NCBI GenBank assembly: GCA_032358255.1
Contig: JAULBX010015753.1
Span: 1-64,000, forward strand
Direction of reading: 5' to 3'
Source of the DNA: Heterotrichella gracilis
Taxonomy: Eukaryota > Sar > Xanthophyceae > Tribonematales > Xanthonemataceae
Length of the DNA stretch: 64,000 nt
Shown piece by piece: positions 1-64,000 of this stretch. Position 1 is the first letter of the stretch, and every line of letters begins with the position of its first letter. The position numbers were made by a program, and so were the translations under genes. The notes beneath the pieces were generated by a model. The model was not told where the DNA came from. It did not search any database and saw only the letters and a program-made list of their open reading frames with translations.

Positions 1-76
<76 letters not shown>
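1..76. repeat. (TTA)n microsatellite
   Basis: An almost uninterrupted trinucleotide TTA/TAT repeat of about 76 bases opens the window. It lies upstream of the first recognisable exon of the CNNM-like gene, so it is probably intronic in that gene. From 77 to 371 there is AT-rich then mixed sequence in which I see no coding exon. Confidence 0.95.
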
Positions 77-77
<1 letters not shown>

Positions 78-371
78 TACTTTCCTAATCACCCCATGGG
101 GCACAGCTTCTCGCACAACGTCCGTTGCAACCAAAAAAGAAATGAAAATGAAAAAGAATTGCAAAAAACAGTAAAATGTAATAAAAAAATTACTGGCGTG
201 AAGCAATGCCGTTGGATTTCACCACGCTAACGACCTGCCTTTCCATGCATCTGCCGCCCCTCATGTACCCTCACTAAGGGTTCACACAGATTAACCACCA
301 CGCCACCAAGCCCTGGGTATATGCGTCTGTCTTCCACCCCCAACCACTAACCCCCACCCGCCACCCTGCAG

Positions 372-3300
372 CGAGTTCCACGCCACCGACCCCGAGGCTG
401 TGCGTGAGTCAGGGCTGACCAAGACCGACCAGCGCCTGCTGCTGGGGGCACTGGAGTACAAAGACAAGAGGTGAAGGGGTGGGGTGGGGCGGCTGATGGA
501 GTGTCCTGAACGCGTGTGGGGGGGACGGGGCCCACAAACGCTATGTCCTGGTGGCCCTCATTCCTCTTCTACACAGGATTATTATATAATAATAATCATT
601 ATCAATGATTATAGCCATGGTTGCTACCGTAAAGGTCTAGGGCTCGGGGTCCAAGGCTTGAGATGCACCCCTCCTCCACCCCGCTTGTGCAGGGTTTCCG
701 CTGTAATGACCAGCCTTGACCAGTGCTACATGCTAGAGCGGGGCGTGCACCTCAGCTTTCAAGTCATGCTGGACATATACAAGAGCGGGTTCACGCGCAT
801 ACCGGTGTACGAGGGTGAGCCTGCGTTAGGGTAGGAGGAAGGGTTTCTGTGTATTCTGAAGGTATAATGGACATATGCAAGAGCGGGTTCACGCGCATAC
901 CGGTGTATGAGAGTGAGCGTGCAGTAGGGTAGGGTCTAGTGTGTCGGAGCACTCCGGTGGTATAAAGCAAGGGCGCAGGGTGGACAGTGTATGTGTTTGG
1001 TAGACTAATTTGGTGCCAGCACTAACCTTAGGTTGAGACACACTGCACTTCTGAAAGTTGTCACCTGCAGCATGGGTTTGCCAGCAGGTGAGTGTCAGCA
1101 CACTGTTGTCACACTTAAAAAGCTAAGCTTAGGCCTGTACTAGGGCTCAATCTCAGCCTGGCACTTGCCCACAGGTGAGCACGCCGTGGGCATCCTGTAC
1201 GCCTAGGACCTCACCTTGTTAGGGTTCATGGTTTAGGGTTATAACCCAGCATGTCCATGGCTGCAGGTGAGCGGCAGCACATTGTGGGCATCCTGTATGC
1301 CAAGGACCTCATTTTGGTGGACCCAGATGATGACGTGGAGATAGGCACCGTGCTGTCATTCAGGTGCGGGTGCGGGGTGGCAGTGGGGGTAGGTGTGCCC
1401 TCAAAAAGGGTTTTCAGTAAAGGAACTTCTTGAACTTGCTACCTGCCCTCCTGAGTTGTGCTCCCCTTGTCACACCACGATGTCTTGCCACCTGGCACGC
1501 CCCTACCCTGTCCATCCACTGCAAGTAATACCCGCCACGCATGCCGCGCAATGCACGCAACTTGACTGCATAAGTACCATTACAAAACACCCATACATCA
1601 CAATTCCGATACTCCAGGAGGAAAAGCCGTAAATTTATTTGATGGCTTATAACAAAATTGACAGCCAATGAATGCTGTATTTCCGTTGCCCATACAGGGG
1701 GCGAGACCTTGCGCATGTGTACGAGGATGTACAGCTTGACAGGGTGTTTGCGCATGGCATAGATATGGAAATCACCTGGGAATCACTTGAAAAATCATGG
1801 CAATTACAAAAACACTCAAAACACAAATCCAATTATCCAGGAGGAACAGGTATATGTTTATAAACAGAAAGTCATCAACAAATGCTGTGATTCCATTTTG
1901 AATATCCAGGGGCCGCGACCTTGCGCACGTGTACGAGGACGTGCAGCTTGACCGGGTGTTTGCGCAGTTCATGGGCAGCAACAGCCACATGTTCATCGTG
2001 CACGCGCCACCTGGCGGGCCCCCAGGCGACTACCACGCACCCACGCGGGTCACTGGGGTAATCACGCTGGAAGATGTGCTGGAGGAGCTCATTCAGGTGG
2101 GGGAATGGGAGGGTGGGGGGATAAATGGGGGGCTGTGCAGGTTGATGGGTTGGGTAGGTGGGCAGAGCCTGAGATAGAGTGGAGGTTGGGGAGGTTTGGG
2201 GTTGATCACGCTAAAGGACGTGCTGGAGGAGCTCATCCAGGTGGGGTGTGTGGTGGGGTTGGAAGTGTGTGCGTGTGTCATTTTCATTTATTTATGGTGG
2301 GGGGGCTTGTTCTGGTGGCTGCGTTGGATGAAGGCCTGCGGTGGGCTCAGGGTTTAGGAATTAATTTTCTTTTCCTTTCTGACTGTCCCGTCCCCAGCCT
2401 GAGATTATCGAAAAACCAACAACTATAAGGGCGTAAAACCACCTGACCCTAAACCCTAAACCCTCTAAACCTCAGTCCATCACCAAACCCTAAAACCCTA
2501 TTCCCCCCCACCGCAGGCTGAGATCATCGATGAAACCGACAACTACGAGGACGTCAACACGCGCAGGCCACGCAAGTCAGCCGCAGGCACGGGACCGCTG
2601 TTGGACTTCCTGGCAATGTTTGACCACAGGTAAGGGTAAACTGTGGTCGAGGACGAGAGGGCAATGCCTGCTCTGCCGTAGCCAGCTCCCCTTGGCCACT
2701 GCTCAAAGACAGGCAGGCTGGGTAGCCTTTTGCTTCTTGATGGTATACACCTCTCCCCATTCCTTAAAATACTGCCTCAGGGTCACCGTGTGTGTTTCGT
2801 TATGTCTCTTATTATAATCAATTATCAATAAACTGTTAGTCCATTGTTTGGCCATGTTCCTGCGCAGGTTGGCCGCTGGCAGGGCGCTGTCTAGCCAGGA
2901 GGTAGCCGCAGTGACTGCCTTCCTTGCGCTCAATGTGCCAGAGTTTGGCCAGCTGGCAAGGAACGAGGTGGCGCTCAAGGTGGGGCAAACCTTGAGCTAG
3001 GGTGTTGGTGTGAGGACATGTGTGTGGATTTGGATTTGCTACCTGCCCTCACGTGAACCACATGAGGTTCCATTTCTACCTTATGAGCGCTATCCTACAA
3101 CGTGAAACACACAGCGATCGTATATCATGGAACACACAAATCCCATCAGTTAAACCTGCAGCAGTGAAATGCGTGAGCCACACCGTATCACGTCCCTTGT
3201 CATACCGCATAATGCCCCGCCCCCACCCCCCGCAGGGCCTTGTGCGGCATGCGTCTGTGCATCCAGACCCTAAACCTTAACCCTAATCCCCCCGCAGGGC

Positions 3301-5594
3301 CTGGTCTGTCACGCAGAGCTTGTGGATGTGCCCTTAGACCCATAACTCTCAACCTTGACCCTAAATCCTAAACCCTTATCCCCCGCAGGGCCTGGTCCGC
3401 CACGCAGAGCTTGTGGATGTGCGCCCAGACCCCCCATCCCCAACCTCTGAGGGGTGCAGCCTGGGAGGCGCATTTGGTGGGGGCTCCCTGGGATGGGAGG
3501 AGGGGGTGGAGGTGGGGGCGGAACGAGGGTTGGTTCTCTACCGCAGGGGTCAGCCCTCTGATTCGTTCACACTCATTCTGCAGGTGGGTGGGTGGGGTGC
3601 ATGTTGGAGATGGGGTGGGTGGGTGAGTGGGGTTGTAGACGTGGGTGCGGGAGTCTGGTGGTGGGGATCAGAGATTTGAATTAAGTTTGGAACTATAATG
3701 TGGGCTGTTTTTGGCAGTGTGCGTCTGTTTAGGGACCTTCACAGGGCAAGCCATGCTCCCATCTCCCATCACCCTGCACAAACCCCACCCATCGCCCACC
3801 CCGCATTGTAAGGTGCTCATCCGCACCGGCGGCGAGGCATCCCGCCAGGAGCTCCTCCAAATTACATTCCCTAGGGTACCCACCCAAATACACAGCACAT
3901 ACACCAACAGGTTAAGTGCCTTATTGGCAATCCCCCCAATCCCCTCAAAACATATTACCTTTTCAGATCAAGAGCATCCACCCCCTATCTCGCAGGGCAA
4001 GGTGCTGATCCGCACGGGTGATGAGGCATTCCGCCTGGAGCTGGGCCCGTGGAGCGTGATGGGAAACAAGGCGCTCACCAGGGGAGGGTAAGTGCTTAGG
4101 GTCGCGATTCTGGTCCGCTAGGATTAAAAACTGGAGAAAATATTGTCATGAATATTGCATCAATATTGGTAGGGAATTGGCAATTGTAATGCTGCACCCC
4201 TTGTATGTAGACACATGAGGGAATGGACAGCCTCTGAGGCTGGGGCGCTCTCTCACTCTGTCTCCTCCTCAACCAATGCCCTAATACTGGAGATCTTGAT
4301 GAGGCCTCCGGAGCATTAGTTACTTCTCTATTTTTGCCTCTCTGTTTTTTTAGTAGCTGTAATACAGCGCATTTTGATGGTAATGTATGCCATGCTATTT
4401 GATACAGGTACTGCCCCGACTTTGACGCGCGCGCTGCCCCGGGTGCACGGCTGGTGCGTGTGAGCCGAGGGGGTTTCATGGCAGCAATGGAGGCCACCAG
4501 GATAAACAGCGTGATTGGGGCGCAGGTGGGGAGTTTGATGTATTGATGATGGGGAGGGCAGGGGGGGGATGTCAAAAGGGTGAGGGACGGGTCCAAGATG
4601 ATGGTGGTGGTGGTGGTGGTGTGGTGTGGAAGTGCCAGTGGGGCAGTGATCAAGGGAGGGGCATGCTGCGTTAGTCACAGACACCACCAGCCCCACTGCT
4701 GCCGCTATGTGCGCAGCGGCTGCCACATCCCCATCCCTCCCTCCCCTCCTGCCACGTATGTGCACCCACCCCCCTACCACCACCACCTGGCTCCCCACCA
4801 AAGGCCCTCAAGCAACCGCTTGAAGCATAACCCTAAGCTCTAAACCCTTAACCCTTAACCTGCTCCTTTCAGGCCTTCAAGCACCACCTGAAGCAGAACC
4901 GCTCATCGGCACCGCAGCTGGCAGGGGCTGAGTTGGGGTGCAATGCAGGGCCACCACCAGATGCCAGTGCCAGCAATCGGCATGGGGGTGCAGGTGCGGC
5001 AGGGTTGGGGGTGGGGTTTGTGGCTCCAGGAAGGGGGGTGCTGGGTGGACAATGGTGCCTGGTAACAAAAATGAATATGCTCAAATTTAATGGAACATCC
5101 ATGAATATATGTTCGAACATGTTTGTGTTCACCATTCATGCAACTTTCTGAGTGCCGCATGCATCCCCTCTGTGTCCCCTGTGTGCCAAACAATTCACTC
5201 CCCACCACCCACAGGCTCCACACCCCCGAGCCCTACACCACCGAGCCCCTGGCACACACACCCCACCACCGGCACCCGTGAACCCCCACCGCCACCCCCC
5301 ACCAGAGCCAGCGGGGTGTCATGGGATCCAGCTCTGGCATGCATCACCAGCCAGGATGATGAAGGAATGGATCAAACCCTAAATTCTACATCAGACTCCC
5401 CTTTTGCCTCTATCCGCAGCAGGTCGTTTAGGGCGTACAAGGGGCCCCTCCCCCCCCGGGGCGGGGGTGGTGGGGAGGGGGATGTGGAACTTGGGGTGGT
5501 GGGTGGTGGTGGGGGCCAAGGGGGTGGTGATGCAGGGGAGGGGGGTGAGGAGGGGGACCCCTGGCAGCCGCTGCTTGCAGTAGACAGGGGGTGA
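372..5594 (+). CDS. CNNM/cyclin-M-type metal ion transporter, 3' part (5' end outside window)
   Basis: Exons by splice consensus and frame: 372-470, 693-814, 1267-1363, 1910-2096, 2517-2629, 2868-2979, 3389-3583, 3996-4087, 4408-4525, 4873-4993, 5215-5594. They join in frame into about 544 residues ending at TGA 5592-5594. The order matches the cytosolic half of CNNM (ancient conserved domain protein) Mg2+ transporters: linker GALEYKDKR, first CBS motif with MTSLDQCYMLERG and GFTRIPVYEGE, then ILYAKDLILVDPDDD, second CBS motif ending VTGVITLEDVLEELIQ, the linker AEIIDETDNYEDVNTR, and a cyclic-nucleotide-binding-homology domain with SDSFTLILQGKVLIR and LGPWSVMGNKAL. The membrane DUF21 domain must lie left of the window. 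The tail is rich in Pro and Gly and poorly conserved; the donor of the penultimate exon (4993) was chosen because it keeps frame and fits CAG|GTGCGG. Several introns carry degenerate copies of exon ends. Confidence 0.9.
866..917 (+). repeat. exon echo: 3' end of CNNM exon 693-814 plus donor
   Basis: This intronic segment repeats about 50 bases of the preceding exon end (771-823), with a few substitutions, through the splice donor and into the following GTAGGGTAGG sequence. It lies downstream of the real exon. The copy begins inside the exon and cannot be spliced in as a whole exon. It is not needed by the conserved protein. Confidence 0.85.
1168..1215 (+). repeat. exon echo: acceptor and 5' end of CNNM exon 1267-1363
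   Basis: A CACAGGTGAG acceptor is followed by a diverged copy of the start of the next real exon (GTGGGCATCCTGTA is shared). The copied reading frame meets a TAG where the real exon reads an aspartate-containing AKDL stretch, so it is non-coding. It lies upstream of the genuine exon. Confidence 0.85.
1611..1760 (+). repeat. exon echo: acceptor and 5' end of CNNM exon 1910-2096
   Basis: The stretch copies the end of the intron and the first 60 or so bases of the exon that begins at 1910: a CAGGGGGCGAGACC acceptor, then codons for GRDLAHVYEDVQLDRVF. Similarity extends upstream of the acceptor (AATGCTGT and CAGGAGGAA blocks occur in both), which implies a tandem duplication of roughly 220 to 230 bases. 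After the GVFAH region the copy runs into unrelated sequence. Confidence 0.85.
2194..2243 (+). repeat. exon echo: 3' end of CNNM exon 1910-2096 plus donor
   Basis: The segment repeats the last 40 or so bases of the preceding exon (codons for LEDVLEELIQ, here with a LKDVLEELIQ reading) and its CAG|GTGGGG donor. It lies downstream of the genuine donor at 2096/2097. Confidence 0.85.
2393..2430 (+). repeat. exon echo: acceptor and 5' end of CNNM exon 2517-2629
   Basis: CCCCAG followed by a diverged copy of the exon start (GAGATTATCGA versus GAGATCATCGA, then AACCAACAACTA versus AACCGACAACTA). It lies upstream of the genuine exon, separated from it by CCCTAAA-like repeats. Confidence 0.8.
3222..3345 (+). 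repeat. two exon echoes of the 5' end of CNNM exon 3389-3583
   Basis: Two successive copies of the acceptor plus exon start lie upstream of the real exon. One reads CCCGCAGGGCCTTGTGCGGCA near 3230. The other, near 3294, extends about 45 bases through a HAELVDVP-like reading. Each copy, like the genuine one, is preceded by a CCCTAAA-rich polypyrimidine tract, so the repeat unit of roughly 90 bases includes the branch/polypyrimidine region. Confidence 0.85.
3806..3860 (+). repeat. exon echo: 5' end of CNNM exon 3996-4087
   Basis: A diverged copy of the start of the next exon. It reads KVLIRTGGEASRQELLQ in the copied frame, against GKVLIRTGDEAFRLELGP in the real exon. The acceptor AG of the copy has become TAAG. 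It lies upstream of the genuine exon. Confidence 0.85.
4798..4824 (+). repeat. exon echo: 5' end of CNNM exon 4873-4993
   Basis: A short diverged copy (AAGGCCCTCAAGCAACCGCT) of the exon start at 4873. It lies upstream, and CCCTAAA/CCCTTAACC repeats fill the gap before the genuine acceptor. Confidence 0.7.
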
Positions 5595-6836
5595 TGGGGT
5601 GTGGGGTGGGGGATGAGCAGATACCCATGATTAGATAATATCCTTCTGAATGTGCTGTCACTTGTTACAATGGCGCTGTCACCTGTTGATTTTGCAGCAT
5701 AAATATATATTTGCATATCTAGCTTGTGTTCAAGATCTGTTTGTGGCACAGTACCAGCTGGTACCCTTGCTTGTTAGCTTGCCTAGCAATGCTACTTTCT
5801 GACGCCAGGAGCACTGCTTTGGCAATGGTATCCTTGGGTTTAGCCAAAGTTCCAGCTTCAGAATGCCTTTCACCTGTGACACACTGCATACCAGGAAATA
5901 GATATCTACTAGCAGCCGTGAGGTCCTCTTTAAGTTAATGTTGTTTGGGTCAACTGTACCGTTTGCATGATTCACGTGAGCACCGTGTTAACACTCAGCC
6001 TGTGCAGTTCCACTTGTCAGCCTGAGTGCACGCTGCGCCGCGCGTTTCCATATTAGAAGAAAGAAACAAAACGCCCCCACACACGGCAGCTCACCACATT
6101 GTGTCAACCAGCATAGTATGATATTAGCACTTGGTCTAGGGCTGGCCTTTAGCAGCTTTCAAATTGGGCTTGAGATGATTTGGTTTAGGCCTCTGGCACG
6201 AGGCAATTCAGATGATCATGATCAATGAATTGCCACTGGGTAACCATCATGGTATGATCCTTGTTTAATTTGGCACCTTGGCCCTTGGCCCAATTGCGGC
6301 AAATTGTAAGCATAATTATTACTCAAGCTCTTTTGCTGCCATTACACACACGATACAGCCACGCGTATCAATACTTCTTGCTCACACTAAGTCTTGACTC
6401 AAGAGTTTTTGAATGTTTCTCTGTATAATAATCCACTGCCTGCCGTCATGAAATATAGAATGATGACAGTGTACCACACTGATCCCCTACCTCCACCACA
6501 GCGCCCCGGGGAGAAACTCTTTCCAAAAATGCACAACCCCGCCCCCCCCTCGGAGGACCTCCCCTCACACACACCAACGTGCAGCTGCACAAAATTTTAA
6601 TGCAGTCAAGAGTCTTCCCTAGCCTAGCCCGACCAGGGCCGAAGCCCTACACGTTCCTCAAAACCCCACCTGCCTCGTCCAACATGGTAGAGTTCCTCAG
6701 AACCCATCCCCAACCGCCCTCGTCCCATGCAAAAGATATCAGCATGCATGCTCACCCCATATCCAGCTGGGAATTTTTCCCCAAGGGTTGCTGCAATATA
6801 AACCCACCCCAGAATTCCGCCTTCCTACGGTTTCCC
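5595..6836. other. intergenic space between convergent genes
   Basis: This region separates the stop of the CNNM-like gene (+) from the stop of the PsbP-domain gene (-). It should hold both 3' UTRs. I found no conserved open frame and no repeat beyond simple AT-rich stretches. Confidence 0.7.
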
Positions 6837-9800
6837 CTATGCCCTGAACGTCTCCACCATCTTGCGCAGCTTGGCTTCCGAGTTTGCCCACTGCTTGTTG
6901 TCCGCTGACACCACAAACAGCAGCGCGATGTTGCCCTGCAGATATGGGGACATGGGGGCCACAGTCAACACATGCTCCAATCCTTATGCACCTGGCGTTC
7001 ACGAGGATGGCGACTCATGATGCCAGGAAAAGCAACATACACCGGCACATGACCTCGGGCTTGCGTATCAATGATGATGATCATGATGGAATGCTGGTGC
7101 TCATTATTGTCATGCTGATTAAGGTTGCAATGGCGGTGGCGACACCAACACCCACGCCAACACCAGCATCCCACAGCATGCAATACATCATGCTGCTGCT
7201 GCTGCTGATGGCGCACCTTTCAGCATCATGGTGCTGGTGATGGCGAAGGCAGCCAACATCCCATAGTACGTGACAATGTGCATGCCATTCTAGTGCACCA
7301 CAATGGCATGGTGATGGTAGTGTCGCACCTTTGTGGTGGTTGGTGACAGGGCGTGGGGCCCACAGTATATGACAGTGCGCATGCCTAAACCCTAAACCCT
7401 ACATCAAGTGCGCCACAATGGCATAGTGATGGTAGTGGCGCACCTTTGTTGTGATTGCTGACAGGGCGTGTGGGCCGCTGGTGCCGTAGGGCGCGTTGAT
7501 CTCGTATTGGTAGTACTGCGCAAGGGGGCAGAGGGAGGAAGTCAAAAAGAGGGGGGACGTGGGAATCGCCAAGGAGACTATGGGTTGCGTTACCCTATTG
7601 CCTACTGGATCTGGTTTAATGGGACGTTCTTCGGTTTCTATGTGGGAAATCTTTGAGGTAGGTTTGATGATCATTTCTGGTGCTACTTTTTCCATTCAGC
7701 TGTCACTCGGGAAGCGCATTGCCCCTGCATGCCTTTCCAGATTTGGGCGCCGCCTCCAAAACACCATCGTTCTCCTGTCATACGTCCGCCATGCCGCAGT
7801 GCCTCCCAAGACAACCCTACACCCTCCCATGCATGTTTCCGCAACCCCTAACCCCAGCACATCACCATCCCTTAGACCCCCCCACATAACCCTACCGCCC
7901 TCACCGCCTGCCGCTGCAGCGCCTCCATTGCCACAACATTTCTAAACCCTAACCATTGCGCCCAAACCCCTACAGCATCCCTAAATCCTAAACCCTAACC
8001 TTGGTCTTAAAACCCTATCGCCCTCACCGTCTGCCCGTTTTTCTGCAGCGACTCCATGCTCACCACATCCTCGGTATCCAGGTAGGTGCCTGCAGGGGGA
8101 GCAGGAGGTGGGGAGGTGGGTGATGAGGTATGGTAGGAAGGGGGAAGGGGGTGGGGCGGGTGTGCAGAGGGGGAAGAGGAGGTGGGTGGGGCGTGTGTGA
8201 CATGGGCAACAGGGTGTAGGTTAAAAGGCAGGGGGCCAAGGTGGCGGGGAGGCATGATTGAGACACCGAGCAGGAGAGTGCGCACATGCAATCGCGGCTA
8301 GGGTTTAGCGTATGGAGTTGAGTGGATGTGGCCACTCAAAGCATTTGCAGCCATTTGCCCCATGCGAATAATTTGGCCCCTCGGCCCACATAAGCCCTTC
8401 GCCCCCCTCGGCTCTTGCTGGATGCCTCCAAGCTAATCAGCATCACCCTACCAAAACCCTTCTAAGTATACAAATTAAATTGCCCCCCCAAGACCCTACA
8501 GGGTTTTCCCTGCCCACCTGTGATGAATGCCCCGATTGACTCAACGATTCCCTCTGGTGGGCCAATCTCCTCAAGACTTGGGTTGGCCTTGTTGGTCAGG
8601 CGCACAAGGGGGGCAACAATCACCTGGAATGAGGGGGGGTGACACTCACGAGGGAGGGGGATGATCACTGAGATCAGGCATACAAGGGGGAATAATTGCC
8701 ACAGCAATCGGGCACACAGGAGGGCCAGAAAGCATGGGATAAGGCACAGAGGAGAGTCCATGCAAGCGTGGACAGATCACACACAGCCATGCATCCCTAA
8801 ACCCTAAACCCTAAACCCTAAACCCAAATTTGTTGCAGCACTGGCATGCAGTGCACACAGGGATGCGGAATGCGGCTTGCTGGGGACAGGATATCATCGG
8901 GCTGCTGTGTTCTGTCAAGTAAAACCCAGTATAGGGTACGTGCTTGGAGCAGGGCCCAGCGTGGATGCACCTGTATACACATACCCCTCGTCTAGGGTGT
9001 AGGGTCAAGGGTTAAGGATTTGGCTCACCACTGCTTTGCCCTGCGTAGGGTCAGCGAACACCACCTCGGTCCAGGGCTCGGCGCACTTGGGCTGCGGAGG
9101 GGGCAGGGGTGGGTGGGGGTGAGGGGGTGAGCACGGAAAGGTCGGGATGGTTGACCCATCGCATGTGCATTGGTATTGGTTCAGCAAATGCCAGACATAA
9201 TTTAGGAGGCAAGCTCCACCAATTGGCCCAGGCAACAATTATATATGCCCCCCCCTAGCTTGTTGTCAAGGGGGCCCATCTGCTCCCGTTCCTTCCCTAA
9301 TCAGTGCCCCCATTAGTGCTCTCCCCTCCCTCCCCTTCCTTTCCCCAAACCACTGATGCTCAACTGGCAGTAGTAGTCATCCCTAAACCCTCGTCCCTAA
9401 AACCCTAAAGCTGCTCACCTGGCAGTAGTTCCCGCTCTGTATGTTTGCCACCTTGCCCTCCCGCCAGGTGGGGGGCATGGCGAAGCGGTAGGGGTTGGCG
9501 GAGTCAACCGTACCCGCACGCAACGCCTGCAGAGGGGAAAAGTATAGTTGGCGGACTGCGGAAACCCCTAAGCTGCTGGGTGTGAGAACACCTAAACTCT
9601 AGACCCTAAGCGGCGGGGTGTGTGCACGCCAAAATGAGGGAACAAAAGGATGCATTGACGAGTCCCAGCGCTGGCGCCTGGGAAGGTAGATAACAGGGGA
9701 GCATGGCGTCGAGGCAGGAGTGTGCAGTATCGGCGCATAAGTTTTTGCTGCCCCCTTGGTGTGCTTAGTTGCAAGCTAGTGTGCAAAGCAGAGCGCGGGA

Positions 9801-10341
9801 GGCATTGAGCCTCAGGGTGTGCAGCGCAGAGGGCGGGTAGCACGAGTGATACAACTTTGCAGAGAGTCAAAGGCCAGGGTGGGGAAAACCAGAGGGCCTG
9901 GGAATTTATATGTGCACACACAGAGAGCTGGAAGTGGGGGCTGTGCATAGCTGAGGGCTGAAGCTGTGGGGGTGGGGTGCGCACCGGTGTCTTCTGTCCA
10001 TCTGGCACAAACTCCACAAAGTCCTCCACGCCAGCCAGGGGCAGGTAGGTGCCCACTTGTGGTGTCTGACCCTTGCTGGCGGGAAGCGCCTGGCCCTGTT
10101 GGGGGAGCATCATGCCTGCACCCACAGCTGCTGCAGAGCTGAGGAGTGCACGCCGGGTGAGTTGTGCCATTGTCCCAGAGGGCGCTGATGGCATGGGCTC
10201 CTGGTGGGTACTGGTCGCTGCCGGGAGGGGAGCATGGCACCTTGGGGCGGCGGTGGCGGCGGAGAAGGGTCTGCGTGACTTGGTGGCTAGCTGTTGGGGC
10301 TTCGCCAGCTGGGTGGGGGTAGAGAGGCTGCAGACCACCAT
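6837..10341 (-). CDS. Thylakoid lumen PsbP-domain protein (PPD6-like)
   Basis: Seven exons on the minus strand: 9985-10341 (start ATG at 10341), 9419-9526, 9029-9091, 8518-8623, 8028-8089, 7444-7515 and 6837-6935 (TAG). They join without frame error into 288 residues. Residues 1-60 look like a chloroplast transit peptide. A twin-arginine signal follows (LTRRALLSSAAAVGAG at about 61-76) with an A-x-A-like cleavage site near residue 85, pointing to the Tat route and the thylakoid lumen. The mature part is a PsbP/Mog1-like fold with FAMPPTWREG, then PLVRLTNK, YYQYEINAPYG and a C-terminal FVVSADNKQW segment. Two cysteines four residues apart (C154 and C158, in NYCQPKCAEPW) recall the redox-active pair described for Arabidopsis PPD6, so PPD6 is my best guess among PsbP-domain proteins. 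It is not PsbP itself. It is divergent from the PSII-assembly gene HCF244. Confidence 0.88.
7321..7365 (-). repeat. exon echo: 3' end of PsbP-domain exon 7444-7515 plus donor
   Basis: The plus-strand text GCACCTTTGTGGTGGTTGGTGACAGG repeats, with changes, the donor and 3' end of exon 7444-7515 (GCACCTTTGTTGTGATTGCTGACAGG). Similarity continues outward into the intron (GCGCCACAATGGCATAGTGATGG-like blocks near 7297 and 7410), giving a unit of about 115 bases. On the minus strand the copy is downstream of the real exon. Confidence 0.85.
7893..7945 (-). repeat. exon echo: 3' end of PsbP-domain exon 8028-8089 plus donor
   Basis: CCGCCCTCACCGCCTGCC followed by GCAGCGCCTCCAT is a diverged copy of the donor and 3' end of exon 8028-8089 (CGCCCTCACCGTCTGCCC, then GCAGCGACTCCAT). 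An AACCCTA-type tract precedes both copies on the plus strand. The copy is downstream of the exon in the sense of the gene. Confidence 0.8.
8671..8702 (-). repeat. exon echo: 5' end of PsbP-domain exon 8518-8623
   Basis: TCAGGCATACAAGGGGGAA on the plus strand is a diverged copy of TCAGGCGCACAAGGGGGGC at the 5' end of the exon (codons for PLVRLT on the minus strand). It lies upstream of that exon in the sense of the gene. Confidence 0.6.
8795..8825. repeat. interstitial telomere-like repeat (CCCTAAA)4
   Basis: Four perfect CCCTAAA units plus CCC lie inside an intron of the PsbP-domain gene. This is the canonical plant-type telomere heptamer. Because the array is short and inside a gene it is interstitial, not a chromosome end. 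Shorter one- to three-unit tracts occur in many other introns of the window, for example near 2448, 3352, 4829, 7385, 7985 and 9382. Confidence 0.95.
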
Positions 10342-10970
10342 GGTGATGGATGGCTTAATAATTAAGGGGGGTGGAACGAGGTGCTGCTGGGACAACCCAA
10401 GTATTGGATGTACGTGCAGTGGCTGGCGTGGGATGCCAAGCCACCTTGTTATAAGTGGAGGTTTGGCAGAGGGGTGATTGGCTAGCGAAAGTGTTGCCTT
10501 CAATGCACACTATTGGGCACCACAACCTCGAAACAGAAGCTTTGCACTTAACGACACAGCCTCAACGTGAATGTCCGTTCGGCTCAAGCGAGAATACAGC
10601 AATAGGAAGGCGTATTCCGCCTTTGAATGCCTTGCAAGTGTTCCTCCGTCACCTCGCACATAAACACACGCAACGCATCTCGTGATGCCACATGGCCAAC
10701 ATCCTTGCCAGGTGGCGCGTCAACAACGCCCATCGGATGTATTCTCCCGGACCTCGGCTCATCCGGCGCGGACCACAAAAACAGAAAAGCTGGAACATTT
10801 TCTGAGGTGAACAAGAGTCACAAGCTTTTCCAGCTAACGTGGTGCCTCCAGCGAGCAGCATTCTTTCAGCTCACTGGATATACTTTGCCTCATACTGTGT
10901 ACCCAGCCCACGCTCTTTCCTCGCACGCATCCACACACAGCACCGCCACTGTTTGTAGCTGCTAGTCGCT
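10342..10970. promoter_or_regulatory. divergent promoter region between PsbP-domain gene and HCF244
   Basis: About 630 bases separate the two start codons. Both neighbours encode chloroplast proteins tied to photosystem II or the thylakoid lumen, so shared light or plastid control is plausible. I recognise no specific element. The assignment rests on gene orientation only. Confidence 0.5.
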
Positions 10971-13900
10971 ATGGAGTCACTCCTCGCAGGCAGCTCGACA
11001 CAGTCGGTACCATGCTTCACCAGCAGCAGTAGGACGAGCCAGCGTGCTGCCAAGACGCAGGCGTTCCAACCAGTAAAGGCAGGGAGGAAGGCTTTCCTGG
11101 GCTCTAGCGAACACCTGGTCCACAAAACAGCCACGTTCAAAGCAGGCACGTAGCCATGGAATTGGCACTGAATGTCGCAAAATTGGGTTGCTAGATATTG
11201 TGTAACTTGGGTCTAGGCATACATTGGTATTGTGAGTAACGAGTATGATCTGACGCAGGTTTCTCTGCACGGAGCAGCAGCAGCATCCAGGCCTCGGCAG
11301 CTGGCGTGTCAAAGACGTCAGGCACACCAGTGCCAAAGACCAGCATCCTTGTGGTGGGAGCAACTGGGACGCTGGGCAGGCAGGTGGTGAGGAAGGCTCT
11401 GGACGAGGGCTACGACGTGAGGTGCATCGTCAAGCCACGAATGTCCCCAGCTGACTTCCTGCGTGACTGGGGAGCAACCACTGTGCAGGTACAAAGCCCA
11501 AACAGTGGTGGCAACCTGCCCCACCCAGCCTCTTGCAATATTCTCTAGAACAACCAGGTTGTAAACCCATTTGGTGCTTTAGAACAAGCACCCAGCTGCT
11601 GTTGTTGAAGAGGTGTGCGTCTGTGGGCTGACCTGACACAGCAGGATCGCGCAGGATCACCAGTTGGGTAGAAGCAGCGTCAGGGCAGAATTGCTTTAGC
11701 CACAGGTTGGGCAAGGCTGACTGTAGTGCTGGAATGCATGCTATGGCAAATAACTAGTGTTAGTATCCTGTGTGCCTCTGCAGGCTGACCTGACCGACCC
11801 CACCTCCCTGCCAGCGGCCCTGGTGGGTGTGCACACCGTGATTGACTGCGCCACCGCGCGGCCTGAGGAGTCCACTGAGAAGGTGGACTGGAACGGCAAG
11901 GTGGCCCTCATTCAGTGCGCACAGGTACAGCCACTGCAAGCAAAGGCAACTGTCTGACTTCACTTTTCAAACTGCCAAGTACTGCCCTGGCTTCCTGCCA
12001 GTATAACGGGAAGAATTGTACATGCCATCAACTAATTATGCGTTTACTATGCTGCTATCTCCCTTTGTCTGTCTGTATTGCCGTTGTCTCCGTCAGCCCT
12101 CTGCTGTTCCACCCTGCACTCTCAAGCCCCCACAGTCTGACTATTGTCGCTGACCCGCCACACCCTCGCTCGTGCCGCCAGGCCATGGGCATCCAGCGCT
12201 ACATCTTCTTCTCCATCCACAACTGCGACAAGCACCCCGAGGTGCCGCTCATGAACATCAAGCACTGCACGGAGAAGTACCTGGAGTCAAGCGGGCTCAA
12301 CTACACGGTGTTCAGGCTGTGCGGGTTCATGCAGGTGGGCAAGATGACAATAGCGCTTACCCCATGTAGTTTGGTGCTGCACATGTACATTTGCTTTAGT
12401 CAGACAGCCAGCAATTGCCTGTTGGTGGTAAAGTGCTTGCGCCTGGATTGCCGGATTGCTATCATGTCCTGCTCTGCCATTGCCATTTTTCGCCATGCCG
12501 TAGGGCACTCCCTGGTACACCGCACCTGCACCTTGAACCCTCTCGGCCATCATCAGCAATTACACGGTGCCCAGACACCATTACAGCCCCGTGCCCCCAT
12601 AGCAACCCCACCTTGACCCGCACACCCCCCTCCTGCAGGCCATCATCGGCAACTATGCTGTGCCCATCCTTGAGGAGAAGTCTGTGTGGGGAACCAGCGA
12701 CCAGACGCGCACCGCCTACCTGGACACGCAGGACGTGGCGCGCATGACGCTGGCGGCGCTCAGGTGCGCGCTGTAGGGTCTAGGGTTTTAACGCTGGCGG
12801 CGCTCAGGTGCCTGGTTTAGGGTTCAAGGTGTTGATGCTGGCGGCGGTCGGGGCCGCACTGTCTTGTGCACCCATGAGCCCTGTACTCCACATGAACATG
12901 TGGGGCTTGGCATGCATAATGCTGGCGGCACTTGGCACGCTGCCTCAGGGCTCTGTGCACCTCCCCACACCTCGTGGTATGCCATGCCACAGCATGCAAA
13001 GGAGCAAGTCCCAGCCTGGGGTTGTGGAGTGCATGGGAGCGATACATAATGTCGGTGTGATTGCCTGCAGGAGCGAGGCCACCTCTGGCAAGACCCTGAC
13101 CCTGGCGGGCCCCAGGGCATGGACCACCCAGGAGGTGATCCAGCTGTGCGAGAAGTACGCGGACGCAGACGCAGAGGTGCGCGCCCAGCCCCCCGGGTTG
13201 CCAGAATTCTGAACTGTCAACTCTAACAGTGCGCGCCGAGGAGCCTGAAAATCAATTTAAAGGAAAAAACCACTTGCATCACTAAAAAACGCGCTGTTAT
13301 GTCGTGGCATGTGCCAGGTCTTCTGCGTTGCATGTACCCCCATCACGCGCACACTGCTGCACGCCATGCCTGGCCGTGTGGGATAACTCATGGGCTGCGC
13401 CCATGCTGGCGCCAATGCTAGGGCTTTGGCGCTAGCCCCCAGGCCACATCCCTTCCTATTTGCTGCCCACCCACATCGATACATGTCAGGCAAAGCGACC
13501 CAATCAGCGTTATCCCACAGCCTTATGCACGCCTTTACCTCGCACCCACCACATCCCATCTCCCCATCGCACCACTTCTGCACCACCGCATCCCCACCAT
13601 CACGCGTGACCCCCCACCCCCCACCCCTCCAGGTGACGGAGGTGCCTGTGTGGCTGCTGCGGGCCACTCGGGGCATCCTGAAGGGGTTCCAGTGGGCGCG
13701 CGATGCTGCCGACCGCCTGGCGTTTGCCGAGGTGCTGGCCAGCAACGAGACATTCGCGGCAGACATGGAGGAGACGTACAATCTGCTGCAGGTAGGGATT
13801 TTATCTTGGTAGGGTTTGATGTGTAGGGTTTGTAGCAGATGTGGAGAAGAACCATGACCTGCTGCATCAGGGGATCTCTGTCATTCTCAAAAGCTAGCTC

Positions 13901-14318
13901 TACAAAGCACTGCTGTGGTTCGTTGTGACGTTCCTTGATCCCAATGCCATCTGCTGCTTTTAAGCTCATTTACTTCATCGATATAATCAATGCTATGCTA
14001 TGTTGGGCCAGGAAAGAGCTGCGTGGCGCCGCATGTGCAAGACCGACTGCTAATTTGGCTGTATTGCTGGAATGCATGTAACTAACTAACTAAGTTCATC
14101 GATATAATCACTGCTGTGTTATGTTGGGCAGTCAGCAGTCTGCGCCTTATATCTGACTTTCCCGGTTGTCTAACGCCTCCCCCTCCCCCTCTTTCCCGCA
14201 GATTGACCCTGCCAGCGTGACCAGCCTTGAGCAGTACCTTGAGGACTACTATACGCAGATCCTCAAGAAGCTCAAGGAGGTGGGCGCATCATCGCGCCAA
14301 ACAGACTTCTATGTGTAG
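10971..14318 (+). CDS. HCF244: HCF244 / Ycf39-like atypical short-chain dehydrogenase, PSII assembly
   Basis: Homologue of plant HCF244 and cyanobacterial Ycf39, NAD(P)-binding atypical SDR proteins needed for psbA (D1) translation and early photosystem II assembly on the stroma side of thylakoids. Exons: 10971-11149, 11278-11488, 11784-11924, 12182-12334, 12639-12763, 13071-13176, 13633-13791, 14202-14318 (TAG), about 396 residues. The first 60 to 75 residues form a plastid transit peptide. The Rossmann motif GATGTLGR lies at about 86-93, followed by EGYDVRCIVKPR, HTVIDCATARPEE, FSIHNCDKHPEVPLM, FRLCGFMQ, GNYAVPILEEKSVWG, YLDTQDVARM and LAGPRAWTTQEVI, all very close to the plant protein. The canonical YxxxK pair of classical SDRs is absent, as in this family. 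The exon 1 donor and exon 2 acceptor are my choice to preserve frame. An acceptor at 11258/11259 would need a different first donor. Confidence 0.94.
11711..11740 (+). repeat. partial copy of a dispersed intronic repeat
   Basis: GCAAGGCTGACTGTAG plus TGCTGGAATGCATG resembles the longer repeat at 14007-14082 and 21296-21370, with an internal stretch missing. It lies in an HCF244 intron. Confidence 0.5.
12536..12575 (+). repeat. exon echo: 5' end of HCF244 exon 12639-12763
   Basis: GGCCATCATCAGCAATTACA followed by CGGTGCCCA is a diverged copy of the start of the downstream exon (GGCCATCATCGGCAACTATG, then CTGTGCCCA). It lies upstream of the genuine exon. The copy breaks off after about 35 bases. 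Confidence 0.85.
12788..12935 (+). repeat. exon echoes: 3' end of HCF244 exon 12639-12763 (two to three copies)
   Basis: The exon end ACGCTGGCGGCGCTCAGGTG recurs as a near-perfect copy at about 12791-12811, with donor and preceded by TAGGGTTTTA. More diverged forms occur at about 12835 (ATGCTGGCGGCGGTCGG) and 12919 (ATGCTGGCGGCACTTGG). All lie downstream of the real donor at 12763/12764. The first copy keeps a functional-looking CAG|GTGCCT donor. Confidence 0.8.
14007..14082 (+). repeat. dispersed intronic repeat, copy A
   Basis: About 76 bases from GCCAGGAAAGAGCTGCGTGG to GGAATGCATGTA are nearly identical to 21296-21370. It lies in the last HCF244 intron. No coding potential was recognised. 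The end is flanked by ACTAACTAACTAA. Confidence 0.85.
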
Positions 14319-15702
14319 AGGGCCGCTGGCCAGTGGGCATTGGGGGTTTAGGGTTTGGGGGGCTGGGGGCGGGGGCTGTGCTGTTTTTACTCGGCCTGTG
14401 TTGGTGGGGCCAGCCCGTGCATTGACAGGGCGAGCGGCTGTAGGGCGCAGTGCCAGGCATGGCATTAAGGGGCGGGAGCTGCTGACGTGATGCGGTGTGG
14501 AGGATGGCTGGAGAAAGGCGTGGTTGGCCATGCAACGTCGTGGGGCCGTGGGTTGGCAGGCTGTGCATGGGCCCCGCTGGGTGGCGGTCTGGTGCATGCG
14601 ACGGGTGGGGTGGGGCTGGGGGGGGCTTGCCAGGAGAGCGGGTATGTGTGCAGTTTGCGGTATGCTCTGGATCAAATGAGAACATGCATTCCATTTGGTA
14701 AGGGAGAGATTATGGTTTGGCTTTACACAGTTTACGTGGTTGCCGAGAGAACATGGCGTGATTTTGGCATTAGAGCGTTGTGGACACCAGAGAGAAGATT
14801 TGTGCTGTGCGGTTTGTGCATTGTTTCACAGGTAGATAGTTGGTGTGATTTATTGCTGGCAAGTTTTAAAACCCATTTAAGGCTGCCGCATGTGGCATCT
14901 GCACATTTCTTGCATTCTTGCTGTGGCAAGTTTAGATTGAAAAAGTGCACAGTTCAAACGTTCAAGTTGACGCTGCCCGATGACTCTGCTTTTAAATTAA
15001 CTATGGTGCACTCGTATTGCTTCGGAAGCCACACAGATCGCATTTGTCTGGACCCGCATGTTGCACTACCAATGGAATGAGGGCCTCGGCACGGAAGCTG
15101 AAGAGGGCATGTAGTTACACTGGCCCGGCATATGGGAACGTTGCTCGGCTTTGGATGCCGCGCACCACCAAGGGCTGCAGGAGCCAGTGCAAGGACAGTG
15201 TGCCAATATGCTTATTTACGCCTTTGGCGTCCGTTTTCTTTTCTTTTCTTTGCTGTACATGTTATGCTCCGAGCAGTGCAGTGCAGAGCAGAGGTGCACA
15301 AGTTCTGAAACCACCAGCAATGCTCGTTCATCGTTGTGAACAGTGTTAAAGCTCAGTCCATACGCACAAACAATGCAATAATGCCAAGTTGGTTGTTACA
15401 ACCAATTAGCCCAAGCCCACGTACCGTTTAATACAGCATAAACCTTGCGGTTGTGATCAGGCAATAACAAGCGGTTCGTGAGAAAAACCAGAGCTTGCGA
15501 CACAAGTTGTTCGACGTTTGGACCCAAGTGCACGAATCGCCCAAATAGTCCAGAGGGCACCAGCTGATAACTTTTTGCTCATGTTGTGCCAACCTCTGTA
15601 TCTGTACAACCAAAGCCCCCTATAAATTCGGTTGCCCTCGACTTGGGCGAAAAGGCACAGCAAGGGGAATACAGTAATGAAGTCTGGGTCGTGCCACATA
15701 TG
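14319..15702. other. no recognisable gene downstream of HCF244
   Basis: A 197-codon open frame on the plus strand (about 14487-15080) shows no family signature and starts inside G-rich repetitive sequence, so I do not call it. At 15214-15250 an ATTTACGCCTTTGGCGT leader with a short TTTTC tract recurs at 37819. Confidence 0.5.
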
Positions 15703-16600
15703 TATGCATGCATATGTGTAAACCTACATGCTCATATGCATCGGTACCCCTCGTAGCCTTTTACTGGTACGAGTGCAATTTCGCAACAGCACTGGTGTAT
15801 GCTTGACGTTTCAGTGTTGTTAGAACCGCTGTGCACCCCCCCTCCTCAACGCAATCTTGCAATTGGTGTAGGCATGGCCAGCCGTCATCCCCCCTCTTGC
15901 ACAGTAAGTTTCCCGCAAATCTCGCCAATTTACTGTACCACGCTGGAGGTGTGGCTGCTGCAGCGTTGCCTGTCAGTTCGCCTACCAAGCGTCAAATTTA
16001 CTGCACCGCGCTGCAACGCTGCTGTGTATGCATGCATATGTGCTGAACTACATGCTTATATGCATTGGTGCCATGGAAGCCCTTTCACTGGTACCAGCGT
16101 AGTTGCGTAGTGGAACTGGTGTATGCTCGACGTTTCAGTGTTGCTAGAACCGCTGTACACACACCCTCCTCAACGCAATCTTGCAATTGGTGTAAGCATG
16201 GCCGCACGTCATCCCCCCTCTTCCCCAGTAAATTCCCCGTAAATCTCGCCAACTTACTGTACCACGCCGCCGCAGCTAAGCGTGAAGCTGCTGGGGTTGT
16301 CGTGTATGCATGCATATGTGTAAACCTACATGCTCATATGCATCAGTGCCGTGGAAGCCCTTTCACTGGTACCGGTGTACTTTCGCAGCGGCACTAGTGG
16401 TTGCTCGAAGTTTCAGTCACTTTGGAACTGCTGTACACACACACACCTCGACAAAAACTTGCAATTGGTGTAGGCATGGCCGCGCGTCATCCCCTCTTCC
16501 ACAGTAAATTTCCCGGAAATCTCGCCAACTTACTGTACCAGGCTGGAAGTTCTGCTGCTGCAGCATTGCATACCAGCCGGCAGACTTACAGTATAACGCT
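15703..16600. repeat. three-unit tandem repeat, about 280-325 bp per unit
   Basis: Units start at the palindrome-like TATGCATGCATATG at 15703, 16027 and 16305. Each then shows ACATGC-TATATGCAT, a CCTTT-ACTGGTAC block, GTGTATGCTYGACGTTTCAG (partly changed in unit 3), CAACGCAATCTTGCAATTGG-like sequence, a CATCCCCCCTCTT block and ATCTCGCCAA-TTACTGTACCA. Units differ by substitutions and indels, so the array is old. No open frame spans it. Confidence 0.9.
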
Positions 16601-17209
16601 GCAATTACACGTAAACCCGAAAATATCTGCTTCAATTGTTAACTTTGTGCGAAGTTCCGCTAGCGTGCACGTGGCTGCAAATATTGCAAAGCAATATGCT
16701 CGTCGAACGCAAATGAATGCGTTTGTCCTGTGAAAGTGACCCTACTTACAGGGTGTAGTGGTTAGGGTGTACCCCCTTTCCAGCCACAGCCAACAGTGTG
16801 GCGCTTGTGCCCCTTCAACAGAGCACACACTTTATTCTAGGCTGACAACAAACCTGCCACCAGGTTTGAGGTTCACAGCTCCACGTGGTGGGCAACCCTT
16901 GCGTGTGCGTGTGCAGTGGTAAAAACCTGTCAATAAAAAAGTTATAGCCTAAGTAGTCCAAGTCAGCGCTATTATATGGATAAAACACATCCTTCTAGCG
17001 CACCTTGTGTAGAAGTCTCCAGGATACAACCTGAGACCAAGGTCTGTGGTGATAATCTGTTGCTGTTACCTCAGCGGATAGGGAGGGATAATCTGAGGAC
17101 AACAGCCCTGTACTCTTTCCAACCACACACTGCTTGAAACCTGACGATAAAGACGCGTACTCAAGCCCCATCTAATACCCAGCCAGATACTCATGCGTTG
17201 CTGAATCAG
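16601..17209. other. no recognisable gene
   Basis: This mixed sequence lies between the tandem array and the unrecognised minus-strand gene. It probably includes that gene's 3' UTR. I see no repeat or conserved frame. Confidence 0.5.
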
Positions 17210-17853
17210 TCAGGACTTTGCGCTCTTGGCAGCAAACTGGGCCACTTGATCATGGCCCGCCACTTGCAGGATCATTGTCAGCGACGCAGCCTCGCACTCC
17301 CGGCACAGCACTTGGATCCGGTGGAGCCTGTCTGCGGCTCCTAGCGCCGTCTGCAGCACTTGCACATCGAGGGCGCCGGTCTGCAGGAGCCAATTGGCGG
17401 TGGAGTCTGTGAACGCGCCCTGCACGCATGCCCAGCACTTGTCAGTCAGTGTGGGTTCCTCCCTTACGCACAAAAGATCCAATTGAATTGCAGAACATGT
17501 GTGTACTGCGATGCCCAGGAAACACTTTGAGCACCAAGGTATTTCACTTGCTACCCGATTTTATGCTGAAATATGCAATGGGCGCAGCGTGTTTTGGGCT
17601 CCTGGGCATGCCCTTGATGGCGGGTGATAAGCGGGTGAGCTGTTTGGAGCTATGAGGCACGAGTGCGAACCAAGTGACCCACCTCCCGTGCTTGCTCGTT
17701 AGATGTTTCGCCGTGAAGGGCAGAAAATTCCAGGATGACCAGGTTCTGCCAAGGCAGTTTTGTTGCTGCCTCTTCCATAGCTATGTAGCTTCCTGCCTGA
17801 AACTGTGGGATGGACTTCCACACTCTCCTCAGCTGCTCTCTAGAGCCTAGAGG
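17210..17853 (-). CDS. unrecognised protein, last two exons
   Basis: Two minus-strand segments have good splice sites and share frame: 17683-17853 (acceptor TTGGCAG, donor GAG|GTGGGT, 57 codons) and 17210-17419 (acceptor CGTGCAG, ending in TGA). Together they give about 126 residues, starting PLGSREQLRRVWKS and ending AAKSAKS. The sequence is helical and leucine-rich, somewhat like helical-repeat organelle proteins such as PPR relatives, but I do not recognise it. A possible upstream exon exists in the open frame around 18231-18540, with a donor GCTAACG|GTGTGC in matching phase. That frame has no ATG, so the 5' part of the gene remains unresolved. Confidence 0.35.
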
Positions 17854-18974
17854 CTGCCAAGTACGAGGATCGCGCTAAGTGTGCAAGAAGGATAGCGTTT
17901 GAGACGTAGCCCCGCAACTAGTGAGGTGTATCTGAACCCGCACTCGATGATGGGAACCTGGCACAAAAGTACTTTGCGAAGTTTTGACAAGAGGAGGGGT
18001 TTTTGGAACAGGCGTAGTGATGGTGCGTGTAAAAAAAGCTCTTCTGGAGCTCAACCGTTCCAAAGGCTTACGAATCTAGTGAAGATCCTATACAAATTGT
18101 GGCGTGTCGCGCAAAGTTGTGGGTACCGCTGCCGTGGCGTATCGTGCGCGCACCAGTATTAGTAAACACCCTACATACTCAGATCAAGGAATGTCAGCGC
18201 ACAGACATCAAAGGAACGGCTGTATTGCTTGCACACCGTTAGCAACTCTTGGGATTCAAGGCAATGAAGTGCAGCAAAGCGCGGGAAAAGGGAGGGCGGA
18301 GCGCTTTCCAGGTGGCACAACCGCAGCGCAAGTGGGCAAGGCGGAACGGCGAACCATGAAAGAACTGCATAACTTGCCAGCCAGCGCTCTGGACAAAGTA
18401 CAGCAAGCCTCCAGGCGTCGAAAATATCTGACAGATTGTAACAGGATTGTATTTGTAGCCGTGCAGACGATGCTTGCCTAGCAGATCGTCGGCCCCGCAG
18501 TTGAGTTTTCAAGGTGCCACAGATCGCACCGCCCAAGTATATGCAGTCCAACTGGAAGCCTGACGACCACGGTGCGCAGCAGACACTCTTTCAAACTTGA
18601 TTATGCCATTTCAGTCCACTGGAAGTACGCACTACTGCAGGCAAAGCTTAGTGCTTTCTGTCGGGTAGCTATGGGACAAGATGGCAGTTTTCCCTTCCTT
18701 TGCTATATATGCTTGCAGAGCCAAGCACACTGCAAATATCAGAACGTATCTTTATCACCATTTAAAATATAGACACATGTATATTAGAGCCACAACCTCA
18801 CCTCTGACACCAGTGGGAATTGTAGGAGTTGGACTCGAAAAGCACTACAACCTGCTAGTGTTGCACTCAACCCAGGTTGTCTCTGTCTTGCAGTTGATAT
18901 AGGTTTCCACTGACCATCTGGGGGGTTACTTTGATTGTGAAGGCCTTGTGGTCCATCCTTCCCAACCAAAGAGG
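17854..18974. other. 5' part of the unknown minus-strand gene and divergent promoter region
   Basis: This stretch lies between the last supported exon of the unknown minus-strand gene and the start of the plus-strand gene at 18975. It probably contains the former's missing 5' exons. I cannot place a start codon with confidence. Confidence 0.4.
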
Positions 18975-20611
18975 ATGATGGAGCCCAATTACAGCAAAAT
19001 TGATGTGCCAGCGTTTATGAGGAAGCCAGTCAAGGTGCGACCTGTGTTTCAATAAACACCACGAAAACATGAGGCTATTTAGCTATGACCCTTGTCTAGG
19101 GTGCGAATAAAGTTGTACCTCCAATTCCAGCCCATTCCTGATGGAAAGGAAAGATTGCGACTCATTATCCTGCTGTGAGCACTCTAGTGGAGTGAGTCAA
19201 GGCCCGCCTGGCGGGGAAAGTCTACATCCAGCTAGCACCACACCATCTGCTGCACGGCCATTGCATGCCCGCACAATTGAATGCGTCCCCCTTCACACAG
19301 TACGAGACAACCCAGCAGCGCGCCGCAGCCGAGGTCCAGAACCACTGGATCAGGGCAGCGCAGTATGGGGAGGAGTTTAGAATCAGGCACGAGAGGAAGA
19401 TCCGCCTGGCGCTCAACCCCGGCGCCAAGCACATGCCCTACTACGAAAACAGCCCACTGCTCAAGGACTGGGGGGCAGACAAGCCCGCACCAACTGCAAC
19501 AGGTAGGAGAGTGATACCCGGCTACGCTGTTGCAGCGCCGGTGTCAGTGCTAGGGGGGATGCGCATGCACAGCGGCATTGCCCAACTGATGCAGGAAGCC
19601 ATGGCATACCGAGGGGGTAGGTGTAGGTGAGTGGAGGAAGACAAAATCCCAGCGTGCCCATGGAAAGGACCTGGGAAGGCTCCTCCAAAGCTACTGCACA
19701 TGAGAAAATTATGCCATAGGAGGGTTGGAGGGTCTTAGGCAATATCATGCACCCCGTAATGATGCAATGCTTAAATTTCCCCTTCTTGCGCGGCAATGGT
19801 GCAACCGATAACAATCAGCGTCGATGCTCTTGCATATGACTATCACTGCAGGGATGCTCCTCACCTGAGGAATGCTTCCACATGGCATCACGTGGCATTT
19901 TCTGTGAAGATAATTGATTATTTTCACCCACCTTGCAACCACAGGTCATGTGAGTGTGAATGAGGAGCGCGAGTGGCCGCGCGTGCGGGGGGTGCCGGGC
20001 TACACAGGCAGGGTGCCCAAGCCACAGCAGTGGCGGCGGAGGCCAGGGGCAGAGGGGAAGGTGGCCAGGGTGGGAGTGTCGCCCTACCTGCAGGGGATGG
20101 TGCCACCTGCACCACACACCGGAAGGTACTGGTCTGGGTGGGAGTAAAGGGGTTTTGGGAGAGGGGAGAGGGGCTGGGGGTCAGGCGCCGCTGGATGCAT
20201 GCTCCCATGGGACCCATATGCATTGAGAGCTGATGGGTCTGCTGTGCTATCACCGCTCGGTCACCGAGCGCTGCTGCCACTTCTGCTGTCAGTGACATGC
20301 CATGGCATATGTGACTGCTCACCAGGCTAACGATTGCATCTAAACCACCAGGTTGCTTGCATTCCAGCCTGGCCCACCCACCCAAACTGTATGTAACATG
20401 TGCATGTGGTGCATGTATGCAATGATGTGATGTGAGATGTAAATGCATCGTCGATGTCTCAAAACAATGTTATGTCAAAAGCATTATGATGAAGATGCGT
20501 GGTACTGTGTGCAGGCACCACAGCCACGGCGCTGGTCGCAACAATGTGGATGTGATTGGGGCGCACCTGAAGCAGGCGGGAGACGCTGCGCACTGGCCCC
20601 ACTTTGACTGA
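18975..20611 (+). CDS. small basic protein with PGYTG-x-VP motif, possible ciliary microtubule inner protein
   Basis: Four exons (18975-19034, 19301-19502, 19945-20125, 20515-20611 with TGA) join in frame into 179 residues starting MMEPNYSKIDVPAFMRKPVK. No signal peptide or membrane span is seen. The protein is basic and rich in Tyr, Pro, Trp and Arg, with short linear motifs: MPYYENSPLLKDWG, a RVRGVPGYTGRVPKPQQW block, then SPYLQGM and APHTGR. A PGYTG/A-x-[IV]P motif is typical of several axonemal microtubule inner proteins (the FAM166/CIMIP2 type and relatives). On that basis a ciliary doublet role is my inference, not a firm homology. Each junction uses GT-AG and consistent phases, so the gene model is more certain than the function. 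Confidence 0.6.
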
Positions 20612-21085
20612 CAGAGCGCCCGCCCCATGCGCCCGCCTTGGGGTGCCCCATCTACATGGTTTCAATGCCACAACACCCTACTACAAAGCCTTGCCAGATC
20701 ATCAGGATGTACTAGCAGATGCTGCAGATTTGCTCTGCATGGAATGGAGCTGAGCTAGGCTGCAGCCTGTTGGGACTCCCAGGGCAATTTTAGTAGTTAC
20801 AAGGTGGCGTTGGCCAAGAGTTCATGAACTAGCTTGCTGTGGTTCCAAATCACAAATAATTGGGCATAAGGAAAAACAAGTTCTTCAACCAGTGTGTATT
20901 GCTTCGAGATCCACAGGGAATGAAAACTAGACAAAGCTCAGCATTGCATCCACATACAAACCCAATGCATGCCCGTAAGCATCCGCCTTGGGCTGGTTTG
21001 TTGCACTGGTAGTGGGCTTGCATGCACCTGGATCATCTTCAGGCACTCTACGGCCCCTGAGTCCCTCTTGGATCTCTTCAAACTC
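20612..21085. other. intergenic space between convergent genes
   Basis: About 470 bases separate two convergent stop codons. No open frame or repeat is recognised. It should hold both 3' UTRs. Confidence 0.6.
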
Positions 21086-22319
21086 TCATTCGTCCTCAGA
21101 CTCCGTGCCGCTCTCCAGCCCCATTGCTTCAACCAGCTTAAGGGCAAGCGCTGCTGCGGCCTCGCGCCGCTCCGCGTCAGGCAAACCCTTCAGCTGTTCA
21201 CGTGCACCTGAGCGTGTGGTACCACAGATCAGCCGTGTATGTGACAAGCATTGCATTCTTGCTAACTGATGTAACCCACGAGTGGTTCCAACAGTGCCAG
21301 GAAAGAGATGCTTGGCGCCGCATGTGCAAGACTGACTGCTAATTTGGCTGTATTTCTGGAATGCATGTAAGTAAATAACTGATGCAACCCACGACTTTCC
21401 TGATGCAGTGCATGGGCATGGACTAATGGCTGTGGGATTGGCCTGGCTGGTAGCGCAATGGCACAGCGGTTTGCAACACACGGGATGCAGAAGAGACACA
21501 GTTGTGGTTCCATAGACAGTCGCCAGTGCAAGGATACTCACTTGTTAATTGCTGGAACATTGCGTCCAGTTGGTCCATGTCGCCTCCCTCCAGCACCAGC
21601 CCCTCACTGGTGGTGGTGCCAGGCTGGTTGTCCTGCTCCTCCCGGTGGCTTGGAGACACACCCCCTGCTGCTGGCTGTGCTGGCTCTGCACCAGATGCTG
21701 CTTCATGGACGTCTTCAACAGGAGTTTCATGGGAGGGTGGAGGCTGGTAGCTGCCAGGGCCCTCGTCCTCAGAGTCCAGTGGGTGCATAGTGGTGTGGGG
21801 CCGCTCCTTCATGGTCAGGCCAGGCCACATGTGGGCCTTCAGCGCTTCGTCCACCCGTGCAACGCCTTGAGGGTCGTCACCACCTCCCAGCTGGCTGTCT
21901 ACGGCCGGGTCTGCGGCTGACGTTTGCACATGCTCAAAGCCCTTGCCTGCACACCAGCTCAACGCCTCCTCGTGCCAGGCTTGGGTACCAGCTGCCAGGT
22001 CAGCCTTGTTCTGGATGCAAAGTCTCACTTCGATGTCCTCCAGATCTTGGCTGTCTGCCCACCTCGCTAGCTGGATGAAGCTTTCTTGGTGTGTTCCATC
22101 GTACATCAGCACTGCAGCCTCGCTCGCTGGTGGAAGAGCGGACCCCTGTTGGGGGTGCAGGACGTGAACGTTGACGTCGACGTTGTAGTACTTGGTATCC
22201 AGGTTCCACTGGTGCGTCCTGTTTTGCTTGTCCTGCCCCACGTCCGTCAGGCGATTCAACAGGGTGAGCTTGCCAACTGAAGGAGCGCCCACGATGGCGA
22301 TGCAAGGCACTTCCTCCAT
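21086..22319 (-). CDS. AAGAB/p34-like alpha- and gamma-adaptin-binding protein
   Basis: Two minus-strand exons: 21542-22319 (ATG at 22319) and 21086-21207 (TGA), joined in phase 1, giving 299 residues. The N-terminal half is a Rab-like pseudo-GTPase fold: a P-loop-like GAPSVGKL at 11-18, a VLMYDGTHQES strand, and NKAD at 104-107 as the base-recognition motif. The Ser/Thr that normally follows GK is Leu here, consistent with poor nucleotide use in this family. A long acidic, disordered linker (about 150-240) follows. The C-terminal helix has EQLKGLPDAERREAAAALAL and an acidic GTESEDE end, matching the conserved p34/AAGAB tail that assembles AP-1 and AP-2 adaptors. It is presumably a cytosolic assembly chaperone for clathrin adaptors. 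It is divergent from the BLISTER-like gene, 435 bases away. Confidence 0.88.
21296..21370 (+). repeat. dispersed intronic repeat, copy B
   Basis: Near-identical to 14007-14082 over about 75 bases, with few substitutions. It lies in the only intron of the AAGAB-like gene, antisense to that gene if read in the same direction as copy A. Confidence 0.85.
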
Positions 22320-22754
22320 TCTGCAAGTGTTGCTGACCCAGGCAATACGCGTGTGGTTGTCAGTCAAGGCTTGGGCTCAACGCTGGTTAGCACCACTTCT
22401 TCACGTTGAACGATCTATAACAGTTGTGCTCGTCATATGCATGCATATTGGGACAAGACATGCCAGGTGTCACGTTGTGAGTGCCCGAGGTCTCCCACTC
22501 AATGCATGCGCATAAAGATGCTTGATCAACACTTAATCTTAAGCAGTGACCACCAACAGAACACAGTCAAAGTAAGGTAGCTTACTATGGTGAACACGTG
22601 GGGTTGCGGTCACCCTTTCGGAATGTGCGCTTCAGTCAAAGCACGTCTCTCAAAAAGCCGTTGAAAGTACGATTACAGCACAAGGAATAAGAATTCAGGG
22701 AAAGACGTCCTCGACCATGTTGATATAGCAAGTAATATGGTTTGAAGTAACACG

Positions 22755-25700
22755 ATGAGCAAGCCCGCTTCCAAGAAGGAGTTGGCGGAGGCTGGCAGGA
22801 AGAAGGTAACCTTGCAACCCATAGAAAGGCCACATCGTCTAGGAAAGCACAGCAAAGACACTTGCACGTTGAAGAAGTGTATTTATGAACCACTGTTCTT
22901 CTGTTGTGCAGTTGGAGGCTTTTAGGAAGCAGAAAGCGGCAGCTAAAGCTGGGAAGGAAGCCCCAGCACCAAGTTCCCAGCTGTTTGGAAACCACCAAAC
23001 AGGGCCTCCGACCAATGGAACCGTACGTCTGACTGAGTCAACTGCAACGCCAAGCTCAGCACCACCAACTTTCCTACCACCGCCAGCCCCCACCACGGCT
23101 ACTCCCAGGTTCCTCCAACCCGTGGGGCACAGCCAAAACCACACGACAGCACAGCCTGATGCAGCCATACCAACACCAGCTGCACCACCACCAGTGGTCA
23201 GGACTCTACCTGCGGTCCCAACCTTTGCACCAAGTGGTCCAGTTGCCACACCTTTTGACACCAGCAACGGACCACCACCACCGCCAGTGTTCGCAGCCCC
23301 GCCCAGGTTCCTACCCCACACCAACCCTTCCGCGCTGCCAAAGCCTCCCCAGTTTCTACCGCCCGGCCATCAATCCACAGTGCTCCCCAGCTTCTTTAAG
23401 CCACAGCCGGCACCCACGCCTGCCAGTTTGCAGCCCCAGCCAGCGGTCACACCAGTCCCAGCAGCTCCAATTCTGCAGACCGCAGAACGCCTGCCTCACC
23501 CACCACCACAGGAGCCACCAGCACCGGTGATCACACCTGCCAGCCGTGCAGAGCCACCAGTGGAGGTTGGCAAGCCACCGGCTCCAGCAGAGGTGCCGGA
23601 AGCCTCACCAGCTCTCCCACCCCCACCCATGGGCAAACCCCCGCAGTTCCTGCACGTCCACCCCCACGCGCCCAAGCCACCAGCCTTTGGCGCCCCTACC
23701 TTCAAACCCTCTTCGTTGCCACGCCCCTTGGCACCCGGGTTTGGTGGTGCAGGTGCAGGGGAGCAGCCAGCACTGCCCAAGCTAGGGTTCCTGCCCCCAC
23801 TTCCTCCCACAGTACCGCACGCCACCTTCCTCCCCCCCAACCCACCACAGGCAGCCATCCAGGATGCAGCCACACAGTCAGAAGGCGACTCCCCCGTTGC
23901 GCCATCCTCCCCTCCACACCACGGGCGAGGAGGCTTCCTCACAGGGCTATTTTCCCGGGGTCAGGTGCAGGGACTAGGGGCGTCCCAACTGGGACCACCT
24001 CCATCCCAGGAGAGCCAGCCAGGCGCTGGCGGGGACAGTGAACCACAGCCACCACCCCCACCACCAGCAGCAGCATCAGCAGCGGCACCTGCTACCCAGC
24101 AGGATCAGGGGGAGGCCTTGCCAGCGGTGGTGTCAGCTGCAGAGCTTGCGGGTCAAGGGGAGGAGGGTGCGGGGGTCGGTGGCGCCCGGCCCTCCACTGC
24201 CTCGCGCATCCTTGGTTTCATTTCAGGCAGCGACCGGGTGCAGCAGCAGGGGCCACAGCCTGCCCCAGCAGTGCCAATTGCTGACGATTTGCAGCCCAGT
24301 GGGGGGAGGGAGGAAGAACTTTCTGAGCAGGCTGTGGTGAGCAAGCAAGCGGCTGTGGCGGACAGTCAAGCGGCTGCGGTGGTGGTCGCGCAGGAGGAGG
24401 CGAGGGTGGAGGCTGAGGGCGAGCGGCGCAGGAAGGCGTCTGCCGCTCAGCGTTTGTTCGGGTTCATTGCCGGGGCCGACAAGGTACGGCGTGCGTTGGA
24501 TGGGGTGCTGTTGGGGATTGTCATTTGCATGTGTACATGCCTCATAAGATGAGGTGATGATTGTGCAGGGTCATGGAGATGCGATGCAATAATGTGCGCA
24601 TGTGATGATCACGAGCTAGCCACTGTGCACCCTGAGTAATGTCCATGCATCCACAATTTATGTCACGATCGCGAGATGCGATGCACTTTATCATGAAACA
24701 TGCGATATTCACAATTATGCTGTTAAATGACTTTTTTTCATGCGATGATTTGATATTGAGTGGGCCATGCATGTGCGCAGGTTGCAGAGGCACCCAGGCC
24801 CTCTGCTGATGCGCTAGTGGCGGAGGACCCCTCCCGAGCCCCCTTGCCAGAGGCGCCATCCACCATTCCCACCACCGCCGCCTCGACAGTCAAACCCCTC
24901 CCGGTACAATCAGCAGGCCAGTTGGATGGCCACCCGCCGCAGCCAAGGGAGCCGACCCAGGAGCCTGCCCGCCCCCCGGGCTTCTTTGGCCGGCTGGGGA
25001 ATGGCGCGCGACCGGCCTCACCCACCAAGATGGCTGCACCGCCAGCAGCGCCCATGCAGGCGCCTGCAGAGGAGCCAATGCCTAGTCCAATCAAGACCAC
25101 CGCCCTGTCGCGGGTGCTCGAGAGCAGCAGGGCAGCGATGATGGAGCCGCCGCCGGATTCGCCGCCGCCGATGTTCCCGCGGGATGCGGCGGACGCCGGC
25201 CGGGAAGCGGCGCCGCTATCCCGCGCGGAGCTGCTCGCCAAGCCTGGTCAGCGCCGCAAGGCGGCTGGGTCCTTCGCCAGCATGCTCGCCAGCTTTCTGA
25301 ATGACGATGACGATGTCCCCTTGGCAGGGCGCAACGATGGCAGCCCCATGCCCAGCCCGGAGCCCTCCCTGTCCCTCACCCCCTCCGAGCCTCAACCCGA
25401 GCCCCAGCCTGCGCCAGCAAATGCGCCCGCGATGACGCAGCCTGTCCCCCGCCCGGTAGAGCAGGAACAGCCTCCTGCAATACCTGTGGCGCAACCCCAG
25501 GAGGGCGCCATTGTCGCCTCGTCGGCTGCCAGCGATGCCAGCCACCCATCCCGGGAGGAAGGAGACCCTGCCAGTGGTCCTGCCAGCACCGCGGCATCAT
25601 CCAGGCCCTCTACGAGCAATGCCAGCGCTCCCCCTTCATCCAGACCCCCTGCCAGTGCTGCCAGCACAGCCTCGTCATCCAGGCCCCTTGAGACCCACCA

Positions 25701-28700
25701 GGCGGCGCCACCAGCGTGGACACCCGACGGCCGCAGCGAGGCGGATGCCGCCGACGAAGCCGAAGCGGAGGCGGCGGCCGCGGTGCTTGCCGACGCATGG
25801 GAGCGCGCCGCGGCGGAGGGCGCGGGAGACACCGCCTCACCGCCGCTGCCGCCGCTGACCGGCAAGCTGTCAGGGGCGTATGGGCAGCTGTCGGATTCCT
25901 TCCTTCCCGCCCAGCCCGCCCTGCAGCCGCCAGCACCCGCGCCGGCGCCGGAGCCTGCATCCAAGGCTGCCAGCGGGCGGGTGAGCGCCTACGGCATGCT
26001 CGCGGATCGCTTCCTCCCCGCCAAGCCTCCAGCGCACGATGCGGCGCAACTACAGTTCCAGCTGCAACGCGGTGCCGGCAGCGGGGGTGCGAATGGGAAT
26101 GGTGGTGGTGCGTGGTCCAATGGCAGCATGGGGCGGGGGCATGGGGCAGGGCACCAGGATGTAGCTAACGGGAGCGCAGAGGAGGAGGATTTGAGCGACT
26201 ACATCACACGTACGTGCATATCCTGCATTGTGCACATTGCGCTTATGTGCACCCTCTTAAGGGTATGGTAGTGCTACAGGCAGGCTTGCGCACCGGCCTG
26301 AGCGCATGCACACCATTCTTTCCTCCCATTTGCCTGCCTAATGACAAGGCAATGGAGCATTAAGTCCACATACATGAGGTATGCATATTTTATGCATGGT
26401 GTACTCACATGCCACCCCCCACATGCAGGGGTGGACTCAGGCGGCTCGCTGCCACTCTCCCGCCACGCCTACCTCACACGGGAGCCCCACCACCCCAGCG
26501 CCCACTGGCGCGCACCCTCCTCCGCCACAGGCAGCGAAGCAGGGCACAGCCAACCTGAAAGCCCACCTGCCTCTGATACCGATGGGCCGGCCCCCGCTCC
26601 CCATGCCCCCTACTCGTCGCTGCTTGCCCCGCCCATGGGACTGCTGGGCAATGGGACGCGGCTGTCGCCGCTGCCGCCGCCGACGCCCGCCGGCAAGGCG
26701 TCAGGTGAGGCACCGTCAGAGCAATTGATTTGATTGTCTAAATTCTAAAAACGAATTAGCATTTAACTTATCCTTCTTATAAATTTAATTCTTTTAAATG
26801 ATAAAACACAATTCATCTTAAGCAGAGAAAGTTATTCTTATTTTTTTAGCGCCCATTGGAGGGAGAGGGTGAGACTGAGGTGTTGGGCATGAGTGGGGAT
26901 TGCCAAAGGGTGTGTGACGCGTCTGGGAAGGGGCCAATGGGCATCGCATCTTCCCACCACCCACAGCCACGCGACCACCACACTGTGGGTACTGAGCCCC
27001 CCTCAACCCCAACTAACTACCCTGACCTAGCTCCCCCTCCCCTGCCCCCAGGCACCGACCCCCCCAAGAGCCGCGCCTCGCTGTTTGAGGCAGGTGCGGA
27101 GCGCCAGTCTGTGTTCCGGGCGCTGCAGGAGCACATCGACGAGCTCACATGCGCCAAATTTGAGCTGCAGCGCGCGCTGGAGCGCCAGGCGGTGCAGGTG
27201 CAGGAGGAGCAGGAGGCGCAGGCGGCGGTGGCGGACAAGGTCAACGCACAGGTGGGTGGTGGTGGTGATGGGTGCTGTGGTGGTGGTGGTGGTGGTAGTG
27301 GAAGGGCAGGCGGCGGTGTGGGAAAAGGTCAACACTCAGATGGGTGGTGGGGTGGGTGGCAGCGGTGGTGGTGGTAGTGGAAGGGCAGGTGGCGGTGACG
27401 GACAAGGTGGGCGGTGGTGGTGGTGGCGAACAAGGTCAATGTGCAGATGGGTGGTGGTCCTGGTGGTGGTGTTGGTAGTGGTGGTGGTGGCGGACAAGAT
27501 CAACGCGCAGGTGGGTGATGGCGGTGGCAGTAATGGTGGTGATAATGGAAGGGCAGGCAGCAGTGGCCGAGAAGGGTCTACAGGTACCTGAGTGGGTGGG
27601 CTGGTGGGTAGATCCTGGGTAGCTAATTCCCGCACTGCCAACCCAAACCGATTTTTCTCTCGACTCCTTCCTCTCCCTTTCCCAGGCTCATCACATTGAG
27701 GAGCTTGAGAGACAGCTGCAGCAGTGCCAGGCCTCCATCGGGGTCCAGGTGGCGGCGCTGGAGGCCATGGCGCGGGAGAGGGACGAGTGCAGGATGGCGC
27801 AGCACGAGGCGGCGGAGACGGCAAAGGTGGGGGTAAACCCTAAAACATTAGTAGTCCTAAACAACCAGCTAGTATATGCAGATTAATGAGTGGGGTTGGA
27901 GACTTGCATGCTGAAAGTAAGGATTGACTCAATGTATTACTTTCAGATTGGCTGTTCAGAACCACACTGTGGTGTCTCTTGTCTCTTATTTTTTGGTAAA
28001 TATACCAGCAAAAGTGGTCCTTCATGTCCTTGCCTGCTCAAGCCCCCTTACATGCCCCGCAGAACCTCGCCACCGAGGCCATCTCGCTAGAGGAGTCTGT
28101 TGTTGAGCTGCGGGGCCGCGAGGGGCGCCTGGTGCGTGAGCGCGACGATGCGGTGGCTGACCAGCGCAAGCTGCAAGCCAAGGTGGCTGCCATGCAGAAG
28201 GAGCGGGCGGGTCTGCTGGCAACACTGGAGGAGATGGGGGTGCGTGGGGGGATGGGGATGGTGGTGGTGGCATGGATGGCGGTAGTCTATATGTGGGTGG
28301 CTGGGGAGATGGTGGTGGCGGTGGAATGTATGATGATGGTGGGGACGACGATGGTTGCGTGAGGACAAGGTTGCACGGTGGTGTGGGGGATGCATTGGAG
28401 GCAGGAGACTGACGGCAAGGGGAGATGGCGGTGGTGCAGTCCACATTGCAGCGCCTGCTGGCATTAGCATGGCTATGGCTGTGCATGAGGAGCGCCTTCG
28501 CCTCATGGAGGTCTCAGCTATCATATCCCAAACCCTAATCATCATTCCTAACTGCGCAGGAGGAGCGTTCCCGCCTCAGCTCACGGCTGCGCCAGATCGA
28601 GATGGGCAGGGCGCCCACCTCCACCTCCACCCACCATCCTGTGGCCACCGCCGAGCTGGGGGTGCAAACAGATGACATGGCGCCGCCTTCCCCCACCAGC

Positions 28701-30283
28701 AGGGGGGGCGATCAAGAGGGAGGCGATCAGGAGGACGGGGATGAGGGGCCCACGCTTGCCTTTGAGGACGTGGTGGATGTGAGCGGTGCAATTGCGGCTG
28801 GGGCGATGGCGCGCACTGCGGCGGATCGTGCGGGGGGTGGCGCGGGGGTGCTCACGCTTTCTCCGGGGACTGAGAACCTGCTGCCCCAGGCACTACGCAC
28901 AGGTGCGTTGCCCTCCATTCCATGTGGTAATTTTTGTATGGCCTTTTATTGGGCACTTAGGTGAGGGAGACGATTTTTTTGTTATCAAGAATATCTCTTG
29001 TTGTTGTATATATTTTGTGCCATAAATTGAAGCTCATTGGTATGTAATTGCCTTCACCTGGCTTTTCTACTCCCCTCCCATGTATACCCAATCTGCCCAC
29101 CCCCTCACCCACTTGAAACTCCCCCACCCCCCACCCCCCACCCCTCTGCAGGTCCCTCCCCCACCAGCAGCCTCACCCTCATCCGCCAGGAGCACGCAGC
29201 ACTGGTGGGGGGTCTGGCCGCCAAGGCTGCGCGGCTGGGCAGGCACAAGCGCGCGCTGCTCGCTGCACTGGAGGGTCAGGCGGGCGACATGGCGCAGCTG
29301 GCAGGGGAGAACGAGGAGCTGAGGGCGCGGCTGCAGGTGGGGTGTGGGGTGTGGTGGCGGGGGGCACCTGGTTGTACCTGGTAATGATTTAGATCAATTA
29401 CAGTCGCAAGCTTTTCTTGGGTGGGAAGTTTCTTCCAACCCACCCGCCTGCACGCCATGCACTCCTGTCCTTGGCTTGTACCTTGGGACTGGAAGTGTTA
29501 ATGAATACACCCCGTGTTTAGCAGGAATGCCAGGTTTCAATAGGGGGTCTGACCATGTTTTTAGCACTTAATCAGCAGCAGAACGCTGCCAAAGGGTCAC
29601 GGCTGAACCCTCCCTCTTGCCCCCTCTCCGCAGGGTGTGACACAGCGCCTGGAGCTGGCTGTGCAGCAGAACCAGGTGCACCTAGCACGCACACGCACCA
29701 GCGGGCAGCAGGGGGGGGCAGGCAGGCTGCACGCGGGGGGGGCACCACAGCTGCTGCCCAACGGCTCAGATAAACAAGGTGGGTGGGCTGTGGGTTGGGG
29801 TGGGCTGTAACCCTGGTGCCTTGTGGAGGCGTGTGGAGGCGCGGGCAACCCTGCACCATTCTGATAGGAAGGGGAAGCATTGAGCAACCCTGGAAACTCT
29901 ACCAATAGGAACCCTTTTTCTGCACGGGCCTCATGCAGGGAGGTGGGCGCTGCTCTGGTGTCGAGCCAGGGGATGCCTGTACATGCGGATCACGGGGGTC
30001 CCTGCATGGGCCTATTTAGGCGTCAAAAGTGTTGTCAAGTACTAGTACGCTGCATGTGCTTGCTGGCACTAGTGATGCTGCTCATTGACATCGCACACCG
30101 TTCCGCACAGCACGTCCCTTCCAACCTGTGTTGACCCTTTGTGCGTGTGTTGCTCCGCCAGGCCCCACCCCCCTCGCCCCCGCCCCCGCCCCGCCCCGCA
30201 GCTACTGGTTCTTCCCCACCAACGGCACACAGCACCAGGCAGCCAAGCCGCCTCGCCCAGGGGGGCGCAGCAGGCTCAACTGA
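22755..30283 (+). CDS. BLISTER-like large coiled-coil protein
   Basis: Eleven exons: 22755-22805, 22912-24483, 24781-26209, 26429-26704, 27052-27251, 27686-27826, 28063-28239, 28560-28902, 29152-29336, 29634-29778, 30162-30283 (TGA). All join in frame, giving about 1546 residues. The N-terminus (MSKPASKKELAEAGRKK, then LEAFRKQKAAAKAG) is the conserved BLISTER start. The C-terminal third is a coiled coil with blocks close to Arabidopsis BLISTER: FRALQEHIDELTCAKFELQR, then LATEAISLEESVVELR, SLTLIRQEHAALVGG and VTQRLELAVQQNQ. In plants BLISTER is linked to Polycomb (CLF) and to stress and trafficking phenotypes; the algal role is unknown. Residues of about 40-1100 are Pro/Ala-rich and disordered. 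They contain two internal motif pairs: RILGFISGSDR and RLFGFIAGADK, and YGQLSDSFLPAQP and YGMLADRFLPAKP. The middle is GC-rich compared with neighbours. Confidence 0.88.
27299..27575 (+). repeat. exon echoes: 3' end of BLISTER-like exon 27052-27251 (about five copies)
   Basis: The exon end (codons for QAAVADKVNAQ) and its CAG|GTGGGTGG donor recur in degenerate form near 27306-27345, 27384-27412, 27420-27455, 27484-27520 and 27553-27575. GTGGTGGTGG spacers separate the copies. One copy keeps GCGGACAAGATCAACGCGCA followed by a perfect GTGGGTGATG donor. All are downstream of the genuine donor. Confidence 0.85.
28482..28512 (+). repeat. exon echo: 5' end of BLISTER-like exon 28560-28902
   Basis: GAGGAGCGCCTTCGCCTCATG resembles GAGGAGCGTTCCCGCCTCAGC at the start of the downstream exon. 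It lies upstream of that exon. The copy is short, so chance similarity in GC-rich sequence is possible. Confidence 0.55.
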
Positions 30284-31341
30284 GATATGGGAACCAAGTC
30301 TGCTTTAACAGAACTTGAGCCTTTGAACTGAGTATTGTCCAACATACAATTGATTGCACCACCACCGGACTTTGCCCAGCTGACAATCTAGCGATGGTGC
30401 AGTCTCAGCCGAGTCCTAAAGGACTGGCGCCATGTTTACCTGCTGCGCCTTGTGACAAAATCCTAGCGCAGGGTTTATGTCGCCAGCATCACACAAGGGG
30501 TGGACCCCACAGCAGCTTGACAAGGTAGATTTGGTAGATGGGGTGGTGACATTGCGAGGTATGCAACCTTTACGGCCGCCCCAGGGTTAGGTAGGGGGAT
30601 ATAGCACTGCAGTAGGTACAAGCTATATTAAGTAGTGCACACGACACATGACTTTGTAGCAGACCAGCAATTAAGCATTTCAGCAGAGCACCAACCAATT
30701 TGAAATGCTGAATGGATAGGCAACCGCATAGCCTCCATTTTGTTCACAGACCCGGCAGCATGCCGCCGTTTATCATTATGCACCACTTGACGAGCCTTGC
30801 TATTTGCAACCTATTGAGCACAGTGCGCTGGCCGTGCGACGACTTGCTTTATTTGGAGAGGTCACAGTGGGTGTATTCCACTGGATGCAGTCCACAACAT
30901 GTTCAAACTAGCGGCGTATGGATGGTTGCAAGACGAGTTCACATGCGCCCATGCCTTGAGTGCTAACGCCATGTAGCCATGTTTTACAATAAACTATGTC
31001 AGTACTAGTGACATTCAGTGTGGATGAGAACTCTACTGGGTCGAAACAAAGTAAAGCTGTGTTGATGGTCTAGTCAATAGTCTGATAATATTAGCACTTA
31101 TCAGGCAATGATTCAATAAAGGTGCCACTGCAGAGAGGCGATATTCGCCAGGACAAAACGGTGCGCAGTCACTGAGTTCGATTGAGTGTTGAACCCCTGT
31201 TGAAAGGCATTCCTCTGATGTTCGTTTGTTGATAAACGAAAACTGGTGTCTGCTACAGAACCTTATGTTGAAACTTCGAGCAAGGCTGCCTTGGACCGGG
31301 GATCGATAGTCCAAGTTTGTCTGACAGGGCCCATCCTTCAG
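30284..31341. other. intergenic plus F-box leader exon
   Basis: No conserved frame is seen between the BLISTER-like stop and the F-box gene. The right end should contain the F-box transcript's 5' leader exon: a CCTTCAG|GTGAGGCC donor at 31341/31342 matches the donor found upstream of several paralogues at 45-62 kb. Confidence 0.6.
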
Positions 31342-31765
31342 GTGAGGCCTTTTGGACTCTCGTTTGTGTCCAACACAGTGAAATTGGGAGCTACTGTCCC
31401 TCTGCCAGTGGCAACCAGCATATGTTCGAATACAGCAATGTATGCATACAGCAATGCATGCATACAGCATTGCATGCTTACAGCAAGGCGGGGCACCCCT
31501 GCTTGCGTAGCAGTTCTCTCCCTGTGACAACAACACAGTTGATCAATTGCAAAACTGCACTTTGGTTTTGTTGAACCACTATCTGCCCTGAAAAACCTTC
31601 ATCGGAGCTTGTTCATGTGGGAGACACATCAGGAGGCATCGTTTGCATGTACCTAGTGGTACTTGAACACCAACTTTGCCTTTGAATACCAATCAGCAAG
31701 CTTGATCCCACGTTCGCTGTGCAGGTGGTTACCCCAAAGCCACCAGCTTGGAGCCACAACCCACC

Positions 31766-33460
31766 ATGGCTGACGAGCCAGCGCCCGTCCACTCCCTGCC
31801 AGAGCCCATCCTGCAGGAGGTGCTGGGCCTGCTGCCTGTGGAGGAGCGCGTGCGTGCCCAGGCGGTGTGCAGGCGCTGGCGTGAGGCCCTCCAGGAGTCC
31901 ACCGCGGCGTGGCGGAGCGTGGCCTGGCCCGCCTTCTTGCCAACCTTTGAGCGAGGGGATCAGCGAGAGCTTGTAGCATTCCTGACAGGCGGTGGGGGCA
32001 GCACCCACGGGGCACCGCAGCCAAGGCTTGTGGCGTTCCTGACAGGCGGCCGAGCCAACAACCACGGGGCGCTGCAGCCAAGGCTGGCCCACACCAGCCA
32101 CCTTGACCTCAACCTCAACCCAAAAGCTGACCTGGACACCAACGGTGACGGACCCCCCCACCCCCTTGCCCACCAAGCCCCCTTCCTGCACGTCGTCAGC
32201 CCGGCGCACCTCCAGTCCCTGGCGGGCCTGCTGCTGGGTTCTGAAGGCCGAGACAGCGTGATGCTCGATGACTGCTCCATCCTGGGAGGGTTCACCCGCC
32301 TGCACTCGCTGGACGTGACTTGGAGCGTGTTCAGGAGGGAAACAGACGTGGTTGCTGGCTTTGCCAAAGCAGTGGCGGCGCTCACCAGCCTTCGGACTCT
32401 GGCATTGAGGCTGCACACGCAGGCGAGGGATCAGGGCAGCGTGGAGTACGTAGCGCGCACCCTGCCAGCGGCAGTGACTGCACTGTCCAGCCTGCAGCTC
32501 CTCACCAGCTTGGAGCTCTCCGTTGATTGCGGGATGGAATGTGCATGGTCCCCGCCGCCGCGCGTCCCTCCGCTTGCCAGCCTGTCAGTCCTCTGCCTCA
32601 CCCTCAGCGGCGTGTGGTGGGGGAGCCCCGAGGGCCAGGGGTGGCTGGCAACGCTGGGGCGCTTGCCTCAGCTCAGCAACCTCACCATTGCGCTGGAAAG
32701 TGACCGCATCCCCGGGTTGCGCCTGACCCCCATCAGCCTCCTCACCAGCCTCACGCTCCTCCTGTCGCTGCGTGATAGGCCAGCTCACAAGTGGGTCCCT
32801 CTGAAGCTCCCACAGCTGGAGCTACCGGGGTCCCTCAGGGAGTTGACATTCAGCGGCCGGAATTGGGCGCCCAGCATGCCCCAGCTGGGCCTGGCGTTGT
32901 ACCCGCTGGCGCATTTCACGCGCCTGCACATGCCGGTGTTCCTAGGGGTAGACCTCCAAGGGGCGCTGATGGGCCTGACACACCTGGAGGAGCTGTACCT
33001 GGACGATGAAGTCAGTCCTTTTAAACAGTACATTCGGGACAGGCCTACCGCGATGTTCAGCCTGCCCCCCTTGCCACGGCTGCGCTCGCTGTCCCTGGGG
33101 ACGCGCCTGTTCCCGTCGCATGACCGGGTGCTGGACCTCTGGCTGCCAGCTGTCATCCCTCGGGGCTTCATCCAGCTGACAAGGAGCGTGTGGCGCGACA
33201 GCAAGGTGACGGTGGCGGCCAGCGCAGCAGCCCCGGGTGACAGGGCGCTCATAGTGATCATGCGGGGCGCGTGTGGCTTGGTCTACACCGTTGACATGAG
33301 CCGAGGCCAGCTGGCATGGGAGCTTGGGGATGGTGCCACGCCTGGGGATCCCACGGAACTTGCGCGCGTGGTGGAAAGCAGCGCGGGTGAGATTGCGGCG
33401 GTGCAGGCCTGGCTGGGATCGGAAACCTTCAAGGCGGATAGCACCACGGCAAGAATCTGA
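31766..33460 (+). CDS. F-box and leucine-rich protein, copy 1 (intact)
   Basis: One uninterrupted coding exon of 564 residues starts at ATG 31766 (CACCATGGCTGACGAG, the context shared by most paralogues) and ends at TGA. Residues of about 10-55 are an F-box: LPEPILQEVLGLLPVEERVR, then AVCRRWREAL and WRSVAWP. The rest is made of irregular leucine-rich repeats, with the family signatures LELPGSLRELTFSG and LTRLHMPVF, then LEELYLDDE and FSLPPLPRLRSLSLG, and a C-terminal LDLWLPAVIPRGFIQLT domain. F-box proteins bind Skp1 and bring substrates to SCF ubiquitin ligases; the target is unknown. A 5'UTR intron is inferred (donor 31341/31342, acceptor GCTGTGCAG|GTGG at 31724/31725). This copy is on the opposite strand and about 12 kb from the other six. 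Its C-terminus (ETFKADSTTARI) differs from the paralogues' ETFRVE-type end. Confidence 0.9.
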   Translation: MADEPAPVHSLPEPILQEVLGLLPVEERVRAQAVCRRWREALQESTAAWRSVAWPAFLPTFERGDQRELVAFLTGGGGSTHGAPQPRLVAFLTGGRANNHGALQPRLAHTSHLDLNLNPKADLDTNGDGPPHPLAHQAPFLHVVSPAHLQSLAGLLLGSEGRDSVMLDDCSILGGFTRLHSLDVTWSVFRRETDVVAGFAKAVAALTSLRTLALRLHTQARDQGSVEYVARTLPAAVTALSSLQLLTSLELSVDCGMECAWSPPPRVPPLASLSVLCLTLSGVWWGSPEGQGWLATLGRLPQLSNLTIALESDRIPGLRLTPISLLTSLTLLLSLRDRPAHKWVPLKLPQLELPGSLRELTFSGRNWAPSMPQLGLALYPLAHFTRLHMPVFLGVDLQGALMGLTHLEELYLDDEVSPFKQYIRDRPTAMFSLPPLPRLRSLSLGTRLFPSHDRVLDLWLPAVIPRGFIQLTRSVWRDSKVTVAASAAAPGDRALIVIMRGACGLVYTVDMSRGQLAWELGDGATPGDPTELARVVESSAGEIAAVQAWLGSETFKADSTTARI

Positions 33461-33746
33461 TGATGGAGCATCTGATGATCACACTTGTGATGACAGCACA
33501 TCTGATGGTGACACATCTGGCAACGGTGGGGTGACGGGTGAAGGTGCATGCACATCTGATGAGTCATCTGATGTTTCATCATCGGAGGAAGATGGGGTGA
33601 CAGGGGAATCATGGGTGGATGAGGTGGCGGGTGAAGCACGGGTGGATGGGGTCACGGGGGAATCAGATGATGAAGGGGGATCAATTGACTCTCGGGATGG
33701 TGTGACGGGGTGCACAGCACCTAAAATGTGTTGTTCTATTTGCTAA
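33461..33746 (+). other. acidic coding-like repeat after the F-box stop
   Basis: Just after the stop, another frame is open to 33746 and encodes a strongly acidic Ser/Asp/Glu/Gly-rich stretch. It has repeated units (ESDDGASDDH, then GVTGES twice and DGVTG) built from TCTGATGATG-like and GATGGGGTGACGGG-like DNA repeats. No splice event was established that would attach it to the F-box protein. It could equally be repetitive 3' UTR. Confidence 0.4.
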
Positions 33747-35067
33747 TAGTAATGTAGGCTTTTTCTCGTATCTGATTCATCCATACGCTCGCCTCCTGTA
33801 TTTAACTTGGCAAGCAACGCAATGCAATGGCCCACCATGGGTGGGGTAGTAAATGGGCTTTCACAACACCCTTTATTCTGCAGCAGAAATTACATTACCT
33901 ACCTTTTCTTGCACCATCACAGTCACCAGACTGGATACTGAGTAGACAATTACCTATTGGCAATAACAGCCCGTCAGATCCATCCGATGTTGATCGTTGG
34001 TAACACCACCAATTTGCCAACTCTGCCTACTGTAGGGATCACCACCCACAGGTCCACCCCGTCCTCGCCTTGGCACAGTGCGTGACTCACAGCTAGCTTG
34101 CCTATTTATTTTTGCTTTATTTGTAATTATTTTATATTAATTCAGTTTTCATGCAAAACTTTACAGTAGTACAAGCAATGCCAGGACAGGGTTGGGTGGG
34201 CGCAAGCTTGTACAAGGCTGTTTGATCTGATCATCTGGCTTTTGTGTGGAATGCATTTAATCACTTGACTCAATTATTGGTCAGACCAGCAGTCACGGTA
34301 ACCGTTCTCCTACAGGCGCCAGCGCTGGTCGGTGGCACTGCCTTGGGGCGAGCCAGTGGCCCCTTACTCCATCAAAGAGTCTTTGTGCGTCCCCTTTCTT
34401 TCTTTCTTTCTTTTTTCAAAAGACTTAATTTAAACGTTTGAAGTGTATTTACAGTGAACACTGTGCCACTGGCAGACACCAATACTGCACTGCAATGATG
34501 TCGTGACATGCATGACAGTCCAGTGCACTGTGGCAGTCAGACTCAGACTCAGCCTCAGACTGGCAATTAACCATGACTTGACTCATGAATGGTGCACCCG
34601 GTAGCCACCGCGGTGCATAAATAACGAATGGAGATTGCGGTGCAAGCGCCAATATGCCAACCATCAACCTTTCATCTCAAACCCCCCACGCAATCCCCCA
34701 ATCTCCACAGGCCAGGCAAAGGTCTAGTAGGCCATAGTAGGGTAGGGTCACAGCCTGTGCACGGCGCTAACAGCTAGTGTGCCGTACAGCCTAGTAGGCT
34801 ACCTCCTCCAGGACCTGCACCACGCCCACCCACAGTCACAGCGATCAAAACACCAACCCATCCCGCAGTCTGCAGTTATCCACCATGCTGTGCATGCTGC
34901 ACCACACACGCCAGGTGCACACCGTTACCCTGCTGCACCCCATGAGGAACCCCAGCTCCTTGCCATCACTATCACCCCAGTGCGCGGGTAACACACCCTG
35001 GAGGGTTTCTCCGCCAGCATTACCCCGCTGCACCCCGTAGCAGGTACCCTAGTCCAGGGTTCACGCC
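33747..35067. other. intergenic, no gene seen
   Basis: This is AT-richer sequence between the F-box gene and the convergent PRXQ gene, with a short (CTTT)n tract near 34395. No conserved frame is recognised. Confidence 0.6.
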
Positions 35068-35123
35068 GCCACCACCGACTTGATTGCCTTGAGCGCCTCC
35101 TCAATGTGCTTCTCGCTGCACCT
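35068..35123 (-). repeat. exon echo: 3' end of PRXQ terminal exon
   Basis: A nearly exact copy of the last 50 or so bases of the PRXQ coding sequence (the segment at 35149-35205, codons for HIEEALKAIKSVVAA and the stop). It lies immediately downstream of the genuine end, separated by an AACCCTAGCTCGGG-like spacer. The copy therefore sits in the 3' UTR or flank. Confidence 0.9.
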
Positions 35124-35148
35124 CTTAACCAAAACCCTAGCTCGGGGT

Positions 35149-37420
35149 TCACGCCGCCACCACCGACTTGATTGCCTTGAGCGCCTCCTCAATGTGCTTC
35201 TCGGGGTTGAACTGGTCGTTGAAGGAAAGCACGCACTTGCCATCCTTGTCAATCACATACGTCTGCAAGGGGTGTGGGAGGATGAGTGGCGAGGGTTTGG
35301 GTATGGAGGGTATTGGGTATTGTGACCACGCAGCCTTGTCAATAACATACGCCTGCAAGGGGTGGGGGAGGGAGGGCGTTGGGTGGGGATGTGTGGTTAG
35401 GGGATGCAGAGTACAGTGGCCATGCAGATGCGCCATGCAGCATCCCCCCGACGCGACATGCCTGGTGCAAATGCCAGCACAGCGCCACCTTCCGCCACCA
35501 CCCACATCCAGGGGGCAGCCCTATGAAGTCTTTCATGATGCCGAGGGCAATGCGCAGCAAAACCCCCTATGGGTGATGTCGCCACTCACCTGCCTGCCGG
35601 GCAGCAGCCCCATGAGGTCCCCCTTGATGCCAAAACCCTTCCCCCATCATTACCTTACCAACAAAACCCCGCTTTCCTACTTCACATTAGGCATAGCTGT
35701 TACTCACCTGCCTGCCGGGCAGTAGGCCCATGAGGTCCGCCTTGATGCCAAAGGCCTTGCGCAAGAAGTTGCCCTGGTCCGACAGGAGCGGGAAGGTCAC
35801 GCGGTTGGCGGATGCGAACGCCGCGTTCTCCTCCGGCGTGTCGCCGCTGATGCCAAACACCTCTGCGCCCGCCTTTGTGAATGCCTCGTAGCGGTCGCGG
35901 AATGCGCATGCCTCCTTGGTGCACCCGGGGGTGGCGGCCTGAAGGGAAGGATTCAATCATGGTTCATGAGTCAGTTATAAAATCATTGATTTTATACTAA
36001 TGAGAGGATTGTGTCATTCAGCACGACACTTGTTTATTGATTTCATTACTGTTGGTGCACCCGTGGATGGCGGCCTGTGAGGCAGGATTTTGGAAAGAGA
36101 CACTCATGGAACCAGTGAATTTGTTACAAATCCCCAGGGAAAAGGCACAGGGTAAGGCGTCGCAGACGCGTGCACCGGTAGGTGAATGGCGAGGTAGCAG
36201 TTGCGGAAGGCGCACGCCTCCTTGGTGCACCTGGGAATGGTGGCTTGCAAGGGGGTGACGATCAGGGTTACTGGTAGGGTTATGGGTGGGGTAGTGGTGC
36301 AAACTGGACTGGCGGCCTGGGAGGTCCTTTACCCTATAGGATAAGGGGAAGGGTATGGTCGCCGCATCGAAGCAGCGCAGCCATGGCCTACTGCTCGTGT
36401 ACGAGGATGTAGATCATGGTCAAGCATGCCAGAGCACGTCACGCAGCGTGTTCGGGATACCTTTAGAGGAGCGGGCTGGGAGTGCCCTCGGTTAGGGTTA
36501 TTAGTGCGCACCTTAGGGTAGAAGAAGAGCACCACGGGCTTCTTGCCCTGGAAGTTGGACAGGGCCACTGCGCCGCCGTCGGAGGCCTTCAGGACCCTAA
36601 CAGAACCACAACCAAGGGTTTTTGGATCCATCGACGTGCACCACATAGGAGTGTGCGAGTGTACTGTATAAGGGTGGGGTTGTGTTGTGCCCAAGGTGGG
36701 TCCTTGCCAGTTGACCTTCAGTGGCAAACAGCAGGTAACTGTGTTGTGGGAAGACAAGACACTTAAAGGGTTTTGCCAAGCGCAAGGGAGAGCATCACGG
36801 GGTGCACGCTTAGGATGATGAATGCTTGGCGTCCCATGCAGTGCAAAAAAGGGGAAATCAAGGGAGGCAGATGGGACAGGTAGGTGGCATTTTGGCGGAG
36901 CCTCACACCTGTAGTAGTCTGAGTAGTCCTTGAGCTTGTCCCCCACCTTGAGCTCGGCCTGCACCACACGTGGCACTGCTCATGTGTGTGGTCACAATCA
37001 GGGGTATACTAATGATTCTAACACTTAGCATAGTTAGTATACCCCTGTCACAGTTGTGGTTGCAACCACACCCACGGTGGCATGCATGAGACGTCATGCC
37101 ACCCATATCCACACCGACACACACGACACAACATGACACAGGGACAGCCTTGAATAGCCCACTGAGGCTATGTGCTAACAGAGAGGGGTACTAAGGAAGT
37201 GGGATATGGTGTGAATTACTGAAAAGGGTCTAGCTACAACACTTGAAAACACATTCCTCACTGGGTATTACTGAGGTGCACCTAGGTGGTGCCCCCACAC
37301 ACGTACCGTTACCCTCAGGGCTGCCCGTCGTGATACTTGTAGCCTGCCCACCTGGCCACGGGGGAGCCTGGCGATGCTTGCTGTGCGGCCAGGGGCAGTG
37401 AACGCCTGTGTGCGCAACAT
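35149..37420 (-). CDS. PRXQ: Peroxiredoxin Q, chloroplast type
   Basis: Thiol peroxidase of the PrxQ/BCP class, which reduces peroxides in plastids using thioredoxin. Minus-strand exons: 37313-37420 (ATG at 37420), 36909-36958, 36512-36596, 35708-35938 and 35149-35262 (TGA). They join in frame to 195 residues. The Arg/Ala-rich start (MLRTQAFTAPGRTASIARLP) is a typical algal transit peptide. The mature part starts near AELKVGDKLKDYS. The signature TPGCTKEACAFRD carries the peroxidatic Cys87 and the resolving Cys92, five residues apart as in PrxQ. VFGISGDTPEENAAF, FPLLSDQGN, LPGRQTYVIDKDG and FNPEKHIEEAL complete the fold. The first intron's donor could instead be at 37351/37352, shortening exon 1 by 13 codons. 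The gene shows the densest set of exon echoes in the window. Confidence 0.93.
35333..35362 (-). repeat. exon echo: acceptor and 5' end of PRXQ terminal exon
   Basis: CCTTGTCAATAACATACGCC followed by TGCAAGGGGTGGGGGAGG copies the exon start and acceptor at 35244-35281 (CCTTGTCAATCACATACGTC, then TGCAAGGGGTGTGGGAGG). It lies upstream of the real exon in the sense of the gene and retains a perfect CTTGCAG acceptor. Confidence 0.9.
35505..35645 (-). repeat. two exon echoes: 3' end of PRXQ catalytic exon plus donor
   Basis: The plus-strand segment near 35585-35632 (CACCTGCCTGCCGGGCAGCA, then CCCCATGAGGTCC-CCTTGATGCC) is a close copy of the exon's 3' end at 35705-35752. It keeps the CAG|GTGAGT-type donor. 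A second, more diverged copy lies near 35515-35570 (GGGCAGCCCTATGAAGTC, then ATGATGCCGAGGGCAATGCGCA). Both are downstream of the genuine exon in the sense of the gene. Confidence 0.88.
36045..36262 (-). repeat. two exon echoes: acceptor and 5' end of PRXQ catalytic exon
   Basis: Upstream of the cysteine-bearing exon, two diverged copies of its start occur. The one near 36048-36085 reads AAIHGCTN in the copied frame. The one near 36195-36250 reads ATIPRCTKEACAFRNCYLA. Both have acceptor-like AG ends. The second preserves both catalytic cysteines yet alters the PGC context and then diverges, so it cannot substitute for the true exon. Confidence 0.88.
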
Positions 37421-38482
37421 GGTGACCGAGTGCAAATTTTATTCTAGGGGTGACGTTTCTAGGGATGCCGGTCGGGGCAACAGGAGTAGCAGGCAACAGG
37501 AAGAGCAGTTGAGAAGCAGAAAATGCGTGTGAGATCTTTTACAACGAAGGATGTTGGCGCATGTTTTGCCCGTTTGCAAAAAAGTTGCAAACTTTTCGAC
37601 GACTCCGTTGCCTGCAAAGACAAACGTCATCCGGATTGGCTGGCATCGGATAGGCCAAGCCATGGTTACCCTTTAGGGTTCTTGTACCCTGAAAGGGTTG
37701 TTCTGCCCTTCCCAGCCAAAAACCTCCGAGGTTGAACAGGGTGTCAGTGATGGTGTGTCTTGCTCAACTGCCAGCAGCCGCCAGTTGCCATTACGACAGG
37801 CAACGGCCATCATCTGTCTATTTACGCCTTTGGCGTCTGTTTTCTTTTCTTTTCTTTTCTTTTCTTTTCTTTTCTTTTCTTTTCTTTTCTTTTCTTTTCT
37901 TTTCTTTTCTTTTCTTTTTTTTGCAACTGCAAGAGGTTTTACATCTGTCCTAGTGCTGCCCCACATGACAGGTCGCCTGTGGCCCACACGCCTGTGCATC
38001 CACATGCCAGGTCGCCTATAGCCCCCGACGCCTCTCCACATGTCAATGGCGAGGCTGCTGAGCTGCTGAGAAAACCTGCGGTAGCGCTGTGGTAACGATA
38101 GGGTGTAATGTGCCCAGGCTGTACTCCTCTCCACGCGTCAAACCATCCTATCACAGCAACAGCTCTCCCGGTGACTTGCCACCACAAATAACCCCTGGCC
38201 ACTACATCATGCAACTAATACACCTTGCAAGAAAACAAATTGTGTCCAATGTGCTGCCGCCAATTACTACTGCAGAAGTCCAAACCATGGCACCCGTGGC
38301 ACCCCAACCGCTTCACAAATGCTGCATACTGTATATGCCCTTGCGCTGTTCGCTCCTGCCCTGCCCTTGCGCGGTTCGCTCCTGCCCAGCCCTCACCGCC
38401 CCCGGCTCAACCACAGCCGCCCAGTGAACTGTGAAGTGTGCTCCCATGCCACCCTGCGCACCCAGCGCCACAGCCCCGGACA
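37421..38482. other. region between PRXQ and bL35, including a TTTTC microsatellite
   Basis: No gene is recognised. It holds a (TTTTC)n tract at about 37838-37920 preceded by the TTTACGCCTTTGGCGT leader also found at 15214. It should include the PRXQ promoter on the left and the bL35 3' flank on the right. Confidence 0.6.
37819..37922. repeat. (TTTTC)n microsatellite with shared leader
   Basis: About 16 TTTTC/TTTCT units follow ATTTACGCCTTTGGCGT. The same leader followed by a much shorter TTTTC tract occurs at 15214-15250, indicating two copies of one small dispersed element whose repeat length has changed. Confidence 0.9.
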
Positions 38483-38540
38483 GCACATGCCCAGCTGCTT
38501 CAAGTTGCTGCGTATGTAGCGTGGTGCACCATGCCCCCCC
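38483..38540 (-). repeat. exon echo of bL35 terminal exon
   Basis: CATGCCCAGCTGCTTCAAG followed by TTGCTGCGTATGTAGCGTGG and TGCACCATGCC is a diverged copy of exon sequence at 38650-38708 (CATGCAGAAGCCCAGCTTCT, then GGTTGCGTATGTGGAGTG and CAGCACCATGGCC). It lies beyond the stop codon, downstream in the sense of the gene, as in PRXQ. Confidence 0.8.
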
Positions 38541-38636
38541 ACCCGCCACCACCACCACCACCACCACATCAACCCAACTCGTCGAGTGCATCCAGCTGTG
38601 TGCTCCTGTATTCCCTGCGCACCCAGGCCCACCCCA

Positions 38637-39719
38637 TCACCCATGGTATCGCATGCAGAAGCCCAGCTTCTTCATGGTGGTTGCGTATGTGGAGTGCAGC
38701 ACCATGGCCTTGCGCAGCTCCCGGTTGCGTTTGGGGCTCTTGGGGAAGCGCTTGTGCCGGTGGCCCGGCCGCTGGCACATGACCTTGCCCGTGCCGGTGA
38801 TCTTGAAGCGCTCCTTGTAGGAGCTGCAAATGGAGATGGAGAGGGTGGGTGAGGAGGGTGGGCGAGCAGCGTTTTGGGCATGCGGTTTGGAGTGCTGTTG
38901 GTGTAGGGTTTGTGGGAGTGGGGGTGGGTGATGAAGGAGAATTTTTGTGGAGACCTTTTTTGCAGAGAGCTGCAACGCGTGCCGGTAGCGGGTCTGTCAT
39001 GGAGCTGGGCGGCGGGAGGCAAGTGGACAGGTGAAGGCTGGATGCCATAGTGGCTTTGCCGCGCAGTGCGCAGCATGGCAATACGTGGAAAGTGAAACAC
39101 GCAGATTGATAGTGGGTCCTGAAACCTGCTGCTGCTGCTGCTGCGTACTGCCCTTATGCTAGGACTCACTGGCCCTTATGCTAGGACTCACTGGCCCTTA
39201 CCTATAGGGCTTGAGCTTGCCACCCACGTGCGGTGGCTTCAGCTTTGCAAAGCCTCGTTGTTTCTGGAGCAGGTGGTGGATCCTGTGCAGGGTCGTCGCA
39301 TGCTGCAGAACGGGACAAACGCCATCAAACAGTGTATGCATGCATTACAATGTGATGACATGCATGCAACTAACCTGCGAATTGCAACAGCCCACACACA
39401 TGTGTGCACACCCATAACAGCAGAAGTTATTAGCGAGTACAGGCATGCAATCACAGGCTCGATTACCCGCCAAGGTGGGCGTGCATGCACCGTGGCCACC
39501 ACCCACCTGGACGTTAATCCCTTGGGACCCAAATCGTTGCGCTAAGTGATCTGTCAGGGACACAAACCCCCTCCACCCACTACTGGAAGCCTGGGGCAGT
39601 CCCGAAGTGGAGGGTACTTGCCAGATGCGTGTGGCGTGCTGTGTCAAGGCTGTGTGTTTGGTGCATGCGGCTCCTAGCTGGTATAGAGCACTAGGCAGCT
39701 GGCGCAAGAGCCTGTTCAT
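38637..39719 (-). CDS. Ribosomal protein bL35, mitochondrial type
   Basis: Large-subunit ribosomal protein L35 of the bacterial class. Minus-strand exons: 39507-39719 (ATG at 39719), 39202-39302 and 38637-38823 (TGA), 166 residues in one frame. The start MNRLLRQLPSALYQLG, rich in Arg, Leu and Ser, resembles a mitochondrial presequence. The core KLKPYSSYKERFKITGTGKV, then PGHRHKRFPKSPKRNRELRK and YATTMKKLGF, matches plant mitochondrial bL35, including the S-Y/F-K-x-RFK entry and the HRH core. Plastid import cannot be excluded from sequence alone. Next to the exon 2 donor the intron start is duplicated (22-base units at 39151-39194). Divergent from OS-9 with 674 bases between start codons. Confidence 0.85.
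39151..39194 (-). repeat. 22-base tandem duplication at the bL35 exon 2 donor
   Basis: CCCTTATGCTAGGACTCACT plus GG occurs twice in direct tandem, and the next CCCTTACC contains the genuine donor. The duplicated unit is the very start of the intron in the sense of the gene. Confidence 0.95.
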
Positions 39720-40393
39720 GATGTTACCGACGAGAAGACACAGCTAGACTAGGTTCATGTGGCTGTACTTGATATAGAAGGGTGTAGCATGGGGTTCTAG
39801 TTCATATCAACTGTAACAAAGGACGATGCAAGATCAGAGTTTAATGCTAAGTGGTGGATATTCACGTGTTGTGGTTTGTAAAAACGGACCAGGACATCGA
39901 TGCTACACAAGCCTGTTTACATTCTAGACTCCAGAGTCTAGAGCTTGCCGTGAGTTGTACTTGTAGTCGGCAAGTGTACTCCAATCTGCCCAAGTAAAAA
40001 TATTGCCTTTTCCCGCGCAGTCTATTTTTGATACAGATACCATCACCATCGAGTTATTGTCACAAGGCTTTGTCCACCAACCCAGTACAATCTCATCCTG
40101 TGCTCGTTGATTGGAGACCTGCCAGAGACCTGCCCAATTTACGCCTGTCGTTCGTGAAGACTTTCTGCATGCATACATGCATGCATTGGCATGGCATATG
40201 GGTGAACGCTGCCTATTGCACTCTAGGTAAACACTTCTAGAGGGTGATGCCAGTCCGAGAGGGTGAAAAGAGCGTTTCAATTTGACGTGCCAGCCCTTCA
40301 CTGCCCGCCTTTGCCTACACGAACCGACACGAACAGAGCCAGGTAGCAGCCCATGGCTCCAGTGTAACAACAGCCCTGCTCCAATCGACAGCC
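39720..40393. promoter_or_regulatory. divergent promoter region between bL35 and OS-9
   Basis: 674 bases separate the two start codons. A GCATGCATACATGCATGCAT palindrome-like stretch lies near 40168. No specific binding site is recognised, so the assignment is by orientation only. Confidence 0.4.
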
Positions 40394-43300
40394 ATGGCGG
40401 GTCTTCCGTCCACCCACCTGCTGTCACTGACGGTTCTGGCCCTTATCACTGGCGGAGGGTGTGGGCTTGTGGAGTTCATACAAGGTATGATGCCTGTCCA
40501 GCACTTTAATCCATATCGCAGGTCACTGGCGAAGGGTTCCATACCCAAGAGCTAGTGCCTGCCTTACCATGAACTCCATATCAGGGAGCTACCTTTAACG
40601 GTTCTGATAGCTCAATTTTGGAACTGCACCATGTACACATGCTGAAGAGGCACACAGCGCACCTCTCCTCAGCTTGGTTGTGATTGCCTGTTGTGTGCAG
40701 ACCCCAAGCCGAGCTTCATCGACGAGCTGAAGGATGCAAAGTATGTGGTTGCTGTGGACCCAGCAGGTAAGGTGGTTGAATTGCTTTCTACCGTGTACAG
40801 CAATATGCATGCATATCGGGTGTCCACTAGTGGAGGCGCTCAGGCGTCAGTGCTGTGGTGACAACCTCTGACAACTGACAAGTGCCTTTATGGTTGATAC
40901 ATGTCGTTTCACAAGAGTTTGCGGCATTGCACTCCACAGCCTCAACTGTAAGCATAGCCCGCAGCGGTGAGTGCCCATCCGATAACCAGGGCGCCCAATC
41001 CCAGTATCCCCCGAAGTGGTCCCATCTCCACAGTCAGAACTCCTCATCCCCACAGCCAGGCCCCACTTCCCATCCCGACCCAACCCCCATCCCCCACCCC
41101 CCACTCCCCACTCCCCCACAGGTGTCACCGAGCCCCCCCGTGAGAGCAACACCACCCACCGAGTGGTGCAGATGAGGGATGCAAGGGGGAAGCGGTACAA
41201 CTGCTCGCTACCCACGGGCCAGACAGACGACCAGCTGGCGTCCAGCGTGAGTGTATATGCCCTTGTGTAGAGTTTGCAAACCCGGCATGTACCCTTGCTT
41301 AGGGTTTGAACCCATGTAGGGCTTTCGTATTCTTGTGCAGGGTTTGCACCCTTATGTAGGTTGCACGTTTGCGTGAGGCTGATAACCATTTGCGGGGGAT
41401 TAACCCTTGTGTAGGTTTTGCACCTTTGTGTGTAGGAGTTACCTGCTGCCAGGCGTAATCACACAACAACCAGCCGCAACTTACGTGGCTCAGCTTAACT
41501 CACATCCCCGCAACTGGCCACAACATTCCCTTCCCAACCATTATATATTCTGTTGATTTTCCTTTCCCCCTTGTTCAGCGTCCCACTGGCGTGCCTCACG
41601 ACAAGACACCCTCCGAGCTGCTGGACGGACTAGGTGAGGCAAGGAAGGGTGGTGAGAGCAACTTGCTATGGTGTTCTTAGAAAACACCATGCCAATCATT
41701 TATGCCAATACCAACAGTAAAAAGAAGCCATGCGAATGCACACAATGCATGCAGCCTGCGGCAGCCGTCCATATAAATTGCTGGGATTATTGGCATTAAT
41801 CATACCAGCCTGTGCATACATCCCTGATGCAGCATGAAACCCCGCATGAAACCCTCCTGAGGAAATTCAAATAATACTGCCTGCTCTAAACTCATCCATT
41901 GAGCGGATTCTGCCACAGCATCACCCACATATGATTATAGCTTCATCGATGAAATGCATGTAATTGACAAACATCCTCCCCTCCCCCCTTACTCCCGCAG
42001 CCAGCCTGTGCTTCTATCGTATCGAGGGGTGGTGGACGTACGAGCTGTGCTACCAGCAGCATGTGCGCCAGTTCCACAAGGAGGGGGAGGAAATATCGCA
42101 GGAGTACCTGCTGGGGAGGTATCAGGAGCCAAGCGCGCAGGTAAGAGGTGTGATAAAACACAAGTAAATTGGAGCGAAATAATGCCAAAGTACTTCGCAG
42201 GGTGAATATGACGGTCTCCAAGGCCAAGGGTCTCAAATAACCCTTAAATATGCACGTTTTTGACATAGAGCAAATCATTCCTTGTAATGAGATCCGATTA
42301 TTTGCATGTGTGCGTGCGTTGCGCGTGCATGCCGCCCCAAGAGAGGGGTTGTCTTACTCTGGAGGTGCCTGTTCTTCTTTTAGTAGTCATGTTGGTACTT
42401 TCCAGGCGGGTATATTCATTGACAACAATATGGGCAGGCTTTTTATCGTCATTGTGGTATTCTGTAGGCAGACGCGGTGCTGCATGACTCGAGTGCCATC
42501 ATGCCCTGGCGGGCAACCTATGTGGCGCAGCTGTACAGCGGGGGGGCGGAGTGCGACTTGACGGGGGAAAAGCGACAGACAGAGGTGGGGGAGAGGGATG
42601 GACTTTCTAATGCGATGCAATTGCTGGTGTCACACCTTGTGTAGCCCTACCAAACCCTTCATCCACATATGCGGTCACGTCAACTCACAAGTCCACACCA
42701 GAAATTTCAACAGAATTTGCTTTTATTGGCAAAATTCAACACAATTTAGCAAGGTATGTTCTTGTCAACAAAAATGACAAAAACCTCCTGTGCACATTCT
42801 CCGCCGTCTCCTCCCCTGCAGGTTCGCTTCGTTTGCTCCCCTGATGGCAAGGACAGCATCGTTGGCATGGAGGAAGCTGCCACCTGCAAGTACCTGCTCA
42901 CACTGGCAACAGGCAGGCTGTGCAGGCATGCAGACTTCAGACCGGTGCGTCCTAGGGTGTGGGTTAGGGTTTGGACTAGGGTTTGCTCTAAGATGTGGAA
43001 TCCACCTGGGGATTCCAGACCTTCGGGTCTGAGCCTGGGGCCTAGAATAATGCATGCTACCTGTAGCCGCCGCATGTCCCTTGGGGGCTTACTGAGTTTA
43101 GACGGGTGTGCTGCGTTGAATGTTTCTGGTTCAGGGTCTGGAGATTGTGTGTTCACCCTAGCCACCCACCGGGTTATCAACCAGATGTTGCACCCTGGAA
43201 CCTAAGTCCAGCAGTAACTGTGCTGCACCTGGTCACCTGGTCTTTGGGTGCATACATTTTCTTTGACCAAAAATCCTAAGCAAGGGTTTTGCTTGGCCTG

Positions 43301-43810
43301 CAGAAAGAAGCGCCTGCCGCGCACATCCTGTGCACTGCGCTGGATCCCGACCCACGACCAGCAGCAGTAGGGGATGACTCGCCTCCCACCACGCTGAGAG
43401 CCGCCTCCGCCCTCCCATCTCAAAGCACCCCTGATGATGCCAATGGCGACGATGCCACACAAGGGGTTAACAACCCTACTGGGGTAGATAACCCTGCTGG
43501 GGCCAAGAACCCTACTGGGACCAAAGACCCTACTACGGCGGTGAACCCTACCAGGGTTGAGGAGGATGAGGTAGTTGATTTGGATACCCTGCTGGTTGGG
43601 GAGGAGGCTCAAGAGGTGGAAGGGGAGGCAATGGTGGAGAAGATGTTGGTGGAGGGGGTGCAGGGGAGCGGGGTGGGGAGCCGGATAGGGGTGGATGTCA
43701 CAAACCTGGGGAAAGGGGAGGTGCCTGCACGCAAGCGCAGCTTCTCCCTGGGGAGTGAAGATGAAGGGGAGGACGGGGAGGAAGCTGGCAGGGTGCATGA
43801 TGAGATATGA
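40394..43810 (+). CDS. OS-9/Yos9-like ER lectin for ER-associated degradation
   Basis: Eight exons: 40394-40484, 40701-40766, 41122-41246, 41579-41633, 42001-42140, 42468-42584, 42822-42944 and 43304-43810 (TGA). They give 407 residues in frame. A signal peptide is clear (HLLSLTVLALITGGGCG). The MRH lectin domain has GKRYNCSLPTG, then CFYRIEGWWTYELCYQQHVR with the sugar-binding Trp pair and Gln, AECDLTGEKR and TEVRFVCSPDG, and EEAATCKYLLTL, all close to plant OS-9/EBS6. Such lectins read trimmed N-glycans on misfolded ER glycoproteins and pass them to the HRD1 complex. The tail after about residue 240 is acidic and disordered, with short NPTG-type repeats. It ends RVHDEI, which resembles an H/KDEL retrieval signal and fits an ER-lumenal location. 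Confidence 0.92.
43468..43560 (+). repeat. coding minisatellite in OS-9 tail, CCCTA-rich
   Basis: About five imperfect 18-base units of the AACCCTACTGGGG-type encode NNPTGVDNPAGAKNPTG-like sequence. The units carry the AACCCTA core that is also common in this genome's introns, here inside an exon and kept in frame. Confidence 0.75.
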
Positions 43811-45209
43811 CCAAGCGTTTTTCCTTTAATTTTTTGTTCATTTTTTGTATGTCATGTGGGATGCCCTTACCTCTCTAGGAAAGGGAACCGCTCTGCTCTG
43901 GGGTGCAGGTGGCACTTTTGCTCTGTGGTTGGCTTCCACGCTGTTTTATTATCCTGTAACCCAGAGGAGTTGCGGCTGGGTTGGACAGGGGTTTGCAGGC
44001 CTATTGGTGAAAGAATAATCACATCATGTTTTCAAATGCTTGTTCGACATGGGTGAATTTTGCAACATCCTTCACAGCTCAAGTGGTACATGATGCGGTG
44101 CGATAAGGCGAGTGGTGGTGGGTGGAGTGGGAGCAGGTGGGCCGGTCACCGTGTACATGCTGTGGGTGCCGTCTATTGAAGGGCTGTGTGTTTCTTTGTT
44201 TCTTTCTTGAGGCATCCGTCTACTCCCATTGCCTTGGGTTACATGGATTATCCTTGGTCTATTTTGTACGGTATCCATGTAGCAGTCACGTGACAGTACG
44301 CTGGGTTTGACTCGATTAACCAGTGATGCTGCCGGGCAGAGCCTTATTGGAGGTATCAGCAGGACAGGGCAGGGGCTGGTGCAAGGTGTGTAATACTGTG
44401 GCAAGCAATGTTGTTACTAATTGAATTAATCTGCTAAGCAGCTGAATAGCATGGCATCTGTTGAAACCACCACCCGCTGAAGTTGTTGTAATGTGTTCGA
44501 TTGTCCGCTAATCAAGTCCACAACAATCATCGCCTCGCGAGCCTCACCCTGAGGGTGTCGCTGCTGCCCCACTGCCCCACTGAGTGGCCTGGTGTAAGCC
44601 TTTTGCATGCATGCTTAGCTTACAGTCTGCCTGGGCCAGTGCAGTGCAATTGCGGGTTCCGTTCCATTCAATGGACGTTCCTTGAAATTAAAAAAGAGAT
44701 TTCCCTCAGAAAATGGGACTCCCTAATTGCAGAGTGTTAGATTGAAAAGTAAGGGTACAGAGCCACCGGTGCGGCGCAAATTGAATACAATTACAATTTC
44801 TGTACAGTAATTGCTCACGTTGCAGTTAAGGTGGGCAATGATTGGTGGCGAGCGAGAGTAGACAAATGGCGGTGTTTACAACAGTTGGTGAATGGGCTGT
44901 CAGTGGCGGTAATAATGGTGTACAGAAATATAGAACTGGTTGCCACAGCCTCTGTGTGTGGCACGCATATTATTAATATGTGACATTTCTGACAACACCC
45001 AACGACAAACCCTCCCACGCATACAATGTCCAGGACATAGCTTAATTGAAATATGGATGCTGAACTGTACAAATAAAGCAACATGTCTACAGCACAACCA
45101 GCGCGAATACACAATAAAGAAATACATGGCACAATACACGATTTTTTATTTCGGAAATAAAAAACCACAGCACAGCATCACGTCACTCAAACCCCCTTGC
45201 TTCACTCCA
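43811..45209. other. intergenic, no gene seen
   Basis: This lies between OS-9 and the remnant end of F-box copy 2. Only short open frames without family features are present. Confidence 0.6.
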
Positions 45210-46902
45210 ACCGAAAAGTTTCTGATTCAAACCAGGCTTGCACTGCCGCGATCTCTCCCGCACTGGCTGCCACCACGTGCTCAAGTATCAGCAGGTCATC
45301 TGACATGTCGCAGTGCCCGAGACCCACGTCAGCCGGCCTTGACCCACGTCAACGGTCTACACCAACCCATAGTTGCCCCTCATAATCACCGTTATCGCAC
45401 TGTCACTCAAGGACGCTGCGCTGTCCGCCACAGTCACTTTGCTGCAGTCACTCCAGTGACTGGACGTCAATTTGATGAAGCGCGGCGGGATGACACCTGG
45501 CAGCCGGAGGTCCAGCACCCGCTCATTGGCCGGGATCGGGCGGGTCCCCAGGCACAGCGAGCGCAACCTTGGCAAGGGGGGCAGGCTGAACGTCACCGCA
45601 GCCCTTCCTTCCCTGTAATGCTCATCATGGTTGACTTCATCATCGAGATACAGCTCCTGCAGATGTCCCAGGCCAGCAAGCGCCTTGTGGAAGTCCATCC
45701 CCGGGGTGACTGGCATGTGCAGGCGCGTGAGCTGGGTGTGCAGCTGACAAGCCAGGCCATGTTGGGGCAGGGTCAGGGCTAGGGGCAGCTGGGCCCTGCT
45801 GGGTGCCCAAAACGGCCCGCCGATTGTCAATTCCCTGAGGGATGCTGGGAGCTCCAGAAGTGGCAGCTTGGCGGCATGGTATACCGCCTCGTTGTGGCGG
45901 CACAAAAAGAGCGTGAAGCTGGTGAGGAGGCGGATGCTGGCCAGGCGCCACGCATCCAGAACCTGTTCACACTCTACCACGATGGCGAGGCTGCTGAGCT
46001 GAGGCAAGAGCTCCAGGGCTGACAGCCACCCAAAGCCCTCGGGGCTCCACCAGTTCACGTTGTGGAGCCTCAGTCGGAGGACTGACAGGCTGGCAAGTGG
46101 CGGGAGGCAGGGTGACGGGAACCACTTGCAGTCCATCCCGCTATCCACAGACAACTCCAAGCAGGAGAGGAGCTGCAGGCTGGACAGTGCAGCCACCGCC
46201 GCTGGCAGGTCGTACTCGAGGGTGCCGTCATCAAATGCCCGCGTGTGCAGCTTCAGTGCCAGAGTCTGAAGGCTGGTGAGCCTGCCGATTGCTTTGGCAA
46301 AGCCAGCAATCCCGTTGTCCTCCCTACTGCGAATGCTCCAGGTGAGGTCCAGCGAGTGCAGGCGGGTGAAGCCCCCCAGGATGCCCAAATCGTGCAGCAA
46401 GCTGTCCTTGCCGTTTGAAAGTTTGGAAGTTAGGAGCATCCCTTTGAGCAACTGCAGGTGCTTCCCGCTGACAGCGTGCAGGAAGGGGGCTTGGTGGGTC
46501 AGGGGATCCGCCCCTTCGGTGTTGGTGGCCAGGTCAGCTTTGGGGTCCAGGCTGAGGTCCAGGTGGCAGGTGTGGGACAGCGGCAGCGCCCCATGGGTGC
46601 TACCTCCACTACTGCTGGGGAGAGTAGCCCCGCTGCTGTTTGGCTGGAACTGGGTGCCACTGGGAATGGGGTTACTGCCCTCGCCGCCAGCCAGGAACGC
46701 CACAAGCTGCTTTTGCTCCGCACTATCAAGGTTTGTCAAGGAGGCGGGCCAGGCCACGCTCCGCCAGGCGCCGCTGGGCCCCTGCAGGGCCTCCTGCCAG
46801 CGCTTGCACACCAGCTGGTTGCGCACACGCTCCTCCAACGGCAGCAGGCCCAGCACCTCCTGCAGGAAGGGCACCGGCTGGGTGGGTGGGAGTTGGGCGT
46901 GG
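45210..46902 (-). pseudogene. F-box/leucine-rich protein, copy 2 (decayed)
   Basis: A long minus-strand frame (about 45375-46902) aligns with the intact paralogues from LQEVLGLLPLEERVR in the F-box, through LELPASLRELTIGG and LQELYLDDEVNH, to LDLRLPGVIPPRFIKLT. Three defects are visible. The start context reads CCACCATAACC where paralogues have CCACCATGGCT. The frame ends in TAG directly after NYGLV, where paralogues read GLVYT. The remaining C-terminal segment down to about 45210 (AGEIAAVQAWFESETF, recognisable) lies in another frame. A leader donor is kept near 47309/47310. It might still yield a truncated protein from an unseen upstream start, so pseudogene is likely but unproven. Confidence 0.75.
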
Positions 46903-48154
46903 CGGGTTATGGTGGAGGGGATCTCAGTGGCTTGACACGTAGAAGGCTGTGGGCCCTCACCCTGCGCAGCATTACGTTTGCGTGAAAGCTTGCTGATGGG
47001 TCGCCAGGCGCACACGTGTCTGGGAAGGCAGACTGCTAGCTATATGCAAAGTAGGCAAACTGTGCCTCACTAGACAGGCAATGGACGCTACTTCTGAAGT
47101 GTAACGTAATTGTTTGGATGTATATCATTCAAGATAAAGAGTCTGATGGCTGTAGGACGAGCGCTGCATGGTGAGAAAATTATGCATGCACTGGTTGCTG
47201 TATGCATGCATATGCTGGTTGCACGGCAGTCAAAGTGATAGGGGAACAGAGGTCCATGTACCCAACTTTGTTGTTCCAAACATAGTACATGCCAACGTCT
47301 CGGCCTCACCTGCGGGTTACGCCCTTCACAAACGCAACTGGCCTCGTGCCCCCACCAACTGGATCACCTCGGAGCCTTGTAACGAATGCAACTGCTGCAA
47401 AGGGGTCCACCTTCTTGCTGCGATGTTACTCTTCTGGCCCTTTCCCAGTGAAATAGCCGGGCTCCTGTCACAGCCCTCAGAACCTGCTGAGCCCTTGCTC
47501 CCATGCCACTTCTGTTGCGTTTTTCGAAACCCAGTGGTTATCAAGGACGGTCCTCAAGCAGCCTGTGCCACAAGAAGGTGTGGAGCCTGCCTGTTTACAA
47601 GAACAAGTATAAAATAGGTCTAGGCTGTGTTCTTTTGGACGGGCTGCAAGTTTAATATTACAAGATGTGATTTGACAGTCACTTTTCAGTCACTTTTCAG
47701 GATAAAAAATAAACAAGGAATTCAACAACAATAAAAATAATAACAGCCTACTGGGTTACTATTTATTTAAACTCTATAATATCATGAGTTAAGGCAAATA
47801 GATTACATCAGCAGACTACAAATCACAGGGTTAAAAAAAGCAGCCTGCAATCCCCAATGCAATCCATCCAATGTGGCAGTAGTATCGACCAACTGGCTAG
47901 ATAGCGCTTGCCCTAACCATTCATACCATAGGAATGGGAGCCTAGGCAACACCGTAAATGCTGCTCCACTTATCGCACCAAAATACAAACACTGTCCCAC
48001 CGTACATTCCACACAAATCACGTTTGGAGGTGCTCAGCACAACGTCCCTGTGGTTTCACCTATCAAAGGTAAGTGTGAACAGGTGCGCACTTCAGCAACC
48101 GCCGCCCCCACTTGCATCGTTCAAAGCCACCACAACACAGCAGCATCCCCTCTT
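46903..48154. other. spacer between F-box copies 2 and 3
   Basis: It carries the duplicated leader region of copy 2, with ATGCATGC-rich sequence near 47183-47215, a GATAGGGGAACAGAGGTCC block and the GCCTCACCTG leader donor (minus strand) near 47304. Matching blocks occur at 49981-50050 and 62400-62480. AT-rich sequence without a gene follows to copy 3's 3' end. Confidence 0.6.
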
Positions 48155-49786
48155 TCACTCCACCCTAAAGGTTTCCAATTCAAACCATGCTTGCACTGCC
48201 GCAATCTCCGCCGCAATGCCTCCCACCTCGCTTGCAATTTCCAAGGATTTGAGTGACAAGGCACCATCCCGGGGACCCCATGTCAGTTGGCCTTCACCCA
48301 CACGTGCTGTGTAGACAAAACCAGACGACCCCCTCATCATCACTGTTACTTCGCTTAAAGCCAAAGGTCCCGAGATGTCGTTCGCACGTACTTTGCTGTT
48401 TTGCCAAACGCTCTCAGTCATTTTGATGAAGCTCCGAGGGAGGATTTCTGGCAGCCAGATGTCCAGCACCACCTCGTACATTGTTATGATTTTGGCTCCC
48501 AGGCACAGTGAGCGCAGCCTTGGTAGCGGGGGCAGGCTGAACGTCACTGCAGGGCCGTAAGATGTGAGCGTGTTGCATTCATCATCGAGGTATAGCTCCT
48601 CCAATTGCGTCAGGCCAGCAAGCGCCCCTTGGAGGTCTATGCCGGGGTACACAGGCATGTGCAGGAGCGTGAGCTGGGTGAGCGGCTGCAAGGCCATGGG
48701 CAGCTGGGGCATGCTGGGTGACAGCTCGTAGTTCCCTCCTTTGATGGTCAATGCCCTGAGCGGCAGTGGCAGCGCAAGGGATGGCAGCTTCAGTTTCTCG
48801 GTGAAGCGGATTTGGTGATCCCCATCACGAATGTCAGACATGAAGAGCGAAAGACTGGTGAGAGCAGTGGCGGTGACCAGCGACAGCAGCTTGGGCATGC
48901 GATCAGACCACAGCGCAATGGTTAGATTGCTGAGCTGAGGCATGTGCTTGAGGGCGGACAGCCACCCATGGCCAGCTGCGCTCACACAGCGGTTCTTGCC
49001 ATGAACGCTGATTTGGAGGACTGACAGGCTGGCAAGTGGCGGGAGGCAAAGTGGCAAGCTGCATTGGACCCTGCTGCTCCAAAAGAGGTCCAAGCTTGTG
49101 AGGGCCTGCAGGCTGGACAGTGCACCCACCGCCGCTGCCAAAGCATCATGAGAGAGCAAGGGGCCATCCATGCCCTCCCCATGCAGGTTCAATGCCAGGG
49201 TACGGAGGTTGGAGAGCTTGCTGATCGCTTCGCCAAGGACGACAGCCTCGGCGACAACGAGTGGGGCGCTAAATTCCCGACGCACGTCGAGCAAGCGCAG
49301 GTTGGTGAGAGTGCCCAGCGCCGCCACTACTCGCGTGCAGTGCGGGTGGAGGTACAGGCCTGCCAGGGACTGCAGGTGCTTGTGGTTGACCGCTTGCAAA
49401 ACGGGCACAAGCCTGGCAGCGCAGGGCTCCCTGGCCCCTCCTTGGAGATCAAGGTGGCTGGTGTATGCTAGCCTTGGCTGCATCGCCCTGTGGCCACTGC
49501 TGCTGCTGCCACGAGGCAGCGTGCAACCGCCTACCAGGAACGCCACAAGCTGGCCTTGTTTGACCCTGCTGCCGCTCTCATCGGTATCCCAATGGTAGAG
49601 GAGGGGTCCGGGCCAGGTCACGCTCTGCCATGCCGTGCTGGGCCCCTGCAGGGCCTCCCGCCAGCGTGCACACACCGCCTGGGCGCGCACACGCTCGGTC
49701 AGAGGCAGCCACCCCAGCACCTCCTGCAGGAGCGGCTCTGGCAGGGAGTGGGTGGGGAAGGGTTCTGGGACTGGCTGGTCAGCCAT
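48155..49786 (-). CDS. F-box and leucine-rich protein, copy 3 (intact)
   Basis: An uninterrupted 543-residue frame from ATG 49786 (MADQPVPEPFPTHSLPEPLL) to the stop at 48155. The F-box is at about 12-60 (QEVLGWLPLTERVRAQAVC, then WQSVTWP). Leucine-rich segments follow, with LPLRALTIKGGNYE, then LTLLHMPVYPGIDLQGALAG, LEELYLDDE, FSLPPLPRLRSLCLG and the end EAWFELETFRVE-type motif (here VQAWFELETFRVE). A leader exon ending at 50462 and a 5'UTR intron of about 619 bases (49843-50461, minus-strand donor GTGAGG, acceptor TGTGCAG) match the other copies. It is presumably an SCF substrate receptor; substrate unknown. It looks like an active gene. Confidence 0.9.
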   Translation of the reverse strand: MADQPVPEPFPTHSLPEPLLQEVLGWLPLTERVRAQAVCARWREALQGPSTAWQSVTWPGPLLYHWDTDESGSRVKQGQLVAFLVGGCTLPRGSSSSGHRAMQPRLAYTSHLDLQGGAREPCAARLVPVLQAVNHKHLQSLAGLYLHPHCTRVVAALGTLTNLRLLDVRREFSAPLVVAEAVVLGEAISKLSNLRTLALNLHGEGMDGPLLSHDALAAAVGALSSLQALTSLDLFWSSRVQCSLPLCLPPLASLSVLQISVHGKNRCVSAAGHGWLSALKHMPQLSNLTIALWSDRMPKLLSLVTATALTSLSLFMSDIRDGDHQIRFTEKLKLPSLALPLPLRALTIKGGNYELSPSMPQLPMALQPLTQLTLLHMPVYPGIDLQGALAGLTQLEELYLDDECNTLTSYGPAVTFSLPPLPRLRSLCLGAKIITMYEVVLDIWLPEILPRSFIKMTESVWQNSKVRANDISGPLALSEVTVMMRGSSGFVYTARVGEGQLTWGPRDGALSLKSLEIASEVGGIAAEIAAVQAWFELETFRVE

Positions 49787-51169
49787 GGTGGGTGGGACCT
49801 GGCTGGGTTGTGGCGTGGAGTGTGGAGGCTGTGGCTTGCCACCTGCACAGTGTATGTTGGGTCAGTGCTTGCTGTTGGGTTGCCAACCGGAATACTCCCA
49901 GTACCGTATGATTGTTTATTATCTAGTAAAGATAAATAGTCTATGTTGGTCGAGCGTTGCTGCGCATGTTTGTGGGTAATTATGCATGGGTTGGTTGCTG
50001 TATGCTGCTTGTACTGCAGCTGAACTGATAGGGGACAGAGGTCCCTGTGCGCACGCAATGACATTATAATGCATGTGGGCAACACATGCTTGCAATTGGT
50101 GGTGTGCGTCTCCTAACAGTGACCATGCGTGCGGCAGACAAGAGTTTAAATTGCAAAGTAGCAGGTAAGTACGTTTTTTGGAAGGGGAAAAGAGGCCGGC
50201 GTGGGCCAGCATGCCGTTGCACATGCGTGCAAATGATCTACATACATAAAGCTTTCCCCAAAAATATAAACAGTTCGGTTGGCCAACTATGTCTTTGGGG
50301 AGGTAAAACGCCTGTCATGCATTGTGGGCAGCGCATGCATGCAAACGATATGCATGCATGTGCCAGCTGGAAGTGATAGCTATAAGCCCTAGGGCGCAAT
50401 AGTCCCCTGTGCACGGACTCCCAGTGCAAGTCAAAAGCACAGAAGCCTGCCTCGGCCTCACCTGAAGGCTTAACCCCTCACAAGCACCACTCGGAGACTG
50501 TTGCACTGCTGCAAACTTCTTCCTTACTGCGATATTCACCCGTTTGACATTCCAAAGCCCAAACAACTATGTTCTCAGTAATTGTTAAAGACAGGCAGTA
50601 GCTTTTTCAAGGCAGGCGGTCAGTGAGAGCATACTTGTAAGGATGCCATTGGTCAACAAATGAATAACATTTTGGATAACAGCCAATAGCAAAAGAGAAA
50701 CAATTTAGGTATGGTGGCACACCACAGAGCCATACTCCATTTAGTCCTCAAATTGAAGCTCAAATTGAAGTAACCGTGGTATCCTTCACGTATGGCCATG
50801 GCGCCCTACCCATGAAGGCCATGCGAGGCGGGATGCTAAGAGGCCTTACTGCAGACAAAAGAACATCGCCCGCTGACTGCATACTATTACAGTTCTAATT
50901 GCAAACTTCACTTGAGAAGTATCATGTGACCACCGCAAAGGTATGGCATAAGGCGGTGTTTGACTTGGAAACCTTCCTTGAATCTGTAAATGTATTGTGT
51001 TCATGTGGCTCAGCACCACGCCACACCACTGCCAGTGGCACTGGTCCATCTTTTTGAACCCCAAGATAGCTACTCTAACAAGGTGCGCACTGCAGCAACC
51101 TGCCGCCCCACTTGCCCGCACTCAATGACAGTGTCCAATGACACCACAACACCATGCCATCCCCCCCTA
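49787..51169. other. leader region of F-box copy 3 and spacer
   Basis: Contains the 5'UTR intron of copy 3, the ATGCATGC-rich block near 50325-50360 and the leader exon end at 50462. No other gene is recognised to 51169. Confidence 0.6.
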
Positions 51170-52785
51170 TCACTCCACCCTAAAGGTTTCCTTTTCAAAC
51201 CAGGCTTGCACTGCCTCAATCTCCGCCGCATTGCCTCCCACCACGCTTGCAATCTCCAAGGGTTCAAGTGGCAAAACACCACCCCTGGGACCCAACGCCA
51301 GCTGGCCTTGACCCACGCAAACGGTGTAGACCAAACCAGACCAGCCCCTTACGATCACCTTGACAATGCTGCCTAGCCAAGAGCCGGCAGAGAATGTGAT
51401 GAGGCGAGGTGGGATGTTTTCCGGCAGCCAGAGGTCCAACACCCGCTCATAATTTGCTGTGCGGCTGGTCCCCAGGCACAGTGAACGCAATCTTGGCAGG
51501 GGGGGCAGGCTGAACGTCGCCGTGGGCCCGTCGCCACTGGATGACGCACCCACACCGCAGATGTCATCTGCAGCTCCGCCAATTGCGCCAGGCCAGCAAG
51601 TGCCCCTCAGAGGTCCATTCCAGGGTACACAGGCATGTGCAGGCGCGTGAGCTGGGTGAGCGGCTGCAACGCCAGGGGCAGCTGGGGCACGCTGGGTGCC
51701 ATGTGCTCCGCATGGATGGTCAACTCCCTAAGGGAAGCTGGTAGCTCAAGAGATGGGATCGTCTGTGGCGTACGACTTTGGAAGGGCACTTGCTGATGAT
51801 TAGATACCATGAGCGTGAGGCTGGTGAGGGAAGTGACGTTCGCCAACGGGAGCAGCTTGGGCAAGTGGTCGGACCTCATCACGAGAGTCAAGTCGCTGAG
51901 CCGAGGCATGCGCCCAAGGGCTGCCAACCAATCACATGCACCTCCCACGGGCTGCTGCCTGTCACAAATGCCAGTAAAGCTCAAATGGAGCTGGTCAGTG
52001 GTGGGAGGCAAGGCGGCGCGCGCCACCCACTTCCGGCGCATCATCCAATAGAGAAATCCAAGCTGGTGAGGAGCTGCAGGCTGGATAGTGCGCCCACTGC
52101 GGCTGCCATGGCACCCAGGCTGGGGTCATCCGCGTTGCTCAAAGTTAGCGCTAGAGATTGAAGGCCCGTGAGTGCGCTGATTGCTTGTGCAAAGGCGGCG
52201 GCCACTGCGGTATACTTTTTAGTGCCATAAATATTCCAGGTGACGCCCAGCGAGCGCAGGCTGGTGAGGCCACCCAACGCCTTGAGATCGCGCAGCATGA
52301 TTTCCGTGCCCCGTGATATGAGGAGCAGACCGGCCAGGGACAGCAGGTGCTTGGTGCTGGCGGCTTGCGTGAGGGCCGCTTGCATATAGGTAGTCCATGT
52401 TGACGCCTAGGTCAAGGTGGCTGGTGTGACTCAGCCTAGGCTGCAGTGCCCCATGGCTGCTGTCTCCGCAGTCTCCGGTGCTGCTGTGGCGAGTAGCCTG
52501 GCTGCTGCTGGGCAGGACCTGGGTGCAGTCTCCCGAGGGAGCAGGACGGATGTCTGTACTGCCTGCCAGGAACCCCAACAACTGCCCCATACTATGATAG
52601 TTTGGTAGGTGGTCCGGCAAGGCTACACTCCGCCATGCCGCGCTGGGTCCCTGCAGGGCCTCGCGCCAATGTCTGCACACCGCCTGGGCACGCACACGCT
52701 CCTCCACAGGCAGCCGCCCCAGCACCTCCTGCAGGATGGGCTCTGGCAGGGAGTGGAGGGGGAATGGCGCTAGCTGGTCAGCCAT
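51170..52785 (-). pseudogene. F-box/leucine-rich protein, copy 4 (decayed)
   Basis: The start ATG 52785 (MADQLAPFPLHSLPEPIL) and F-box (QEVLGRLPVEERVRAQAVC) are intact and the C-terminus (VQAWFEKETFRVE) is well preserved, but the frame shifts near 52385, 52043 and again between about 51600 and 51550. The middle fragments still read HLLSLAGLLLISRGTE, then LELPASLRELTIHAEHMAPS and LTRLHMPVYPGMDL. No intron is expected at these places because the paralogues are continuous there. The leader donor is retained at 53184/53185. It is likely a pseudogene unless assembly errors explain the shifts. Confidence 0.82.
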
Positions 52786-54427
52786 GGTGGGTGGGACCTC
52801 GATGGGTGGTGGCCTGGGAAGTGGAGGCTGTGGGATTACCACCTGTACAGCACACGCGGGATTGAGCTGCGTAAGGGGCCTTCAGCGGCAGGTGCGAGTG
52901 GCGGGGGTACATGGGTAGGTACTAATCCAGTATTACTACTACCCAGGACCATTAGTGATGGTGGGTTAGGGGCGCACTTTGTTGGCCACCACCCCTCCCT
53001 TTGAAAGTCTGTGGTTATCCAGCCATGACCAGCCATGTTGTGGCTGTCGCAGGACGCGAGCACCACGCAAGCATGGTGGTCAAGCTTTACACACGCATGC
53101 ATGCACATTGATGCACATTGCTGTATGTGACCCCGTGCCTTGTTCCCTGTGGCAGTTCACTGTGAAAGTATGACCCCGCCTCACCTGAAGTTGAGTGGAT
53201 ATCTGGTTACGGCAAACGGGTGCCGACTAAGAGGAAGTTGGTAGCTCTACAATTGCTCAATTGTAGCACACTTGATGCCCGGCATACAGAAAGGGTGCAG
53301 TAAATACTGGCTAAAGCATACTCAGATAAAAACCAATACGGTGGGAGCTTGATGTGAACTGCCTCCGCCCACCCAAATAGTAGCTGCTAATTACCCTGTG
53401 GACATGTGAAATTCATGATGTGATATGTCAGAAACTCCTGGAAAAAAGAAAACATGTACTACTTTCTCCAGTAGGTTATTTCCCATCATTACCTGCGGCA
53501 GTCTTTTTAAACTCAAAGTGGTACCCCGGTCCCTGGCAAAAACTGTAAGTAGCCAGCATTTAAATATAAATACAATCTGCAAGCTTTTGATGAGGTTTGC
53601 TGCAGTGTTGGTAGCCGCTATCACACGATGTCACCACTAATATAATTGCGCCAGGACAGTGTCACGAAGCATGCATGTGCCTGCCAGAGACTTGTACGTG
53701 GTCAAAAAGGACCTGACTGGGATGCATATTTTAATGGAATACGGTATGCAACCCAGTTGACATGCATCCTAGTTGACTATTATAATGGAACTTCGGCTCA
53801 AAGTCAGAGCTGAACATGTGGAGAGTGGTTACACCCAAGCTGTTTTATGCGTGAATTGTTACCAAGAAGGTCATGCAGCTTTCAGCAGTGCCAACAACGT
53901 GGTGGCATTATATTACAAGACTGCAAGATTTGTATTCTAGCAATAATATTCAAAATAACCTGAAATAACACAACATTGTTCATTGGCAGCTCCTACATAT
54001 GCCAGGCGACAACCCAAATCTCCCCCTCAATGGGAGGAATCTTTGACAGTCACAGTTGGTATACATGGTACGCACGTCAGCCATAACATGCAACACGGCA
54101 ATTTTGCAATTTACTTCACGATAAACTTCTAGCACTTGCCCAGAAATCCCACCATAATTTCACAATTATCGCTGCAACAGAATGAAATGGTTCCAAACTG
54201 TTCTGGCTTGTGCACGTCATATACTGCCTGTAAAATATCATACAAAAATACAGTTATTATGAATGGAAATAAATCGTGCAACATTTTTGTGTGTATAAAA
54301 AGTTCTAGCAACCGCCGTTGGCCCCAGCCATAGCGATCACAATGCCAATCTACAATGCCACTCTGCAGTAGAACCATATGGTATCAACTACACGGCTCAC
54401 AGTACACATTGTGCTGCCCACCCCCCT
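52786..54427. other. spacer between F-box copies 4 and 5
   Basis: Holds the leader exon end and 5'UTR intron of copy 4 up to about 53200. AT-richer sequence without a recognised gene continues to 54427. Confidence 0.6.
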
Positions 54428-56071
54428 TCACTCCAACCCAAATGTTTCCGTGTCCAACCAGGCGCGCACTGCTGCAAACTCCGCCCTCATCTGCGCTGCA
54501 TTTTCCAGCATCACGGCTGCAAACTCCATGGGATCATGACATGTGGCAAAGTCCCCGGGACCCCATGCAAGCTGGCGTTGGCCCTCGCAAACGGTGTAAG
54601 CCAACCCAGAAGGGGCCCTCATCGTCACCGCCAATTTGCTCTCTGTGTAAGCAGCTTCGCCATGAAGCCAGCTCCTGTGATCCCGTAATGAGCTCTTGAC
54701 CACTTTGATGAAGCGTGATGGGATGTTCTCTGGCAGCCAGAGGTCCAGCACCCATTCAGCAACCACCGTAGGGTTAATTCCCAAGGAAAGCGAGCGCAGC
54801 CTTGTTAGCGGGGGGAGGCTAAACGTTGTAGTGGCCGTGCTTCTGGACGACGCCGTGTCCCTGTATGCATCATCCAGGTACAGCTCCTCCAGTTGCGTCA
54901 GGCCAGCAAGCGCCCCTTGGAGGTCCATTCCTGAGGCGACTGGCATGTGCAGGCGCGTGAGCTGGTTGAGCGGCTGCAACGCCATGGGAAGCTGGGGCAT
55001 CTGGGGGGACATTTGCTTCCCTTGGATGGTCAACGCCCCGAGTGAGACTGGTAGCTCAAGGGCAGGGATCATCACTGCATTCCGGCCTCGCACATCGTGA
55101 CGATCCAGGCAGATGGTGAGGCTGGTGAGGGCAGTGATGTTGGACAGCGGGAGCAGCTTGGGCATGTCTTCAGACCCTAGCTCAATGGTCAGGTTGCTGA
55201 GCTGGGGCATGTGCTCAAGGTCTGCCAGCCACCCGTGACCAACTTCGCTTGGCCAGGGCGCACCTGAAGTGCTCATGCGGAGGGTTGACAGGCTGGCAAG
55301 TGGCGGGAGGCAAGGCGGTGAGAGCCACGCTTGGCTGCCAGGTGACAAAAAGTATATGTCCAAGGTAGAGAGGAGCTGCAAGCCGTAAAGTGCGCTCACA
55401 GCTGCTGCCAGTGCTCCAACACTGAGGTCATCCACACCCCGCACGTGCAGTCTTATTTCCAGCTTCTGAAGGTTTGTGAGCGCGCTGAGTGCTTTGGCAA
55501 AGGCAACTGTCTTCGCCCTGTTGTTTGTACTCCCGTCGATTATCCACGTGAGGCGCAGTGAGCGCAGGCTGGCGAAGTCACCCAGCATTGTCACAACACG
55601 TAGCATGGTGGCGGAGCCTTGGGGGCTCAGAAACAGCCCTGACAAGGACTGCAGGTGCTCTGGGCTTGCGGCTTGCAGAAGTGGGCATGGCACTGCAACC
55701 CGGTTCAGGTCAAGGTGGCTGGTGTGGGTCAACCTTGGCTGAAATCGCCCTAGGCTACTTGCTCCTCTGCTGTTGGTCTGGGCCTGGGTGGCAATGCCTG
55801 AGGGAGGGGGGTTGTTGCCCCCACTGCCTGCCATGAACGCCGCGAACTGGTTCTGCTCTGTAGGGCGGGGGTGGTCTTGTAGGCCCTCCCTGCTTGATGC
55901 GGGGCAATTAACGCTACGCCAGGCGCCGCTGGGCCCCTGCAGGGCCTCCTGCCAGCGCTTGCACACCAGCTGGTCGCGCACACGCTCCTCCACAGGCAGC
56001 CACCCCAGCACCTCCTGCAGGATGGGCTCTGGCAGAGACTGGAGGGGAAAGGGCACTGACTGGTCTGCCAT
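54428..56071 (-). CDS. F-box and leucine-rich protein, copy 5 (intact)
   Basis: A continuous 547-residue frame from ATG 56071 (MADQSVPFPLQSLPEPILQE) to the stop at 54428. The F-box has EERVRDQLVCKRWQEAL, a variant shared with copy 2 (NQLVCKRWQEAL), suggesting these two are closer relatives. Leucine-rich units include LELPVSLGALTIQGKQ, then LTRLHMPVASGMDLQGALAG, LEELYLDDAYRDTASS and FSLPPLTRLRSLSLG. The end is VRAWLDTETFGLE. Copy 6 shares the YRDTA-S-RS insert and the FGLE end, so copies 5 and 6 are probably the most recent pair. The 5'UTR intron runs about 56129-56370. Function presumably SCF substrate recognition. Confidence 0.9.
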   Translation of the reverse strand: MADQSVPFPLQSLPEPILQEVLGWLPVEERVRDQLVCKRWQEALQGPSGAWRSVNCPASSREGLQDHPRPTEQNQFAAFMAGSGGNNPPPSGIATQAQTNSRGASSLGRFQPRLTHTSHLDLNRVAVPCPLLQAASPEHLQSLSGLFLSPQGSATMLRVVTMLGDFASLRSLRLTWIIDGSTNNRAKTVAFAKALSALTNLQKLEIRLHVRGVDDLSVGALAAAVSALYGLQLLSTLDIYFLSPGSQAWLSPPCLPPLASLSTLRMSTSGAPWPSEVGHGWLADLEHMPQLSNLTIELGSEDMPKLLPLSNITALTSLTICLDRHDVRGRNAVMIPALELPVSLGALTIQGKQMSPQMPQLPMALQPLNQLTRLHMPVASGMDLQGALAGLTQLEELYLDDAYRDTASSRSTATTTFSLPPLTRLRSLSLGINPTVVAEWVLDLWLPENIPSRFIKVVKSSLRDHRSWLHGEAAYTESKLAVTMRAPSGLAYTVCEGQRQLAWGPGDFATCHDPMEFAAVMLENAAQMRAEFAAVRAWLDTETFGLE

Positions 56072-57380
56072 GGTGGGTGGGAGAGGTTGCAAGTGGATGG
56101 TGGCTTGGAAGACTTGTGTGTTCGCCACCTGCACAGCACAATTGGGGTCACTTGTTGTTTCCCGCATCGCGGGGTTTGTGCACTGCAGATGAAAGCAAGC
56201 ACTGCACTTTAAAGCAAGGTGGTTCCCATTTGTCAGACACTTCAAAGATTTACCTATAATATCAAAGTATCAGTGAAGGCAACAAAAGGGCCGCTGAATC
56301 TGGGAACAAACTGGAGGGGCGGAACAGCACATGCATGCATGCCGTTCGTCGGCATTGAAACTGGGCTCACCTGGACTCCGCGCTGGAGGTTGGGCTCTTC
56401 AAAAGACACGATAGAAATCCAACTGGGGGATTCTAGCTGTTCAATCGGCGCTGTGTCAGCTGTTTACCTTCCTGACCTTTCTTCGCACCAAGCGACGGGG
56501 GGGCCCAAGCGACGGGGGGGTCCACAGACAGTCAACCAGCTGGTGTTTCAAGGGCCCTTGCACCCGTTTAAACCAAAGGCCAAAGGTCATGGCGCACATA
56601 ATCGGAAGCGGTTTAACCTACCAGTTCTTGCCATCGACTTGCAAGTGTATACCAGGGGGACTAGAATAGGTATACATCTGGTTCCTGCCCTGCATTATTT
56701 TTTATTTTCCCCTAAAAAATAACAACGCAATGTCAGTTCCTTTTTGTTTATAAGACACTTAACATTTGAAGTGGTTTTCCACTGACATATCAGGAACTTT
56801 ACATGTGATGGATATCTGGTTCCTACCCTCATCATGACAACTTTGATGCTCCCCGCACAATTAAAACCAACGCTAGCTATAGTTATAAATATATATTTAT
56901 TTTAATTTCGAATCCTTGACTTTTCATATGTACAAAGCACTCAATGCCAATGCAGTGTTTTCCGATGGCATAGATCATGCATCTGTTCACTAGTAGGCCT
57001 TATCTTTTAGTACCAACCCAGCGGCGCATCGCGGGGCGTGAAGCTTTTTTTGAGCCAGCTCGAGCTGCAGCATGCCCCATTGGGAATCGTTTCAAACAAT
57101 TACATACTATGGGAAGATGTGCGTTGACAGCGCAAGATTCTGCCAAGTCCCTTCTTACAACGTTGCACGCAGATGCAACTCCCAGGCGCGGGAGTGCCAC
57201 TGGCTGAGCATGGTGGTCATAAAAGAAGTCCATGGAAAAAGTCCTTTCTTATGTATAAGCAATACCCCGGGCTGCCCCGGCCAACACACACGTCTCGCCG
57301 AGGATCTGTTTTCATAAGACAAGTACGAAAAAAAGGAGGAAAAAGGAGGAATTGACAAATTTTCACCGTAAACAATACAT
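56072..57380. other. leader region of F-box copy 5 and spacer
   Basis: Contains the leader donor near 56370, a direct repeat of AAGCGACGGGGGG at about 56496-56520, and AT-rich sequence without a recognised gene. Confidence 0.6.
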
Positions 57381-59295
57381 TTATAATTGACCAACCCAAT
57401 GTCTGTTCAATTCCAACCCAAAGGTTTCTGTTTGCAACCAAGTGCGCACTGCCTCAACCTCTGCCCTCACCTGCTCTGCATTGTCTAGCATCACGGCTGC
57501 AAATTCCAGAGGACCATGTGATATCTCATAGTCCCCGAGACCCCATGCCAGCTGGTTTTGGCCCACTCGTATAGTGTAGAACAAACCAGAAGGGCCCCTC
57601 GTGGTCACCTTTACTTTGCAGTCATTCAACGACACTCCGGCATCACAATAACCCCTTACAAGTCTCCATGCAACGCATTGAATGCTCTCGGTCACTTTGA
57701 TGAAGTGCGCTGGGATGATTTTTGGCAGCCAGAGGTCCAGCTCCAACTCAGAAGGCGCCCTGGGGTTGATTCCCAGGGGGAGTGAGCGCAGCCTTGGTAG
57801 CGGGGGCAGGCTGAACGTTGTGGCGACCTTGCTTCTGGATAATGCCGTGTCTCTGTATGCATCATCCAGGTGCAGCTCCTCCAGTTGCGTCAGGCCAGCA
57901 AGGGCCCCTCGGAGATCCAACCCAAGGGCGACTGGCATGTGCAGGCGCGTGAGCTGGGTGAGCGGCTGCAACGCCAGGGGCAGCTGGGGCATGCTGGTTG
58001 AAAATTCATTCAAATAGATGGTCAACGCCCCAAGGGAGACTGGTAGCCCAACAAATTTAACCCTTCAGATTGATCGACCAATGGGGATGATGATACAACA
58101 ATTAATAATTTCCAGTAAGCCAATGGGGATGATGATACAACAATTAATAATTTCCAGTAAGCCTCGTGCAGCTTCCCGTAGCAGCCTGTCCCTGGCAGAA
58201 GGGAGCTGCAATATCTCATGGCTTCGCACATCGTGACGAAGCAAAAAAAGCATAAGGTCGGTGAGGGCAGTGACATTGGATAGCTGGAGCAGCTTGGGCA
58301 TGCCTTCAGATCTTAGTGTCAGGGTCATGTGGCACAGTTGAGGCATGTGCTCAAGCGCTGACAGCCACCCATGACCCATAGCCCTTGGCCAGGGAGCACC
58401 AGAAACGCTCATGCGGAGAACTCAAAAGGCTGGCAAGGGGCGGGGACCAAGGCGGTGAGTACCATTTATCACTCCCGGGGGATCGAAGACCTAAATTCAA
58501 GCAGGTCAAGAGCTGCAGGCTGGACAGTGCCCCAACTGCTGCTGCCATGGCACCCAAGGAGAGGTCATCCACCCGCTTCATGTGCAGCTCCAATCCCAGG
58601 TTTTGAAGGGCAGTGAGCGCGCTGACTGCGCTTGCAAAGCCGCTAGCCTTTGCCCTGTCGTTTGTGCTCCCATCGAGTTCCCAGGTGAGGACCAGCGTGT
58701 GCAGGCTGGTAAGAACCCCCCAACACCATCACAGCGGGCATCATGGTGGCCGCGCCCAGGGGGGTTAGAAATAGGCCCTTCAGGGAATGCAGGTGCTTCA
58801 AGCTGGCTGCTTGTAGAAAGGGGTGCGGCGCTGCAACCCGGTTCAGGTCAAGGTGGGTCAACCTTGGCTGAGCTGCCCCGAGGCCCCTGCCACTGGTACT
58901 GGGGTGAGTAGCCCCGCTGCTGCTGGGCTGCACCTGCCTTCCATCGCCAATAAGCAGCTTGCTTATGAATGATATGAAGGCTGCAGCATGGCTGCTGGGC
59001 TGAGCAGCCACGTTGTTGTTGAATTGGACCTTTGTGCAATCGCCAGGGGAAGAGGGATCTGTGCCCCGCCCGCCTGCCAGGAACGCGACCAGCTGCTCCA
59101 TATTAGGAGTGTTTGACAGGGCAGCAGGCAATAAAATGCTCTGCCATGCAGCGCTGGGCCCCTGCAGGGCCTCATTCCAGCGCCTGCATACCACTAGGCG
59201 CGCACACGCTCCTCCACAGGCAGCCACCCTAGCACCTCCTGCAGGATGGGCTCTGGCAGGGAGTTGAAGGGGAAGCGTACTCGCGGGCCATACAT
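57381..59295 (-). pseudogene. F-box/leucine-rich protein, copy 6 (decayed)
   Basis: The first ATG (59295, MYGPRVRFPFNSLPEPILQE) and the F-box start are readable, but the frame breaks near 59195 (within the EERVRA-x-VCRRW segment) and again near 58720, 58420 and 58060. Recognisable parts are QLVAFLAGGRGTD, LSALEHMPQLCHM and the C-terminal 210 residues from MPQLPLALQPLTQL through LEELHLDDAYRDTALS to TWLQTETFGLE. A 42-base tandem duplication (58079-58162) lies inside, and the C-terminal frame runs nine residues past the usual end. At least four breaks make this a pseudogene. Confidence 0.85.
58079..58162. repeat. 42-base perfect tandem duplication within F-box copy 6
   Basis: Two adjacent identical 42-base units begin CCAATGGGGATGATGATACA and end TTTCCAGTAAG. 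Perfect identity implies a very recent event, younger than the decay of the surrounding gene. On the minus strand the unit reads LLEIINCCIIIPIG. Confidence 0.95.
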
Positions 59296-60479
59296 GGTGT
59301 GTATGACTTGGGAATGCAAGTGGGTTATTGGCTTGGAGGCTGTGGGTTCAGCACCTGCACACAGTGGGGCCAAGGTTGGTGGTGCATAGTTGGCAAATGT
59401 GCATCGTTGAAACCAGTTCAATGCTCATCGCAGATTGAGCCAAAGCACCCAGGTGGTGTAAATTAGTTCATTGTCTCAATCACACGTTGAAGCAGTGGCA
59501 GGGCTGTCGCAGGGCGAAAGGTCTGCAATGCTTGTGGGCATACATGCATGCATGCCGAAGTATGAAACTGGGCTTACCTGGGAGATAAGTATACTTCACA
59601 GACACGATTGGGCTCCGATCAGTGCACAGCTCTTCCCCTTCCTGTACTTTGGAACCAGATGGGTGCTCCAGCTGTACCCACCTGAGCCTTCTTTAGAAAA
59701 AGGCTCAGTTTTTCACCAGTCACGTCGTTACCCAGCACAGGTTTGCAACAAGACCCTGGCAACCGATGGGTGCACAGGAAAAGGTTGTGGCGCATACCAG
59801 CGGAGGTCCACAATTAAGTCTTATGGACGATATCGGTCGCCGTGTCGCAGTGTAGGCCTAGATCTTGCCGTACCTGCCAATATTTGGCAGTATTTATGAT
59901 ACCGCCCCTGAAAGTTTCCCCCAAATTTCTTTCTTAGGAATGATTAGGGTTTAATTTTATTTATATACTATTTTGCTTATAACAGAGTTGAATGAATTGT
60001 CACTCACTGAATGGTTGAGCATGTCACACTCTGAGAGGGACTGCCTCTGTCCATCAACAGATCATGGGCTGGCAATTTTCTCACGCTGCTCAAGGTTTAC
60101 ATTGGCAGAAGCTCGAAGCTCGCTCCATTGCGCGCAATTGCAATGGTGGTCGTAATAATGGATTTTGCAAGGAAGTCAACGTGCACCCTACACCCTAAGC
60201 GGTATAAAACGAGCGACAAGCCGCTGAGGCACCACATTCGTAAAGAAAAGGAATACTTGCCAATCAATGAGTTTCACCATACTCACGCCCAAGAATCTCT
60301 GTGCAGCTGTGACATCCCCTTTCATGCAACCATTCCAGGAAATCAAATACCACATCATCACCACAACCCAAGAACTTCTACTTCCAGCCACGTGCACATT
60401 GCCGCAACATGTGCACTCACCTACTCCTTACTGCCTACCACCACATTTAATGGAATTCATGCAAGAAATTTCCATGTGA
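59296..60479. other. leader region of F-box copy 6 and spacer
   Basis: Contains the leader donor (minus GTAAGC) at 59577/59578 and the TGTGCAGGTGCTGAACC acceptor region near 59355. No gene is recognised in the remainder. Confidence 0.6.
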
Positions 60480-62106
60480 TACTGTCCCCGGGACCCCATG
60501 TCTGCTAGCTTTGATCCAGCCAAAGGTGCAACACAGTCAAGACGTGCCCCTCATTGTCACCCTTACTTTGCTGTCAGCCAAGCATACCCCCCTGTCAATA
60601 ATATGTACTTAATTGTCCCGCCAAGCACTTGAAGTCACTTTGATGGAGGGCATTGGCGCGTTTTCTGGCAGCCAGAGGTCCAACACCCCCTCATAGGACG
60701 CCTCGCGGTGGGACCCCAGGCACAGCGAGCGCAGCCTTGGCAGGAGGGGCAGGGTGAACGTCGCCGCATGCCTGTCTTCAATATACAGACAGCATTCATC
60801 ATCCAGGTGCAGCTCCTCCAGCTGCACCAGACCAGCAAGCGCCCCTTGGAGATCCATGCCAGGGTACACAGGCATGTGCAGGCGGGTGAGCTGGGTGAGC
60901 GGCTGCAACGCCAGGGGCAGCTGGGGCATGCTGGGTGCCATGTGCTCCCATTTGATGGTCAATGCCCTAAGGGAGACTGGGAGCTCAAGGGAAGGGAGCT
61001 GCAGTGGCGTACATACATTGGTTCCGTACCTCACAGCCGGATTTTTGGACATAAAAAGCACAAGGCCTGTGAGAGGCGTGATGGTGGACAACACTAGGAG
61101 CTGAGGCATGCCATGACATCTTATCCCAATGGTCAGGTTGCTGAGCTGAGGCATGTCTCCAAGGGCTGCCAGCCACCCGTTGGCCACAGTGGTTGGCCAG
61201 TTATGTCTGCCAGAAACAAGGAGCCGGAGGACTGAAACGCTGGCCAGTGGTGGGATGAAAGGTAGTGAGTGCCAGTCAGTATTGCCGATGGAATCATACA
61301 ACATCTCCAAGCAGGTCAGGAGCGGCAGGCTGGACAGTGCACCCACAGCTGCCTTGAGGGCGGCGAGCCAGCATGCATCCACCCACACCAAGCTCAGCTT
61401 CAAAGCCTAAGTGTGAAGGAAGGTGAGTGCGCTGATTGCTTTGTCAACAGCGACAGCATGCGCCACGCGGTCACTGCCCCACACTGTCCACTACACGTCC
61501 AGCGAGCGCAGGCTGGTGAGGGCCCCCAGGGCGCTCACAAACTTCACTGGGGAGGCACGCTCTTCTTCGTCACGAGCTGAACAGACCGAGACCTCTGATA
61601 GATTGCAGGTGCTTTGAGCTGACTGCTGAAATGATGCGTGCTTGCTGGGTTGGGATGGTGAAGGGCCTTCCACCGAGGACGAAGTGGCTGGTGTGGGCCA
61701 GTCTTGGCTGCATTGGCAAATAGCAGCTGCCTCCACTGTTGGTTACCCCGCTGCTACTGGGTTGGACCTTCCTACCATCGCCATACGGGAGAAGCCCGCG
61801 TGTCAGGAAGCGCACAAACAGGTCTTGCCAAACCCTGACGTACTCATAATGGCTGGCTGGGTTTGCAGTGGGGGTATCCAGGGACCAAGGCCAAGCCACC
61901 CTCCGCCATGCCGCGCTCGGTCCCTGCAGGGCCGGCCGCCAGCGCCTGCACACCGCCTGGGCGCGCACACGCTCCTCCACAGGCAGCCACCCCAGCACCT
62001 CCTGCAGGATGGGCTCTGGCAGCGAGTGGATGTTGGCTGACCCTCGAGCCTCTGGCAGAGGAGGGGAGGGGGGCTGGCAGGCCACGAGTACTAGCTGATC
62101 AGCCAT
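60480..62106 (-). pseudogene. F-box/leucine-rich protein, copy 7 (decayed)
   Basis: The start ATG 62106 (MADQLVLVACQPPSPPLPEA) and F-box (QEVLGWLPVEERVRAQAVC, then WRRVAWP) are intact. The frame is lost near 61575, a short fragment in another frame (FVSALGALTSLRSLDV) follows, and a long frame resumes at about 61400 (KAAVGALSSLPLLTCLE) through LELPVSLRALTIKWEHMAPS, then LTRLHMPVYPGMDLQGALAG and FTLPLLPRLRSLCLG. It stops prematurely after SSAWRDN at 60609. A degraded C-terminal remnant continues to about 60480. The leader intron is conserved (62174-62529). Confidence 0.83.
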
Positions 62107-63171
62107 GTGGACGGTGGGTGGCTACAGGGTGCAAGTAGGTGGTGGCGTGAAAGACAGGTGTTGCTAAGACCACCTGCACAGCACACTTGGTTCAAGGTGG
62201 CTGACGTGCTTGCAGTGGCGAAGTCATGCACTGTGGTGTACATGGCAGACACCTGCCAAGACACCCAGCCCCTCCTATGTGACAGGCACTTGACGCAGTT
62301 TCCAGAAGGTACACGTCATGTATTATGGATGTTGCTTTGCAAGAAAGCCAAAGAACAGTGTGGTTGTTGCAGGTTGGTGTCAGTGTGTGTTGGCTGTTGT
62401 GCACGCACTGCTGTATGTGTATACGTTGCTGTATGCATGCATATGTTTATTGCAACTGATAGGAGGATAGAGGTCGCTGTGTCATACTCCCTATGCCACA
62501 CACACTGCAGACGTGTGAGTGGGGCTCACCTGAAGGTTAGCCCTTCACGATGTGATGGGACCCGGTTGCCAGATTACAGTCCTCTCCAATGAGGTATTGG
62601 CAATAACAGAGCAAACAAACCCAAGGTTCAACCACCCTGTTGCAGATTCTAAGCTTTTCCTCCCTAAGCATTCAAAAGTCAGTATCATACCACTGGTGCG
62701 CTGAGGCAATAAGCCTACTGCAGTCTCGAGTGCTCACTCCTTGACTTACAATACAATACCTCTCGTTGCCAGCACAAAACACACCAGGCCTGACTTCTCG
62801 GAGGGAGTTACATAAGTTTGGTTGCTGAGCACGTAACTAGATACTCTGAGCACGTAACTAGATACTCTACACTCATTACCCAGTCGCCCAGCGTCGTTGT
62901 CGTCAGGTTCCTCATGTATGCATGCATGCATGCACGCATATAGCGTGCAGATTGCTGTACCAGTACGCCTCGTTTGCAAATAAACACCTCTGGTAGATCA
63001 CTGTAGTTGAAAACACATCGTGACAGCTCCAGGTGACAGAATAATAGGACCACTTTCGTCCTTGTGGCGATAATTAGTGAGAGGGCCACACTCAGTGCAC
63101 ACCAGGGCCTAGCAACACCACCTCACCTATACTCTTAACAGCACACAGCCAGCAACGCCATCCTTTGCGCA
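62107..63171. promoter_or_regulatory. leader of F-box copy 7 and upstream region of the PDI-like gene
   Basis: The left half holds the 5'UTR intron and leader exon end (62530) of copy 7 with ATGCATGCATATG at 62436. The right half (to 63171) is the upstream region of the plus-strand PDI-like gene, with another ATGCATGCATGCATGC run at 62918 and a 19-base direct repeat (TGAGCACGTAACTAGATAC) at 62826-62866. No further gene is seen. Confidence 0.6.
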
Positions 63172-63979
63172 ATGCCGTGGCTAACCGGGCTGCCACTCTC
63201 ACTCTGCTGCCTATTCCTGCTTGCACGGCCCCACCATGGCGCAGTCTCCAGCCTGCAGACCAGCCAGGTTCAGGACAAAACAGGGGCTGGGCAGAGCGAC
63301 GTGATCGTGCTTACTGATGATAACTTCGACGAGTATACCAGGGAGGGGGTGTGGATGATCAACGTGTTCTCTCCAAGGCAAGTCCACAAGTGTTTGAGGG
63401 GTTTTCCCCACACCTGGCATGCGCCACACTGCACCCTTTGCCAGCGCCTGTTGCAGGCTCGGGTGGTGCTTGGCTGGGTAGCTTGTGCAATGCCAAGGAA
63501 CACCATTGCGACCTAGTTCTAGCTCGGAAATACACAGCAAGTTCACACCCTTGGGCGGGGTTTATTCTCTGCATATGACAGCGTGCTTTGCCCTCCTGCA
63601 CCCGCCACCCTCACCAACCATGCCCAGGTGAATTTTCACAAAAGCCACAGTGAACAAACGCTCTGCTGCATGTGCCGTCTGTGCCTAACAGGTGCCCTCG
63701 ACTCCTGGTCAGCGTTGCACCCCAACGCACGCTGCAGTGGGCTCACTCATGTTACATCCCGACTACTTGCGACACTTCGTTGGGATGGTCCGTCAGCTGA
63801 CTGCACAGCCCACTCCTGATGGTTTCTAATAGTTAGAAATAGTGCTATCCACGTCAAGCTGCGAGACCCTTATCCTGACTGCTGCCCCCCTATGTTGCAG
63901 GTGCCCCCACTGCGTGGAGATGGCTCCCGCTTGGGAGCAGCTGGCCACAAAGCTCAAGGGGCAGGTGTTCGTGGCAAAG
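63172..63979 (+). CDS. PDI-family thioredoxin-domain protein, 5' end (continues beyond window)
   Basis: The first two exons of a secretory thioredoxin-fold protein. Exon 1 is 63172-63377 (ATG, signal peptide with LTGLPLSLCCLFLLARP). Exon 2 is 63901-63979. The junction reads FSPR-CPHCVEMAPAW, placing a CPHC redox motif after the strand VWMINVFSP, and DVIVLTDDNFDEYTREG is the usual PDI domain entry. The sequence ends at KGQVFVAK with a GTGGGT donor, so the rest is outside. The intron appears to start with GC (CCAAG|GCAAGT) and end TTGCAG. No GT donor near gives the right frame. CPHC instead of the common CGHC is seen in some PDI relatives and in bacterial DsbA. It is likely an ER-lumenal or membrane-anchored oxidoreductase. 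Confidence 0.82.
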
Positions 63980-64000
63980 GTGGGTGGGCAACCCTAGCAA

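What the first reader, a model, noticed from the sequence alone, without database searches (positions are those of the whole stretch)
761..39194. Exon echoes: a directional rule for degenerate exon-end copies in introns of at least six unrelated genes
In the CNNM, PsbP-domain, HCF244, BLISTER, PRXQ and bL35 genes I found over twenty short diverged copies of exon ends. Every one obeys the same geometry: 5' exon ends with acceptor are copied upstream of the exon, 3' exon ends with donor (or stop region) downstream. That is what repeated local tandem duplication across exon-intron borders would leave if only the copy continuous with the exon body stays under selection. The density in one window, the range of ages (near-exact to barely visible) and the recurrence in functionally unrelated genes point to a genome-wide process that generates decoy splice sites and lengthens introns. 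I know of no established name for this.
Basis: partly seen in the sequence, partly recalled or inferred. Interest (0 to 1): 0.88.

Follow-up and report, generated by a model that had tools for sequence, protein, structure and literature searches.

The report
Tandem-duplication scars at exon ends
In a stretch of what looks like a green-algal genome, many exon edges have worn, non-coding copies of themselves in the neighbouring intron, left by repeated small tandem duplications, with telomere-like repeats often lying near the joins; it is a readable record of how introns can lengthen.

Summary
In the six named genes, exon-end probes match the adjacent intron on the predicted side in 18 of 67 tests, on the wrong side in 1 of 60; exon middles match in 2 of 30. 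A self-scan finds 41 local direct repeats (about 0.5 in shuffles); 26 join an exon end to an intron or 3' flank, and all 26 obey the geometry.

The mechanism is ordinary in kind: small local tandem duplication filtered by selection. Some intron flanks repeat too. Repeat units inside ORFs are multiples of 3 (7 of 7), border offsets are not (10 of 26). The "directional rule" is therefore forced geometry. Copies make up roughly 23% of intron length (hand tally). A true preference for exon ends is not established.

One unexpected lead: telomere-like TTTAGGG/CCCTAAA heptamers lie within 20 nt of 10 of 24 program-set echo junctions (3.1-4.7 expected, P 0.0002-0.011), more weakly within 10 nt (6 of 24; 2.0-3.3 expected). 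This hints at break repair with telomeric filler, but was noticed and tested on the same data. Genome-wide reach could not be tested.

The parts
761..814 (+). CNNM exon 1 3' end (source); exon ends at 814
   Evidence: CNNM by phmmer
859..965 (+). Echo of CNNM exon 1 3' end with donor and intron flank, offset 98, contiguous tandem unit
1068..1111 (+). Second echo of CNNM exon 2 5' end with acceptor, offset 179
1178..1218 (+). Echo of CNNM exon 2 5' end, offset 98; TTAGGGTT directly at its junction
1267..1363 (+). CNNM exon 2
1698..1754 (+). Echo of CNNM exon 3 5' end, offset 212; intron part 1585-1638 also repeats at 1808-1861
1910..2096 (+). CNNM exon 3
2197..2246 (+). Echo of CNNM exon 3 3' end with donor, offset 143-144
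2399..2437 (+). Echo of CNNM exon 4 5' end, offset 119-120; CCCTAAACCCTAAA follows 8 nt after it
3220..3252 (+). Second echo of CNNM exon 6 5' end with acceptor, offset 153
3266..3358 (+). Echo of CNNM exon 6 5' end with acceptor, offset 91; both units begin GACCCTAAA
3389..3583 (+). CNNM exon 6
3786..3853 (+). Echo of CNNM exon 7 5' end (acceptor AG lost), offset 189
4804..4832 (+). Echo of CNNM exon 9 5' end, offset 69; CCCTAA repeats follow
9357..9377 (-). Short echo of PsbP-domain gene exon 2 3' end (GT lost), preceded by TTTAGGG repeats; one search gave only p 0.035
7888..7939 (-). Echo of PsbP-domain gene exon 5 3' end with donor
7289..7361 (-). Echo of PsbP-domain gene exon 6 3' end with donor; the exon-side copy carries a 16-nt TAGGGTTTAGGGTTTA that the echo lacks
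11613..11637 (+). Weak echo of HCF244-like exon 2 5' end (p 0.045)
12546..12573 (+). Echo of HCF244-like exon 4 5' end, offset 93
12747..12852 (+). 44-nt tandem array: HCF244-like exon 4 3' end (to 12763) and its copies with donor
12890..12932 (+). Further echo of HCF244-like exon 4 3' end, offset 172
27279..27339 (+). Echo of BLISTER-named gene exon 5 3' end, offset 88 (GGT-rich; donor lost; absent from the filtered list)
27547..27575 (+). Further weak GGT-rich match to BLISTER-named gene exon 5 3' end, offset 335
28479..28505 (+). Weak echo of BLISTER-named gene exon 8 5' end, offset 73 (p 0.04)
35877..35938 (-). PrxQ exon 3 5' end (source)
36052..36089 (-). Echo of PrxQ exon 3 5' end, offset 136
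36182..36252 (-). Echo of PrxQ exon 3 5' end, offset 306
36295..36319 (-). Weak third echo of PrxQ exon 3 5' end, offset 378
35584..35640 (-). Echo of PrxQ exon 3 3' end with donor, offset 118
35508..35556 (-). Second echo of PrxQ exon 3 3' end, offset 207
35331..35371 (-). Echo of PrxQ exon 4 5' end with acceptor, offset 90
35026..35115 (-). Near-exact echo of the PrxQ stop region, offset 88
38483..38536 (-). Echo of the bL35 3' coding end downstream of the stop, offset about 172
39150..39200 (-). 22-nt perfect tandem repeat starting next to the bL35 donor (intron only)

Best explanation
The echoes are scars of repeated small local tandem duplications (neighbouring copies about 44-212 nt apart) that happened to span an exon-intron border or the stop codon. 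Each duplication copies the border head to tail. Only the copy that stays continuous with the rest of the exon can give the right mRNA, so splicing onto that copy is kept by selection; the other copy becomes part of the intron (or 3' flank), drifts and lengthens it. Upstream echoes of 5' ends and downstream echoes of 3' ends follow automatically. The likeliest source is repair of staggered double-strand breaks with fill-in of both overhangs and end joining. Shown here: contiguous units at several borders, the geometry, the frame filter in ORFs, drift of echoes at all codon positions. Inferred: the repair route, the splicing history, and that the rate is high throughout the genome.
For: Right/wrong/middle = 18 of 67 / 1 of 60 / 2 of 30; 41 local direct repeats vs about 0.5 in shuffles, 26 of 26 exon/intron pairs on the rule side. 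Local direct repeats outnumber inverted ones: 23 vs 2 within 1 kb at E<=0.01, microsatellites included; 52 vs 27 of 254 windows by a cruder score that counts palindromes twice. Intron-only remainders of the units also align in 7 of 18 (p<=0.01) or 9 of 18 (p<=0.05), one of the seven (PrxQ exon 3 upstream) by matching another echo rather than its own unit. Several units are contiguous: offset 98 with a 107-nt match, 91 with 90, 88 with 90. Repeat units inside ORFs 7 of 7 multiples of 3 vs border offsets 10 of 26 (Fisher p 0.007; the ORF list was chosen by hand). In 14 of the 28 echoes, those aligned without gaps by hand, mismatches fall 28/25/46 on codon positions 1/2/3, with 2 stops. 16 of 23 echoes examined keep the splice dinucleotide (my reading), near the 0.69 that about 83% identity would give; five of the 28 were not examined there, two of which (HCF244 12890, BLISTER 28505) look lost on the sequence.
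Against: In 9 of 18 cases the intron remainder shows no significant similarity; this fits decay but also a non-tandem copy. The border to intron-only ratio (26 pairs vs 3 clearly independent intron-only units plus 1 in a 3' flank, my sorting) is at or above the top of the 0.51-0.81 expected from uniform duplication with unequal decay; the binomial check printed, for 20 of 23, runs from P 0.0002 at a share of 0.5 to 0.30 at 0.8, so a border preference may be missing from the model. Reverse-complement controls were above nominal, 6 of 157. No relative, strain or RNA data were available to time events or prove which site is spliced. Exon models were drawn by hand.
Confidence: 0.85

Rival explanations
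1. A border-specific process makes the copies (for example breaks or template switching targeted to splice sites during transcription or splicing), rather than random tandem duplication.
For: 26 border pairs vs 3 independent intron-only units in the six genes; several echoes stacked at one border (PrxQ exon 3 5' end three; HCF244 exon 4 3' end three); in a partial intergenic sample only 1 of 35 windows had a self-repeat at p<=0.01 vs 12 of 32 introns.
Against: Uniform placement with unequal decay already predicts 51-81% border events. Repeats in ORFs and between genes occur too. The intergenic sample left out by hand the repeat-rich stretches 13.9-14.2 kb and 15.7-16.6 kb.
Confidence: 0.15
2. 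Intron gain by tandem genomic duplication: the introns themselves arose when an exon segment with AGGT was duplicated, and the echoes are the remains.
For: Same mutation type; known in many eukaryotes (passages of PMC3443670 and PMC2891723).
Against: That model makes the whole intron one unit with offset equal to intron length; here the offsets (44-378) are shorter than the introns, and several echoes include intron sequence beyond the splice site.
Confidence: 0.03
3. Echoes are kept for a function, as decoy splice sites or regulatory pseudo-exons.
For: 16 of 23 echoes examined keep the splice dinucleotide.
Against: That fraction is about the neutral expectation; mismatches hit codon positions 1 and 2 freely and 2 stops occur in 14 echoes; identities range from 0.69 to 1.00.
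Confidence: 0.04
4. Chance or composition: short exon words recur in GC-rich introns.
For: Reverse-complement controls give 6 of 157 at p<=0.01, above nominal.
Against: 41 repeats vs about 0.5 in shuffles; BLAST E-values to 1e-25; side asymmetry.
Confidence: 0.01

Closest known systems
Small tandem duplications from staggered double-strand breaks (CST/Pol alpha-primase fill-in plus NHEJ; PMC8355091, passages read)
   Same: Head-to-tail local units with no mobile element; the abstract calls them a signature abundantly seen in genomes.
   Different: There seen as new mutations at Cas9-nickase breaks in mouse embryonic stem cells; here an aged series at exon borders; repair genes not tested.
Intron gain by tandem genomic duplication (reviewed in PMC3443670 and Drosophila cases in PMC2891723, passages read; potato case PMC4974935 seen in a listing; Gao and Lynch 2009 seen only as a reference, not held)
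   Same: Tandem duplication plus splicing choice turns exon sequence into intron sequence.
   Different: Here existing introns are lengthened; the unit is shorter than the intron and spans one existing border.
Interstitial telomeric repeats inserted at double-strand breaks in mammals (PMC7215372, PMC2246262, passages read)
   Same: Telomeric repeat at a break together with duplication of flanking sequence is described (duplication class: 3 of 66 horse, 6 of 130 rodent, 4 of 25 primate loci).
   Different: There the telomeric insert defines the event and duplication is rare; here duplications are the main event and telomere-like heptamers lie in the 25 nt beside 12 of 28 junctions.
Natural short tandem insertions in rice and paired-nick duplications in plants (Vaughn and Bennetzen; Schiml et al.; recalled, not read)
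   Same: Same mutation class in the green lineage.
   Different: Not analysed at exon borders as far as I recall.

Membership tests
Local small tandem duplication | Two head-to-tail copies whose similarity covers the whole unit between them | tested here: met
   Met for several contiguous units (offset/match 98/107, 91/90, 88/90 nt); over the 18 significant echoes the intron remainder aligns in 7 at p<=0.01 and is not significant at 0.05 in 9
Local small tandem duplication | Occurs irrespective of annotation, with selection removing frame-breaking ones in coding sequence | tested here: met
   ORF units 7 of 7 multiples of 3; border offsets 10 of 26 (hand-chosen list, one ORF without homology support, one weak pair); whole-window list
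Break-repair origin (fill-in and end joining) | Dependence on repair genes such as Ku or CST | not testable with these tools
   No genetics available
Intron gain by tandem genomic duplication | Repeat offset equals intron length and both splice sites lie in the duplicated AGGT | tested here: not met
   Offsets are shorter than the introns
Introner elements | Near-identical intron copies dispersed over many genes | tested here: inconclusive
   One search counted distant self-matches but I did not sort them
Interstitial telomeric insertion at a break | Telomere repeats located at the repair junction | tested here: inconclusive
   Hand-set junctions: within 10 nt 9 of 26 vs 2.3 expected; program-set junctions: 6 of 24 vs 2.0-3.3 (P 0.007-0.09), within 20 nt 10 of 24 vs 3.1-4.7 (P 0.0002-0.011). 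Hexamers weaker, 10 of 28 within 10 nt vs 5.95 (P 0.046). Hypothesis formed on the same data
Interstitial telomeric insertion at a break | Empty ancestral site in a relative lacking both repeat and duplication | not testable with these tools
   No own genome and no relative found in the one scan made

The most novel reading that the evidence does not exclude
In this lineage breaks in genes are repaired by a telomere-like route: broken 3' ends receive a few TTTAGGG units, are filled in and joined, leaving a tandem duplication with a telomeric filler at the join. Introns tolerate these scars, so intron lengthening and the telomere-like motifs in introns are two marks of one repair habit, and exon echoes are its readable record.
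Probability: 0.25. Interest if true: 0.78.

Novelty: new variant of a known kind. Interest (0 to 1): 0.55.

Why it matters
How introns grow when transposons are not involved is, to my knowledge, poorly documented. Here about a quarter of tested exon borders (18 of 67) still show the mutation that lengthened the intron or flank, and because one copy is anchored in a constrained exon, the limits and relative age of each event can be read. That would make the rate, size spectrum and junction structure of small tandem duplications measurable from a single genome. If the telomere-like filler holds up, it links intron growth to telomerase or CST activity at breaks, a testable claim.

Tried and rejected
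Own-genome search: no genome held. Relatives through the F-box/LRR-like protein in viral contigs: nothing; no other collection was scanned. Pfam on raw frames was weak for CNNM; phmmer and joined exons worked. The first intron-flank script failed (a variable was not defined; I also saw that its search regions overlapped the source) and was rewritten. One search compared introns with a hand-chosen intergenic sample that left out two repeat-rich stretches; I do not rest on it and used the full scan. Border-specific mechanism: simulated, not needed but not excluded. Functional decoys: no sign. Intron gain by whole-intron duplication: offsets do not fit. Literature: the eight searches were read as listings with abstract beginnings, the top rows only where more papers matched; no listed title describes border echoes as a means of intron lengthening, but most subscription papers are absent and Gao and Lynch 2009 was not held. 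In one search the PPD exon 6 pair shows a 16-nt telomere-like insert inside one copy about 27 nt from the join, not at it, so such repeats also come or go on their own.
Full report
What was checked. The window looks eukaryotic and green-algal (intron-rich genes with plastid-type products; my inference), but no genome is held for it, so everything rests on 64 kb. I drew exon models for the six named genes from reading frames, choosing GT and AG borders, and verified that joined internal exons are open (PPD exons 6 and 7).

The echoes are real. Probes of 45 nt from exon ends against adjacent introns (or the 400 nt after three last exons), with 400 dinucleotide shuffles each, give p<=0.01 in 18 of 67 right-side tests, 1 of 60 wrong-side tests and 2 of 30 exon-middle tests. 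The one wrong-side hit is PPD exon 5, 62 nt long, at the same offset as the copy of its 3' end. Reverse-complement controls gave 6 of 157, so nominal p values are somewhat lenient. A self-scan of the six tracts with low complexity filtered lists 41 direct repeats against about 0.5 in shuffles: 26 exon/intron, 11 intron/intron, 4 exon/exon. All 26 exon/intron pairs are exon ends on the rule side. Several borders carry more than one echo (PrxQ exon 3 5' end three; exon 3 3' end two; CNNM exons 2 and 6 two each; HCF244 exon 4 3' end three, counting the 44-nt array). My working list has 28 echoes at 21 borders, 19 splice borders and 2 stop regions: 25 of the 26 pairs, CNNM exon 9 and BLISTER 27279, and HCF244 12835; the BLISTER pair at 27547 was left out.

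They are tandem duplications. Clear examples are contiguous: offset 98 with a 107-nt match, 91 with 90, 88 with 90. In CNNM intron 2 the intron-only part also repeats (1585-1638 and 1808-1861). Over the 18 significant echoes the intron-only remainder is similar at p<=0.01 in 7 and at p<=0.05 in 9; one of the seven (PrxQ exon 3 upstream) aligns with another echo instead. Nine are not significant, as expected for old copies in which both sides drift, but this also leaves room for non-tandem copies.

The rule is forced geometry. Duplicate a segment that spans an acceptor and the exon body can only follow the downstream copy; if splicing used the upstream copy the mRNA would gain an insertion. The mirror argument holds for donors and for the stop codon. 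So the rule says that these are border-spanning tandem duplications filtered by selection; it is not a further law. Two controls agree. Repeats inside ORFs have units 18, 21, 39, 57, 96, 111 and 327, all multiples of 3 (7 of 7), border offsets 10 of 26 (Fisher p 0.007). That ORF list was chosen by hand: four are in BLISTER exons, two in F-box/LRR-like ORFs, one (18) in an ORF without homology support, and 327 is a weak pair; two more units, 27 and 42, also multiples of 3, lie in uncertain ORFs and were left out. And in 14 of the 28 echoes, those aligned by hand without gaps, mismatches fall 28, 25 and 46 on codon positions 1, 2 and 3, with 46 amino-acid-changing, 31 silent and 2 stop codons: the echo drifts at all positions while the exon seems to change silently. 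Of 23 echoes whose border I printed, 16 keep the splice dinucleotide (my reading), near the 0.69 that about 83% identity gives; of the five not printed, two (HCF244 12890, BLISTER 28505) look lost on the sequence. So decoy sites seem neither kept nor purged.

Is there more than chance at exon ends? I simulated uniform placement of the observed unit sizes with decay on one side (border) or both sides (intron only). The expected border share is 0.51 to 0.81 over six settings of indel rate and age. I count 26 border pairs and 3 clearly independent intron-only units (9842/9804, 9634/9596 and 39200/39178), plus one in a 3' flank; the other seven intron/intron pairs are echo-to-echo matches or flanks of border units (my sorting). 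That share, about 0.9, is at or above the top of the range: suggestive of a border preference, not proof (one search prints P for 20 of 23: 0.0002 at a share of 0.5, 0.30 at 0.8). The comparison with intergenic windows (12 of 32 introns vs 1 of 35) is not used, because I had left out by hand two repeat-rich intergenic stretches; the full-window scan shows intergenic repeats too.

How much intron do they explain? One unit per echo sums to 2,716 of 11,614 intron nt, about 23% (hand tally). Introns with an echo have a median of 416 nt, those without 304.5 (16 each).

An unexpected association. Introns here are rich in telomere-like words: TAGGGT occurs 27 times against 2.6 in shuffles, but once in 7,193 nt of exon. 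While reading the echoes I saw that these words often sit where an echo ends. With junctions set by hand, a telomere heptamer lies within 20 nt of 13 of 28 (5.4 expected at random places of the same introns, P 0.0006; hexamers within 10 nt only 10 of 28 vs 5.95, P 0.046), and within 10 nt of 9 of 26 against 2.3 at the same side and distance in other introns (P 0.0002; two junctions in 3' flanks dropped). With the ends printed by the program, the signal is weaker: within 20 nt 10 of 24 (3.1, 4.6 and 4.7 expected under three controls; P 0.0002, 0.0006, 0.011), within 10 nt 6 of 24 (2.0, 2.7, 3.3; P 0.007, 0.02, 0.09), within 5 nt 4 of 24 (P 0.02 to 0.23). Comparing the 25 nt beside the junction with the matching end of the other copy (hand-set steps): junction only 10, both 2, other only 0, none 16 of 28. 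Orientation follows side: TTTAGGG after donors or the stop 6 of 6, CCCTAAA before acceptors 5 of 6, which could reflect avoidance of AG before acceptors. PPD exon 6 shows a 16-nt TAGGGTTTAGGGTTTA in one copy and not the other, but about 27 nt from the join, so such repeats also come or go on their own. Caveats: noticed and tested on the same data, and the junction zone is also the zone next to the true splice site, so a splicing role for the motif is a rival.

What is known. Small tandem duplications from staggered breaks by CST/Pol alpha fill-in and end joining are established (passages of PMC8355091). Intron gain by tandem duplication is established (passages of PMC3443670 and PMC2891723), but there the whole intron is the unit, which is not the case here. 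Telomeric repeats inserted at breaks, sometimes with duplication of the flank, are described in mammals (passages of PMC7215372 and PMC2246262). The Chlamydomonas comparison (PMC8226300, passages) reports conspicuously long introns in its group, names (TTTAGGG)n as the ancestral green-algal telomere and mentions break repair as a possible factor in intron number; the passages shown do not describe border echoes. Eight literature listings showed no title on border echoes as a means of intron lengthening.

Verdict. Observation confirmed; interpretation right on tandem duplication, overstated on the rule, on exon-end specificity and on genome-wide reach. Kind: a known mutation in an unusually dense and readable form, with a possible telomeric signature that would be new for this setting.

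Noticed in passing
introns of CNNM, PsbP-domain, HCF244-like and PrxQ genes (e.g. 1219-1245, 2445-2470, 9380-9412, 7395-7415): The telomere-like word TAGGGT is about ten times over-represented in the 32 modelled introns (27 vs 2.6) and occurs once in the exons; TTTAGGG lies mostly in the 5' and middle parts, CCCTAAA mostly before acceptors.
   Followed up: partly
15701-16576: Three tandem copies of a roughly 280-320-nt unit in a stretch without a gene model.
   Followed up: no
58078-58163: Perfect 42-nt tandem duplication in or beside an F-box/LRR-like gene whose frame changes there; possibly very recent.
   Followed up: no
31969-32085 and 58891-59045: 57-nt and 96-nt repeats, both multiples of 3, inside F-box/LRR-like ORFs.
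   Followed up: partly
31700-62200: Several F-box/LRR-like genes in both orientations, many as single large ORFs; the one tested matches LRR and F-box models only below their cut-offs.
   Followed up: no
36999-37047: Short imperfect palindrome (GGGGTATACTAA...TTAGTATACCCC) upstream of the first modelled PrxQ donor, perhaps a tiny inverted-repeat element.
   Followed up: no
37840-37922: TTTTC microsatellite of about 16 copies.
   Followed up: no
21263-21394: 19-nt direct repeat, offset 113 (score 17), beside a GTPase-like ORF outside the six genes, apparently in non-coding sequence.
   Followed up: no
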